Source: Moniliella sp. 'wahieum' (lineage: Eukaryota > Basidiomycota > Moniliellomycetes > Moniliellales > Moniliellaceae). Taken from it: a stretch of 64,000 nt of DNA. The notes under the pieces were generated by a model that made no database searches, had not been told where the DNA came from, and saw only the letters and a list, made by a program, of their open reading frames with translations. Made by a program: the position numbers and the translations under genes. Location: positions 1-64,000 of the forward strand of contig RSEE01000152.1 in NCBI GenBank assembly GCA_003971905.1, in the 5' to 3' direction. Positions 1 to 64,000 of this stretch are shown here, in pieces. Within the stretch, counting starts at the first letter, position 1; every line of letters starts with the position of its first letter.

Positions 1-104
1 CGGCACGGCGCGGAGAAGCAGGAGGTCAGCGAGCGAATGGGATGGAGGAGACACGCGACACGCACTGTCCAGGTCAAGGGGTAGCGTTGGGCACGAGCTT
101 GGGG

Positions 105-713
105 TCATCTGCAGCAGGGTGTCGTCATCGAGTCGTGCGAGAGCGCAGCTAACACCTGCTCGCGCCACCCCCGCGGCGTGCTCTGGTCAGGCCGGGTAGG
201 CAGGGACAGGCGTCGGCGTGGCGGGCGGTGTAGGTGCGGATGGTCCACCCTGCGGGCTGGGGGTCGTCGGTGGCGGAAGGGAAGGCGGGATGGGCGGCGG
301 CGCGAGGTGCGGGAGGACGAGGAGGAGGAAAGGGCAGTCGTGGATGCAGCAGGTAAAGGCGGTCTGGATGGGACCGACGTGGGCGGAAGGCTGGATGGGA
401 GGGCCCAGGTGGGGCGGGGATGCGTCGCGTGGCGCTTAGGCGGTGGCGTGGGTGCAGAGTTGCTCGTGGGGCGCGCTGCGGGGAGCTCCACCGCGTCCTC
501 CGACATGTCCTCCGGCGCATCCGCCCACGCGCCCGTCTCCCACGACGCGGCCCACTCGAGGTTCAACTCGGCAAAGCCGGCCAGATACGGGGGCGAAGAG
601 CGGAGAAAGGCAATCTTGTTAGCGGCAAACTGCTGCTGCACCACCCTTCCCACCGCCATCTCCCGCGTCGGGTACACCGTCCCATCCGAAGTCCACGTCC
701 ACGCCACCTCCAT
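105..713 (-). CDS. Unrecognised open frame, possible gene
   Basis: An open frame of about 200 codons on the minus strand starts at ATG 713. The N-terminal third, with the stretch AANKIAFLRSSPPYLAGFAE, reads like ordinary folded protein and is followed by an acidic piece (EDMSEDAVELP). The rest is a Pro/Ser/Arg-rich low-complexity tail. I do not recognise a family. Overlapping frames on both strands are also open because the sequence is GC-rich and biased, so openness alone is weak evidence. A frame change may hide the true C-terminus. The gene could run beyond what is seen here. Confidence 0.25.
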   Translation of the reverse strand: MEVAWTWTSDGTVYPTREMAVGRVVQQQFAANKIAFLRSSPPYLAGFAELNLEWAASWETGAWADAPEDMSEDAVELPAARPTSNSAPTPPPKRHATHPRPTWALPSSLPPTSVPSRPPLPAASTTALSSSSSSRTSRRRPSRLPFRHRRPPARRVDHPHLHRPPRRRLSLPTRPDQSTPRGWREQVLAALSHDSMTTPCCR

Positions 714-845
714 CCATCGCCGTCGCCGCCATCGCCATCGCCATCGCCAGGAACAACCGACGGCAGCGCACACGAGACCGCAACGAACGTCTTGCACGCA
801 CGCATCACGTGACGTGTGATCCGGCGGTCGCGTGTCACATGTCAT

Positions 846-1397
846 ATGTCAGAGACTGGGGTCCGTGCGCCATGGCCAAAATACTGGCAGTAAGCGCTAA
901 GCAGCAACAGAGCAAGCCCCAACTGACTCTCCTGACCTACCGCTGTCTGCACCCACACCGGTCCCACCACCTCGTACGCTTCCTGGGTTTCCCCGTCGCA
1001 GGGAGGGTCGAATAGCGTGGCATATCCGACCTGGTTTCCATCGCTGATGAAGGAGAGATTTTGCTTTCATTAATTAATCCAAGGGTTGATTAATGGGGTG
1101 AGTCTTCCCTCGTCCCTAGACGAGTATAACTGTAACCTCATTGACAGGGCTCAAGCGCTCAAGCGCTCAAGGCTAGGGCAAAGAAACGCTGCGCCTAAAC
1201 CGACCGGTTCATCTGGCGTCATAGTAGACTATACTCGCGTCGTGGTGCAATGGCGGTGGTTGTACGACGTGAGACTTAGTGTGGGGTGTCAAGAACCTCT
1301 GAGCGGCGGTGCTCCAGTCTCAGTGGAGCGCATACGTGGAGCGCAGAGACGCGGCAAAGGGAGCGAACGTCGGACCTGGGATGCTTGATCCAGGGCA
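846..1397. other. Intergenic stretch, no gene seen
   Basis: This stretch lies between the possible first gene and the conserved block upstream of the first ubiquitin-like gene. It has an AT-rich patch with TTAATTAA and TGATTAATGG around 1,068-1,098 and a short repeat of CTCAAGCG near 1,150. No frame here looks like protein. Confidence 0.4.
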
Positions 1398-1661
1398 ACA
1401 GCAGCCGGCTGTTGCGGAGCGCATGCGCAGCGTGCGACACTGGTCACGCGCGCACTACCGCAGGGGGGGCAGTGTTACCTTCGGGACGTGGTTTTGGCTG
1501 TCGACCACGAAGAGCTAATTACTAGGTGGCACATACAAGTCAGCTAGTAACATACACCCAGTAATGCATCCGCTGTGCACCCTCATCACCAGTCACTAGT
1601 CACTCTCGCCTTTCTTCGTTCGGTCTCCCCACCACCACCTGTTTCCTCCCTGGACCGCAGC
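1398..1661 (+). promoter_or_regulatory. Conserved block upstream of ubiquitin-like gene copy 1
   Basis: This block aligns over most of its length with the reverse complement of 22102-22345, upstream of copy 2. Shared pieces include GGAGCGCATGCGCAGCGTGC (copy 2 differs by one base), a run of G followed by CAGTGTT, GGTTTTGGC then GTCGACCACGA, and CGCCTTTCTTCGTTCG close to the ATG. The core GCGCATGCGC is a palindrome. The similarity shows that the duplication took the 5' flank with the gene. Whether this is promoter, 5' UTR or an unrecognised upstream exon cannot be decided from sequence. Confidence 0.55.
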
Positions 1662-2936
1662 ATGTATCTCCAACTCGGCACGGGATCCGTTCGGGCTACG
1701 TCGGCGTGCACGTCGATCCGCGCACCGATACCACTGCCGACCTCAAGGCCAAGATCCGCGCAACGACCGCATTGCCGCTGGACCAGCAGCACTTGATTCT
1801 CACTGGCCACGCGTACCTGGACGACGCGCGGAGGCTTGCCGAGTACGGCATTGACGAGCCGGTGTACCACGGAGCCAAGTTCCGTCTGGGGGCGGGTGGA
1901 ACTGGTGGTTCGCACGGTGGACCGAACGACGGTCCATGTGCAGCTCGATTCGGAAGATTCTGTGGCTCGGTTCAAGGCTGCGATCGAGAAAGAGGTGGGG
2001 ACGCCCGTTGGGCAGCAGCGGCTTTGGTGCGATCTCACTGACGAAATGCTCGAGGACGATACAGGGTTCTGTCGCAGTACAAAGTATCTGAATGGCTGGG
2101 GAAGAACACGTTTTCCCTGCTGGACAAGATGACCATTTTGGTCAGGACGCCATATCGGGTCCAACCTTGCGGATCGAGACGGACTCGGAAGATAGATACG
2201 AGCACGTTGATGGCCAAAAGCCACGCGCTGCATGGCACGCCTCCCCCAGAACAGATTCTGATTTTGGATCGGATCCGTGGGCCCGTTTTCGATTCGCGAC
2301 GGATCCGACCGGACCACCGGCCGCTGCGCAGGCACGGCTTCGCCGACTCCATTTTGCACTTGATGTCGCGGCGACAGGATAGGATGCGCCTGTGCCTCTG
2401 TGGTCTCCCGTTGTGGAGGCCTGGTCGACGGAACAAAGCGGTCATGCGCTTGTTTGTCCTTACGTTCACCCACAAACTTCTCATGCTCGACGTCTGTCCC
2501 GCCGATACTGTCCTCAGCCTCAAAGCGCGCATCCAGGAGGAAGAGGGTACGCTGATCCAGCAGCAGCTCCTGTGGTTCCCCTGGGCACCCATGGCCCACT
2601 TATCAATGAGCGGCGCTTGACAGAGTATGAGGACATGGAGAACGAGTCGATTTGCACTTGGTGCCACTTGCACCTGCGCAGGAAAAAAGCATGCGCGTCC
2701 TAGTGCATCATGTGGTTGGTTTGACGTAAGTGTTTGACGTGCAGTCCGACGACACGGAGCTTGAGGTTCAGCTCCTCGTGGAAGCCAAGTGTGGCGTCCC
2801 CCGGTACCAGCAGGGTAGCCACTTGATTTTTCGTGGTAAGCGGCTGGAAGAGGGCAAGAGCCTATGGGACCAGCACGTTCGCAACGGATCCAGGCTGTAC
2901 ATGCTGATTCGCATGATCGGTGCCGCAGATCCTTAT
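1662..2936 (+). CDS. Penta-ubiquitin-like domain protein, copy 1
   Basis: Five diverged ubiquitin-like units can be read in series. Unit 1 starts at ATG 1662 (MYLQLGTGS) and contains TTADLKAKIRATTALPLDQQ and LAEYGID. Unit 2 contains VELVVRTV and SVARFKAAIEKEVGTPVGQQ. Unit 3 has a PPEQILILDRI-like core. Unit 4 has MRLFVLTFTHKLLMLDV and SLKARIQEEEGTLIQQQ. Unit 5 has QGSHLIFRGKRLEEGKSLWD and YMLIRMIGAADPY. The beta-grasp layout (two strands, helix with K-A-K-I, then xxQQ-L-I) is clearly ubiquitin-like, but lysines matching K48 are not conserved. Single-base frame changes interrupt the reading, and copy 2 supplies the missing frame at several of them. The last frame stays open to 3239 past the point where copy 2 stops, through T-rich sequence that looks non-coding. 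No known family with this five-unit layout comes to mind. Confidence 0.7.
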
Positions 2937-2939
2937 TGG

Positions 2940-3571
2940 CCCGGGGGGTGCGTCAGTAGTAGTGCCTTGGCCTTGGTCGCCTTCTTCCCTTTTGGTTGTT
3001 TTTGTTTTTGTTTTTGTACTTGTACTTTTGTCTATCGATCCTATCATCATCCTCCCCCCCTCCCCCCGGATTGCATTGTACTCTACTTGTGCCTGCCACA
3101 ATCCCGCTCGCGCCGACCACTTCAATGCAGGCAGGCAGTCCCCGCTGGCACTTTGAGTCGCGGATTGTATCTTGATCCTACCTCGAGACTTTTATGGGCT
3201 TGGTCGTGGGCGCCCGTGAGGCATCAGGCCAGAGTTTGAGCTTGCAGATCTCGCAGCGATCATACATTTCCACCCCTCGCTCTTGGTCGTGTTCACCATG
3301 AACAGCGAGGGTGAGGGTGAGGAACAAGGAGGGCAGATGGCCCATGGGAGTCTGCAGTGGGTGTTGTGTTCTTGGTTGGAAAATTAAATCAACAATCCAC
3401 GGACTGCCTGGGACGCCCGAGCGGAATTTCAAAAAACTGTTTCCGCCGCGCCGTGCGCCCATTTCCCGTTTAACGTTCAACCTCAACCACGCACAGCAAG
3501 GCGTAGCGGATGGCAACTTTTTTTGTCGTTGCCTGCGTGGCGACTGGTGGTGGTCTCGTTTGTGCCTCCAA
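2940..3571. other. Intergenic stretch with T-rich and C-rich tracts
   Basis: This spacer between the first ubiquitin-like gene and POP5 has a TTTTTG-rich tract around 2,995-3,025, a poly-C tract near 3,053-3,067 and GC-rich upstream sequence of POP5. No convincing gene is seen. The tracts could belong to the 3' UTR of the upstream gene. Confidence 0.4.
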
Positions 3572-4574
3572 ATGGTTCGCTTCAAGGTACGTTGGCAGTC
3601 CTCAACCCAACGCGCGGTTCTGCTTACACCCTTTTCCTTGTTGTTGTTGCTGTTGCTGTGTTGTTGTGTGTTGTTGTTGTGTTGTTCTTGGTTCGTTCGT
3701 CTTCGCGTGGTCTGGGATGGTGGTGGTGAGCAGAACCGGTGGCTACTGTTATCCCTCAGTGCGTTACCGACCGGGTCGGACCCGAGCCTGGCATCGTACT
3801 TACGCGCGCGGAGCATGTACCTGCAAGTGTGACAGCGCAAACTATCCAGCAAACCATTCGCGCCGCACTGGAAACGTACTTTGGCGATGGGGGTGCCGGC
3901 TTGGCCGCGGGCAACGTCGCGATTCGCTATTACAACCCACGTACCGGTACCGTCTTGGTCCGTTGTGCAAGGGACCAGGCACGTTGCGTCTGGGCGGCTG
4001 TACGATGGTCTCCCACGTCGACCGGGTACGATGTAGGATCGTGTGCAAGCACTTGGCTGGTACGTGCTTGCTTCGTTTTGTCTCTGTCTCTGTCTTCGTT
4101 TTGTTTTGTCTTTGCTGTCTCCTTGACTGCTGGGGCCAGCTAGCATTGGCGTTGGGCAGTTGGGCAGCTGGTTGCGGTAGTATACGGCTGTGTATGTACT
4201 GACTGGATCTGGATCGTATTGTCTTTTATCTTTTGGCCTTTGTCTGTTGTTTTGGCTTATGGATTTTTGGGGCGACGTACACGACAACAGGAACGATCAA
4301 GAAGGCGCAGCTACATGCGATGGACCAGGAGCGAAGGCAAATTTACCGTCTGCGGCGTCTGGAGCGGGCGAAGGAACACGCGCACGCGCGCCGCCGTGCC
4401 CAGGCGCTCGACACGCTGTTTGCCGCAGAAGGGGCTGGGGGAAAGAAGGGTGCTGGGACCGGGGGCAGGGGCACGGGCGCCGGGGCGCTGGAGGAGGATC
4501 CAACGGTGGTGGAGCAGATTGCGCAGACTCAGCGCCACCTCCTCGCCTTGGCGCCTGAGGGGCGTGAACGTTGA
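3572..4574 (+). CDS. POP5: RNase P/MRP protein subunit Pop5
   Basis: Pop5 is a small subunit shared by RNase P (5' maturation of tRNA) and RNase MRP (rRNA processing), acting in the nucleus and nucleolus. Exon 1 (3572-3586) gives MVRFK, the family's usual start. An intron with a GTACGT donor and CAG acceptor runs 3587-3733, then NRWLLLSLS follows. Exon 2 carries the Rpp14/Pop5 core: ALETYFGDGGAGLA, AIRYYNPRTGTVLVRC, CVWAAV and CRIVCKHLAG. A second intron (4060-4290, GTACGT...CAG) leads to exon 3, GTIKKAQLHAMD, which is the conserved C-terminal signature, followed by an Arg/Gly-rich tail and stop 4574. One single-base frame change lies early in exon 2 and another between WAAV and CRIV. Identification is firm from the ordered motifs and typical length. 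Confidence 0.9.
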
Positions 4575-4737
4575 ACGAACACCAATCGATATCCACTCGG
4601 GGCAGCAGCCCATCGCATCTTGTCAAGCATAAGTACGCCTTCCTGTGCAAAGGGGGGCCGGTGCAGACAAGCCAACCACACACGTGCACGTGACGGCCGT
4701 TGCACCGGCGCCTACCTCCCCAGCTTGCCCTGGCGGA

Positions 4738-6980
4738 ATGGGGCGCCTGGGCGGAATAGCGGAATCCGGAGTGGTGCCCCGTTGTTGCACTGGCCAACCC
4801 CCGTCTGCCCCACCACCACCACCACCACCACCATTCATGCCACCGCCACCGCCACCGCCACCGTCCTCGGATGGCTGGACGTGGGAGGCGCACCGATGCG
4901 CATCTACTGGTGTCGAGTACCAGCTGGGCCAAACCACCATTCTCCGGCCCAACTTTGCGCCCACCGCCACGGCCCCTGGCGCGTCCCCTGATGCGCCCTT
5001 ACCTTCTTCCCTCCCGCTCCCTCCCAGCCGCATCCACCACCGCGCCATCCGTCTAGGCGACTGGCTGGTGACCACTTCCCGCGGTCCTATTGGGAGTGCG
5101 CGTGAACTTGCGACGCTCGAGACGCGCGTTGGCATCACGTTGCCTGAAATGGTCTTCCCGCACAACCGACTTGTGCTCCTCCACCTCCCCTCCCGTCGTA
5201 CTTACACATTTGATCCTGAACATGCCTTAGCGTCTGTCCGTGGTGCCCACCGTCCACCCCCCCCCCCGCCTCGCTCAACCCCTCGGCTCCTACCGACGCA
5301 CTACTCAAGGTGTCCCATGCTTCGGCTTGGGGACAGGCTCGGTACGTCCCCCCGCTCTTGCCTCATCCCCTCGTTGGTCCTGTCTACCTGTCTGCATGCC
5401 TACCTGCCTGCGGGACCTAACGTCCTGTCTTCCTATGTGTGCCTGCTCCTGCCGTTACTACTGCTGGTGGTACTGCTACTACGCGGTGGTACTGCTACTC
5501 CCAGTGCGGCCGGGCGATGGTGAAGAAATTCGATTGGACGTATTCGACGCTGTGGCCTGGCGGGGTGGGTAGCGCATCGGCGGACTGGGACGTGAGCGAG
5601 ACGGATCCGCTTTTGCGCCTGGGGACTTGGATCCGAACTGTGGGTTTACACGTGCGACGGAGCGTACGGACCGGATCCCCGTGGAACAGTTGGGCGCAGG
5701 ATCGGAACCGATCTTATTCTTTGATCAGCTCATCTTGTTTGAAGATGAGCTGCATGATAATGGTTCTAGCGTCGTGGATGTTAAGGTGGTACGTTGCGGA
5801 TCGGTCGTGTTGGGATGGGAATGGGAATGGGGGGTGGGGTGGTGGTGTGACCCAACGAGGTGGAGCAAAATGCGGTTCGGGTTGGAGCCATGCGCAGATG
5901 GACGGAGATACTGACGACGAAGGGATACTCTGACGTGGGGGTGTTGTTTGGATTTGGTTCGGATCGGTTTGGTTCGGATCGGATTGGATCGGTTTGGTGT
6001 CCTTTCATTGACGGCGTGGCACGGGAAGCGAGTGATGCCCTCGGCCATCTTGGTGTTACAACGATTCTTTCTGCGCGTGGACCAAGTCACGTTCCGCGTC
6101 CTGGACACACGCTTGTTTGTCCCTTTTGTCCAGGGCGCCTTGCGCGTCTTGCGCTCCCACCCGCCTCCCCATCCTGACTCGTCGCAGCACGACGGCCAGC
6201 AAGCCCCGCGCCGCGCCAAGGTGATTCGGGACGTGCAGGGGTCCCAGTGGTCTTATGACGGCGTGAAACGTGTACGTACCCCACCTCTTCCCTCTTCCCT
6301 CTTGCCTGTGACGACACAGAGCCCCGAGGGGTAGAACAGTACCTGACCCTACCTTTCGAATTGGAATGATGGGATGGATGCGGATGTACTTCGTACCTCC
6401 CTACTCTACGCTACTCTACTCCCTCCCTTTCCCTTCCCCTTTGCGTTTGATTTTGTCTTTGTCTTGTGACTTGTGCCTTGTGCCTCGTAGCTCCTCCCGC
6501 CGTACAAGCCCAATGACCTCACGCTCTCGGACTCCAACTGGGTCGCCGAACGTATTCGCCATCGTACTGAACCCCCTCTCTGGCGCTGCACCTCCTTCCA
6601 TGGCGCCTTCCATGGCGCCTTCCATGGCCCCTTATATGACTGCTTCCATGGCAGGTGCACCGCTGGGTCGCACTCCGGGCCTAGGTGCCAGACCTGGATC
6701 CGGACGGGGGGTCGGCACAGGGGGAGTGGTAAGTTCAGGACCGTTAGCTGCGACCCGGACTCCCTGGGCTTCCCGACCTACCCTCTCCTCGTCCTCGTTC
6801 CCTTTGGCTATGGCTTCCCCTTCCACTCCGACTTCCACTTCCACTCTGACGTCGAGTTCGATGTCGGCTACCACGCCGGGGACGGCTATCCCCCAAAGGG
6901 AGCCGGAGCGGGAGTCGGAACGCGAGACGTTGCCGGCATGGGAGGGCCAAGGGGCTGTGACCGAGGTGGGGTGGCTGTGA
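4738..6980 (+). CDS. TIP41: TIP41-like protein, TOR/PP2A pathway regulator
   Basis: TIP41 binds TAP42/PP2A phosphatase complexes and modulates TOR signalling in the cytoplasm. A proline-rich N-terminus (two runs of eight or more Pro) precedes the TIP41 domain. The domain shows LPEMVFPHNRLVLLH, KKFDWTYSTLWPGG, EPILFFDQLILFEDELHDNG, then VMPSAILVLQRFFLRVDQV and VLDTRLFVPF, and finally LPPYKPNDLTLSDSNWVAER, which closes the domain in this family. Introns are 5342-5504, 5789-6028 and 6272-6490, all with GTACGT donors. A Ser/Thr-rich tail with SMAP repeats runs to the stop at 6980; that tail needs one frame change after the domain. Start ATG 4738 is in frame with the Pro runs; an earlier GTG at 4645 is not a likely eukaryotic start. 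The gene begins 163 bases after POP5. Confidence 0.9.
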
Positions 6981-7644
6981 CATGTGACTTGTCACACAAT
7001 GCCCCATGTTCCATGTCACACAAACACAATGTCACATGTCACATCCCTCACTTCGGCTCGGCTACTCCTGTTCTCCAGCCCCCCTTGCCCCTCCCCGCGG
7101 CCATCGAATCGAATCGAATGGAATGGATGCATTGGAGTGCATTCTACTCCATTCCTACCATAATGCATCCGCTCTGCTTTCTGCTCCTGCTGCGTCGCGT
7201 GCGTCCTCGGGTACCATCATGCATCGGTACATCAGTACATCAGTCCCCAGCCATGTCCTCTGCTGCGCTTCGTGCGCTCGGGCCAAGGGGGGCGGGAGGT
7301 GGCGCATGGGCCAGGCACACGCCGGTCTAGCTCTAACGTACGTCTACCACAGACGTCTGTCTGGTCTACGCTCCGTCGTAGAACGCACAAGACAGAAGAC
7401 AGAAACGCACAAGGCAGAACGTAGAACACAGACCCCATTCGTACCGCACCAAAACAAGTAAAAACACAACCAACCACCACAAACCAACTACCACAACCAC
7501 CACAACCAACCACCACAACCACCGCAACCAAACAAACAAATGTACACATCGTTGCGCATCTCTACATTGCCATCTTGCCTTTTCTTATCTTCTCACCCTC
7601 GCCCTCACCCTCACCTTCGCCCTGACCGGTACCAAGGCAAGCCT
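6981..7644. other. Convergent intergenic region, TIP41 and kinesin 3' ends
   Basis: The spacer holds short repeats only: CATGTCACA-type repeats near 6,975-7,040, ATCGAATCGAATCG near 7,102, GTACATCA repeats near 7,228 and an ACAACCACC-rich tract at about 7,465-7,530. No coding sequence is supported. The genes on either side converge, so this holds both 3' ends. Confidence 0.4.
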
Positions 7645-9989
7645 TCACGCGGCATCCCCACCGCGCACAACGCGCCTCGCTGGCCCGACATGCGTCGCAT
7701 TGACCTTAGCTGCGAACCGGAGAGAGCAGAGCGACTCGGCCTGGTGCGCGAGCATCGGCGACAAGGCCAACAACATCAACGTCTTGCTGTTCCCGCCCAA
7801 CGAATTTTCAGTAACCACGTCAGCGTCGAGTTGCGGTAGGGAATGTGCGGTGCGGCCGACTTGGTACTCGGGTTGGAGCTGGGGTTGGAGGAAGTGGGGT
7901 TGGAGGAGGATGGAGCGCGGTGCTGGGCGGTAGACAGGGCGGCAATCACATCAGCCAAAGCTGAGAGGGACTTATAATGCTCTGAGCTTCGCGGAGGCGT
8001 TGAGGGTGGGCAGCGGAGCCTGAGTTGCTGAGCCGTTCCGAGCCAGCAAGGTCGACGAGAGGTGGAGGGTAGCGTCTGTACGTTCGCCCGTGTGCGGGTT
8101 GGAGCCCTGTACGCGCAGGGCAAAGACCGAGTGGGAGCGGGAGGAACGTTCGTTCATCAATGTGGCAGCTACTTGTCGTCGAGCCTTGGCCCGGTCCAGT
8201 AGCGCAAACACTTCCCTTGGCGAGGCGAGCGGGACAGTCACTGTGCCTGTGACGGTGGTGCGACCCGTAACTGGATCGTGTTTGATTTCGTGCTTGGTCT
8301 GGTCCAGCGCTTGCGAACCTAACAGATCATTGATCGTGTCGAGGTAAATCTCTAACATTTGCCCTTCAAACTCGTACGTCCACCCTACCGAACGTAACTG
8401 CTGCGCCAACTTCCAGAGCAAATGCAGCGCGCGGAATCATGCCTGCGTCCGGATGCGCCTCGGCTTCGGCGTCGGGTAGACATCCATCCAGCTCCCCCGC
8501 CTCCCCACTCGCACCAGAACTTGGTCCTGCGGCAGAGGCAGAGCCAGCAGCGGCACCGGTGGGGTGGTAGTACTCGGGAGGACCTTCGAGGGTATGTGTC
8601 TTTCCCGAACCCGTTTGGCCATAGGCAAAGATGGAGACATTGAATCCGTCCAAGACGCTCTGGACCAAGTTAGCAATTTCGGCAAACACTTCCGTTTGCG
8701 GCGCGGTGGGACCAAAGACGCGGTCGAGGGTAAACGTATGCCGCTGAACCGTACTGCTTCCCATGGCATTCTCACCCGCAGCAACGACTTGGAGTTGATT
8801 AGCTTCGCGTCCACCTGGGTATCGGAAATCAGCCAACGTCGCCTCCACGCCCGCATGGCCCGCTTGCACCCGATCGTTCCGTACCGCCGGCCGGACACGT
8901 GCAAACACTCGAATGTTCCCGCGCAATTCTTGGATTTGGTTGTGGAGTTTCCGACGTAACGTCTCGGCCTGTCGCAGCTCCGTGACCAGGTACGCGTTTT
9001 CCCGCTTCAACCCGTCCTCATCGGCGTTGGCCAGGCGCAACTGCACACGCATCTCTTCCACTTGCCTTGTTAGGTGCGCAAGTTGCGATTCTAACTGCGC
9101 CTGCGTCGCTGCCCACTCCGTTCGATCCCGCGTCGCTTTCCCTTGCGCCGTGCGAAGCGAACTCAGTTCCTCCTCGGCTAAGTGAAGGTTGTGCTCCAGC
9201 GTACGGATGCGCGCGTGGAGCGGTTCTTCCACCCTAGCCAGGTGCGCTTGGTGCGCTTGCTCCAGAGCAGCCGTTTCTTGTTCGTGTTGCCGTTTCAACG
9301 CTTCGAGCTGCACGCGCACACACGACCATGTCAGCTTCGTTCTCAACAACAACAAGCACCACAACAAGCACATTCACCACACCAAGACCAAACGGGGGGG
9401 AACGGTACGTACCTCAGCATCGAGCTGTTTCTGAGCGCGTTCACGCTCAGCAGCCAGAGTGACACTCGTACGGTAACTATGGAGCTCAGCTTGAAGCAAA
9501 GCCAACTGATCTTGCACTTGAGTCCTACGCGTTTGCTCCGTAGCCAAACGCGATCGCAGTTCCTGTTGGTCCGCGTCACAGCTACCATGGTGCTGTAGCA
9601 ACCAGGCTAGCTGCTCCGATGCTGGTCCTGACCCTGACCCTGAGGAAGTGCCTGACCAGAGCAGAGCCTGACCCCGAGCCGGAGCCGGAGCCAGACGCGG
9701 CGAGTGGGTCTGTGGGTGGATGTCCAGCCGAGGCGGAGCGGCGCAGACGTGCGCCAACTGCTCCGGCCGTAGCAGCAGTAGCTAGAGCAGAAGGGAGCAT
9801 GTGCGGGCGGACGACGCCGCGTAATCCCGTGCTCTTTGTGCTGGCGGCAGTGGGGAATCCAGCGGGGTGGGACGGGAGACGGTTGATGCGTTCGGGTGCG
9901 GTGGTGAGGGGAGCGCGTTTGGCGCTGCGCGCGCCGCGTGGCGCGCTGCGCGAGGTGGAGGAGCGTGTGCGCGTCGAGGCCTTGCGCAT
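7645..9989 (-). CDS. KAR3: Kinesin-14 (C-terminal motor, Kar3-like)
   Basis: This is a minus-end-directed spindle/microtubule motor. The N-terminus (from ATG 9989) is basic and Ser/Thr/Gly-rich, fitting a microtubule-binding tail. A long coiled coil with many Gln, Glu and Leu follows, interrupted by an intron at 9308-9412 (GTACGT donor, GCAG acceptor). The neck QIQELRGNIRVFARVRP directly before the motor is diagnostic of kinesin-14. The motor shows the P-loop AYGQTGSGKTHT (about 8,589-8,625), switch I NERSSRSHSVF, switch II DLAGSERL, and NSLGGNSKTLM near the end, then SLRFAAKVNA and stop. Frame changes fall near 8,433, 7,975 and 7,808, each inside an otherwise invariant motif, which argues for sequence error over decay. 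A Ser/Gly-rich insert lies between the P-loop and the GMIPRA motif. Confidence 0.92.
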
Positions 9990-10567
9990 GGCGTGGGTGG
10001 TGGGAAGGGGGGGGGGGGAGAGAAGTAGAGCGCAGTGGGGGGTGCAGAGGACAGTGGGAATGGAAGTGGCGATGGAGAGGATAGTGGCAGTGGAGGTGGC
10101 GGTGAAGAGGGCGAACCATAGAAATCGATTCCCCCGCAAAGGATGGGTGTTTGGTTGTGTTTGGACGCCCCGACGCGTCCGCCGCCTTGCCTTACGTCAC
10201 GTGAGCCATGGGGTCATCGGTGATGGTCACCCACTCGTCCCCACCACACTCACTTAACCACTAACCCTCCTCTCCACCATCCCCAATCTACTCTCCACCA
10301 TCCCCACTCCACTCCCCACCATCCCACTCCACTCCCCACCATCCCCACTCCCCTCTCCACCATCCCCAACCTACTCTCCACCATCCCCACTCCCCTCTCC
10401 ACCATCCCCAACCTACTCTCCACCATCCCCACTCCCCAATCCACAGTACTTGACAGCGTGCATTCCGCCGCGCCATCTCACCACAGGGCCGTCTCCACAG
10501 ATCCGCCAGCGCTGCCTCCGCGCCGCCTAATAGTACCGTCCCTGGAGGGGCAAGGTGCGCGCCTCGG
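9990..10567. repeat. Intergenic region with CCACCATCCCCA minisatellite
   Basis: Between the kinesin 5' end and the SRC1-like 3' end, positions about 10,255-10,440 are an imperfect tandem array of CTCCACCATCCCCA units alternating with ACTCCCCT and ACCTACT. The complementary strand is G-rich (TGGGGATGG). The array keeps all frames open, which makes spurious frames. No gene is supported in the remainder. Confidence 0.75.
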
Positions 10568-11022
10568 TCATCTCGGGCCCAACGGGGGCGGCAGTGGGAG
10601 CGGCTGCAGTACCCTGCTCGCCTCTACTGCCGATACGCCCGTACGATCAGCGTCCCCCTCTGCCTCCCACTCTGCAGCCACGTCTGGGCGGAACATCTGA
10701 CTGGCCTCTGCCGACGTGCCTGTCTCCTCGGGTCCGAACGAGACACGCGAGGACGTCCCCGTGTGCGTGGGTATAGGCGTGGGTATGGGGGGACCGGTAG
10801 GGATAGAGGTCGAGGGGTTAGTGGTGAGGTTAGTGGTGCTGGGCAAAGGACCGATCCATTCCCATGCCTTGACCCAGTCGCCAGCATGCTTGACTTGCCG
10901 TGTGCGCACGTTCGTGTTGGCTTGGACGATGGAGCTGACTTGTGCCCAGAGACGGTGGCGGTGCCCCAAGCGCGGTTCGTGTGCTAACACTGCGTCGCGC
11001 AGTTGCGCACTGGCGAGCCACG

Positions 11023-11053
<31 letters not shown>

Positions 11054-13374
11054 TGCGCCTGCCGAGCGTTCCGCAGGCGTTGCATCGTGCTGGTCTTGGT
11101 GTTGGTGTTGGTGGTGGTACATGGCATGGCACATGGCCGCATGCTGCAAGCGAGCCAAGGCGATCTGGACCAAATCGCGTACTTGCCGCTTAGTCTGTGC
11201 CGTGGAACGTACCCGCGCGCGCACCCACACCACACCCAGGAGGAGCAGGATCACACTCGTGCCCAACACGCGATGGCGACGTACGAACGCGCGCACCACC
11301 CCACGCACACGACATCCCATAGGTCGAATCGCACGCGCAGTAAATAGTAGCGTTTGCGTTTCCCCGTCCCCCAGGCCTGCTTCCGCCCCGGCCCCGGCCC
11401 CGGCCCCGCCAAAGCGCAGAACAGTAAGTGTACCTTCGGCCTCGAGGTCCGTCAGAGCCAACTGCCACACCTGCGCAAACTCGTCTGCATCCACTGCTGT
11501 GCCTGCGCGGCGCAGTTGCGCCCACACTTGCTCCTGCGCCTCGGGCACGGACAGCGCGGTGGCGCGGCGCGGATCCGAGGCCCACTCCGAGGCCGAGACC
11601 GAGTTCGAGGTCGAGGTCGAGGTCGCGGTCGCGGTCGTGGGGTGGGAAGCTAGCGGCGGTGGGGCACGGGGGGGTACGCGGTGACACAGGACTTGTCCAT
11701 GCCACGTAGCTAGGATGTGGAGGAGGAGTTGACCGACTTGCGTGGCGCGGAGCTGAGCGTGCGTGTCGGGGGAACAGTGGGGTGCGAGTGCCCCCAGTGG
11801 GACTAAAGCCTGTACTGCACTGGGCAAAGTTGTCCAGCGCGAAGCTGAGGCCCGCAAGCGTACCGACTCGCACCCGTCCCACAGCCCGTCGTGGCACACG
11901 CTTTTCTCGGGACAGGGCGTGCACACTGAAGGTAGCCACGAGACAGGTACCACCTCGAGCGGGGACAGCACCCGTCGTCTCCCCTCGTGCTGGTCGTGGT
12001 CGGGAGTGTGGGTGTGGTTGGTGTGTGGGCACGAGGGTGGTGCAGCCGCGCAGGATGAGAGCTGGACCCGGAATCGCAAAACCCCAGTGCGCGGGACTGC
12101 TGTGCTCGCGCATACAGGACCAGTCCCACGACCAAACTCGTGCCCCACAGCAGCAGTCGTACCACCGACCACAGCAGGACCCGCTTCCCGGCCTGGGCCT
12201 GGGCTTGTGCGCCCGCCGGAGCACCTCTCCCTCCGTCTCGGACAACCTTCCGTATCCATCTCCGTAGTCGTACTCGTACCCGTCCTCCTCGTCATCGTCA
12301 TCGTCCTCCAGCCCATCGTCGTCGTCCTCATCGCCGTCATCGTCCTCATCCTCCTCGTCATCCTCCTCGGCCGAACTGCTCGCTGCAACCCCGCTTACCT
12401 CGCCCAAGCGGGGGGGAAGACGGCGGAGACGCATACCCAACTTCGGGACCGCACCTCCCCTCCATATCCTTGTCGTTCTCCCTGTCCTTGCCGTTCTCCC
12501 GTACGCCGCGGCCAGCCCAGGCGCGTCTTGCGACCCTCGCCTTCACCTTCACCTTCGTACCTAGGTCCAACCCCAACCCCAATCCCAGACGTAAACCCAG
12601 ACGTAAACCCAGACGTAGACGTAAACGTAGACGGCACAGCAGGCCCGGTGGTGTGGTGTGGTACTTTCTGCCCAACTAGGTCGCGGCGTGGACGTCTGCA
12701 CCCGGTCCCGCACGCCAGCACACCGCGCAAGGGTCAGTACGGGGTTACGGGTTACTTACCCTCCAACTAGCAACTAGCCCTGGAGTAGGGGCAAGGGTCA
12801 ACGCGTGTGTATGTGGGGGGAAGGGTAGACACCTACCCCCTCAACCCGGGGACTGGGAGGGGAGGTGGGCCCCTACCCCCCCACCACCCACCGGAACAAA
12901 CGTACCTTCCAAAGGAGGCCATGGCCTCGTTCGTCCCGCTCCGCGTCACCGCCTCACTGGACTCACTGGCCTCACTGGCATCACTGGCCTTACGGGCGGT
13001 ACGGGCGGAAGGTGCGTCGGGCCGGTGGTGTGCGGGAAGGAAGGTGCGGACGGACGAAGCTGGAACGGATTGTCAGAGGAAAAGTTATGATCGTACTGAG
13101 GTGGGTTGTATCTTCCTCGTCTTGCTCCTTCTCCGCTCGTGCTGCCATCCGGTTCGTGCTCGTGCTCTTGCCCCTGCTCTTGCTCCTGCATGATAACATT
13201 ATGGAACAGGGCGAGGAGGTGAGCCTTGCGCGCAGTGGCTGGGACGCGCACGCCGTGGTGCCGCAGAATGGCACGTAGACGCGCGGCAGTCGCGCTGGAC
13301 GGGTCGAACCTCCCGCTGAGGTAGTCGTCGTCGTCCGTGGTAGAAGTGGAAGTGCTGGGGGGAGGCTTGGCCAT
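10568..13374 (-). CDS. SRC1: Src1/Heh inner nuclear membrane protein (HeH + Man1-Src1 C-terminal domain)
   Basis: LEM-like inner nuclear membrane proteins tether chromatin and help recruit ESCRT factors to nuclear pores. From ATG 13374 an acidic stretch (TTDDDDYLSGRFD) leads into a HeH/SAP-like helix-extended-loop-helix: ARLRAILRHHGVRVP then HLLALFHNVI. A long low-complexity linker follows, with Phe-Thr-Ser-Gly repeats near 12,590 and an Asp/Glu run at about 12,266-12,374. Transmembrane segment 1 lies at about 12,110-12,184, followed by a lumenal part with CTPCPEKSVCHDGLWDGCE. Transmembrane segment 2 (about 11,217-11,275) precedes the C-terminal MSC domain, whose signature is LWAQVSSIVQANTNVRTRQ plus DWVKAWEWIG. 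Frame changes occur along the length. It is transcribed away from the NDUFAF7 gene from a shared 328-base interval. Confidence 0.85.
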
Positions 13375-13702
13375 GGCGATGGCGCTACCGGTGGTGGGGA
13401 TGGGGGTGGCGGTGGGGATGAGGATGGTTTTGGGGACTTTGGGGTGGGACGCTACCTCACTTTGACAAAAAGGCCGCTGGATCACCATCCAACGCCCCTC
13501 ACGCGCCCAATTGACCCCAGGTTCGATCCGCAGCGGCTGCATATTTTTTCGCGTCTTGTGCGTGCTCGGCTCGTCGGCGATCGATCGCTGGATGATGGAT
13601 GATTGCATCTTGAAACCAAGCCAGCCTTCCAACCCAACCCCCGCCGCCTTCTTCTGCGGCCCCGCACCCACGCCGACAGCAACGACACCCACCACCACCA
13701 GC
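13375..13702. promoter_or_regulatory. Bidirectional interval SRC1 / NDUFAF7
   Basis: The two start codons face away from each other across 328 bases, so the promoters must overlap or sit side by side. The interval is less GC-rich in its centre, with CATATTTTTTCG near 13,539. I see no clear TATA box. That it acts as a shared promoter is inferred from layout only. Confidence 0.45.
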
Positions 13703-15767
13703 ATGTCGACCATGCCAAAGCTCATCCGCCTCGCCTCCACCCTCCCCCGGCTCTCTTCCGCCCGCCTAAACCCCTTCACCCCCCTCGCGCCTCTCGCGCC
13801 CTTGGCGCCCTTGGCGCCCTGGGCGCCGCGCGGCCGGCGCGCCTTGGCCACCACAGCCGGGCCGGAGGAGCAAGGCCACGCCGCGGCGCAGCAAGCAGAG
13901 GAAGACGAAACGAGGCGTTTGGCGACGTCGGCACGGATCACAGCGACCATGGCAGACATCCTAGCCAAGTCAATCAAAGTGGATGGACCAATGAGTGTGG
14001 CGAGTTTTATGCGTGCGGCGCTTTTGGACCCGGCGTTGGGGTACTACGCTGCGGCCCATGCGCCCTCCTCGCCACACGATAAGGAACGCCATGTAATTGG
14101 TGCCAAAGGTGACTTTGTTACTTCCCCTGAGATTACGCAGGTGTTTGGAGAGTTGTTTGGGATTTACTTTGTGGCGCTTATGGTGATGTGCTCCGTGCTC
14201 CTCCTCCTCCTCCTCCTGCTTCTGCTTCTGCGTCTGCGTCGGCTTCGGCTTCGGGTTCGGCGTCGGCTTCGGCTTCGGCTCGCCCACCGCCGCCTATTCG
14301 TCTCGTCGAGTTTGGACCTGGACGCGGGACGTTGCTGCAGGACGTGTTGCGCACGTTTGCGCGGTTCCCTGCTGTGGCAGATAACTTGCATGCCATCCAT
14401 CTGTCGAGACGTCCGAGGGACTACGTCGACTTCAATGGCAGCGATTCAGGATGTGCTCAATGCCAGCTCCACCCCGGCGGGTGCACGTCGTACCCTCATC
14501 CCTATCCAGCCGGGGGAAGAACCACCGCCGTACGAGCAAGGCACACTGCAAGTCCAATGGTTCGACTCGATTCATTCGGTTCCGATCCGGGCGAGAGGTA
14601 CACCATGTTGATCGCTCATGAGTTCTTTGATGCGCTGCCGATTCATGTGTTTCAGAAAACCCAAGATGGATTCCGAGAGGTGCTGATTAACCTCAAGAAC
14701 CCGGATAAGCCCGCTTCGGCCCAAGCTGCCGGGTGTCCACTCACAAGGCCTCCGACTTTATCCAGGCCCACCTCGACGCCAAACGTACGAGTAACAGCAA
14801 GGCCAACTCCGAATCCCAATCGGAATCGGAGGCACCTGCACCCGCTCCGAAACCCGAGTTTGAGTACGTGCTGAGTCCCGGCCCAACAGCGTGGTCGGAA
14901 CTGCTTGCGTCGCGCAATCCGCGTTTCCAAAGCATGCAGCCTGGGCAGCAAGTGGAGATTTCACCGGACGCATGGGCGGCAGCGCGCAAAGTAGGTGAAC
15001 TGGTAGCTGGACGAGAAGCACCGTTACCCACTTTACCATCTGAAGAACCTAAGGACGAAATTGGTAAGCAATAAAAGCCATGCTTGTTCCGATTCGGAAC
15101 GACGTGCCGCAGCTCGCGCTCATTCCTCCCACGGTGGCGTCGCGGCCATCGTCGATTACGGTGACGAAATTCTTTCCCCAACTCGTTCCGCGCTTTCAAA
15201 CATCACCATATTGTCGATCCCCTGGCAACCCGGGCACCGCCGACTTGACTGCCAACGTGGACTTTGTCCATGTCAAACATGCGATTGACTCGACTGACGG
15301 TACGTTGCCTCAAAAAAACTCGCCTCGTTCCCCTTCCTTGTTTTTCTTGTTTTCTCCCTTATTCTCCCCCCCCCTGTCTTGCACCGTTGCTCCCCTCTCC
15401 TCTCACCCTACTCTTGGCCACATCCTGACCCACTGACCCACTGACGCACACCAGCAACAATCCCTCGGCCCAGCCGAGCAGGGCCCGTTCCTCGCGGCGA
15501 TGGGACTGGAACTACGCGTGAACAAGCTACTTGCCTCTGCGCCAGCGGATCGACGGGAAGTGATCACCCAGCGGCGTACCGCGTGATCGACATGACCTCC
15601 ATGGGCAAAGAGTACAAGGTCTTAGGCGTCAAAGCTCCGCTTACGATGCAGTCAACCGTACCACAGCCCCAAGTACTCCTTTGTACCCTTTTGAGTACCC
15701 GCACGAAGGTGACCAGCCACCTATCGTCGAGGCGGAGGCCGATGCCGACCCTACAACGTCTTCTTAA
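13703..15767 (+). CDS. NDUFAF7: NDUFAF7-type mitochondrial protein arginine methyltransferase (MidA family)
   Basis: NDUFAF7 methylates an arginine of the 49-kDa complex I subunit (NDUFS2) and is needed for complex I assembly. Start ATG 13703 opens a basic Arg/Ser/Ala-rich leader fitting a mitochondrial presequence. Family motifs follow in order: PMSVASFMRAALLDPALGYY, GAKGDFVTSPEITQVFGELF, the SAM-binding motif VEFGPGRGTLLQDVLRTF, LIAHEFFDALPIHVFQ, FEYVLSP, IVDYGDE and ANVDFVHVKHAI. An intron with a GTACGT donor runs 15300-15454. A Ser/Ala-rich insert sits just before the SAM motif and a charged linker after the FFDALP motif. A C-terminal stretch FEYPHEGDQ leads to stop 15767. Several single-base frame changes are present. 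The assembly function implies this organism keeps respiratory complex I. Confidence 0.9.
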
Positions 15768-16713
15768 CCGTGCTCGTGTGCCGTGGAGTGAGTGGCATGC
15801 CGTGCGGGGCGTGTCTTCTCGGGGTCCTGCCGTGGCGGGCCGTGTGCTGTCGTCGGCAGAGGGTCCGGGAGAGACTGCCACCCTACCCTCGGGCCTCATC
15901 AATCATCCTGGACTTGGGTCTTAGATCTTACCACGCAATCGTCCTATCGTCCTATCGTGGTGTCGCTCGGTCAACCCCCTGCTCTGCGTCTTTCTGTGGA
16001 TCTGGCTGAGGACGGAGCGGTGGACCTCAGGACCCTAACCCTGACCCTGACCCTGACCCTGGCCTTGACCTTGACCTTGACCTGACCTGAGATGCGTCGG
16101 TGCCGGTCCAGGCTTCCTTCCCTCCGTTGCACATGGGTGCCACATGCGATGTACCTCCCTCCCCCGCACCACACCCTACCTAGCAGACCAAAGACCACCC
16201 AATCGACGTGATTAATAAGTGCCGTGTGCCCTCTGTTGCGCACTAGAGCGCAGTGCATGGTTCTGTCCGTAGACGCAAAAGGCACCTACCACCCACATTC
16301 CATTCCGCCACGGTACGACCGCAACGACGGCTAGTAGGTCTGAGGTGCACCGGGCGTTTGGAGGGGAAACTAAGGCCAAGGCTGCATGGTACATTGGTGG
16401 TGGTTGGGTTATTCCGTCCCGCTCCCATCCGCCCCGGCCCCCTCGTGTTGCACCGACCCCCGCGCTGATTTACCCATTAGGCATTCCATTCCGCCCGGCG
16501 CCGCGGAACGCCGCGTGCGGCCTGCGGGGGGGGCGAGACGTGGCAGGCTTAAGCGGTACCGGTTACCCCAGCACAAAGCACCGCACCACGCACCGCTGAT
16601 TAGCGGCCAAGCGGTAAACGACCCCCGCCCCCCATTCTCCCTTTTTTTCTTCCTCTTCTTCCACCTCCACTCCACCTCCACCTCACCTGGCCCCGGCCCC
16701 GGCCCCCACCCCG
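15768..16713. other. Intergenic region with CCCTGA repeat
   Basis: This lies between NDUFAF7 and the derlin gene. Around 16,033-16,090 there is a short array beginning ACCCTAACCCTGACCCTGA and drifting to CCTTGA units. The derlin-proximal end is C/T-rich with TTTTTTTCTTCCTCTTCTTCC near 16,645. No convincing gene was found, although some open frames exist. Confidence 0.5.
16033..16090 (+). repeat. CCCTGA array resembling variant telomere repeat
   Basis: One CCCTAA unit is followed by four CCCTGA units and then CCTTGA units. This could be a chance microsatellite or an interstitial stretch of degenerate telomere-like repeat. Confidence 0.6.
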
Positions 16714-17490
16714 ATGGACCTTGGACGCGTCCCCCCCATCACGCGCGCCTGGGCTGGCCTGACGCTAGCGCTGGGCGTGGCGGAGCACGTTGGACTCGTG
16801 TCGCAGTTCCAGCTGTGGTTCAGTCCACGGCAAGTCTTTGTCAAGGGCCAAGTGTGGCGTGTGGTGAGCTGTTTTCTGTTTTTGGCCAGCTGGACCTGGA
16901 CAGCCTGATGCACATTTTCTTCACGATGCGGTACTGCTGGATCTTGGAGGACGAGTCGTACCAAGGACGCAAAGCGGACTACGTTTGGCTCCTGCTCTTG
17001 TCCTCGGGCGCACTACTCTTCCTCAGCCCATTACCGGTCAGGAATTCCTAGGTTCAAGCTTGGCGTTTGTCCTGCTGTGTATCTGGTCCCGCCGTAACCC
17101 CACATTCACATTTCGCTCTTTGGTCTGCTCACTGTGCTGCACCTTACTTCCCAATCGCTTGGGTCGCCCTCGAGGGAATGTTCGAACTCACTTTCAAACA
17201 TTCCCCCGATCCATCCTCTCCCAACTCATCGCCATGGCCGTCGCTCATCTCTACTACTTTGCCATCGACGTATGGCCACAAGAGTACCGCTCCGCAGGGA
17301 AAACCGTTTTGCAAACCCCTTCTTTCTTGTACGTTCCCCCACCCCTTCCGTATCCTCCTCCTTTCACCCCTCCCTCTGTCTTCTCTTCGCCCCTCCCCCT
17401 TTGGCTCTCGAATAAGCCTGTTGGCTATTGACTGACGTTGCTATGGGCTGGGGTGCGCGCATCTGGCACAGGTTGCTCGACGATCAGTAG
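16714..17490 (+). CDS. DER1: Derlin, ER membrane ERAD protein
   Basis: Derlins are rhomboid pseudoproteases that help move misfolded proteins from the ER to the cytosol. From ATG 16714, PPITRAWAGLTLALGVAEHV matches the derlin start, and GQVWRVVSCFLF contains the conserved WR motif. Next come IFFTMRYCWILEDESYQGRK, DYVWLLLLSSGALLFLSPL and FLGSSLAFVLLCIWSRRNP, then ALEGMFELTF and AHLYYFAIDVWPQ ending TVLQTPSFL. These give about five to six membrane segments, as expected. An intron with a GTACGT donor begins near 17,331 and a CAG acceptor lies at 17,471. The stop given (17,490) is the nearest one; in another frame the last exon continues as an Asp-rich tail to about 17,620, which may be the true C-terminus. 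At least three single-base frame changes occur. Confidence 0.85.
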
Positions 17491-18409
17491 ACGCCGACGC
17501 CGACGGCGATGGCAACGGCGATGGCAACTTCGATGGCGGCGGGAGATGGGATGGAGATGACAATGACAACAACAACGATGGCGATGACGATGGCGACGAC
17601 AAGGATGATCTCGTCGGTTGCGTGTTCCCCCTTCCACCCTCCACTCTTCCACTCTTCCACTCTTCTACCCTGCCACCCTGCCACCTGCCACTTTTCTACC
17701 GTGGCCGGACTTCCTCGGCCGGTGGGATCATGTCGCTGTTCGCTTCGAGTCGCCCCGATTGGATTGGATTGGATTCGCTTCGATTCGATCGCCTGAGTTG
17801 GCATTCCTATTCACGTTGAGTCCCAGCTGGCTGATAGCTTCGTCCCCACGGCAGGACAGGATAGGACAGGCCACGAAAGTGAAACGTGGCGGACACTCTT
17901 GGGAGGCTGTGGTGTGTAGATGTAGATGGCAGATTGCTATGACCGCAAGAGCAGGAGGATGAGGATGAGGATGGGGGGAGGGGGCTCTGGCTTGGGTTAG
18001 GTTAGGTTATGGGAGTGGGGAGTGAACGTCAGTTGAACGTTGAACGTTGAACCCAGAGGCCGGAGGGCCCAGGCCAAGAGAGCCCCTACACGAGTGAATC
18101 GGAGCATCGGCTGGACCTGGGTTCCCAGTGGACTCTGTTGCTAAGTATGATTAACTCTGGTGGGTTGGCCTTTGCTAGATTGGGATCACCGTCGTACCGG
18201 GCAGTTGCACCGATGGTCCGGCGGGCGGGGAAGCGGAATGGGCGAGGCGATGGTGTGGTGCATGACGACGTCCGTGCGCAGCATTGAACATTGCAACGGG
18301 CCTGATGTGAGCAGGCTGAGCTGAGCCTCCAAGGGTCAGATCCAGAGCACAAGGCAGGAGGGCCGACGGGAGACGCCCCCACCACACCACACCACACCAC
18401 ATCTTCGCC
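17491..18409. other. Intergenic or 3' region after derlin
   Basis: The first 130 bases are made of GAC/GGC/AAC triplets (17,490-17,620), encoding an Asp/Gly/Asn-rich stretch that may be the derlin tail. C/T-rich CCACTCTTCCACTCTTC repeats follow near 17,640, then GGATTGGATTGGATT near 17,758, GGTTAGGTTAGGTTA near 17,996 and GTTGAACGTTGAACGTTGAAC near 18,031. No other gene is seen up to the CACACCACACCA tract before the epimerase start. Confidence 0.4.
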
Positions 18410-19514
18410 ATGGCGGTCGAGCAAGTGCACATCGCCACGCCGCCGGCAAGTCGCAGCTCACTGTGCTCACGTACGGCGCCACCGTGCTCAGCTGGAAGCG
18501 CGACGGCGAGGAACAACTCTTCCTCAGTTCGCTTGCTGCGCTGGACGGTTCAGCCGCCGTCCGCGGTGGCATCCCCATCGTCTTTCCTATCTTTAACAAC
18601 CCCACCCGCCCCATTGCTGGATCCATCGACGCGTACCCCCCCAAACTCCGCCAGGGCCTGACAAGATGCCCAACATGGTTTCACCCGCACCACCGTCTGG
18701 ACCTACCTCGGCGCCAAGGACGGCCCCGGAGGCGAGAAGGTCGTCTCGTTTGGTACGTGTTCGTCCCTCCGCTGTCTGGCTGGGCGTGCAAGAACTTGCC
18801 GCCCTCCTGTCTGTCGTCATGCGTTATGGTTGGTTGAAAATGTGAGAGGTGCTGACCATTCCTTTGTACTCTCTTCGTCTGTTCGTCTGTTTGCTTGCTT
18901 GCTTGGTCTTTTTGTTTTTGCTGTTTCTTGAGGGGGGTAGAACTCGACACGGACGACCACAAGGACTTTGCAGCGTACTATCCTTGCACGTGAAGCTCAC
19001 GTACCAAGTGCGAATTAGCGATGTATCGCCTACGCTCACCACGTCACTCCATGTAACCAACTTGAGCGAGGACGAAGCGCCGTTCCACGCGCTGTTCCAC
19101 AACTACATCCGTGTGCACTCTGCCACCACAGCCCAGCTGACCGGCCTAGCCTCCGCCACCTGCATCGACACGACCGACGCCAACCGAACCAAGACCCACA
19201 CTGCCGACCCGCTCGTGCTCCACGCCAAACCGATCGATAGTGTATTTTACAACGTTCCCGGCGACGTGGCCCTGGCCGAACCGCAACCGGAACCAGGCCG
19301 CACACTCAGCCTCCATGCCTCCCCCACGTTCCACACTACGACCGTATGGAACCCAGCCGAACAAGGCGCAGCTGGAATTCGTGATCTCCACCCGGGCGGT
19401 TGGAACGAATTTGTCTGCATCGAACCCGGTAGCATCAAGGACCTTAACTTTGTTGCCCCGCACTCCACCTGGACCGCTTCCCAAACGCTTACCGTCACCT
19501 CGACGGCACCGTGA
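18410..19514 (+). CDS. Glucose-6-phosphate 1-epimerase (aldose 1-epimerase family)
   Basis: This enzyme interconverts the alpha and beta anomers of hexose-6-phosphate in the cytosol (yeast YMR099C type). Start ATG 18410 precedes VLTYGATVLSWKRDGEEQLF, SAAVRGGIPIVFPIFNNP, and, after the intron 18753-18940 (GTACGT donor), ELDTDDHKDFAAYYP, LTTSLHVTNLSEDEAPFHAL and LFHNYIRVHS. GWNEFVCIEPGSI holds the conserved Glu of the family active site, and the protein ends TSTAP with stop 19514. Length (about 300 residues) fits. Frame changes occur soon after the start and around 18,665. The RGGIPIVFP motif separates this from galactose mutarotase. Confidence 0.9.
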
Positions 19515-20832
19515 CTCGCGATGCAGCTGCATCTGTAGCCGGTACCCGGTAACGGGCACTTGGTACGCGCACGGGCGCTTAGGGTCCTCTACTGTGGCTT
19601 ACCCTGTATGCCTCTTGGTTTAGGTTCGCCACTGAGGACTGAGTACTGACAGTCAGCTTCCTGACTCGCTTGCGCTAGGGAACTGTACCCTGCGCACCGA
19701 AATTATCGATCATCGTTCTTGCACAGCCACCTGGGCCGGGAGAGGCGCGTGACACAGTCCTCCTCGTCCCATTGCCTTTGAGCTGTAGAACTTGTAGAAC
19801 TTGTAGAACTTGTAGAACTGCAAACTGTTGAGCCTGATGAACTGGGCAGCTGGGGGCGCATAGGTCTCCCCCCTTGTCCCAAACGAAGGGATAAGATCTA
19901 AGATCCGAACATGCGACATTTGTGGGCGGGCTGTGCTCCCTTCTGCACGGTCTCATGCAGGGTGCGGGCGCTGGCCCGCAGCGCGCAACCTACAAGTTCG
20001 CGCCACAGTGTGGACCGAGCTGCAGTCTGAGGCCTGAATACGAACAAACCGAGCTAGAGAGACCCAGTGAGATCTCGGTTCAGGTCTCTTTCAGGCCTCG
20101 TTTCGGTATGTTTGTCCTTGAACGTAGGGCGAATCTCATGTGTGGCATCGTGCCCGTTTACTTTACCTCTCTAGGTTGCCCGTGCGGCAGCCGCGTCTCC
20201 CCTGTTTCCCCGGGCCTGTTCCCCATTCTTCCTCTATTATGTTGTTTCCCTTTCAGTCTCTGTCTGTTAGCAATGGTTCTTCGTGGTTTCTCCCCAAGGT
20301 CCATCGTCGTCGCCCCCCTCCTCTCCTGGCCAATTGATCGACCCAGTACAAGCACCTCCTCCTCCTCTTAGTCGCACCTCTAGCTCCCACTTCTTCAGCT
20401 CTCAGTTCCCCAGCCCAAGTCCAGCCCAATTCAGCCACGTGTGGTCCTGCCTAGTACAGCCACGCCACCCCCTGGCCCAGTCCAGCTCTAGTCCAGCTGT
20501 GTGGATCCTCCCCGCGGCCCCTCCCCGTCGCACAAGGCTTCAGACACGCTACTGCTTCCCACACAGCTTTGTGCCACACTTGCAGCTGCCTCTGCTGTTC
20601 GCCGAGAAGCCTCTCCGTGTCCCTAGCTCTGCTCGGACGCACCAATCAGCGCAAGCGCGTACCTACCATGAGTCGACCTTAGGATCTAAGGGATTGTACC
20701 CATAAACTCCTGGGCGGGCTCCCTGGCGGCGCGCGCCCGTGTGACAACAGGCAAGTTACAATAGAAGAGGCGAACGCACTCTTCTTGTGGTACGGCCCGC
20801 GGGCATCCAATATCCAGGGGTCACCGGTGAAG
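19515..20832. other. Intergenic region with TTGTAGAAC repeat
   Basis: About 1.3 kb lies between the epimerase and the 3' end of the second ubiquitin-like gene. A four-unit array of the 9-mer CTTGTAGAA sits at 19,782-19,820. A Pro/Ser-rich open frame around 20,283-20,705 is judged compositional. No RNA gene or conserved protein motif was recognised. Confidence 0.4.
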
Positions 20833-22101
20833 TTAATAAGGATCGGCACCGCCGATCATACGAACCATCATGTACAGCATGGACCCGTTGCGAACGTTTT
20901 GCTCCCACAGGCTCTTGCCCTCTTGTAGCTGCTGACCACAAAAAATCAAGTGGCTCGCCTGGCGAAACCGCGCAATGCCTGCCCGCTCCTCGATTTGCAA
21001 CTGAATCGTCACCTCGGTATCTTCCGGCCGCACGTCCAGCACGTACACCGAGTCGATCAAAGTACCCACGATCACCCGCATCCCCCCCGCGGGGAAGCGG
21101 TACCATGTGCAAAATCGTCTCGTTTTTAATATCCTTATGCTCCCACACGCGCTGCTCGTCCTCCAGCGCACCAAGCGAGCTCCATGGGAACAATAGCGAT
21201 TGTCGCTCGGTCGTAACTCGTCTGTTCCTCAATGCGCGATTTGAGACTGAGCACCGTATCGTCCCGATGCACGTCCAACATCAGCAGTTCGTGGGTGAAC
21301 GTCAGGACAAACAGACGTCTCACCGCTTGTGTCGACGAGGCATAATGTTGCATGTCGTGAGACCACACAATCCCATCTCGTCCTCGAGCCGCGGCATCAA
21401 GTGCACGACCGACCCGCTCCTCAGCCCGCACCGGTGCAACGGCATCCGTCCGGCCGGATCCGTTTGGATCGCAACACGGGCCCGTCGATCCGGTCCACAA
21501 TCAAAATCTGTTTTTCGGGGGGGACATGGACGTGCCGCACAGGGCCTGGACTTTGGCCATGAACCTGTTCGTATCCTCTCCCAATCCGTCTCGATGCGCA
21601 CCGTTGGTCCCGACGGCCTCTGACCCAAACGTGCATCTTGTCCAGCAACATAAACTCGTTCTTCCCGGGCCATTCGCATACTTTGTACGTGGACAGAACT
21701 CGTGTATCGTCCTCTAAGTGTTCGTTGGTGAGATCGTACCATAGCCGCTGCGAGCTAACCGCCGTACCTACCTCTTTCTCAATCGCTGCCTTGAACTTAC
21801 CCACAGGATCTTCCGAATCGAGCTGCACCCGCACCGTCGTCCCGTCCACCGTGCGCACAACCAATTCCACCTGCCCCGCCAGACGGAACTTCACACCGTG
21901 CCTCAGCCTCGCCAACACCATACTCGGCCAACGTCCGCTCATCGTCCAGGTCCGCGTGGCCAGGGGAACCAAACGCTGCTGCTCCCGCGGCAGCTTGTTC
22001 GTCCCGCGGATTGGCCTTGAGGTCGGCGATGGTGTCGGTGCGCGGATCAACCTGCACGCCGACGCAGCCCGAGACGGATACCGTGCCAGTTGGAGAAACA
22101 T
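20833..22101 (-). CDS. Penta-ubiquitin-like domain protein, copy 2
   Basis: Inverted paralogue of the gene at 1662-2936, with the same five units in order. ATG 22101 gives MFLQL, then DPRTDTIADLKA and LAEYGVG (unit 1). Unit 2 is VELVVRTVDGTTVRVQLD with KFKAAIEKEVGTAVSSQRLW. Unit 3 begins near DKMHVWVRG and has PPEKQILIVDRIDGPVL. Unit 4 is RRLFVLTFTHELLMLDV with ETILHMVPL at its end. Unit 5 is MRVIVGTLIDSVYVLDV, QASHLIFCGQQLQEGKSLWE and YMMVRMIGGADPY, then TAA at 20833. The last unit ends in Gly-Gly followed by ADPY, reminiscent of a ubiquitin precursor needing C-terminal trimming. Single-base frame changes are present but at positions different from copy 1. The function is unknown: it could be a modifier precursor or a structural array. 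Confidence 0.72.
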
Positions 22102-22345
22102 TCCGCGGTTCAGGAGGCAAACGTAGGTGGTCGTAGGCAGTTCGAACGAAGAAAAGGCGAAAGTGAGCAGGGCAGGTAGCGGGCGCCCTGGGTGATTACT
22201 ACCTGGCTGTATGTACGCCTCCTATTAGCTCGTGGTCGACGGCCAAAACCGTATCCGGCAGGCAACACTGCCCCCCTGCGGCGATGCGCACGTGACCGTT
22301 GTCGCACGCTGCGGATGCGCTCCGCAGCCACGCTGCCGCTCAGGT
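22102..22345 (-). promoter_or_regulatory. Conserved block upstream of ubiquitin-like gene copy 2
   Basis: Reverse-complement counterpart of 1398-1661. Read on the minus strand it has GCGGAGCGCATCCGCAGCG, the run of G before CAGTGTT, GGTTTTGGCC with GTCGACCACGA, and CGCCTTTTCTTCGTTCG shortly before the ATG. In this copy the palindromic core of copy 1 carries one changed base. Retention of the block in both copies suggests shared expression control. Confidence 0.55.
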
Positions 22346-23069
22346 GGCCACCAACGACAACAGGAATCCACATCAATATTCCAGGGAGGCGGCCGTGTGC
22401 GCAGCTCACCGGCGGTAAGTGGGGAGAAAGGGAAGAGAAAGGGAAGAGAGGGGGAAGAGATGGGGAAGATGAGAAGGGGAGCTACGTTCACATGGTGTTC
22501 AAAATGCTAAAAACCACAGAACAAAGAGATCCGAGAGTTCTCCATTCGCTCTCTAGCAGTAGTTTGCCGTGTCCGTGCTGCATCGAGAAAGTGAAGCGCA
22601 TCTCTCTTCCACCACCCCATGCTACCCATGCTACACTGGACCTCGACGATCTGTTTGGCGGCATAAGTTGTTCCTGCCGCCTCTCCCGAACATCCTCTGA
22701 GGCGTTGCGCCAGGACCTGTTCCCCCGCATCCGCCCGGAACATAGTAAACGTCCTGCAAACAGGTGTTCAAGTGGACAAGCATCAGGCCGACACAATTCT
22801 CATATTCAGCCGTTCCATCCGGATTCCCATATGTGCAGTGTCGTGTCTCGGCAGTTATGGACCGAACTCACCACGGCGATCAACCGAGCGAAACTGTTGC
22901 CCGTCCAGGTCGGTGGGGCGCATACCCTTACAGAACGGAAGGACCGTAAGATCGACTCATGTGTGTAGTTTTGTGTCTCAGTGTGTGGTTGGTAGATGTG
23001 GATCGAGTGAGGCACTCACCGAATCTTGTGGTGGCGGCGCAGGGGTGACAAGGCGGCCATTTATTCACC
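22346..23069. other. Transition into gene-poor region, nothing recognised
   Basis: This begins just beyond the ubiquitin-like duplication. A GGGAAGAGAAAGGGAAGAG purine tract occupies about 22,425-22,480. Open frames of up to about 260 codons exist on the plus strand (ending at 22,968), but they show no motif I can name and overlap equally open frames on the other strand. Confidence 0.3.
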
Positions 23070-23157
23070 GGTTTGGGCCGTAATAACGTGCCTAAAGCCT
23101 TCGGCCGTAGGAACAGGTCCAGCACTGAGCGGAGGATAAACGCTGCCAAAGCTGGGA
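23070..23157 (+). repeat. Diverged repeat, left-end type (copy A)
   Basis: The stretch carrying GTGCCTAAAGCCTTCGG, GCGGAGGATAAACGCTGCC and AGCTGGGATTC aligns with 32,221-32,315 (GTGCCTAAAGCCTTCGG, GCGGAGGAGAAACACTGCC, AGCTGGGATCT) in the same orientation. The match fades after that. It looks like the same terminus of a dispersed element. The family is not recognised. Confidence 0.5.
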
Positions 23158-23529
23158 TTCGACAGGGACATGATTCGACGGGGCTGGAAGAGGGCACACG
23201 CGCCTTTACTGGGAGTCGGGGGTTGAGTCGACGCAGCCGAATAGGACCCACCTCCTTGCACGCCGTCGGAGTCATGCTCGGCGCGTACAGCAGCCAACCG
23301 CGGAATGTACGAGAGACATGCATCCCTTACGCAAATTGCCGCGCTCGGCTGAGAGTCTGACAGTCTGAGCCACAAGGCCGTCCAGTTGAGCAATAAGGTT
23401 GTCCCTTTTAGAGACGAGACGGCGCGGCGGACCCAGTGGAAAAAATTTGGACAGGGCTAAGTACTTGGTGTAGAATGAGCCGGGATAGGATCCAGGGCAG
23501 AAGTGAGTTCCTTGATGTGGCGGAGGCGC

Positions 23530-23705
23530 ATTTCACACCTCGCTGTGAGTTCGTCCTAGTCAGCAGCGACGGAATCGCGTCCTGAGTTAAGGTGTCACGC
23601 TCACGCGGGAGAGGGAACCTCTCTCTGCAAGCAGCGCGTGTGGTGCAACAGCGAGGGAATCGCGCTCAGGCGTAAGCGAGCCGCGTTCACAGCGGATCAC
23701 CAAAA
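23530..23705 (+). repeat. Imperfect direct duplication of about 90 bases
   Basis: Two neighbouring segments share AGCGACGGAATCGCG / AGCGAGGGAATCGCG followed at similar distance by GTCACGCTCAC / GCCGCGTTCAC. This is a short degenerate tandem duplication next to the minisatellite that follows. No coding content is evident. Confidence 0.35.
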
Positions 23706-23774
23706 GACATCATTTATGTTTTGATAAAAAAGGTCAGAGCAGAGTAATTTGCCGTGGGTGAGACAATTCTGTCA

Positions 23775-23970
23775 GCGCGCTGCACGTCAGTGACGTCGCC
23801 GATGTCACCACCCTGAACGTCAGATATGTCCTCGATGTCATCCCCCTGCAGGTCAGTTAGTCCTCGATGTCATCCCTTGAACGTCGCCGACGTCACCCCC
23901 TTGAACATCAGAAACGTCGCCGACGTCACCCCCTTGAACGTCGAAACGTCGTTGACGTGCCCTTGGGCGA
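23775..23970 (+). repeat. Minisatellite of GACGTCGCCGATGTCA-type units (copy 1)
   Basis: Units built from CGTCGCCGACGTCACCCCCTTGAA, with variants CCTCGATGTCATCCC, repeat about six to seven times. GACGTC palindromes and TGACGTC occur within units. The array begins CGCGCTGCACGTCAGTGACGTC, which matches CGCGCTGCACATCATTGATATC at the start of the array at 28,944 in the same orientation. Confidence 0.7.
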
Positions 23971-24140
23971 CGATCTGACGAATTGATCCTCTATGCTCGC
24001 TCTCCTGGGTTACTATTGTATTACATTTATATACTACTCATTCTAGCACCATCGAATGCAGTGCAATCGTCTTCGAGGTACTTTTTTGCATTGCGATGGG
24101 TCAATATGGACTTGGGGGCTTGCCATTGAGAGGTTTGGAA

Positions 24141-25934
24141 TTATAGCCGCCAAATTACTTCAGTCTCAGAGTCGTCTGTGCGGTCGTCGTCCTCGCCATC
24201 TGTGCCCTCTGCGTCAAAGAGGTTGACTGCAGTGCCTTCGATGTCCCCTGCATCCTCTTCGTCTGTTATTTGTGCCCGGGTTACTGCGATGTGACGGAGG
24301 GGGTGATTTCTGCACGGGTCGCATGCCAGGCAGTACAAAATTCAGGTTACCTTGCGGAAGATGCGTGTCCGCAATGCCTCAAATTCTCCCATGCACTTGT
24401 CCAGCCCAGTAGATAGCTTGCGGGGCGAGATGTGTGAAAAAAGTCAGATGACCTGCTGGACGACAACGGGGTGGCGACGTACTTATGATCGGACGAAGAG
24501 ACAGTGATGGCACTGAATATGTCATCGCAGCGCCTGCCGCTGTTCAGATTCCGGTTGAGCAAGAGGATGCACAGGCAGATGGATCAGGGAAGTTGCGATG
24601 TTGTGAGACACGATCCATTTCCTCCGGAAGTCAATGTCGTTCGGTGCATAGCAACAGAAGCGCTTTTGATGAGAACGGGTGAGAGATAAGTTGTTGTGGC
24701 CATATTGCGAGGAGAGCAACGAGTGAAAAGGCGGGGCCAGTACGTACCAGGATTCGGATGCGCTCCTTGCGACAGTGAGCTCTTCCGGGGAGTGGCTGCG
24801 AAAGTAGACGGGAAACCTACGACGCACGAACTCAGCCTGATCTTCAATTGTGCGCGTTCCGTTTCCTTGATCGGTACGGTGCATGCTCTCCGGCAACTGG
24901 ACGATGTGTTATTTGTTAATAGATGGCTTCGGCGTTTGGGTTAACGCACCTCTTTCAAATAGCCTTTGTTGAGCGTTACCCGCCTCTGGATGAAGCGGTC
25001 TGTGTCCCTGTTCAACGCTGGTCTAGTCGGTTGATCTCGAGAGCGGTGGCCTCTAGACCACCATCATAATGTGCTTGTCTGGCGAACATACGACAGAAGT
25101 CGACCATTCGCTGGCCCTTCCAGGTGCCTTGAACAGGAGGCAAACCCACGAGTCGTTGATCAAGTATCGCCGTCAGACGCAAAAAGAACATATGTAAGTT
25201 TAGGTCAGTGAGAGTGCTTTTTGTGCGCATGAGGGGGCGGTGATACTGTGGTATATGATACCTGTGGTGATACTGACCCGCTCAACCGCGTTGTGTTTGC
25301 ACGTCGGCCGCATTGTCCGGGTTGCGGACTCGGTCATTAAGGTCATTGATGTCCGTGTCGTGACGTATCACAGTGCGTCTCAAGTCTCCAAAGTGGTCCA
25401 TCTCGTCGTGCTCGCGACGCAAGGCCAGATCGGAAATCAGATCCAACCTAGTTGATGTATCGTTCTGTTGTTGTTGGAGGGCGGCGGGGAATTCACTCCT
25501 GGTGGCGCGGACTTCACTCCTGGTGTATGGCGTTGACGTCGTTCCTAAGTTCAGCACGCAGACTTTGAAGCGCTTGCAGCCAGGGTTCCCCATCATGTTG
25601 GTCCATCCCGCACGCCCTCAGGGGCAAGGGGGTGATCTTGTGGATCGCTTGCGTCATTTTGATCGACAGCTTCCGGACCATTTGCCTGCGCGTCTTCATC
25701 GTCGTCTGTTGCTGTCTCAGGGACCGTCAGGATGAAGGCGGGGCGGCGAGTCCGGTTGGGGGCAGGCTCGTCCATGTCCGGTTCGTCCATTTCGGCTGCC
25801 TGGCGACCTCGCTTATTGTTCGCGGTACGGGTGTGGGTGGCACTGGCGATGTTGCTGCGTCCGCAAGAGGTGTTCACGTGAGCATTGCCTGGGTGGGCTG
25901 TTGCATTTACTCTGTTTGAACCGCGGCGAGCCAT
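24141..25934 (-). CDS. Unrecognised multi-exon coiled-coil protein gene
   Basis: On the minus strand from ATG 25934, about 110 codons (Arg/Asn-rich, then Asp/Glu/Pro-rich with MDEPDMDEPAPNRTRR) read as one hydrophilic frame. It is followed in another frame by LQALQSLRAELRNDVNAIHQ and VRATRSEFPAALQQQQND, then RLDLISDLALRREHDEMDHF and DTDINDLNDRVR, a regular amphipathic repeat typical of coiled coils. Further pieces at 25,012-25,230 (LTAILDQRLVGLPPVQGTWK), 24,522-24,896 and an acidic end at 24,141-24,338 could be later exons. I do not know the family. Similar repeat-associated, fast-evolving multi-exon genes occur in agaricomycetes. It sits between the element-end repeats at 23,070 and 26,513, so it may be carried by that element. 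Confidence 0.4.
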
Positions 25935-26512
25935 GCTGGTGGGGTGTGCGAGGAAAGAGGCAGGACCAGGGGGGCTGGATGGCTCTTTTTGTCAAGTGTG
26001 GGCTACAGTATGGGGGTAGAGGAGATTGCGCCACTCACATGCGGGGGCTCCATACAACGCACTAGGAAAGTCCTTTTTGCCCCTGGCCGGAATTGGATAG
26101 CCAGGGTCCTAACTGAAGAACCACTGGGGCTGTTGCTGCAGGGAAAAAGCTGCGCCCACCATTCTCTGCACCAGGCAGTGTAAGGGTGGGCGCTGCCAGG
26201 GGGCCCGGGGGGTGGTTAAGTGGTACAATCCATGGGAGATCCTATAAGGTGACTCACGATAGTTACACGCTTGGGCTGATTGGTGCCAGGGTCTGAGCGG
26301 GGCTAGGGACAAGGAGATGCCTCTGGGCGTATAGCAGAGGCGGGGCTGCAAGTGTGGCAAGGCTGTGCAGCATAGAGAAAGAACGGGGGACTGGGCAAAA
26401 CAAGGAGGGCGGTTGCCGCAGGGGCAACCTACGTAGCAAGGTATAATGCAAAAGGATACCGGGAGACTATCGTTTCCAGATTGAATCTGACCCCATGACC
26501 AACCTGGGGATG

Positions 26513-26590
26513 GGGTTACTAGTAAGACGAAAGGCGCGCGTAGGCTCCGCCGGACTTCAATCTACGCCCGGCGTGACATATGTGTAACAT
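26513..26590 (+). repeat. Diverged repeat, right-end type (copy C)
   Basis: TAGTAAGACGAAAGGCGCGC followed by GTAGGCTCCGCCGG and CGCCCGGCGTGA aligns with TAGTAAGGCGAAGGGAGCC, GTAGGCCCCGCCAGG and CGCCCGTGA at 32,466-32,530 in the same orientation. Together with copy A it could mark the two ends of one element of about 3.5 kb. Confidence 0.45.
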
Positions 26591-26770
26591 GTGTTGACAG
26601 GTGTAGGCAACTGTCGCTGGATGATCGATGATCGGCGAATAAGGTTGCGTACTCAGTTGAGTGTTTGGCCAGATCGAAGCAATCAGGCCAACAGTGAAAG
26701 TCGATTGGCACATTCTCATAACGCTCGCAGTGGGTAACCTGACATTGAATGTATCGGCACCGACGTACTG

Positions 26771-27094
26771 GTGCCCTCACTCCTCCAACTCCTGCTCCAG
26801 CTATATTTGGCTGGAAGCATGTCCAGCATTGTCAGGGATTATTGGATGTGCACCGGATGTGGTCGATGCCCGTACTCGGCTTTTCGACACAGGGACGCCC
26901 GACGTCACCAAGATCACACCGGGCACACCGGGTCGCGTCCAATAACCAAGCTGCAACACCGGACACTAATGCAGCAGGCATCATTCGTGCACCATGCGCC
27001 CCGGCGCGCAAGTACGATCTCAGCTGGTTCTAACCGGCGAGCGCTGGCCACCATCTCTACCGGTCCACATCTGACATTAATATACCAGACGTGA
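26771..27094 (+). CDS. Possible exon with a C2H2 zinc-finger motif
   Basis: An open frame contains VRDYWMCTGCGRCPYSAFRH followed by RDARRHQDHTGHTG. Counting from the second and third Cys, the spacing is C-x2-C-x12-H-x5-H, within the C2H2 consensus, and the HTG after it resembles a finger linker. No start, partner domain or full gene could be assigned. A chance match in a 100-codon frame is possible. Confidence 0.25.
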   Translation: MPSLLQLLLQLYLAGSMSSIVRDYWMCTGCGRCPYSAFRHRDARRHQDHTGHTGSRPITKLQHRTLMQQASFVHHAPRRASTISAGSNRRALATISTGPHLTLIYQT

Positions 27095-28053
27095 CCTCCC
27101 CTGAATTGCACCTTCAGCCCTTCTCTGGATGGCCCCCTGGGTCTCCCACGCAAAATGGCGATGTGGAAGACGCTTTTGGATGGAGGACATGGCTGAAACG
27201 TGCATTGCTCACAGTCGGCTGGCCCGCCTACCGAACGCGAAGCGACAGCGGATCCTCAGTCCGGATCCAAGCCAGAGCGGCGATCAACTCGGCGCGCACA
27301 CAAGTCTGATGCCTCACAAGACGCACTCCTTTGCAGTCTCCATCTCTGTATTTTGAGGATCTGTCGGAAACAATAATACGTCACCACGGCCCGATTGATA
27401 GCAATATGTTCGCACCCTTTACGAATCCGTTCATTGCCGTCATCAACATCACCCAGTTATGGTTACCAAAAGGTCTATGCGGCGAGAGCTCGCCGAACTG
27501 GTCCTGTCACTGATGAGATTAGCTATTGCTGCGTCGCCACCTTAGCCACCGTTCCACGCTGGAACCATTCCACGCTGGAGTGGGAAAATAATATCTTTTC
27601 ACCGTTCCCACGTTGACTATTTGTGATGTCTCAGATGATCTCCACCCGCAAGATGGGGTGGATGGATTAACGCGAATCCCACTTCACCATCCGGCTCGCG
27701 ATGTGTTGCCAAGCGAGACGACTGTGCTCTAACTATACAAGCGCGTATGTTGGCACGGTCACCTTTATCTCTAGCCGGTCACCTTTATCGCGGGAGCTAC
27801 TGGGCATCGGTACTTCCCTGGGCCTCTGCTGGCGCGACGCGACGTGACTCTGCACATCGCCTTTATTATTTGCCAGACGGCCAGCTGATGAGCGGAGACT
27901 TCCAATGACAATCTTCCGGGACATTGGGACAGATCGCACACGCAACACCGCGTTCATTAAGCAAAAGGTGGAGTTTTGCGTCAAGGAACAGTTGAAGGGC
28001 ATGCCGGTCCGCAAAAGTAAAACCTGTCGTTAGCCGTATTCATTGTCGAACTG
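27095..28053. other. Sequence without a supported gene
   Basis: Several open frames of 60-95 codons occur on both strands, for example one with SLYFEDLSETIIRHHGPIDS at about 27,335-27,513. They do not connect into a gene I recognise. Composition is closer to 50 percent GC by eye than in the flanking gene blocks. Confidence 0.3.
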
Positions 28054-28437
28054 GTGTCGTTCGCTATGGTCCGTTCGACGGGGTCAGGGTCATTCTGTGA
28101 CCACCGACAATTGATCTGGTCCAATGAATATCAGGCCGAGTCGGAACACTGCGATGAAGGACGTATATACTACACGGACCAGTGGGGCCCAAACTCCGGT
28201 CTCATCCAACACCTTACTGTTGTCGGAACCAACGTGGAATGGGTCATACGGTTGGCTCACGAGCACACAGACCTGATGGAACAAGAAGAAGAGATGGTGA
28301 AGAAGTGTCAAGTCCGCGTATACGACAGCCTAACCTCTTCTTGGAGACAGTCTCGCTTGACGGATTTCGGTTTCAGACCCGTCTCTCAAACGCGCCTGTC
28401 CGACTATGGATTTATCAGGACGAACGACTCTCGATGA
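28054..28437 (+). CDS. Unrecognised open frame, possible gene fragment
   Basis: This 127-codon frame has a natural-looking composition, including RQLIWSNEYQAESEHCDEGR, YYTDQWGPNSGLIQHLTVVG and ahead of its end RLTDFGFRPVSQTRLSDYGF. It contains no low-complexity sequence and no motif known to me. It lies inside the repeat-rich middle, between the C2H2-like frame and the second minisatellite, so it may be part of a mobile or fast-evolving locus. Confidence 0.3.
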   Translation: MSFAMVRSTGSGSFCDHRQLIWSNEYQAESEHCDEGRIYYTDQWGPNSGLIQHLTVVGTNVEWVIRLAHEHTDLMEQEEEMVKKCQVRVYDSLTSSWRQSRLTDFGFRPVSQTRLSDYGFIRTNDSR

Positions 28438-28943
28438 TCTCGTCGGTTTGCTCGGAGAACCCAACAGACTTTTCATGACTTTCGTTTGCGGGGTCAAAGC
28501 AATGTGAAGGACCAACAAAAGCCTATCTTCAGCGGGGCTGCACCAGTCGTCCCTGCCTGCCCTGTACTCAAGCAGAACTAGCCGCAGGATGGACGCCTGA
28601 TGAGCCAAACCCCTATCAGTGGGCACAATGTTGTCCTGCATGGCCTGCCTTTTGGTCCACATGAAATGAGCTTCCATTTACCTGACGACTAGACCTTGGC
28701 CACACCAATTGCCGATGTTCCCCTGGCTAATCTGAAGACGCATGTCCCCGTAGAGCACACCCTTCCGTGCGACGCGAAATCGAATCCCTGCCGTTGGCCA
28801 GCTACCGTGAGCGCGTATAGGAAGGACGCGTGTTGACTAGGTGGTTCTGATGGTAGCATTTGCTAGGAGAGACACGAAATGGTGTGGCCGGGTGCGATTT
28901 TGAAACGATGCAAAGTTTCACATGTAGCCGGCAGTTGGCCCCC

Positions 28944-29096
28944 CGCGCTGCACATCATTGATATCAACGACCTCTTTTGCCGTCGCTGACATCAACGACC
29001 TCTTTTTCGACGTCGCTGACATCATTTTCCTCAAAACCATGCAAACGTCGCCGATGTCAGCTCCCTGACATCGCTGATATCTTTTACCTCTTTTTG
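28944..29096 (+). repeat. Minisatellite of GACGTCGCTGACATCA-type units (copy 2)
   Basis: Units of the form GTCGCTGACATCAACGACCTCTTTTT repeat three to five times. They share the GACGTCGC-GA-GTCA core with the array at 23,775. The array opens with CGCGCTGCACATCATTGATATC. Frames across it are open only because of periodicity. Confidence 0.65.
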
Positions 29097-32000
29097 AAAT
29101 CCGCTGTGTTCCCAGGGTAGTAGCACACAAGGGCACATGGGCATGGCGTTTTCTGCTTGAAGGGTAACAATGAGGCTGGGAGGAACAGGATGAGTGCAAT
29201 CGAGACCTCGTCCGACGGCGGGGGCGGCATCCGGCCCGATTGATGCAGGGATGGGCTGGATAAGAGGGACATATTGTAGTTAATAGCTGAGAGGGTTAAG
29301 GCAAAGTTTATAAGAACTTCGAGTTTGGGAAGATGCCGCTCTCGTCAACTCAACCATGCTGTATCTCGATCAATGCAACGTGGCTGTATCAAACCATTGT
29401 GAGCATTCTACGCCTTTTCAACTTTTATTTCCTTTGACCTCACCGATATCTGCATGCACAACTTCAGTTTTGATTTGGCCCCTGCGTTTCCCTTCCCTGT
29501 GTAGCCTTAATCAGTTGGCCAACTTGCGCAACTCGATGATTATGTCGTTAAAGTGCAGCCTGCTTCCCCGTCCTAATCATGTTGCCCACACGGGCATTCT
29601 CACCATAAGCATCCAGCTCTTAGGATTAATTTCATCTCCGTACGGTTAGGATATACATGCTGTAGGCTGTATGGTCCCACATACTTCCCTATCGTGACAA
29701 CCAGCCCGCTAGTCCAGTAGGCATATATCGTGTATCGAATGGGTAGGTTAGTCTTAATAACCAAACCAGCCTTTCCCATGAGAAAAAATGCAAAATGGGA
29801 CTTACGGAGGGTCCTGAGGACAGAGCAAGCTTCTATGCGTGCGCCTTGGCACCCATCATGTAGCTGGAAATGCTTCAGCTGCATTCACCGTGATCGATTA
29901 ATCATTTGGATACCATGGTTTAGACAAATTCGCCCGAAACCGTATGTCCGCTGGGCATATCAGAAAGCATAAATTCAGTAGCACACACACAAAGCATGGC
30001 TTACGGGCTGAAAGACACGGTCCTCCCTAAGTATCCCATTGAGTTGATATCGTGAAGGGCTTGATAACTCATTTAAGGTATGATACCCGTTTAGGGTTTT
30101 CTGACGAGGCTTCCCAATTCTTTGTTGACTTCGCCTCGCACGAGTGGTTTGATACCGATGTCCTGGTCTATAGGTGAGATTTGGCTACTCATGGAATGGC
30201 ATTACAATGCCGGTCGTGACCCGAAGTGTCTAGGTCCAACCTTTCATACTTTTGTTCGGGTTGTCATGATCAGGACTCGACATCGGTGGCAGCCTCATAC
30301 CGGAGCACATCATCGATAGTCACTAGGCACATAGCCTAGGTAATTGATGGATCCCAAAGGGGCTAATGAATTGATCATAACCATTATCCCGACTACGTCG
30401 CGTTATACCTAGTTTGGGAGGGTCACATTCTTCAGCTGAGCATTTGCGATCGCATATATTGTGCAATTCATGAATTTGGTACTGAACGCATGCGCTAGAC
30501 TAACATTTCAATAAATCAATTCCGATAATTGATTGCCGTGAGTTAAGAAATGACTACGGAAGTTGTGGCTGCTTTCGAGAGAATGGCTGAGCCATGGCAA
30601 TTCTAATCGAGTGCGATACTTACGGTAAAGGTTTCCCATAGTTTTTACAACGATGTGGGAGCCCATGCAGTATTTTTATTCTCCTGATTTTCATCGGTCA
30701 CAGATGTCGCGGGTCATATTTCTGGCCTAAGCTCAACTCGGAGACCATATGGTTGCGTAACCACTGCCATTTCTGCTGCCAAATCAAAAGAGATGCGATC
30801 AATGGTGTGTGGAAATCGAACTGGCCCACAAAAAAGAAATGACGGAATGCCGTTAACGGGATGTGTAGCATGCTGTTGTAACGAAAATCATGGGAGATGT
30901 ATTGATGAGCAACGCGGCAGCTCCAAGAAGGTAAGTAATCGGGATATTGATATGCAAACGTCGCTCTTCGATCAATATATCAATCAAATGAAGTACGATC
31001 CATAAATCCCAAATCAACTAGGCAAGCCGCTTAGTCCAACAATGTTTGGTTACCGAAGGTCTTGCGTATTCTCGCGGAAATGGGCCTTGAATTTTTATAT
31101 TGTTACACAGGTGCGATCTTCATCAGTTCAGCATGCAAAAACTCAAGATCACGGGCGAAATGAGAGAAAATGTGGAGGGGGAAATATGGATACTTGGCAT
31201 TCAGCCCCTGCTAATCCTAACGACCGATCGCGATGGTTAAGCTGCATCGGTTGAGAGACGACCAAATAGGGCCGTTGGTTCAGTTACCTCCGACTTTACA
31301 TGAAGATGAACACAGTACAGGGCCACGAAGATCAAACCCCTTGACGTCCGAGGGGCCTTCTTATACGCCTGTATGACAGCTTCTTAGCAGCAAAACCGTC
31401 ATATGGGAAACATGACAGTATACGTTTTAGGACCGCGCGGACTCTGAGTCATGTGAATCAATTTTTCCATTGTGACCAGCTCGCACCAGTCTTCAGGACG
31501 ATTCAGTTGCAGAACCTGAATATCAGTGCTCACACTGGGTAGTGTTAGCACGGCCGTCATATGATTTGTACCGTGATAGTAGCGTCTTATAAATTGCCGG
31601 CCATGGAACCATCTTTACGGGGTTCCTGGGCGCAAAACCTATACAGTAGTGCCAGTCGATCCTCAACTTGGTTCCCTTGTCTGGGTTAAGGTCAGGAGGA
31701 TACCCCCCACATTCGTAATGGACTCCTGTCTTGGGGAAGAACGATTAATTCCATCAGCAGGCGGATCGCCGACATGAGCGTGTTAAGTAACACCGAGGGG
31801 CCCAAGATCCATTTCTCACATTGGGAAAGACAAGCATTTATTCTACTATCACCGGACGATCGAGTCAGAGACAGTGACACTTTGAAAATCTTGGTTCATC
31901 ACCCAGATGCCCATCACCTTCAATCATGACGTATTCGTCTGTGTCTGTTGTTTTGCATACCGTACTACGATGGTATCGGCGCTCTTGTCAGCATCCCGGT

Positions 32001-32220
32001 GTTTGCGATCAGAACGGATATGCTACGGATGGGCGCCCCCAGGGAGATATGTACGGATGGGCGCCCCAGGGAGCCCGCCTACTAGGGGGGTGGGGGTTAG
32101 AGGCTTACCCACTCCCCGGGATTTACGTGGTGGTGCAGCGTCCGAGCGAAGCTCCTAGAGACATGGGTGGCCCTGTCTGAGTATAGAAGAGTCAGTGAAG
32201 TTGTGCCAAAGCTGCGTAGA
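29097..32220. other. AT-richer gene-poor stretch, nothing recognised
   Basis: More than 3 kb has no frame above about 100 codons that looks coding on either strand. TpA-rich words and the lack of strand bias are typical of old non-coding or decayed repeat DNA. A short tandem of GGATGGGCGCCCCAGGGAG lies near 32,030-32,075. I looked for reverse transcriptase, integrase and transposase motifs and found none convincing. Confidence 0.45.
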
Positions 32221-32545
32221 CCGGCTTGGACGGTACTTGTGTGCCTAAAGCCTTCGGGACTCAGGGGGTGGCAAGTGGCAGCGGAGGAGAAACACTGCCG
32301 AGCTGGAGCTGGGATCTGGAGGTAACGTGGCTGAAAGGTGAAGCCACGCGCGGATGGATTTGGTTTCGACGTAGTAAGAGGGCAGACGCGAAGGCTTCCA
32401 CACTATGGACTGCGGGGGAAAAACCCAGATCAGATCCGATGACCACAATAACCGGGGGTGGGGGGGTAGTAAGGCGAAGGGAGCCGTAGGCCCCGCCAGG
32501 CTTGCCAGCCCGTCTTCGCCCGTGATAGAGGATCTGCTCAGCCAT
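32221..32545 (+). mobile_element. Short element-like repeat with both end types (copy B)
   Basis: Within about 325 bases this unit holds the left-end block seen at 23,070 (GTGCCTAAAGCCTTCGG ... AGCTGGGATC) and the right-end block seen at 26,513 (TAGTAAGGCGAAGG ... GTAGGCCCCGCC), in the same order and orientation. It therefore looks like an internally deleted copy of the longer 23.07-26.59 kb unit, as small non-autonomous DNA transposons are of their parents. No clear terminal inverted repeat or target duplication could be fixed by eye. The family is unknown. Confidence 0.4.
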
Positions 32546-35500
32546 GCAGTTACTCGACGAGCCACTGCTTTTACCCAGAACGTGGAAAATTGCTAGAGAA
32601 AAAGTCCATAGCAGCGTTGAATAGTAAGCATTCAGTTAGCGGACCTTTGTCTTCCTATATATAAAAACTCTCCATACTAAGAACACTTTGGATGCAAGAC
32701 TAATCATGTGTTCTATGCTTCTTCCCTTTCAAATGTATCACATCACCAAAGGACTCAATTGCTGGACTTCCTCTAAACCAGCAGAGGGATGATGACCCGG
32801 AGGTGAGAAGGTCCCTTTCCCGTGGCCTACTCGTTTGTTCCCTCTGCCCAAACGGTACCGAAGTTCCCTCTTCTGGGCCCCAAACCAAAATTGTCTCCGG
32901 GCCGTCGGGGAAGGCAAAATTGTCCCAAAAGTACACTGAGAGCTGAGAAGACAACGTTAGAGACTCGGCTAGCCACTAAGCACGTTTTGGCCGTGAACAT
33001 ATACAGACTATTTACAATAGGTTGGGCACATTGGGGCACGTTATGAACACACAGTTGTGCTCACGATCAGGAGGTATCCGCAAGGAGAGAGATGCTCTAG
33101 TTCATCCTCACGGTCTCCTCCTATACCATGCTGCAACGATTGAGCTGCATAATGGGACTGAATTTGATACTCATTTGAATCTGATTTCCACCCCCGCCTA
33201 TTCCACATGAACATATCAGAAGAGAAAGGAGCAGCACCTGCAAGTGTGGACAACACTTCCTCCTAGGTGAAGAGTAGCTTTATGAGCATGCTATCAATTG
33301 AAATAGTCATAGTTGTTTACAGATGGTTTAGATAGTCTAAGGCTCCACCATCCCCCCGCCCTGGTGCCAGATCTGATCTTCACACAAAGGAAAACGCCAA
33401 GAAAGTGTTCGTTATGGCACCACCATGGGATGCCCTTTCTTGAAGCTTCAGTTTTGTGCTGCTATGCTGTGGTCCCCATATATATATGGATTTCCCACGA
33501 ATACCATACCATTATTGATCGTTACAAGTCCAGTCACGTGCGTTTAAGGCACCTCTACATTGAAGTTGAGGCAAGACTCCGCCATGACCTCATCCAGCTC
33601 GTAGAATGAGCGGCGACGCCCGAGTCCTTTCCATCAAGAATGATAGCGACGTTAAGGGGCACTCTTAGTATTCCTATCTCAAAGCTCAAGCGAGGAGTCA
33701 GAGTTGGGTGGGGTCACCGGCATAGATACCCCGTCCAATAGAAGAAATGTGGAACAATGTGGAGGGGGTAATGACGAGGGTGTAGCATGATGAGATCTGG
33801 AGTCAAGATGGTCCTCGAAGGTGATGCAATCGCACTGGTGATGGTAGTGGTCTAAGCCAACCATCAACGCCTACAGAGGAACATCAAACAGCGAGTCGCC
33901 ACCAGGGGCTAAGCTGCGAAACAAGGAAAAAACATGAGAGAGAAAAACATCGGAACTCCCAGAGCCTGAGGAGGAACTGAAGGGACATTGGCCAAAGCAC
34001 GAGCCACCGATGGCTTAAACACAGCAGAGTAGTAGGGTGTTGAAGGCGCTTATGAAATCCACAACAGTTATATGTCGAGTATTATGTTGGTCAAGCACAC
34101 TGGGCGCCAGAATCTGGATCATCTGGCAGTGATTTCCTCGCCGCTGTCACACTCTAGCTCCCATATGTCTCTGCCATAGGCCGAGAGGCCACTCCTTGTC
34201 GTAGCTTCGCATTTCTGATCCACTAACCGGCTCAAGCAAAAGTAAATACGTGGCCACCCACGGTAATACTCCAGATCAGATTGTACTCCTAAACTCTAAA
34301 ACCGGGTTAGCGGGACCCGCCCGTAACACTCGCTGCGCCCTTCTCATTTGCCATTTCCCACTCACCTCATCGACCTCATCGACGCGCCCCTCTACTCATG
34401 CGCGTCAGCCGTACACAAAAGTCACATTATTAACCGCACCCACCTTCCGCGGTTGCGGTCTCTGCGCGGTGCCCGACAATGCACTCAAAGCATAGTACCA
34501 GCGGCTCCAGATGCGAGTCTCCATATGTTCTTCTTGTAGGTAGAGCCCGATTAGTACACCCTGAGAAATTGAGAAGTGAATTTCTACCGTTGTGGTTTGT
34601 GTTCGACCATGCTAGTAATATGGGATCTGAGGCACAAGACTTCAGCGTTCGCGCGACCCATTGGGTGTATACTCTCTCTGACCCACTTGAAGACATATAT
34701 GTCTAGACGGTTAAGGGCGAGGCGAGTGGCGTCAGGGAAGCATTGGCCACTGCTGGTGCCTACCATTCGTGACCCTAATAGCTAGGCACTGTATGTACAC
34801 ACAGCAGTGAACTCTTCTGTCCTGTCGGCTATATTATAGCTCGCTGTGCTCCTCTATTTTTTTGTCGGCATTATGAAAGTAAAAGAGAAGTATGCTGGTG
34901 TGAGGGGGGGAGAACAAAAAGGTCTATTAGCATAGCCTCTATATGTGGGAAAGCTAGCGCAGTGATGTTTTTAATGGACGACGGCCTGCTTAGGTGAGTG
35001 ACGCAGGTTGCATGTGGTCGTGTGCTCCAATTTGTGACGGGTATACTTATAGCCTAGAGACGATATTTAAGCTGGGCAAAAAGAGGTGAAGCCGGTGACG
35101 CTGTCCCGGTCATGAATCCATGGACCCAGATAACTTTACACGAGAGGCTATGCATTTGAGTCGCAATTGACACTAATCAAAGAAACAGGGGTGGAATCAC
35201 TGTTAACACTATTCACTCCTTGCAAAGAGATTGACATTTTCAGGGGCGATGGTGCCATGCAGTGTGGTAGAGTCCGACGTGGGAAACGCCGCGATCCTAT
35301 GGATCACAGGTGCAACGCAGGCTTCAGATAAGGAGTAGTGAAGGCAACGTTCATGCAATGAGGGAAACAAAAAATCCTTGATGAGTACGTGACCCAACAT
35401 CCCGTTTTAGCAATGGCGGACAAAGGGGAACGAAGGGAGAAGACTGCGGGTGTGTGGGGAGGCGTCGGGGGAAGATTAAAGACGAAGCGGTTGTGAGAGG

Positions 35501-36035
35501 AAAGAAAGCCCAGCAAGAAAAGAAGGTTGGAGATGCGAGTTGTCAAAAAACCTGTCCAGCCGTCCAGGAAGGATTTGCTAACCCTAACACCATCGGCATA
35601 GGCCGCTATCAGATTGCTTTGGACCCCACGGACATGCCGCGACCAGCAATTGACCAGACGACGAGGAGGGAGGGAGGTGCGACGGGAGGTCCCTAGGAAA
35701 ACGGGAGAAAAGAGACTGGGGAGAGAGAAGGCGGTGCTGGCCAACTAGGACATCCGCAGCGTGCGCTGCCACTTAGACAGCCTTTCCGGCCTACCATCCG
35801 ACAGGCTCGGCAGCGGCGAAGGATGGGCAGCAACCCCACAAGCGCACACCGATAAACTCTTCGATAACCGATCGCCCCCAGAACCCTCGAAGCTTCAAGT
35901 TTCAAGTGCCAAGCTTCAAACGCAGTCACCGTCCAGGGCTCACGCGCTCACGCTTCAAGTGGCGCCGCCACGCCGCATCCGCCCACCCCCACCACCACCT
36001 TCTCTTCCCCACCGCCCTCCGCCACCTGCCCCACC
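32546..36035. other. Gene-poor stretch before the second gene block
   Basis: About 3.5 kb has no recognised gene. A minus-strand open frame of 146 codons at 35,304-35,744 is the longest; it shows no known motif and is not called. From about 35,870 the sequence turns GC-rich with GCTTCAAGTTTCAAGTGCCAAG repeats, leading into the F-BAR/RhoGAP gene. Confidence 0.4.
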
Positions 36036-38803
36036 ATGGCTGACGTGGCTGCTGCCGCTGCGCTCGATCCGTTCGACTCCGGCGTCCGCCAAGCCCGCGC
36101 CTACTGCTCCTTTCTCTCCGACGCCTCGCCGCCGAGGCCCGCTACGCCGAGGACATCCAGCGTGTTCTCTCCCTCCATCGCGCCAGACCCGACACCCCCA
36201 CCGACACTGATACCGACGCCGATGCCGCTCGCTGGCGGCCCTCGGGAAAGAAGTCAGCCCCACCACCTCCTCCGCGCCCCACCGGGCATGCTGGCCGGGC
36301 CTGGCTGGCCATGTGCCATGCTGACGAGTACGAGGCGACGGCCCGGCTGAAGCGCGTGGAGATTGTCCGCCGTCTCGCGCTCGACCCGCTCGACGCTGGT
36401 GCAAGAACCAGGATCGTGCTCTGGGAATCTGCGGCACAATCTGCAAGCTGCTGTGCGTCTCTACCTCAATGCGCGCAACAAGTTGGTCCCCGAGGCTCAG
36501 AAGGCGTACGAGAAGCGCTGTACCGAGTGGGACGACCTGGTGCGCCAAGAAAGGCCGTGCAGATGCAACACCAGCTCCTCTCTGAGCGCCACCATACCCA
36601 TTGTCTGGGCCTGCCGATGCGTCCTCCTCCCGCACCTCTCTTGGCCCAGGCGGCGAGGCCGATGAAGATAAGGACTCATTGCCCGATGCGCGCAACGTAA
36701 GCGGCGAGCCCCTGAGGTCGTTCCCCAAAGTGCTCAAAGAGAGTGTGCCCAAACGCTCTACCATCTTCTCTCGCCGCCACAGGACATCCGATGTATCTGT
36801 CGACCACATGCCCGATCCGTCGGGGTTAGAGATCCTGCTGCGGAAAAAGACCAAGGTTCAGCGCGAAGCTGAGGAGCTCGACAACCAATACCGTAGTGCC
36901 GTCATCAAGCTGGAAACGCTGCGCTTGTCTGTCGTTCACTTTCTCAAGATGGCCCAGGACCAATGTCTCGCCCACCGAGCCCAGATGAGTGTCAAGGTGG
37001 TCCAGGCGTGGAGTGAGGACGAGAAGCAGACCAAGTTGCTGAACGAAGCAGTGCAAGGGTTCGAGCTCAAATGGAGCAAGTAGCGCTGAGTCATCGGGCC
37101 CACATCCAGAACGACGTACCCATGGTTGAAGCAGTTTCCTGTCCTTCAAGTCCCAACATACCTTACCACAACCAGTATGTCTCCTCCTGCCCCGAATCGT
37201 CCATGCCTCATGGATGCTGTGCAGCCCAGCGGTCGTACTGACCCACTTCTGTTTGTGATGTAGCTGGCATGGCGATGCAAAGGACCTGCTGTTTGGGGTC
37301 AAACTGATGGACTATGCCTCGAGCCACAACACGCCCTCGAAGCCGCCGCGCTACTGGTACAGAAGTGTGTCTCCTTTTTGGACACTTACGCGTTGGATGC
37401 TGAGGGGCTTTACCGCGTCTCGGGCAAGCGGACGGCCATTCAGGCCTTAGTCAATAAGGTGGAGCAAGATGAGAAGCAGTTCACCTTTGTCCCTGGCGTT
37501 GATGATCCGTCGTCGGTGGCAGGGCTGCTGAAACGGTACCTACGCGAGCTCCCTGACCCCTTCTGCCGCTTAGCCGGGAGACAACGACGCTCATCTCCAG
37601 TCACGAGATGAGGAGATCCAGATGGGGTGGCCGTTCCTGCGCAAAAGATACGTTCGCAGCCTGTTGTGCACCAAGTAACGCTGCAGGTCATCCTCGAACA
37701 TCTCGGCCGCGTGGCTGCGCATGAAGAACAGAACAAGATGTCGGCCTCTAACTTGGCCCTGGTGCTTGGGCCGGTCATTTTTTGGGGGGCCCAGGGGGAA
37801 CAGAACTTGCTGCCTGGACCGGACCAAGAGACGACGATGCAAGACCTGATTCGGTATGGCCGGCATATCTTTGAAGACCTGAAGGGTGTTACTCCTTCCC
37901 GTCCACTGCGACTGCGCCCCCGGCGCCACCGACGCCTTCGATCTCGGTGGAAACGGCGGTGCAACAACGTCCAGACCGCATCCCTCGACTCGGGTCGTGC
38001 GCCCGGCCGTCCGCCGGAAAGGTAAGTGACCTGGTTCGAAAGGGATCAGTGGCCCTGACCGGACGGGCGCGGGGTCGTTGACCACGTACCGACGCCAACC
38101 TTCGCCATTGATGGCCTCGGGTATTCCTCCCCTACGTTGGTAGGTTCTAAGGACCAGGGGTTAGCGATGACAACTGGACATGGTTCGTCGGGTTTGCAGG
38201 AGCATATGACCAACGTTTCTCCTACTGATGCTTCAATCGGCCACCCTTCCTCTGCTTCGACAGGACGGTGGTCACCGGCATTGGCCTTATCATCTCCGCG
38301 TCCCTCCTCCCCATCCGGATTGATCATGCCCAAGAGAACAGACATGACGCCCGAAGTGGAACCAGTGGATGTGCAAGAGAACCCCTTCCAGGCTCCCGGA
38401 TTGCAGCCGCAGGCTGTGTCGGCACAAAAAAAGGAGGTCCCGTTCGTACCGCCGCGGCGCCGGGATTGTGCACCGGCCGATGGCTCAGCGTCCGCCGGCG
38501 GTCCAAACGGTCCAAGCGAGGCCTGTTAGCAGCAGTTCGTCCCTTGCCCTCCCGTCGGCGGCGAGTGCCCATTCCCACCCTCCGCAGCTACGGCCGCTGG
38601 CCTTCCCGAACAGCCACTCTCGATGCTGGCGGTTGGGCCGTTGGGCGCGACACCGGAAGCTGTGCGCGAGCAGGACGAGCACGACGGGCGCGCCAGGTGA
38701 GGAGGAAGTGCGGATGGGGACGTATACGGCAGCGAGCCAGGCGCTGCTCCCGCCGTCGCCAGGGTCGACATCGTCGTCGTCGTCGAGTTCGGACTTGCGA
38801 TGA
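36036..38803 (+). CDS. F-BAR / RhoGAP domain protein (Rgd1-like)
   Basis: RhoGAPs switch off Rho-family GTPases; the F-BAR half binds curved membranes, so the protein links actin polarity to the plasma membrane. ATG 36036 (context CCACCATGG) opens MADVAAAAALDPFDSGVRQA. F-BAR-like helices follow: DEYEATARLKRVEIVRRLAL, LYLNARNKLVPEAQKAYEK, then REAEELDNQYRSAVIKLETL and VVHFLKMAQDQCLAHRAQMS. After an intron ending at TAG 37,263, the RhoGAP domain reads FGVKLMDYASSHNTPSKPP, VSFLDTYALDAEGLYRVSGK (arginine finger in GLYRVSG), AGLLKRYLRELPDPF and NKMSASNLALVLGPVIFW. A Ser/Pro-rich tail with a Ser run reaches the stop near 38,803. Frame changes are frequent, including one early in the F-BAR. Rgd1 and Rgd2 types are not separable here; no DEP domain was seen. 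Confidence 0.82.
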
Positions 38804-39262
38804 GCTTGGACGGCAGGAGGGATGGATGGTCGATGAAGAAGGGAGGCAGAGGATGGATGATGAAAATGGATGATGCATACCAGTCTTCCACGTCCGTAAC
38901 GCGTAACATGTAACACGCAGTGCCCAATCTGTGATCTGCGATCTCAGTCTGAGTACTCATCCACGGACCGAGCGGGAGCAGCGTGGAGGGCGACGCGGAC
39001 GGGGCCGAAGACAGACAGAGTCCTAGCTGGGTCCGTGCGCTCGCACTTGTCTTTGCCTGCGCTTGGCTGCCCAGGCCGCGCTCGCGCCCTCGGGTGTGAT
39101 TCACGAATGTGATATGATGTCATAGCGATCGTCGGCCAGCCTGGTTGGATCGCAGCCCGTTTGTTGCGTTTCGTGCGTGGATCGGAGCCTGCCCGACCAT
39201 CCTTCCCGCTCGCGCCGTTTCATCTCGCCACCACCACCACCGCCACATCCTGCTTGCCCACC
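38804..39262. other. Intergenic region upstream of BAP31/YET gene
   Basis: This 459-base spacer holds the RhoGAP 3' end (GGATGGATGGTCGATGAAGAAGG patches) and the BAP31 promoter. The last 60 bases are rich in CCACCACCACCGCCACATCC. No other gene is seen. Confidence 0.4.
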
Positions 39263-40164
39263 ATGGCGCTCCACTATCTGCTCTCCTTCATCATTCTCCT
39301 GCTGGAGATCGTCTTCTTCTTGTCCTGATCGCACCGCTTCCCTTTGCTGCGCGCCGCAAGCTGTTCCACTTCCTTGCCTCGCCGCCGCGGTCGTGTGCAG
39401 TACTGGTTCAAGATCACCTTTATCTTTGTCGCCGTTCTCTTTGTGGATGCGTGTCAGAAAATGGTGCTGCGGCCCGCCACCTGCACGAGCTGGAGAAACA
39501 GTTCGGAGGAAGGGCTGGGTCAGGCGGCGGTGCTGCCTCGGTGGCAGCCGCGGGCGGGAACGCGAATGCGCTCGCGTCCAAGTTCTACACGGAGCGCAAC
39601 TTTTACCTCACTGGGTTCACGCTGCTACTTGGTCTGTACGTTTGTCTTGGTCCCCTGTTGTAGAACGAAAATCGTAAACACTGAATGAGAGGGGGGAAAA
39701 GAAAAGCTAACTCTCCAACCCTTTTCTTTTCCTTTTCGATCTGGACGCAGGATTCACTCGCGTGTCTTTCGTCTGATCACCGAACTGATCGAAACGCAAG
39801 AGGAGCTGTTTGCGCTCGAAGCGAAGAGAGACTGCCCCGCCCCCCAAGGAAGCGCTGCCGAGGTGGAGGCCAAGTACCAGCAAGAATTGTATGTTTGTTT
39901 TCCTGATCTTGATTTTGATCTTTCTTTTCTTCTTCTTTTGTGCCTCTTTGGTTGCTCTTTCCTCTCTCTGTGATGGATGGTCGATCAGATGATCGATGAT
40001 CGCAATCCTGGTCGTGCCCTATCGTCCTAACCCCATTCTTCTCTCTTCTTCCCCGCACAGCCGTTCTCAAAAAGCAGACAGAGCAGCAGCAAGTCGAGTA
40101 CAACCGTCTTTCTGATCAGCTCGCGCAAGCAACCGGAAACGTGAGCAACAAGCGCGTCGATTAA
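39263..40164 (+). CDS. YET3: BAP31/YET family ER membrane protein
   Basis: BAP31 relatives are ER proteins that help sort membrane cargo and interact with the translocon. ATG 39263 (CCACCATGG) gives MALHYLLSFIILLLEIVFF, the first membrane segment. The second is RGRVQYWFKITFIFVAVLFV followed by DACQKMVLR; a third is FYTERNFYLTGFTLLLGLIH after a Gly/Ala insert. Intron 1 starts at the GTACGT after GGTCT near 39,636 and ends at CAG 39,751, giving the join LLLGL|IHSRVFRLI. A second intron begins at GTATGT near 39,889. The last exon is a coiled coil (VLKKQTEQQQVEYNRLSDQL) ending at stop 40164 with NKRVD, a non-canonical lysine-poor tail. Two or three single-base frame changes occur. Confidence 0.87.
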
Positions 40165-40847
40165 TCAGAAGTACGAGGTCCAGACCTCTCCCCTTTTCCT
40201 CTTCTCGGCGGGGGTCTGGTTCGTCCTAGGATCACACGCAATTCGGAGCCCTCGTCCCATCCCAAGAGGGGGGGGTGAGGTGAGGCCTGAGGCTGAGGGG
40301 TGATCGATGACGAACGTCATCGCTAAACGCTGAACTCCGGCCCCCAAAGTCTGACATGTACTAGTACTGTTCCAACGCTTCTAGATAAGGGTCTTACAAT
40401 CGCACGTTTGAGAGGTCACAGTGTGAACCTACATCGCCTCATTGAGTGCGGAGGGCAGGGGCAAGCGGGAGGGAAGAATGCAAAGCGCAGTGGTGGAACG
40501 TGGAACAGAAACCTAATTTGAAACGTGCCACGGGAGTAGTTTCGGGGAAAGGGGGTAAAGCGCTGGCCGCGCCGTAGCGGCGGTTGATGGGGAGAAACCG
40601 AAGACGGAGACAGGGGCTAAGGGGCAGGGGAGGGCTAGGTGAGGTGAAAGGGAAGAGAAAGCAAAAAGATGATGATTGCGAAAGAGGAGGGCAGAAGCAT
40701 GTGGCGAGCTGCTTTTTGGTGGGAAAAAAAGAAGAGGACGGGTAACAGCAGAAGAAGGAATGGGGAATGATAAGAACAGTTGGGTAGAGAAGAAAGTGCG
40801 AGAGACAAGGCAAGTACAGACACCCATAAAAGAGGCGCAAGCAAGTC
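40165..40847. other. Convergent intergenic region
   Basis: The 3' ends of BAP31 (plus) and the importin (minus) converge here. The plus strand from 40,610 to 40,790 is purine-rich (GGGAAGAGAAAGC, GGGAAAAAAAGAAGAGG). Long minus-strand frames across it (to 40,439 and 40,513) are C/T-rich shadows. No gene is supported. Confidence 0.4.
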
Positions 40848-43800
40848 TTATGCCGCCGTCGTGTCTGCCGTCGTCCGACTCACCCAACGCAGCAACCTCG
40901 TCATCTTTCATCTCCGACACGATGGCTAACGCGCCCTGTACATCCGCCGGCAGCTGAGCCAGGAGCGCATCGAACGCCGCCGGGTCGACGACTGGAACGT
41001 CTGGCGCCATGCACGGAAGGCATCGTACATCCGTAGCTTTTCCAACGCCGACTCGTACACTGCATCGTCGTCATCCAGATCCTCCTCTTCTTCTTCATCC
41101 TCGTCCAGGTCGGGAACAGTTTCACCCGCCGCAATCGCTTCCCGACGTTCCTCTTGCTTTTGCCGTTTGGCTGCGGCCGCCAACAGCATCTCGTACAGCT
41201 CGTTGGCGTCATTGTTCACATCCGCATCGTCGGCAAAGTCTTCCACCAACCCATCCTCGTCCCCGTCCAGCAGTTCCTCCAGATCCCCATCCTCCAGCAG
41301 ATCCGCCAGCTCCTTTTTGCGCGACACCACCTCGGGGTACTTGGCCAAGAGCGTTACCACACCCGAAAGAAGTAGGGGTGCCACTGCCTGAACCTCCGCC
41401 GGCATCGACGCTGCCGGGAGGCCGAGTAGGGCAAGGAACGAGAAGACGCCCACGCGACATTCGTGCATCCGAGCAAACTTGGTTGGCACGCGGGGGGATG
41501 GCTTGCAACACTGGGGTGAGCATGCCTTGGGACGCAAGTACCTGCAGGGCCAGGGGTGCATTGGCAATGAATGTGTCGAGCACCACAATGTCGGTCCACC
41601 GCCGGATCGAGGTGGAGGTGGTGGCGGGAGCAACGACGATGTGTACAACGGGCTGCAAGAGGGCAGCCAAGTGTTCGTCCCATGCGCCCGGCATGCGCGC
41701 AGCAGCATCGAGTCCATCAACTTGCACACTTCGACCGGTTCCAATTCGGCGCGTCGCGACGCCATTGGCTCAAGCAAATTTCCACCAACGCCTTCTTGTA
41801 CGCTGGGTTCTGGGCAATGGTCTGGCCACCAAAGGTGATAAAGTTGCTGAGGGGCGATTGGACTTCGTGATGTAATCGGACCCCCAGTCGAGCAGGATCT
41901 CGCTCGTCAGCTCAAACACGCGCCACATGGCCGGCGAGATGAACTGCTGGTTAAAGGTGAGGAGTTCAACCAGGTCGTACACTTCTTCCGTAAATTCAGA
42001 CCGCTTGTTCTCCAGGGCAAAGATGATGGCCGGAGGAGGTCTGCTCAGCTGAGCGAGGATTTGCTGTGTTGTCGGCGGCCGAGACGAGTTGGTACATGGT
42101 ACTCAGCGAGGCCATCGCAGCAAACATTTGGTTTCCGTTTCGGGCGTGGCACCCGCTCAGGTCGCCCGACTCCTCCGCTGTCTGGGCAGCGGCGTTCATC
42201 TCATTGACAAGACGGATAAAGCTGTCGCGAGTTGGGTGGCGAGTTCAACGGCGAACGGGAGCAACTCGGTAGCAAGTTGTCCACCACCTGCTCTTGGGTG
42301 CGCAGTCAGCACCGCATAGATCCGTCTTGTCCGACAAGGCCAGCAGTTCCTGCATCAGACGGCCCGCATTGGCCGCACAAGCAGCGTGGACATCATCGTG
42401 ACTGATCAGCACACCAAGCGCCTCGGCCGCCTGGAGACGCACGGGCAGCGCCATCGAGGGTTCCATCAAGCAAGTCAGCACCCCCTGGAAGGCAGCGCCG
42501 AGGTAGCCGTGTTGGTCCAATTCATGCCCGCCTCGTCAAATTTTTTGATGACCTAGGCAGGCACGGAACTGGAGGAGAGGCTGTGCCGTGTTGGCGAGTT
42601 CGGGGATGACCTGGGTGCTCATGAAAGTGTCCATTGCGGTCCCACCGTATTGTCGTTGACCATCGTGAGGCACATGGCTCCCGACAGGCGGAGCGCGCCT
42701 TCCTTTTCGACGGCCGAACGCTGGCCCGAGGCGGCGGCGGTCATGACGGCTTGCAAGAACGCGAGAACGGGGTGGAAGGTAGCCGACTTGCGCTTTGATA
42801 CAGCGGTGCGAACAAAGGCAAAGGCGATCCCAGCGGCGGCGTGCCAAACTCTTCGGTCGGGTCCATCTGTTCCCGAATAAAAGTGATGGGCTCGTCCTCA
42901 AACTTCTCAATCTCCTCCTGGTTCATGCACAGGATCGGGAAAGCGAACGACTCGATGAGTGTCTGGATTGAGGCTTGATCCGCGACCAAAGTCCCTTGAC
43001 CAAGATGCAGTCGTGGTAGAACTCAAACATGGAGATCTTGACGACCGGGCTGAGGTACTGGCCGCTGACAGCGAGTTCGGTCTGGTGCAGGTACGCACGG
43101 AGGATTTCGGGGGCAAACTGTTCGGAAAAGGTGTGGCAAAGGGTTTGTACTGCTTCATGTTGCTAAGCAGTTGACTTGGGTTGCCATAGCGGCGGTTGAG
43201 CTTGCCCAGGACGCGGTACGCCCACTTTTTGGCCTTCCACCACGGCGCCGTCGCCTTCTCGTCTGGATCTTCCGGCAAATTCGAGTCATCCACCTGCTTG
43301 GCAATGGTAGCGAGGAAGATGGCCCCCCAGCTGGCAATGCTCTGCTGGAGGTGCGGGGGCAAAGGTGAGAGACGGTGCGGAAGTAAGTTTTGACAATCAC
43401 GTGCAGCAGTTCGCCGGCGTCCTGGTTGGATGTGCATCGGGAGCATCGAGCAGGCTGCGCGACATTTGAAGGAGCTGAGGGAAGGTCTGGACACACATGG
43501 TCTCCACCACATCGTCCTTGATGTTCCACCGCAACGGCGGGCAAGGACGAGGAGCGCGCGGGCGCCGGCGCCAATGGTGGGCAGGTCGCCGCTGTTGAGG
43601 GCCTGGACAATGGAGGGAAGGAGCTCGGGCCATTGTTCAAGGAATTGGTCGGGGACCATGTAGTAGAGAGTGCTCATGGCGTGCACGCGCAACCGGGGGG
43701 GGAGGGGGCGAGCGAGGGGAGGAGGGCGTGCTTGAGCGCGAGCTTGTCGGCGTCGTCGATGGGGGCGCCGGTGCCGCCGGCAGCAGAGGGCGGGTGGGCG

Positions 43801-44033
43801 AGGGCAGTGGATTCCCAGCCACGGCGGACGCGGTTCTTGACCCAGATGGCAGCGGCCTGCCGGTGGGCCAGGTCGGCCTCGGGGTTGGTGACGATGTGGA
43901 AGACAGAAGGCAGGATGCCGTTCTGGCGCTCGAGGGCGCGCAGCTCGAGCTCGGCGGCCTTGCGGACATTGGGGTTCTGGTCGAAGGAGGCGCCGAAGAG
44001 GGCGTAGAGGTCCTGGAGCGAGGGGGGCGGCAT
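40848..44033 (-). CDS. NMD5: Importin-beta family karyopherin, importin-7/8 type
   Basis: This is a nuclear import receptor that binds RanGTP and cargo such as ribosomal proteins, histones or stress kinases. ATG 44033 starts MPPPSLQDLYALFGASFDQN, then NVRKAAELELRALERQNGIL and AHRQAAAIWVKNRVRRGW, the importin-beta N-terminal (IBN) signature. HEAT-repeat pieces follow: YYMVPDQFLEQWPELLPSIV, WWKAKKWAYRVLGKLNRRYG, ILCMNQEEIEKFEDEPITFI, then LLTFNQQFISPAMWRVFELT. An acidic run (DLDEDEEEEEDLDDDD) near 41,061-41,115 precedes VYESALEKLRMYDAF and a final helical stretch with stop near 40,848. The acidic C-terminal loop and the EPxxFIRE-type motif fit Nmd5/Sxm1 (importin-7/8), not Kap95. Many single-base frame changes break the reading; I cannot separate Nmd5 from Sxm1. 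Confidence 0.85.
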
Positions 44034-47000
44034 GGGGGCGGGCGGCGACGGAGGAGGCGGGGGTGGGGGTGGGGGGGGGGACCGGGGAGGCGGGGTGGCT
44101 GGCTGCGTTTTGGGGGGCGGCGTGGGTTTGTTTTTTTCTTTTTTTTCTTCGAGTGCAACACGGCCGCTGCCCCAGGCGCCACCGCCGGAGCGCCGGGCCA
44201 ACCCTAGCGCTGCCGCCCGCGCGGACGGCGGTGTGGTTTCATATTGCAGCTGCCGTTGCCGCCCCGGAGTCCCAACACAATGAACACTCGACGCTGGGTG
44301 CGTGCCTCTCGTCTTCCCTGCCGTCTCTTGTGGGTGTCGGCCGGCACCAGCGTATCCTCGGGGCAGTGTGGGAGTGCCATCTCGTTCAAATCCAAGCGGA
44401 GCAGCCGGCAGCCATTCCCTCGGAGAGGATGGGCTCAGTGGACTGTGAGCATAATGCCAGTACTCTTGAGCAAGAGAAGGCCAACACTCACCCACCTATA
44501 CGAGGGAGACGGCGTCAGGACCACCCAATCTGTAGAAGACAAAGGAGCAGGCGGTTGATGGTGTATAGCATTGCACATGAGCCACAGAGGCTAGAGAATA
44601 TTCCCGCACTCCAGGACGGAATATTGCAAGGAACTATGAACGCGACGGTTCCGGGCTTGGGCTACCGGCGCCACTACACCAGCGTTGCGTCACACATTCT
44701 ATCTGTCCAACATCCTGCAGAGGAATACAAGAACGGCCAAAAGTACCAGGGACACACTCAAAATGATCCAACTAACACTAGTATCACCTCCTGGTCATCA
44801 CAACGTGCGTGGAATACTATAGGAAAGATGGCCCACACGTAGTAATGTCGCACCTCTCTTCTTACCAGCTCATTCCTTCGCATCCCCTCCCCCCCGCGGC
44901 CATGCACGGTCAGGACACAAGCTCCGCCCATACCCGCTTAGCGGGGTGAGCACGGCGCTCTTTGGGAGACATGGGTTAAGGCGGTCCTTCATCATGAAAT
45001 GCATCAAACCTCTTGGGCTGAGTAGACCGACATCACATTACGTCACATGTCACATGCGCGCCCGTCGCTCTTGAATTCCGCAGCAGGGCGGAGTTGTCTG
45101 CAGATGATTGCGTCATCACCTGTGACTGAAGCTCTGAAGGATTCGATCACCACATCACCACATCGCCGCATCACCACATCACTTGCCACATATGCGGAGC
45201 TAACTCCACCGAGCATTGAAGCTCGAACAGCGAACTGGAAGGAGCACAAGAAATTGGGCTTCAACCTTCACGAGCTTCAACCGCCTCAACGTTCAACGAT
45301 TGGCAAGCCCATCAGCCTTCCGGAGGTTAAGCTGGGTTGGCCCGGTGACCATCAGTTCGTAGCCCTCCTTAAAAAGGCATCGAAAGCCTAATATACTAGG
45401 GGCGCGTTCGCAGCCTTCGTCGCGACCCGCCCGCGTTCGATCCATCGGGGGCTGGGACAAGTCGGCCCAATCCTGCGCGTGTTTCCGTGGTGCAGGTGGC
45501 CCGTCCGCAGGTGGCCCACGCCAAGTCGCGACCACAAAATAGCCAGGTGCAAGCGGGAGGGTTATCGATTTGATGGCCCTCATATTATGTTCTGCCCCCC
45601 TGACGGGCTCCTCTCCTGGTGCCTGGACATCTCTTCCTTTCATAGGCAACAGTTTTAGTTAATGATCTTCATAGCCTGCATGATGCATGGCCGGTGACCG
45701 GTGACCAGAGGGCGCTATGCGTGCGGTTGAGGCTTAACTTGGCGATGGCGGTTGGGAGAAAAAGATGTGGGAATATAGATACGTGTGTAATCTCTCAGCT
45801 GCTGAGCTGAGCCAGGCTGAGGCCATGCTGAGCCTGAGTCTGCTTGAGCGCGCAGCTGAGCCGCAGCTGAGCCCGAGCAGGGCTCAAAGCGGCCTTTGAC
45901 CGCTTAACGCTAGCTAAGCTCAGGCTGAGTTCTGCTTCTGCTGCCTGTCCATGTTCGCGCCGACTGCAGGACTGAGCCTGAGTCTGAGCGCGCTCCTCCT
46001 CAGCGTCCACATGCTCTGCTCAGCTTATTGGGTGGCTGTGGGACCTGGGTGCCGCCCATACTCAGAGTCTCAGTGCCCTACCCCAGTATCTCAACAGGAG
46101 CCTGGTCGATGGAACATGGCAGAGAGTACTCATCTGTTGAACACTCCAACTGAGTGAGTGCACAGAGCACTGACATGACTGACAAGGGATGGAGTGGATA
46201 GAGCGTAACTCAGAATTTCAGACCTCCTATAAAAAAAGGAGCCATCCAAACAAAGCGGCTCGCACCCTGCCTTGGGAGGAAGGCACTGGGAACGGTGAGC
46301 GCTGAGCGTGAGCTGAGGCTCAACTCAGTACACTCACCGGTCGCCATTCAGATATTCAGGCGAGGCACAGCTGACACAGCCAATTTGCCGCACGCGCGGT
46401 GGTGGGGCTCATAGTCATGAGCCCGGCACGTGGCCGCTCAGCCTGAGCCATTCAATATTCAACGGCTCCCCAGTGCTGTGCCTCTGGCTTCAGCCACTGC
46501 CATGTGGCGTGGGCGCGCGGCGTTGGACCCTGGAAGGAAACAGTCTGGTTTGGACACAGTCTGGGTTCCTGTCGGCCTTATTACGCACACGGCACTCACT
46601 CAGCTCTCCACCACAGTGGGGGTTTGTGTGGCCCCGTCCGCTCGTCGAAGTGTTCAGCACGTCAAACAACCACTGTTCAGCGCTCAGCGGTTCAGCGCTC
46701 AGCGAGCGTTCAGACGTTCAGCTTCAGCCATTCCCTATTCATTCAAGAATTCAGATCGCAGATGGGCGGCGGTGCAACAGCCTGCAGCAGCTGGCAGGCG
46801 CACCAGGGCAGCCGAAGAGCCTGGCGAAGGATCATTCTATCATAGAGGTGACGTGGGTGGCAGCGGAGATGTGAGACGTGGGGCTGCCCAAGCTGCCCAG
46901 GCTGCCCAGGCTTGCCAGACAAAGGAAGAGACAGGAGGAGGCCCAATCCATGAGGGAGACAAGCGCGGCAGGAGCAAGCGGGTATGTAGGGATGTCGGTG

Positions 47001-47667
47001 GATGTCAGTACATGTCAGTTGCACCAGGCAGGAGCGCAGGTGGTGGTGGACGAGAATTCGATGACGGAGCACAGCCCCGAGACGAGCGCGGCGCCGCGCC
47101 AGACGGGTGCAGGCAGGTGCTCCTATGATGCGCTCAGCGCTCAGATGCACACGCGCGCCCAGCACAGCACCGCAAATCGCGCATGGTGAATGGGACGCGC
47201 TGCATGGCAGGCAGGAGCAGGAGCACGCGTCAATCTTCCATTCGCTGAGCGGGAGCTCGCTGGTGCAAGTGAATGTGATGGCGCTGATGCTGCTGAGAAG
47301 CACTGCTGTGAGAAGCTTCAGCTGAAGCCTATGAAGCTCACTGGACGCCCCGTCCCTCCCAGATGTTCGATCATCACAACTCGATCAATGAGATCATGAT
47401 CATCGGCCATCATCGATCCTGCACCCATTCGCACCCAGGGTGCACTTCGTACACTCAGTACACCCAGTACACTCAGTTACTGGAACCGCTGTCTGATTAT
47501 AGAACGTCATGCGTCATGTCCTCATCTGTCGTTCGTCATCTACTCCACGAAGCCTGCCCTCGACCCTCCCGCCCTCCTGCTCCCCTCCCCTCGTCCCAAG
47601 CCCGGAGCCTCAGGCCTCAGCATCCACTCGCAGCGTCTCGCCCATCCCCACCATCATCTCCCCTATA
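44034..47667. other. Long intergenic region rich in GCTGAG/CTCAGC words
   Basis: The first 120 bases are purine/T tracts upstream of the importin. An uninterrupted plus-strand frame to 44,842 is unusual but unrecognised. From about 45,790 to 47,335 the words GCTGAG, CTCAGC and GTTCAGCG recur densely, for example TCAGCGCTCAGCGGTTCAGC near 46,677-46,700. CACATCACCACATCGCCGCA repeats lie near 45,150. The last part is the KRE6 upstream region with CAGTACACCCAGTACACTCAG at 47,455. No gene is confidently supported. Confidence 0.4.
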
Positions 47668-50600
47668 ATGGCCCGCCGTCTCGCCGGTATGTTCGGCCTC
47701 GACTCGGGCCGCCATCCTCCTACCAGCAGTCCTGCTGGCCAGCCGGACCCCATCGCTGCTCATCCCGTCGACCCTGCCCCCCAGCCGTCGTCGGAAGATG
47801 TCCTGGCCAAGCCAGCAGACGCCGCCGCTGCACCCGGCCTTCTTCCCAGCCCTACCGTGGCCGAACCGAAGAAGGTGCTTCGGGCAGCCCACACTGCCCA
47901 CGCTCCCCTCCACACGGGTCCTGACACGGGCAGTCCCCTCGGCGCTTCTTCCCTCCCGCAGGGCTCACCTGCCCCTCCGTCCATCCCCCATCCATCCGCC
48001 TTGACGAGCGAGCAAGTGCTCCGAGGCGGAGCAAGTCACAGTCAGGCGAGCAGCATCGACGACGCCGAGTCCCAACGTCACTACCTGTCTCCCCAACCTC
48101 CGTCCAGTCATGGCCCGAGCCCTGCCTCGTTTGACACTGTTCTGGAACCTTCTTCGACCGACGCGCCGCTTCGGCGGGACCATCTGATATATCCCAGCCC
48201 CGTTCGAGCAGTGCCGAGCGTATCCCTGTTCAACTCAGCAGTGACGCTTCATCTCAGTCTCCCGGAATACGGCATCATCAGCGCCCCCCTCCGCCCACGG
48301 CCTGGCCGCGCACCGGCATCCCAGCTGTGATCACGTCTCCCGAAGGCCTGGCCCGGCGTCAACGCAGTCCCGGTCATTCGCGGCACTCGTCGATGACGGA
48401 CCAAAATCCGGCGCTGACGGCTTTGATGGGCTTGGATTCAGCCTATCCCTACCCGCGCTCAATGTGCACACGCCCAACAACGCAGTCTCGCCCACTCGGT
48501 TGATGCGTCTCATCCTTCGTCGCCGGGCGGTGGGTCGGTAGACCAGCGCCACGTTGAATCCTCCGCAGTGTGCCCCACCCGCATCCTCGCGGGTCAAACG
48601 GACAATAGCAGTGCGGCGGTGTCCCCTCACAGTGCCGTTTCCCCGCTCAAAGGGTCCGGGTCGAGCGAGTCGCCGTACTCTCCGCACACGCCTATCACCC
48701 GCGACGGCACGGGCAGGTTTGGGTTCCGAGACATTATTGATCTAGCCACCATGAGTCCGCTTGACTTTTGAGTGTGACCGAGGCGGAGTCGGACGACGGT
48801 CTGCACGATCCCGAGATGGGCGAGAAAACGTCTAAGGGGTCATGGTCGAACCAGCGCGGAGCAGGTTGCTGCGTCGGGGAACGCATCCGCGCCGGAACTA
48901 TCGCCAAGAGGTGCGGGAAAAAGAGGCGGAGGCGGCTGGGGAGGCAGGCCCCAAGCCGACCGCGTGGAAAGAGATGGAACGGACGGGGGTGCGCGGCGTA
49001 GTGAATTTGGGTACGGTGTTGATTGTGATTTTGGGGGTGTTGATGTTGTTGCTGGTTACCCCATCTACAGCCACTACCATGGCCTGTACAAGTACTCCAA
49101 GCTGGGTGTATGGGCTGGGAGGTGCCAACAGTTCGGGCCAAGTGGGAAGCGCTCTACCGGGCATCCGCACCACCTTGATCGACCCCGATACACCCCGGGA
49201 TGCCTATACGCGATTGGGCGAGGATGGTGTGACAACGTACGAATTGGTCTTTTCCGACGAGTTCAACACTCCTGGCCGCAGTTTTTACCTGGTGATGTAC
49301 GTTGTTTTCATCTTTGTTTTTGGCATGTGTCGTGGGGGTGTGAAAGAGAGGAAGAATACTGATGGACATGTGATGCGCTTGCCTGCCTCCCCCCACAGGA
49401 CCCCTTTTGGGAAGCTGTCAACCTCAACTACTGGCGTACGTACCGTTGACTACTCGTTCTCTCCGTTCTCTTGTCGCGGTCTCTGTCGTCTTTTCTAACC
49501 GATTGTTCTGGAACCTACCCCGTTTACCTTGTGCAGACGAAACGAACAATTACGAGTGGTATGACCCTGCCGCCGTCACGACGCGCGACGGAGCCTTGAC
49601 AATTTCGCTCACCCAGCATCCCGAGCACAACCTTAACTTCCGTGGGGGGATGATCCAGTCGTGGAACAAGTTCTGCTTTACAGGTGGAATCATTGCTGTC
49701 AGTGTCCGTCTTCCTGGTCAAGCCCGAGTCGCAGGGCTGTGGCCAGCGATTTGGATATGGGCAACCTCGGCCGTGCTGGGTACGGTGCTTCGCTAGAGGG
49801 GACCTGGCCTTACACGTACGATAGCTGTGACACGGGCACGTTGGCCAACCAAACCAATCCTGCAACTGGTATGTTCCTCTCTGAGTTCCCCTTTGCTTGT
49901 TGTTTGCCTTTTTTTGGCCTTTGGCCCGCGGCTCGGTGGAAGAGGAAGGGATGTGGCTGACCGTTTGAACTAGGTATGCCCAACTCGACGCTCCTCGGCG
50001 ATTGTATGTTTAACGGGCAATTTGGCACCAAGGCGTTAAGTTTTCTTTCGGCCAACGGCTTTCGTCGTGCACTGTCCTGGCGGAGGACCATCCTGGTCCG
50101 CAGAACAAGGAGGGACGTTCAAGGGCCGTGCCGCCCGAGTTGGGACATTTTCGAAGCTCAAGTGAGTTCAACCGAGGGTATGACGGTCAGTCAAAGTCTG
50201 CAGTTGGCGCCGTTTAACGCGTACAAGCTCTCCCATCCCGCCGAGGCTGTACAACAACCAATCCCGCACCAATTCCTACACGGGTGAGCGCACGCAGCAA
50301 GCCGCGTCCGGAGTCACTCCCACGGACCAGACCGCGGTACAATACCTCAACGATAGCTCGCCTGGCATTTTTGCGGACTATGCCGTCGAGTACAGCCGGG
50401 GATACGATGGGTTCATCAAGTGGGAGGCGGATGGACGGCCAGCGTGGATGTTAAATTCGAGTCAATTGGAGGCCGACCCAGTGGCTGGAATCTCGCGGCG
50501 GCCTATCCCGGAGGAGCCGCTGTACATTATTATGGTGCGTGTTTCCCCCTTTCCCTCTTCCCCCACTATACCGAGAGAATGGTAGATACTGACCTGGCTC

Positions 50601-51012
50601 CACCTCTTGGTACGCCCCGACTATGAAGAACTTGGGCATTTCTCAGAACTTGGCACGCCCAGCTGGAGCCAGTTTGAAGTGGCCGAACGAGATGGCTGTG
50701 GACCATGTGCGGGTGTACCAAGAGCCCGAAAGACCAATGTGGGATGTGATCCGCACGACTTCCCCACCAAGGATTACATTAACCGCCAATTGAAGCGTAC
50801 ACCAACCCCAACCTAACCCTGTGGGGCAACACGGCAAGCGAGGGCGGGTACGGCCAACCGTGGCCGCGCAACCGTCTGTATCCGGGGGGTGCAATGCGCC
50901 TTCTTCCACCTACCCGGGCAGTCCATTGGCCAAGCTGGCTGAAGCACCTAGCTATCCGTCCTGGGAAATCGATCCCAACGATGCCAACTGCGCGGTTCCC
51001 AACAGCACCTGA
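47668..51012 (+). CDS. KRE6: KRE6/SKN1-family beta-glucan synthesis protein (GH16-like)
   Basis: KRE6/SKN1 are type II membrane proteins needed for cell-wall beta-1,6-glucan. ATG 47668 opens a long Pro/Ser-rich cytosolic N-terminus. A membrane anchor lies at about 49,014-49,075 ([17 protein letters not shown]), followed by [12 protein letters not shown]. The glycosidase-like lumenal domain shows [68 protein letters not shown] and [21 protein letters not shown] catalytic-type segment near 50,130-50,160 reads as Glu-Leu-Asp-Ile-Phe-Glu once one base is discounted. NLGISQNF, DHVRVYQ and the C-terminal [19 protein letters not shown] then lead to PNST and stop 51012. At least four introns occur, mostly with GTACGT donors. 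Frame changes are frequent. The family is abundant in fungi and supports a fungal host. Confidence 0.9.
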
Positions 51013-52407
51013 TCCCTCGTCTCGCACTTTTGTATCCAGGATGCACCTCTTGATATCCCCCCCCCCCCGCCCTCCTCCTTTCCCCCTTTCCACCGCCTGG
51101 CAGGATTTTCACCCCTCAGGAAAATGCCAAGACGAGCAGTGGTCCCCTGAGCGCCTGTGGGCGCCTGAGCTGCTCTGCGCCGAATCTTCATGTCATATCT
51201 TCGTTGCTACCCCTCCCTGTTCAGTCTCCGCCACTCTGATCCCGCCCCGTTCGCCTCGTTTTATGGTACCCCATTTTGGTTCTTCTGTTCATTCATCCAT
51301 CCGCTACCTGTCTGATCTACCTCGAGCGTTTTCGCAATCGCATATCTAACCACCGAGGAAACGAGATGGAAACTGGGCCATGCATATCATATGGCCAATA
51401 CATAACTACGTTTCTAGCAGATCGGGATATAGATGGGGAAAGTGGTACACAGGCGAGCCGCTTTTTGCCACTCTACTGCCTCTATCAATAGAGTGGAAAA
51501 AAATCCAAGCCCGCGTTCACGTCACTCCGTCGGGTTGGTTGCCTTGACGAGTTTTGAGCCCAGGCAAAAGCCTTGCTTGACGCGGTCGTCTTTCTCGCCT
51601 TTATGCTGGACAACATGGCAGGTTTTGTCCCCACGTCTTCTCGCAACGCTAATGTAACGAGGGGACTGGGCGGGGCGGGGCGAGGGCGGGGGTGATATAT
51701 CTCTCGATTATTGATTGGTGATCTTCTTTCCATCAACTGATGCATCGACGAGACCAGGCCCGCCCACTCACGGACAGATGCTACATTGAAGGGGCGGTGC
51801 TAATCAAGCTCCAAGTGGATGTCACTATCGTGGCATGTGGAAAAAACACAGGACTGGCAAATGAGAACAAACTACTATACTATGCACACCCTCAACACAG
51901 ATCTCCTTACTCAAAAGAGCCCCCAAAGAGTGCAAAAGTATATCAACATAAACCATCAAACGTCAAGTCGTAATAACAAAGTACTGGCTCCAAACTCCCG
52001 TTCACGTCGTAAGGAGCAGCCTTCGTCGTGCGTACAGTATGCCACCCATCCATCATCATATGACCGATCGGTTGTGCTTGGACGTTTTTGGGAGGGCTCG
52101 AGACGTATCGGTGTGGTCACAAGTCCATCCACCAACTTCGCCCGCCCGGGTTCATAAATGCGGTCATGTTGGTTTTGACCCGTGTCACAACGGGTGCGAT
52201 GGACGCCTGGCCGAGGGAAGGACTAAGTACGACATTCCCGCTGCTCGTGCCGTTTTCGCGGGGGTACGGTCAAGCCCGCAGAGGGCATCCGGGGCAACGA
52301 GACGCCCAACGGGGAGCCAGCCATGGCTGCAGAGTCGGGGTGATAGGCCGCAGGCAAAGCCGGTGTAGCAGGGGCGTTTTGGAATACACTCGAGCTGCGT
52401 TCACCTC
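51013..52407. other. Convergent intergenic region after KRE6
   Basis: About 1.4 kb holds the 3' ends of KRE6 (plus) and PRMT5 (minus). A poly-C tract is at 51,058-51,069. From about 51,350 the sequence is AT-richer and repeat-poor. No gene or RNA was recognised. Confidence 0.4.
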
Positions 52408-54924
52408 TCAATGCTGGGGTGGGGTGCTGTCAACCGAGAGGGGCAAGACATATCCATATCCATGTCCAGGAAGAGGCAAGTCGAGTCCCGTACCTGAACC
52501 TGTACCTGTACCGCTCCGGCCAGATGGTGTGACACCCCCCTGTGCTGCCGGAAGTGGTAGGAACGTTTCGGCGTACCATTCGTACCACACTCTCCGCTCC
52601 ATCGTCATTCGCCACATGTGTACGTCCAGCTCGCAGTTGGGGGGAGCGTAGAGCGGGGCAGAAAAGGGAAGAAGAGGGGAGGCCAAGAGGTGAGTCCTGC
52701 TGTTGCCTGTCCGGGATCTGGGTGGGTACTAAGGCCAATATCGCCATAAAGACGGGCTTCAAAGTATCCTACCAAGCCATGCACCACCGAGGCAAGCGGG
52801 AGGTAAAACGTGAGTGCGGTGGTACGAACGTTGGCCGAATTGTTCAACGGCAGTCCTGAGCCTTCGTCGAGCGGTACGGGCGATCGCGTTGGACTAAATT
52901 GAAAGTCCCAAGCCCGCTGGATGGGGGCCCAACCACCACGTCCGCCTAACGCGGCAGGGTAGCCAGGTTGGTTTGCAAGAACAGCGTAGGGTGTCTCGAG
53001 GGCATCACGTTCGTAGCCCTTCTGTCGCAGGGACTTCGCATGGGCACTCTTGGCTCTTGAGTAAGGTGAGGGGAGGTGACAGGGGTCACGAAATTGCCGA
53101 CGAACGAAGGAATGAAGATCCCATCAGCTAAAGAGAAAGGGGTGAAACATGTCAGTGAATAAACCACACAGCCTCTCGCATACCACGGTCACAGCCTGGG
53201 ACAGATACCTGAGCAACATACCTTTGAGAAACCGTTTGGCTCCATCCAGCATCTCGGGACCCAACGTATTGTCACCAAACGAGCCCAACAGCTCCGAAAC
53301 GATCAGATCAGCTTTATCATTGTCACGAGGTAATGGAGGCAACAAGCGCAGATCGCCATTCAGGATCGTGACGCGCTCGATCCCCCACTCGTTGGCCCGC
53401 CGGTCCTGCAACACACACCGCATGAGGGTTGTTCTCTACGGCGGTTACATGTACCTGGACATGACTGCGCCAGGACGCAGCCAGACATCGGGCCACCAAC
53501 GCTCCCCTTCCTGCCCCACACACCCAGATCCGGATCCCGTGCTTTCGCCCCGTGGCAGCAAAGTCCAGGAGCGCAGCGGCCACGGCATCCTCGTAGAGAT
53601 TGTACTTAACTTAACTATCCCGTTCTTGTATGGCATACGTGCTGGAAGTACAGGGATCCAGCAAGGGTTGGAGCGGGGCTTGGAGCTTGTTGGTGGTATG
53701 CGTGAGCGTCAATGCATCGAGATCATGGGTCAAGGTGGTTGTGGTGATACGGGCAAAATGCTTAATATAGGTGAGGTAGGCGTCGCTGCCTCCGCGGGTA
53801 TGCTCGGGGGGAGGGTATGCGTCTCGGAGAGGAGGATTCTCGGTTTTTGGGGGAAGACGGAACGAAGCAAACCTGGGCCGCCTTGCTTAGGACAGGAAAG
53901 CCCTTGGCATTGCTCATGAACGAAGAAGCAGGGATGGACAGTCCTGCAACAGGTTCTGATGCCCAGCGGCCCAAGACGCGGCGTTGAACGGGCAAGGGCG
54001 CTCGTAGATCGAGCAGAACCTTGACTCTTGGGTTCTGCCGGCACACATCCTGGATTGTGCTCCAGGTTTCCCATGCCCAGTCGTCATCCACCCGTCTCAA
54101 CACGGCGGCCGACTTGCCCGACGGTTGGGGCGGTTCCCTAGCCAATTTCCGAGCCAGCCGATGAGGACTGGTGATGGGAAGGGAGATTAGGAGCGACATG
54201 GTTGTCCAGCAGCGGGACTGGTACTTGAGCCGAGGCAAGTTTCAAAGCAAGCTGCCACGGTCCGAGCATAAAAGGGGAGGAACCTCCTTCGTTCTGGATC
54301 GCTTGAAGGAGCCGGAAGTACCACAGCAGGCGCATTGAGTGGGCAGCATAGGCCACTTCCTGTATCAGGGCCAGCTCTGCGTCAGACGCATGCCTTCGTC
54401 CGCCGCATCGAGTTCGAGCCATGGACTGAGAAGAAGCGTGACGTCAGAGGCTGCCTCGGAGGTGGTGAGGGTAACCTCGTCGTTGCGAAATGCAGGGTTG
54501 GCGCGCCAAAGCTCCGCTTGGCGTACAATGGGGGTTGGGCGGCGTCCGGCCTACTGCTGCCCCGCCGGCCAAGTTGAGGCGGGAGGAGCTCAGCACCATA
54601 CCGCTCGACCCGGGATCGGGGGCTTCAATGCACATACGTTCCCAGCGCTGTCTCCACTGCGGGGTGGTGAGGTCAGTGGCGACAAAGGAGTAACCTTCGG
54701 CACGTGCAGCAGAGCTAGAGCTCGGGGCCGGGGGGAGGTGGGCGTGGACAGGATCAGGCGTAGAGCCCGGAGATGGAGGCATTGCTGGGGAGACATCGTC
54801 GAGCGTCTCGAGCAAGCGAGCGCAGGGGGAGCGGCGCCGCGCCGGGGGCGAGCGGCGGATGGGGGCGCTGGCCAACGAGGCCCCGGGTACGTAGACGCCA
54901 CTGGCAGGGCACCCCGTCGCCCAT
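52408..54924 (-). CDS. PRMT5: PRMT5-type protein arginine methyltransferase
   Basis: PRMT5 (Skb1/Hsl7) makes symmetric dimethyl-arginine on spliceosomal and other proteins and also acts in fungal cell-cycle control. The N-terminal TIM-barrel part includes [57 protein letters not shown] and [20 protein letters not shown]. The methyltransferase part has [17 protein letters not shown] (SAM-binding, about 53,493-53,530), then [20 protein letters not shown] at about 53,270-53,310, which holds the two catalytic Glu of the double-E loop. The C-terminal barrel has [20 protein letters not shown] and [10 protein letters not shown]. Introns with GTATGT and GTTTGC donors lie near 53,220 and 53,870. Frame changes recur; the exact start is uncertain, ATG 54924 being the best candidate. 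Confidence 0.88.
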
Positions 54925-56557
54925 GAGGAAACGAGGAGAGTTGGTGGCGCGGTAAACGAAAGAGGTCGGGGGGCAATGCGAGAGGGATGGGGGGGAGGCA
55001 GGCCATAGGGAGCTTAGCACTCGCTACTAGTCTTGCTGTGCGCTGATGCGGAGCCTTCAAGCGTCAAATGCGTAAACGTCTAGTAGCCGCGAGGGGAAGC
55101 TGGCGCAAAAATCAAGCAAGCCACAAGTTGGAGGAATAAATCAGGTCGGCAAGGAATGATAGCAAGTTGAACTCGCGTTGACCAACAACTGCTGGCCCAC
55201 TGTTGAGGTATTATAGGAAGAGTTGGGGTAGCAGAAGAGAAGAGAAGAGAATCACAGCACGTGTACTTGATTGTGCCATCGTCTTCAACGCCAACAAAGT
55301 AACAAGGTTAGCACGTACCTTCTCCAGCTTCACATTCTCACTACACTATTCACATGTTCAAAGGCGAAAGTATCTCCACCCGGTCTTTTCTGCATCTGTC
55401 CCCGATCAACCGATATTTCGATGACAAGACTGACACAGGACTCAGTTGAGAACAGTAGAGTTACTACTTATTAGTCACTCGATCACGATGCCCTTCCGCA
55501 GCAGCTCCAACGTTCAACGTTCTTTTTCAACATAATATGTCGCAGCTCCCCCCCGGCGGCCACAAGAAAAAGAATGCGATACTAGACTTTTGTTTGTTGT
55601 TTCGCAAGCTTTTCATGGGTTTTTCATACACCATGGATGGATCAACATGTGTACTGGTTGCGGATACATATCGATACTCTCCGGCCCGGCGTGGCGAAGA
55701 AAACAAAAGTAGTGCTTGCGCGGGGATGCCGTGAGAACCCCCCTTTCAAAAGTCGCTTGCCCAGCTACATGCAGCATGTCAAGAAACGCCCAGGAACACC
55801 CTCTCCTTGATCGATCCACCTCTTCTTCCAGCGTTGAACACGGACTTTGAACGCTGAACGACTGAACATCGACGACGTTGACGTGGATAGTAATGCTAAA
55901 AGCGCTAATAAATAATCGATGAAGATTAATGACATGTGGCATTGTGTGACATGGACAATGATCTGGAGCCGACGACAATGCCACAATAGCCCCGCCGCAG
56001 CCCCACATGTAACATGTAACCCCTTGTAGCCTTGTAGCCCTTGTAGCCCCTTGTAGCCCCCATCATACGCATCATCCATCACATGGAGAGACGGACATGG
56101 TGTGGGACATGGCGCCACGGACTGTATACATACCAGCTGACAGCGTCTCTCTTACAGCTTCCCACCCTCTAAAGATCCAACCGTTGAGAGCTAAGAACGC
56201 CCTCAGTATACTCAGTACTTAGCTGGGAGTGCTGACATCCAAAATGCCTTGCGAGAGGAGCTAACTACCGTGCCTGCTGGTTGTCCGCATTGTGGGTCTC
56301 ACATATATCAGAGGCTCAATAGTTAAACGTTCCGCGTTATAGTGCGAACATCCCAAGATACGCTTACTAGGTCACTAGGTCACTAGCCCCTGCGCCGCCC
56401 TGCGCCGCCCTCGAAAACAGGTTATTAATCACTCTTCGCTGCTCTCCGCACCTCAGAATCCTCCCAGAGTTTTCCGGTGGGGCCAAAAGCAGGTACGAGA
56501 AACCAAGACAATACATATGTACGAGCACTTGCACGTACAAAAAGTGGGTTTGGCCTT

Positions 56558-56588
<31 letters not shown>

Positions 56589-58099
56589 GTTACCCATTAG
56601 GCCTTAGGCCTAACCTTAGGCCTTAGGGGCTCCGGGCAGCTTTTTCATACTTAATACGTATAGTATAACGCACTTAGCACTAAGGCTTAGCTCCACACCG
56701 AATCGCTCGCGTTAGGCGTTCGCGTTTTATGCCTTTTAGATTTTTTCGACCTTTGGCCGGCCTTAGGCTTTTTAGGCCTTTGGCGTTACGCGTTTCACTT
56801 TATTAACGAAAGTAAGCATCCACCCTCTCCGGAAGCTCTCCAAAAGCCCCCATCACACATTTCGTAGTAATAGTATACGGTCTCTGGCCTCCTTTGGTCG
56901 GATTAGTAGCCGGAGGTCGCCGGCCAGGCGCCGCCAGGAATGCTGTTTTGCAGTCTAGTGATGCATGATGCATGATGAACGAGCGATCAATGTTTCTTCC
57001 CAGCCTGCCTAGCCGAGAGCTTCCTCCGCCATGCAGCTCCAACGTCCAACGTCCAACATCCAACGCGCACCACCTCGCTTCCGGATGATTCATTGATTAG
57101 CTTCTGGACCGTCGTGTCCATTATGAATTACCGGTTACCGGTTACCCTTTGCCTCTCAGTCAACACAGTATGTCAATACTCCGCGTCATATTATGAGTGA
57201 GAATACTCGCACACTCAAAGTACTAGTCGAGGTGAGTACGTTGAATACCAATGTTGAGTAATATACTACGTACCCTACCGGAAGACCGAGCTCTGAAGAA
57301 ACTAGAAGATCCGCTTGATTGGTGTCCTTTTGCCATCAGTGAGAAGGTTTGCCCCGCTTCCACATCTTCAGTCTTGCCTCCACCACCGGCACCCTGCACT
57401 ACAGAACACCTGAGCCAGTAAAACAGCCGATTCCTGCTGTGTCCGCCGTGTCAGCCGTATCAGCCGTATCAGCCGTATCAGCCGTATCAGCCGTATCAGC
57501 CGTGTGCCGGACCCAACGCCATGTGGGCTTAGCTAGTATACGACCCTACCTTCCCGCCCGGCCCGGCTGCACATGCGACCGCACCTCAAGTGTCCGATGG
57601 GGACGAAGGACGAAGGACGAAGGTTGTCTCCCCATCGATCATCGACCGTCACCCACCTTTGTTCCCTCTCAATCGCATCAGTCAGCACCGTTTTACTTTC
57701 CCCCTGGTGAGCGACGTGGCGTACTAATGCATACTTGAACGATGATCGATGCGCAAGGGAAGGAAAAGGAAGGGAAGGCAAGGGAAGGGAAGAAAAATCA
57801 ACTTGAACCCGCTCGAGAAGAGGAAAGTAGGTCCGTGGCGTGGCCCGTGCAGCGCAGGTCCAGGCGGAAGGTCAATCCGAGCCTGCAGTCGCAATCCTTC
57901 AGTCGCAGCCTTCAGTCGCAAGCCTTCAGTCGCAAGCCTCGGATGCGCGAGGTGGGATATGGGATATGGGACGTCGGGGACCGCGGGGCAGCACGGGACA
58001 GAACAGCAAGACCCCAAAGTACGGACGGATCAACCGGAGGGACGATCGATGAGGCATGAGGCTGGAACGCATCCGGGTTGTGACAAGCCCATTCATTTC
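54925..58099. other. Intergenic region with several short tandem repeats
   Basis: About 3.2 kb without a supported gene. Notable pieces are TTGTAGCCC repeats at 56,022-56,062, TTACCGG units at 56,557-56,600 with a second small cluster at 57,130, TTAGGCC palindromes at 56,600-56,640 and 56,755-56,785, a nine-base CAGCCGTAT array at 57,437-57,511, and CAGTCGCAA/GCCTT units at 57,885-57,945. Open frames across them are periodic artefacts. Confidence 0.45.
57437..57511 (+). repeat. CAGCCGTAT tandem array
   Basis: Seven to eight copies of the nine-base unit CAGCCGTAT (variant CCGCCGTGT at the left edge) run head to tail. Because the unit is a multiple of three it leaves an open frame repeating Ala-Val-Ser, but no gene surrounds it. 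Confidence 0.8.
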
Positions 58100-60966
58100 T
58101 CAGGTACGCGCGAGGGGGGAAGGGTTAATCAAGTTGGGGAAGTATCGTGGGGCCGACTTGAACCCCGGTGGTCCGTCGTCCCGGACCAAGAGACCCAATT
58201 GGACCGTGGCTTCCTCCACCAGCGCAGCGACAAGCGGGATGGGGACCTGTTCTTCCCCTGCTATATTGTACCACACTTGCCCCACTCGCCTGGGGCGGAA
58301 GTACAGGGTTGGAACTCGAATCGCCTTGTTGGGAAGGTGATGCCTCACCGTGCACCTGGACTTGCTCCTGAACGTGCTGAGCGTGCTGCAGGAGCTGCGA
58401 ACGGGGAAGGGCAGAGCTTGGTCGACGCAAGAGTCTGCGGGCGGTGCGACGAGCGAATGCCAAGGTGGTAAAGCGGGGCGTATGGAGCACCGCTACGCCC
58501 GGTGCGGAACCGAGGATACGAAGTTGAATAGGGGGCAAGGTGACGCGCGCCAAGAGCGGGGCGACTTGGCGCAAAGTAGCTGGTGAAACCAAAGCGATCC
58601 CGCGCGCTCGGTTCCATACTGCCCATGTCTCGTCCAGCGGCATGATCCCACGTCCCAAAGGAGGGCGAGTACGGCGACGAGGACGGGGACGGGGTAGCGG
58701 AGATTGGTTCCCTTGTTCCTCAGTTGTCTCTCGGTCGTCGACGTCCTCTTACTTCCGCCTATCATCATCATCATCTTCTTCTTCCCTCTTGGTCTTGGTC
58801 TTGGTCTTCGGCCGAGCTGGTTTGGGCCGCCGATGCGATGTGGGAGGTAGAACGTTGCTGCAGCTCCGCAACGCGGGGTCCATCCCCCCACTCCCTGCGA
58901 CCGGGGGTCCACGACCGTACCTTGGCACAACAGACCATGGACCAACAACCCACCCAGTTCACGTGCCAATTCCGAGTGGTACACCAACTCGTCCGCAGCC
59001 TCTTCAGCGGTGACAGCGGGTGCGGGCAAGCCGAGTTTGACCAAGCTGCTACGGAGCAAACTGGTGGTTTGTTGAGTGTATCTGAAGCCGTTTTGTCCGG
59101 TGCAGCACGCGCTTCCTGTTTGGCCAACTTGACCGACAAGGTTTCTGCCAACTGGACCATCTGTGCGGCCCGGGTCATGAGTGCTTCCAAATCGCGCAAC
59201 GCGTCGCCTACGTCTTCTCGTTCGGCTTGGGCAACGTCCTGTGCGGCGCGCAGGACCATCTGGGTGGGAACAGAGTGTTAGCTAACCCCCCCCATTAGAT
59301 GGGTAGGTACGGTGGAGATACGGGACAGGTAAAAGGACAAGGCCCGGGAGGAAAATGAGGCCAAGTACCACAGTACCACAGTACCACGTAACAGTACCAC
59401 AGTAAAGTACCACAGTAGTACCACAGTACACAGTACACAGACACAGTACCACAGTACCACAGTACCACAATACCACAGTACCACAGTACCACAGTACCAC
59501 AGTACCACAGTACCACAGTACCACAGTACCACAGTACACAGTACCATAGTACCCAGGAGGGGCAAAGAGGAAAAGAGGACACGAGCAAGAAGGAAGGACC
59601 GGAGAACGAGAACGGAGAACGGGGGGAAGGACGTACTGATGCCCGCTTTGCGCATGTGGGTCGTGCGACCATCAATGTTGGCGCGGTGGAGCAGAGGTAC
59701 GTGGTCGAGCGCGCTGGGACCCATGCGCGAGCTTTCAGAGCCGCTTTGAGTTCGGCATAACAATCTTTATCCCCGCCGAGAGGAAGCTGAGCTTGATGTA
59801 GTCGACCCGCTGGGCTGGTGGGGCTGGTGGGGCTGTCGGAACAGCCGGGACAGCCGGGACAGCCGGGACAGAGGGGGCAGCAGACAGGCCAAGGGGGGAG
59901 GACGATCCAGGTCCGGAGAGAGCTAGAGGACGTAGTGGTACCGTTATCTTGTCTCCTTGGAGCGAGGGTAGGGGTGGAAGCAAAGGCAGCCGGTGGTGGA
60001 GCAGGTTCGTTGGACACGAGAGACCTTGGACAGGAGGTAAAGACACGGTGGCTAAATTTGATCCGCACATCTCACAGGCCACCATGGCCGGGTGGTTGCT
60101 AAACGTGCACACGGGGCAGGACAGTCCGCCGGCCTCGTTGGGGAAGGGGCCCCGGCCGGGGGGACGAGTGGGGGCGGGGAGGTAGGTGGCGGGGTGGCAA
60201 GGGGCGTAAGAGAGCGCAAGGGCGTGCGGGTGCGGGAGGGGACGTTGCGCGGGGGTGGTGTGGCGGGTGCGCTGCGTGTGAGAGGGCGAGTGTGGGTGGG
60301 GGTGTGGGTGCGGCCCAGCGGACTGGCCTGGGCCGGACGCGGCACACCACACAGCCCACAAGCCGATCCGGTCGTGTTGGCGAACCCGCACACACGGCAG
60401 ACCCACGTTGTCGGCGCCTGCACCGTCTCGCGATCGGCAGCAGCAGGCGCACGCAGCGACAAGACCGGCGGCGACGGAGGCGTCGAGACGGGCAGCGACT
60501 CGGTGGAGCGCACCGACGCAATGCCCACCCTGCGGATGGCGGTGGGGAGCGCGGTGGGGCGCATGGCAGGAGCGGATGCGGATGCAGATGCAGATGCAGA
60601 TATGGATGTGGATGTGGATGTGGATGCAGATACGGGCGCAAGCGTGGGGACCGAGGCGGCGGCCGAGCCCGGGGCGGGTCGGAGCACAAGCGTGATCTTG
60701 GCCGAGGAGCGGAGGAAGCCGGCGTAGTATTCGGACATGTGCACCAGCTCGAGCGGGAGCGCACAGCTGTGGGAGAGCGGCTGGGCATCGTCGACGTAGA
60801 GCAGGCGGTGGCTGGTGAGGTAGAGGGTGCCGGCCTGGCGGTCGGGGACCTTGGTCTTGCCCTGGTACAGGCCGACGCCCGCGACGAGCGTCAGGACCTG
60901 CTCCTCGGGGCCGAGCACGGCGCCCACCGAGGACGGCGTAACCTCGAGCGGCACGAAGCGGTCCAT
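58100..60966 (-). CDS. VPS36: VPS36, ESCRT-II subunit with two NZF fingers
   Basis: VPS36 brings ESCRT-II to ubiquitinated cargo on endosomes. ATG 60966 starts MDRFVPLEVTPSSVGAVLGP; the GLUE (split PH) domain continues with VGLYQGKTKVPDRQAGTLYL, TSHRLLYVDDAQ and KITLVLRP. Two NZF zinc fingers are inserted, as in yeast: TWVCRVCGFANTTGSACGLC and LSCPVCTFSNHPAMVACEMC. The second half of GLUE ends near LKAALKARAW. A 377-base intron (59260-59636, GTACGT...CAG) holds a 9-base microsatellite. The helical part DALRDLEALMTRAAQMVQLA leads to the winged helices: ELVYHSELARELGGLLVHGL, MPLDETWAVWNRARGIALVS, then ALVEEATVQLGLLVRDDG and YFPNLI near the stop at 58,100. Frame changes are present. Only one NZF would be expected to bind ubiquitin in yeast; both here keep all four Cys. 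Confidence 0.9.
59335..59550 (+). repeat. ACAGTACC nine-base microsatellite inside VPS36 intron
   Basis: About twenty near-perfect copies of the unit CACAGTACC (minus strand GGTACTGTG) fill over half of the VPS36 intron. A few units are shortened or carry CACAGTACACAG. The splice sites lie outside the array (59260 and 59636). Confidence 0.9.
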
Positions 60967-61359
60967 CGCTCACAGGGAGGGGATGGGATGGGATGGGACG
61001 GATGGGACGGAGGGCGGGGCGTCGATGGCGATGGGACGAGGACTGTGGGAGATGGCGAATGGCACTGAGTACTGATGACAGCTGGCCGATAGCATCACGT
61101 GCCCGGTGCAGCCGACGCGTGGGCTGCAATATCGCACCCTCACCGGTCACCCCAGGGTTACCCCCTGAGCCTCTCCGCGCAGCCTCAGCCGCCGCCGTGG
61201 TGACGTCACACCCTCCCCGCCCGCCCGCACGGGGGCAGCCGGGGCAGGCTTATGTCATGCCATGGCATGTCATCTGGGCTGAGACGCCGCGCAGCTCCTT
61301 GTGCCCTCCGCCGCTCTACCATCGACCATCCCGCGTGCATCTTCAGAGCACTTGCCGCC
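60967..61359. promoter_or_regulatory. Bidirectional interval VPS36 / vWA gene
   Basis: VPS36 and the vWA gene start back to back across 393 bases. Next to VPS36 are GGGATGGGATGGGACGGAT repeats; next to the vWA gene are CATGCCATGGCATGTCAT near 61,254-61,271 and the ATG context GCCGCCATGC. Shared promoter use is inferred from layout. Confidence 0.45.
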
Positions 61360-62517
61360 ATGCCCTCCTACCCCCCGCCCGACGCGCCTCCGCCGCATAC
61401 AACCCCATCGACCCCAACCACGCTGCGCCCACTGGCGGATACGCGCCGCCCAGCCACCCCCCGCCTCCCGCTGCCCCGCCGCCTACCCGCCCTCGGGCTA
61501 CCCGCCGGCCTCCAGTCTGGGCTACCCCCCCGGCTTCCAGTCAGGGCTACCCTCCCGCTCAAGGCGGCTACCCCCCGGCCTCGGCTCAAGGCTACCCCCC
61601 GGCCTCGGCTCAAGGCTACCCCCCCTCGTCTCAAGCTACCCCCCGGCCTCGTCTCAAGGCGGCTACCCTCCCGCCTCGTCTCAATACCCCCCCCTGCGCC
61701 TCCCCCGTCCGTGGCGCCCGCAGCGCCGGGCAAGTCGCCATCCCAATTCGGCATGAGCGGCGGCATTGCCGACACGGTGCGGAGCCACAGTGTGAATGCG
61801 AGTGGAGGGCCGTCTGCGCGGTACACGGAGGATCCACTGGACTTGCTCAAGACGTTTGACACGTGTTGATTGTGGATGACAGTGGGTCGATGCAGTTGAC
61901 GCGGGAGGCTGGTGGACCAAGTCGGTGGGAAAAGCGCGGGACGCGTTAGCTGGGATGGTGACGTTGGTCAAGGACAAAGATCCGGATGGGGTGGACGTAC
62001 ATTTCCTCAATTCGCCACGGCACTTGGTTTCCTGTACGGATCCGGCAGCTGTGCGCGCGTTGTTCGATTCGGTCGTGCCGGATGGCGCGACGCCTACGGG
62101 GGCCAAGATCGAAGAGCTGATGATGGAGTATTGGATGCGATCGAGATTGCCAAGCAGGCCAAGGCGACCGGTCGACCTCTTCCCGAAGGATTTGTCGAGC
62201 CGCGTAAACGCAACTACCTCATTCTGACCGATGGTGCCGCAACGGACGATGTGGAGGAAGTGATGTATCGATTGCGCGACGCTTGGACCAGAACCACTTT
62301 CCTCCTCTTCGCAGCTTGGCTTCTCGTTTGTCCAAGTGGGCGACGATCAGCAAGCGACCGAGTTTCTCAAGGAACTGGACGATGCCATCTCCTCTGCCCA
62401 GGGCGTGCGGGACATTGTCGATACCACACCGGCCAGTGGCATGGCCTTGTCGTACGACTTGATCGTCAAGGCCCTCTTGGGGGCATCAACCGCCGCTTTG
62501 ACCGGCGCACCAATTAA
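61360..62517 (+). CDS. Fungal von Willebrand A domain protein with Pro/Gln/Tyr-rich N-terminus
   Basis: From ATG 61360, a low-complexity N-terminus carries repeats of the type GYPPASAQ (about 61,540-61,690, read in the frame that fits them), similar to annexin or shisa-like PYP tails. A conserved-looking linker SARYTEDPLDLLKTFDT leads into the vWA domain: LIVDDSGSM (metal-site DxSxS), VGKARDALAGMV, DPDGVDVHFLNSPRHL, PDGATPTGAKIEELM (metal-site Thr), NYLILTDGAATDDVEEVMYR (metal-site Asp), VQVGDDQQATEFLKELDDAI and RDIVDTTPASG, then KALLGGINRRFDRRTN and stop near 62,517. This matches a widespread uncharacterised fungal vWA family with an intact metal site. Function is unknown; ligand binding through a divalent metal is expected. 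Frame changes occur near 61,863 and in several later places. Confidence 0.82.
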
Positions 62518-64000
62518 AGTCACTAAATCCCACCCTTGGGAAACACACGTTTCCTCTCGTGTGAGTTGGAGTTTCCATTATCCTACCTTTTTTTCTTATG
62601 GGGTTTAGCCACCCCCCTCTCCCCCCCTGTCCCTCCTCGCTCGTACGCAGAGGCACTGGTAACCCACCATTTGGACTGCGCGATGGTGGCCATCCCATCC
62701 TCGCTTTGTGCCTTTGACGAAACTGGACTAGGATGTACCGAGAAGTCCGCTTGGTGGAATCGAGTAGAAAATGAGTTTTGCCTGTCCCGCCCACTGCAGC
62801 GCGGTAGACGGATACAGCGCGGAGATCGAGGCAGGCCAGAACAACCTCGCCCCACCACCGTGCTGAACGCTAAATAGAGCGGAAGCACACTACCTTGCAT
62901 AGTCCTTTGCTGCTCCGCTACTGCTCCTCGGTTAGGGGGATGGGTGTGCGGGTGCGTAGCGGTCCGTCTCGAGGGTCGTGATGGGCAGGGCCAAGGCTGC
63001 CGCGTGACGGGAGAGGAAGAGGGCTGCAATCCTACCGTAACACGAAGTGCTTCCGATCGAGGGTGCACGACAAACTAGGCCCACCTCGTGGGAACTATGC
63101 CGTAACTATACCATAACTACACCGTAACTGCACCGTCGGTTCAACGTGCGCACCACCGTGTGGTGGTGGTCGACGCACAAGTGGTACGTATATAGTGCCC
63201 GAGGGAGGTACGTGGTTGGTTGTTGGTTGTGCCACTTCCACCTCTACCTCGACTCCCACCTCTACCTCCACCTCCACCGCCACCTCCAACGGGGCCATGT
63301 AAGCTATAGATGGAGTGGGCGGCCCGGGCGAGTCCGTAGCCCGAAACGGGTTCGTGGGCAGTGCGAGGGTGAGGGGTGAATCAGTAGGATCAATGTATGG
63401 AGGAACAAGAGCAAGGTCCGAGCGTGGGGATGGGGATGGAAATGGGTAGGAGAATGGGAATGGGAATGGAAATGTGAATGGGAATGGGAATGAGGATGGG
63501 AATGGGGATGGGGATGGGGATGGGGATGGGGATGGGAATGGGGATGGGAACGCATACAAACCGCCTTGCGCAATCTTTCTTTCTTTCTTTCTTTCTCTTG
63601 CATTCATTTAGTTGTGGACGCGTGTTGCACCACGCGTCCACGGGTGGCGCAGGGTGGTAGGGGAGGAAGGCCAAGCATCACATGTCACACCCATAGCTGT
63701 GCGTGGGATTACATGGTTACATGGTTACACCCAGCACGCACCACGCGTCACCTCATCGGGGCATACGACCAACGTTGGACCAAGATCTGGGCAGCTACCA
63801 CGCCAGCACACACACACACGTGTCCACCCCGAGCGAGCGGTAAAGAGTACGAGCGTCCTGCGGTGGGAGGTGAGTCCATGCACGCACCTCGCCCTGCACC
63901 CAGGCACGCCAGCTGCGCCGTGGGTCCCGCGCCAGCCCCTCGTCCCCCCATGCATCGTCGTCCGGCTGAGAGAGCGGGAGTAGGAGCGCATCCGTGTCTG
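62518..64000. other. Terminal region without a supported gene
   Basis: After the vWA stop I see no recognisable protein up to the window end. A CCACCTCTACCTCGACTCCC tract lies near 63,237-63,290. Minus-strand frames near 63,725-63,991 are open but unrecognised; they could be part of a gene that continues past 64,000. Confidence 0.4.
63420..63600 (+). repeat. GGGATG minisatellite and TTTC microsatellite
   Basis: Six-base units GGGGAT/GGGAAT repeat about twenty times from 63,424 to 63,552, with many runs of three or four G on the plus strand. A short TTTC array follows at 63,577-63,597. The G-run spacing is compatible with G-quadruplex formation. Confidence 0.85.

Follow-up and report, generated by a model that had tools for sequence, protein, structure and literature searches.

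The window analyzed here, a 64,000-nucleotide stretch of Moniliella sp. 'wahieum' DNA (contig RSEE01000152.1, positions 1 to 64,000), carries an inverted pair of genes that each encode five different ubiquitin-like units, and a third copy, C, is present on contig C162 of the same genome. Copy A occupies 1662-2936 on the forward strand and copy B 22101-20836 on the reverse strand, with first ATGs at 1662 (+) and 22101 (-), where a sequence-only reading of the window had placed the pair. Five units, a fixed unit order, closeness to ubiquitin and coding constraint between copies are all observed, and origin from polyubiquitin is well supported. We tentatively favor the explanation that a polyubiquitin gene diverged to encode an uncleaved five-unit chain, probably serving as a noncovalent scaffold or decoy, a mechanism that we infer from the features described below.

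The five units follow one another in identical order in A, B and C. Within copy A, unit 1 (1662-1892, +; boundaries approximate) scores 30.8 bits against the Pfam ubiquitin profile over 1691-1891, changes frame soon after the ATG and shares 72% amino-acid identity with unit 1 of copy C over 76 codons. Unit 2 (1893-2128, +; 31.5 bits over 1887-2063) shifts frame at its start and again internally, and unit 3 (2129-2390, +; end approximate), with internal frame changes, is 62% identical in amino acids to C unit 3 over 81 codons. Unit 4 (2444-2690, +), again with internal frame changes, scores 25.1 bits over 2450-2617 (cut-off, 25.4), and unit 5 (2691-2936, +) scores 30.8 bits over 2733-2939 in a single frame that is interrupted by a premature in-frame TAA at 2727-2729; residues 1-82 of the unit, the TAA among them, are 56% identical to B unit 5. 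In copy B, unit 1 (21874-22101, -), with several frame breaks, and unit 3 (21375-21636, -; end approximate), with internal frame changes, are supported by alignment with C, and unit 4 (21082-21323, -) by comparison with C, with frame changes inside it and at the unit 5 junction. Units 2 (21637-21873, -) and 5 (20836-21081, -) of copy B are open frames, the former spanned by a stretch (21625-21900) that is 96% identical to copy C and the latter scoring 30.3 bits and followed by a TAA at 20833-20835. Units 1 to 3 of copy C lie within a single 269-residue frame.

We built a tree of the individual units, in which they cluster by position and not by gene, weakly so for unit 4 (73/88); the groups for units 1, 3 and 4 are based on two rows each, the unit 2 group takes in A, B and C, and one piece of A unit 3 clusters with C unit 3. 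All five position groups together require the minimum possible 4 changes, a value matched in 0 of 200 shuffles. This indicates that the five-unit layout is older than the duplication, as had been proposed from the sequence for five clearly distinct units.

Units 1, 2 and 5 pass the Pfam ubiquitin cut-off of 25.4 bits (29.5 to 34.6 bits), while unit 4 falls slightly below it (25.0 bits in C, 25.1 in A) and unit 3 far below (12.6 to 12.8 bits), yet unit 3 is modeled as a beta-grasp fold. Profile searches and structure prediction were the checks that the sequence-only reading had suggested. In the latter, B unit 5 is predicted to be ubiquitin-like (pLDDT 81.5, matching ubiquitin at a TM of ∼0.8), but confidence is low for the three-unit model (mean pLDDT 58.5, with unit 1 mostly below 60), and both models were built from alignments that included ubiquitin from the same fungus. 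Hydrophobic core positions are largely retained, at 14/17, 16/17 and 14/17 in units 1, 2 and 3 of C, 14/17 in B unit 5, 8/8 and 10/12 in the two unit 4 pieces of B and C, and 9/12, 10/11 and 11/14 in pieces of A. Local identity to ubiquitin is 30 to 44% across the ten longer pieces (∼35% for unit 5), confirming that the units lack the near-identity seen in an ordinary polyubiquitin. Each of the 12 unit pieces compared matches ubiquitin from the same genome better than human NEDD8, with score margins between 2 and 27, and we rejected NEDD8 as the nearest source on these scores, the margin for C unit 4 being only 4 points.

The solved structures closest in sequence are ubiquitin and linear ubiquitin chains (among the best 60 of 289 and the best 60 of 326 matches), and linear tetra- and tri-ubiquitin top the 50 fold matches considered, with ISG15, OASL and FAT10 lower. 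The polyubiquitin layout together with ubiquitin chains as closest relatives suggests that the family descends from polyubiquitin and did not arise as a separate architecture. The sequence-only reading had set the architecture apart from polyubiquitin, which holds for the divergence of the units but not for their layout or their closest solved relatives; the outcome that it named as speaking against it, all matches being to ordinary polyubiquitin, is half borne out, since those relatives are ubiquitin chains. It is very unlikely, in our view, that the units are instead unrelated tandem ubiquitin-like domains, for instance UBLs belonging to a shuttle or to a USP7-type enzyme. USP7 does have a row of five divergent UBL domains with less than 15% mutual identity, according to the accessible part of one report (PMC4457826), and in structural alignment other ubiquitin-like folds fit unit 3 as well as ubiquitin does. 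However, the units here are close to ubiquitin, which is itself the best sequence match among the matches listed, and Pfam scans of the units and nine flanking frames found no USP protease domain or USP7 UBL family, no UBA and no other shuttle domain, within the limits that frame breaks set on such scans. With a cut-off of 207.3, the TIGR00601 (rad23) profile scored only 21.1 and 25.3 bits and matched a single UBL, and the earlier suggestion of a shuttle in the Rad23/Dsk2 sense therefore finds no support in the frames scanned.

Junctions 1|2 and 2|3 are free of linkers, separating units of 78 and 79 residues, and read LAG-Q in B and C (obscured in A by a frame change) and LDK-M in A, B and C, respectively, while junction 3|4 in C is a linker of ∼20 residues without Gly-Gly. 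Copy C consequently has no Gly-Gly release motif at 1|2, 2|3 or 3|4, and copy B has none at 1|2 or 2|3; junction 4|5 is ambiguous in B and C, where a frame change falls within a G-run, and lacks Gly-Gly in A. Cleavage at every junction, yielding several free modifiers as the sequence-only reading had considered, is known for ancestral polyubiquitin (PMC11354881, accessible part), but with the motif absent from the first three junctions in C, and from 4|5 in A, we regard such a precursor as highly improbable. Because the first three junctions carry no release motif, we hypothesize that the chain is made and not cut.

The very C-terminus differs from these junctions. Copies B and C both end in VRMIGG-ADPY, aligned to the ubiquitin LRLRGG, with Arg72 retained, Leu73 replaced by Met and Arg74 by Ile, and this Gly-Gly would be needless for a pure scaffold, which counts against the explanation that we favor. 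It could instead mark a conjugated modifier, in which the whole chain, cut behind the C-terminal Gly-Gly so that ADPY is lost, is attached to targets in the manner of the two-unit ISG15 and FAT10. The retained Arg72, the modeling of unit 5 as ubiquitin and the presence of ISG15, OASL and FAT10 among the fold matches all fit this; the end of copy A (MIGA-ADPY, with no stop where B and C end), the substitutions at Arg74 and Leu73, and the chance that the motif is mere inheritance do not, and we consider conjugation unlikely. A fungal five-domain modifier attached whole, its units read by different partners, would be an independent and larger analogue of ISG15, a quite unlikely extension of the same idea. 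ISG15, FAT10 and OASL resemble this family in joining different ubiquitin-like units in one chain and, for B and C, in the Gly-Gly end, but ISG15 and FAT10 have two units and not five, and the chain here arose in a fungus, with conjugation only putative.

Under the preferred explanation of an uncleaved chain, the ancestor would have been a polyubiquitin gene with five head-to-tail units that escaped the homogenization keeping units alike; its units diverged to give a single-chain protein with five different ubiquitin-like domains, and a duplication after that divergence would have separated A from B and C. The most likely working form is a ready-made, peptide-bonded linear ubiquitin-like chain. 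Across nine pieces, lysine is retained at just 13 of the 52 aligned ubiquitin lysine positions (0/7 in B unit 5), so the chain presumably does not donate ubiquitin and would serve poorly as a substrate for chain extension. The ubiquitin patch is partly retained in units 3 to 5 (Ile44 and His68 in C3; Leu44, His68 and Val70 in C4; Leu8 and Ile44 in B5), and different units, some with an Ile44-like patch, may bind ubiquitin-reading proteins noncovalently, making the chain a scaffold or a competitor.

The sequence-only reading mentions no frame breaks, but none of the three copies forms an uninterrupted reading frame in the assembly: all are broken by many shifts of 1 or 2 bases, and A also has its in-frame TAA. 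Counting gaps whose length is not divisible by three, a three-way alignment of the coding span gives 5 for A, 15 for B and 8 for C, with 4 common to B and C. We rejected programmed frameshifting, as the breaks mostly differ between copies. Frame breaks are common in this assembly: they affect 27 of 40 chaperonin loci, a lower bound because breaks were tallied solely between profile-continuous pieces and stops within a piece were disregarded, 6 of 8 ubiquitin-S27a loci by inspection, and the kinesin, methyltransferase and epimerase genes of the window. The 15 B- or C-specific breaks over ∼1.26 kb of each copy are denser than the 1 per ∼1.5 kb in chaperonins; 11 of the 15 shorten an equal-base run, as long-read errors would, with 42% of coding bases sitting in such runs, and 4 shorten none.

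Selection between copies was estimated from aligned codons. The comparison of B and C gave a dN/dS of 0.19 (bootstrap range, 0.09 to 0.38) and that of A and C 0.38 (0.29 to 0.49), with 0 of 2,000 resamples reaching 1 in either case, and the former shows purifying selection. Divergence between B and C is 3.1% at coding sites vs 10.9% upstream, with 8 synonymous and 1 nonsynonymous differences over 82 codons of unit 3 and 5 and 1 over 66 codons of unit 4. Unit 1 shows no constraint (6 nonsynonymous and 2 synonymous differences; dN/dS of 1.02 on these 8). Given that housekeeping genes are broken as well and that B and C show purifying selection, most of the breaks are probably assembly noise, though denser here than in chaperonins. 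We consider it possible, if rather doubtful, that these are decaying pseudogenes of a diverged polyubiquitin that was functional until recently, with all copies now dying. Such decay would account for the breaks in all three copies, their density above the genome control, the 4 that leave equal-base runs unshortened, the internal stop and missing terminal stop of A, and the unconstrained unit 1; it fits poorly with a B-C dN/dS whose whole bootstrap range lies below 0.4 and not near 1, with the broken essential genes, and with the 11 breaks that resemble long-read errors.

Polyubiquitin genes are a classic example of concerted evolution, and a five-unit layout kept while its units diverged under selection would, if true, amount to a natural experiment on the uses of ubiquitin chains; a natural uncleavable linear ubiquitin-like chain would also be a useful tool. 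UBI4, UBB and UBC share with this family head-to-tail ubiquitin-fold units of 76 to 79 residues in one gene and, for B and C, a C-terminal Gly-Gly with a short tail, but the units here are only 30 to 44% identical to ubiquitin, mutually unlike, and in C joined by three junctions without a release motif, including the linker at 3|4. Polyubiquitin genes with unequal units, mildly varied within the gene, are reported from Bigelowiella natans and Guillardia theta, but the accessible part of that report describes neither five units at such low identity nor lost junction motifs (PMC6332867). The transcribed ubiquitin "pseudogene" UBBP4 is likewise a diverged ubiquitin gene that works although annotated as broken; its variants, in the accessible part of the source, are a few residues off ubiquitin and conjugated (PMC7066184), while the units here are 56 to 70% different. 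In the literature covered, largely outside subscription journals, we found no fungal family with a five-unit architecture. Scans for close relatives of C units 1 to 3 in collections that are nonfungal, and hence of little weight here, returned 15 viral-contig and 72 prokaryotic-contig pattern matches, none confirmed.

A genome-wide search found the three copies and no further family member, and that the family is known here from a single genome counts against the preferred explanation. A fourth DNA match is short (104 bases, 73%) and lies inside an ordinary polyubiquitin on contig C1, and four other PF00240 loci read by eye out of 82 matches (C67, C57, C97 and C42) showed no relation to the family. 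Elsewhere in the genome, 35 chitin synthase matches agree with a fungal source, and a search for the flagellar IFT46 domain gave no match, as did its controls. We found no counterpart of copy A; C218, the contig collinear with its side of the window, ends at window position ∼11.1 kb. The window self-match between A and B (1413-2937 to 22326-20835) has 72.6% identity across ∼1.5 kb and includes 225 to 249 bases 5' of the ATGs (1413-1661, +, in A, which we take to hold promoter and leader; 22102-22326, -, in B). The segments carrying B and C are collinear, and we propose that these two copies, in matching segments, are either alleles or duplicates of later origin. An aldose/glucose-6-phosphate 1-epimerase-like gene (PF01263; 18410-19514, +), which served as the local frame-break control, adjoins copy C too, and the epimerase region from 18862 onward is collinear with C162:2-1042 at 91.7%.

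Only three copies of the five-unit ubiquitin-like gene were seen in a search of the genome holding the window (69.5 Mb, 223 contigs, marked as fungal by 35 chitin synthase matches): the inverted pair in the window, copy A (ATG at 1662, forward strand) and copy B (ATG at 22101, reverse strand), and one further full-length copy, C, on contig C162. Copies A and B are 72.6% identical across ∼1.5 kb, including 225 to 249 bases 5' of the start, and blastn at an E value of 1e-10 found no similarity between them outside this match. The window forms the opening 64 kb of contig C152, and from 18.86 kb to ∼40 kb it is collinear with C162 in pieces at 67 to 92% identity, which places B and C in corresponding segments; one epimerase gene adjoins both, and the two are either alleles or duplicates. 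Contig C218 is also collinear with the window, and it forms with C162 a second contig set that matches C152 at ∼67 to 92% identity per piece; the genome has 8 ubiquitin-S27a loci. Both findings suggest that the genome is duplicated, hybrid or highly heterozygous.

The main point of the sequence-only reading, that the five-unit order predates the gene duplication, is borne out by a tree of 12 unit rows and the fungus's own ubiquitin, in which rows of equal position form single groups at all five positions. Support is 100/100 for unit 1, 100/99 for units 2 and 3, and 95/95 for unit 5, while the unit 4 grouping is weak (73/88); the groups for units 1, 3 and 4 contain two rows each. Grouping by position needed the minimum possible number of changes, matched in 0 of 200 shuffles, and units of equal position in A and C have 57 to 74% of residues in common.

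All 12 unit pieces scored higher against the fungus's own ubiquitin than against human NEDD8. Among the matches listed, ubiquitin and linear ubiquitin chains came top in a sequence search of solved structures, and a fold search placed linear tetra- and tri-ubiquitin first, with ISG15, OASL and FAT10 further down; whole-model TM-scores were low (0.25 to 0.37) because the unit arrangement differs. Units adjoin directly at junctions 1|2 and 2|3, and B and C both close with Gly-Gly plus a four-residue tail. Polyubiquitin genes often end in Gly-Gly and a short tail. The simplest account of these sequences is descent from a polyubiquitin gene whose units ceased being homogenised. The layout is like that of polyubiquitin, but unit identity and junction motifs differ, and the unequal units recorded in algal polyubiquitins are, as described, much milder in their inequality (PMC6332867). 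ISG15 and FAT10 likewise fuse unlike units, but two rather than five. USP7 has five UBL domains with <15% mutual identity (PMC4457826), but these accompany a protease, and none was found in the scanned unit and flanking frames. Sections of a beta-grasp survey name no fungal array of the five-unit kind (PMC1949818).

Hydrophobic core positions are mostly kept in the units, and ubiquitin's lysines are retained at 13 of 52 aligned positions in nine pieces. The Gly-Gly release motif of polyubiquitin junctions is absent at 1|2 (LAG-Q in B and C, masked by a frame change in A), at 2|3 (LDK-M in all three copies) and at 3|4 in C, which has a linker, so the chain should stay uncut. Junction 4|5 lacks Gly-Gly in A, and its residues in B and C are not readable with certainty because of a frame change in a G-run. 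In C, the Ile44 patch is altered in unit 1 (Val44 with Gly68 and Arg70) and unit 2 (Trp44) and partly retained in units 3 to 5. Since the chain is expected to be whole and the patch is partly retained, we favour a role as a noncovalent linear chain that would be bound and read by ubiquitin-binding proteins. Alternatively, because B and C keep a Gly-Gly at the C-terminus, the whole chain may be conjugated; in copy A an alanine replaces the last glycine.

None of the three copies has a whole open frame in the assembly. We argue that most of the breaks are probably assembly noise, because essential genes are similarly broken and substitutions preserve the code. Among chaperonin loci, used as a genome control, 27 of 40 carry one or more clean frame breaks (37 over 54.9 kb of matches, or ∼1 per 1.5 kb), and by inspection only 2 of the 8 ubiquitin-S27a loci read through. 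Within the window, the kinesin lies in overlapping pieces in different frames, a methyltransferase match has three internal stops, and the epimerase shifts out of frame within the stretch from its likely ATG at 18410 to 18445; ordinary polyubiquitin and other housekeeping genes are also broken (for example, C24:533587-534485 and C1:1109573-1110233). The 15 indels specific to B or C are all of 1 or 2 bases, and 11 shorten a run of equal bases, as compared with a 42% share of coding bases in runs of this kind. Over 403 codons, 22 synonymous and 14 nonsynonymous changes separate B from C (dN/dS 0.19, 0.09 to 0.38), and A against C gives 0.38 (0.29 to 0.49), with 0 of 2,000 resamples reaching 1 in either comparison. 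Against noise, breaks are clearly denser in the copies than the chaperonin average, and the B-C comparison shows no constraint in unit 1 (6 nonsynonymous, 2 synonymous). Copy A, which has an in-frame TAA in unit 5 (2727-2729) and reads on beyond the B/C stop position, may really be dying. The assembly looks like an unpolished long-read type, and pseudogene calls anywhere in this genome need caution. Annotation as a pseudogene need not mean loss of function in a diverged ubiquitin gene, as UBBP4 shows (PMC7066184).

Between copies A and B sits a Der1-like frame of an ER-degradation gene (16374-17048, forward strand; PF04511, 33.3 bits), and its place between ubiquitin-like genes is probably chance. 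Elsewhere in the genome, what we take to be a Ddi1-like UBL segment occurs twice in tandem, on inspection of the sequence, at C67:338927-339462 and C57 ∼58021, perhaps through exon duplication. A reverse-strand frame at 60052-60969 of the window is presumably Vps36-like, with GLUE and zinc finger parts, and a 21-base tandem repeat of ∼8 copies lies at 10270-10435.
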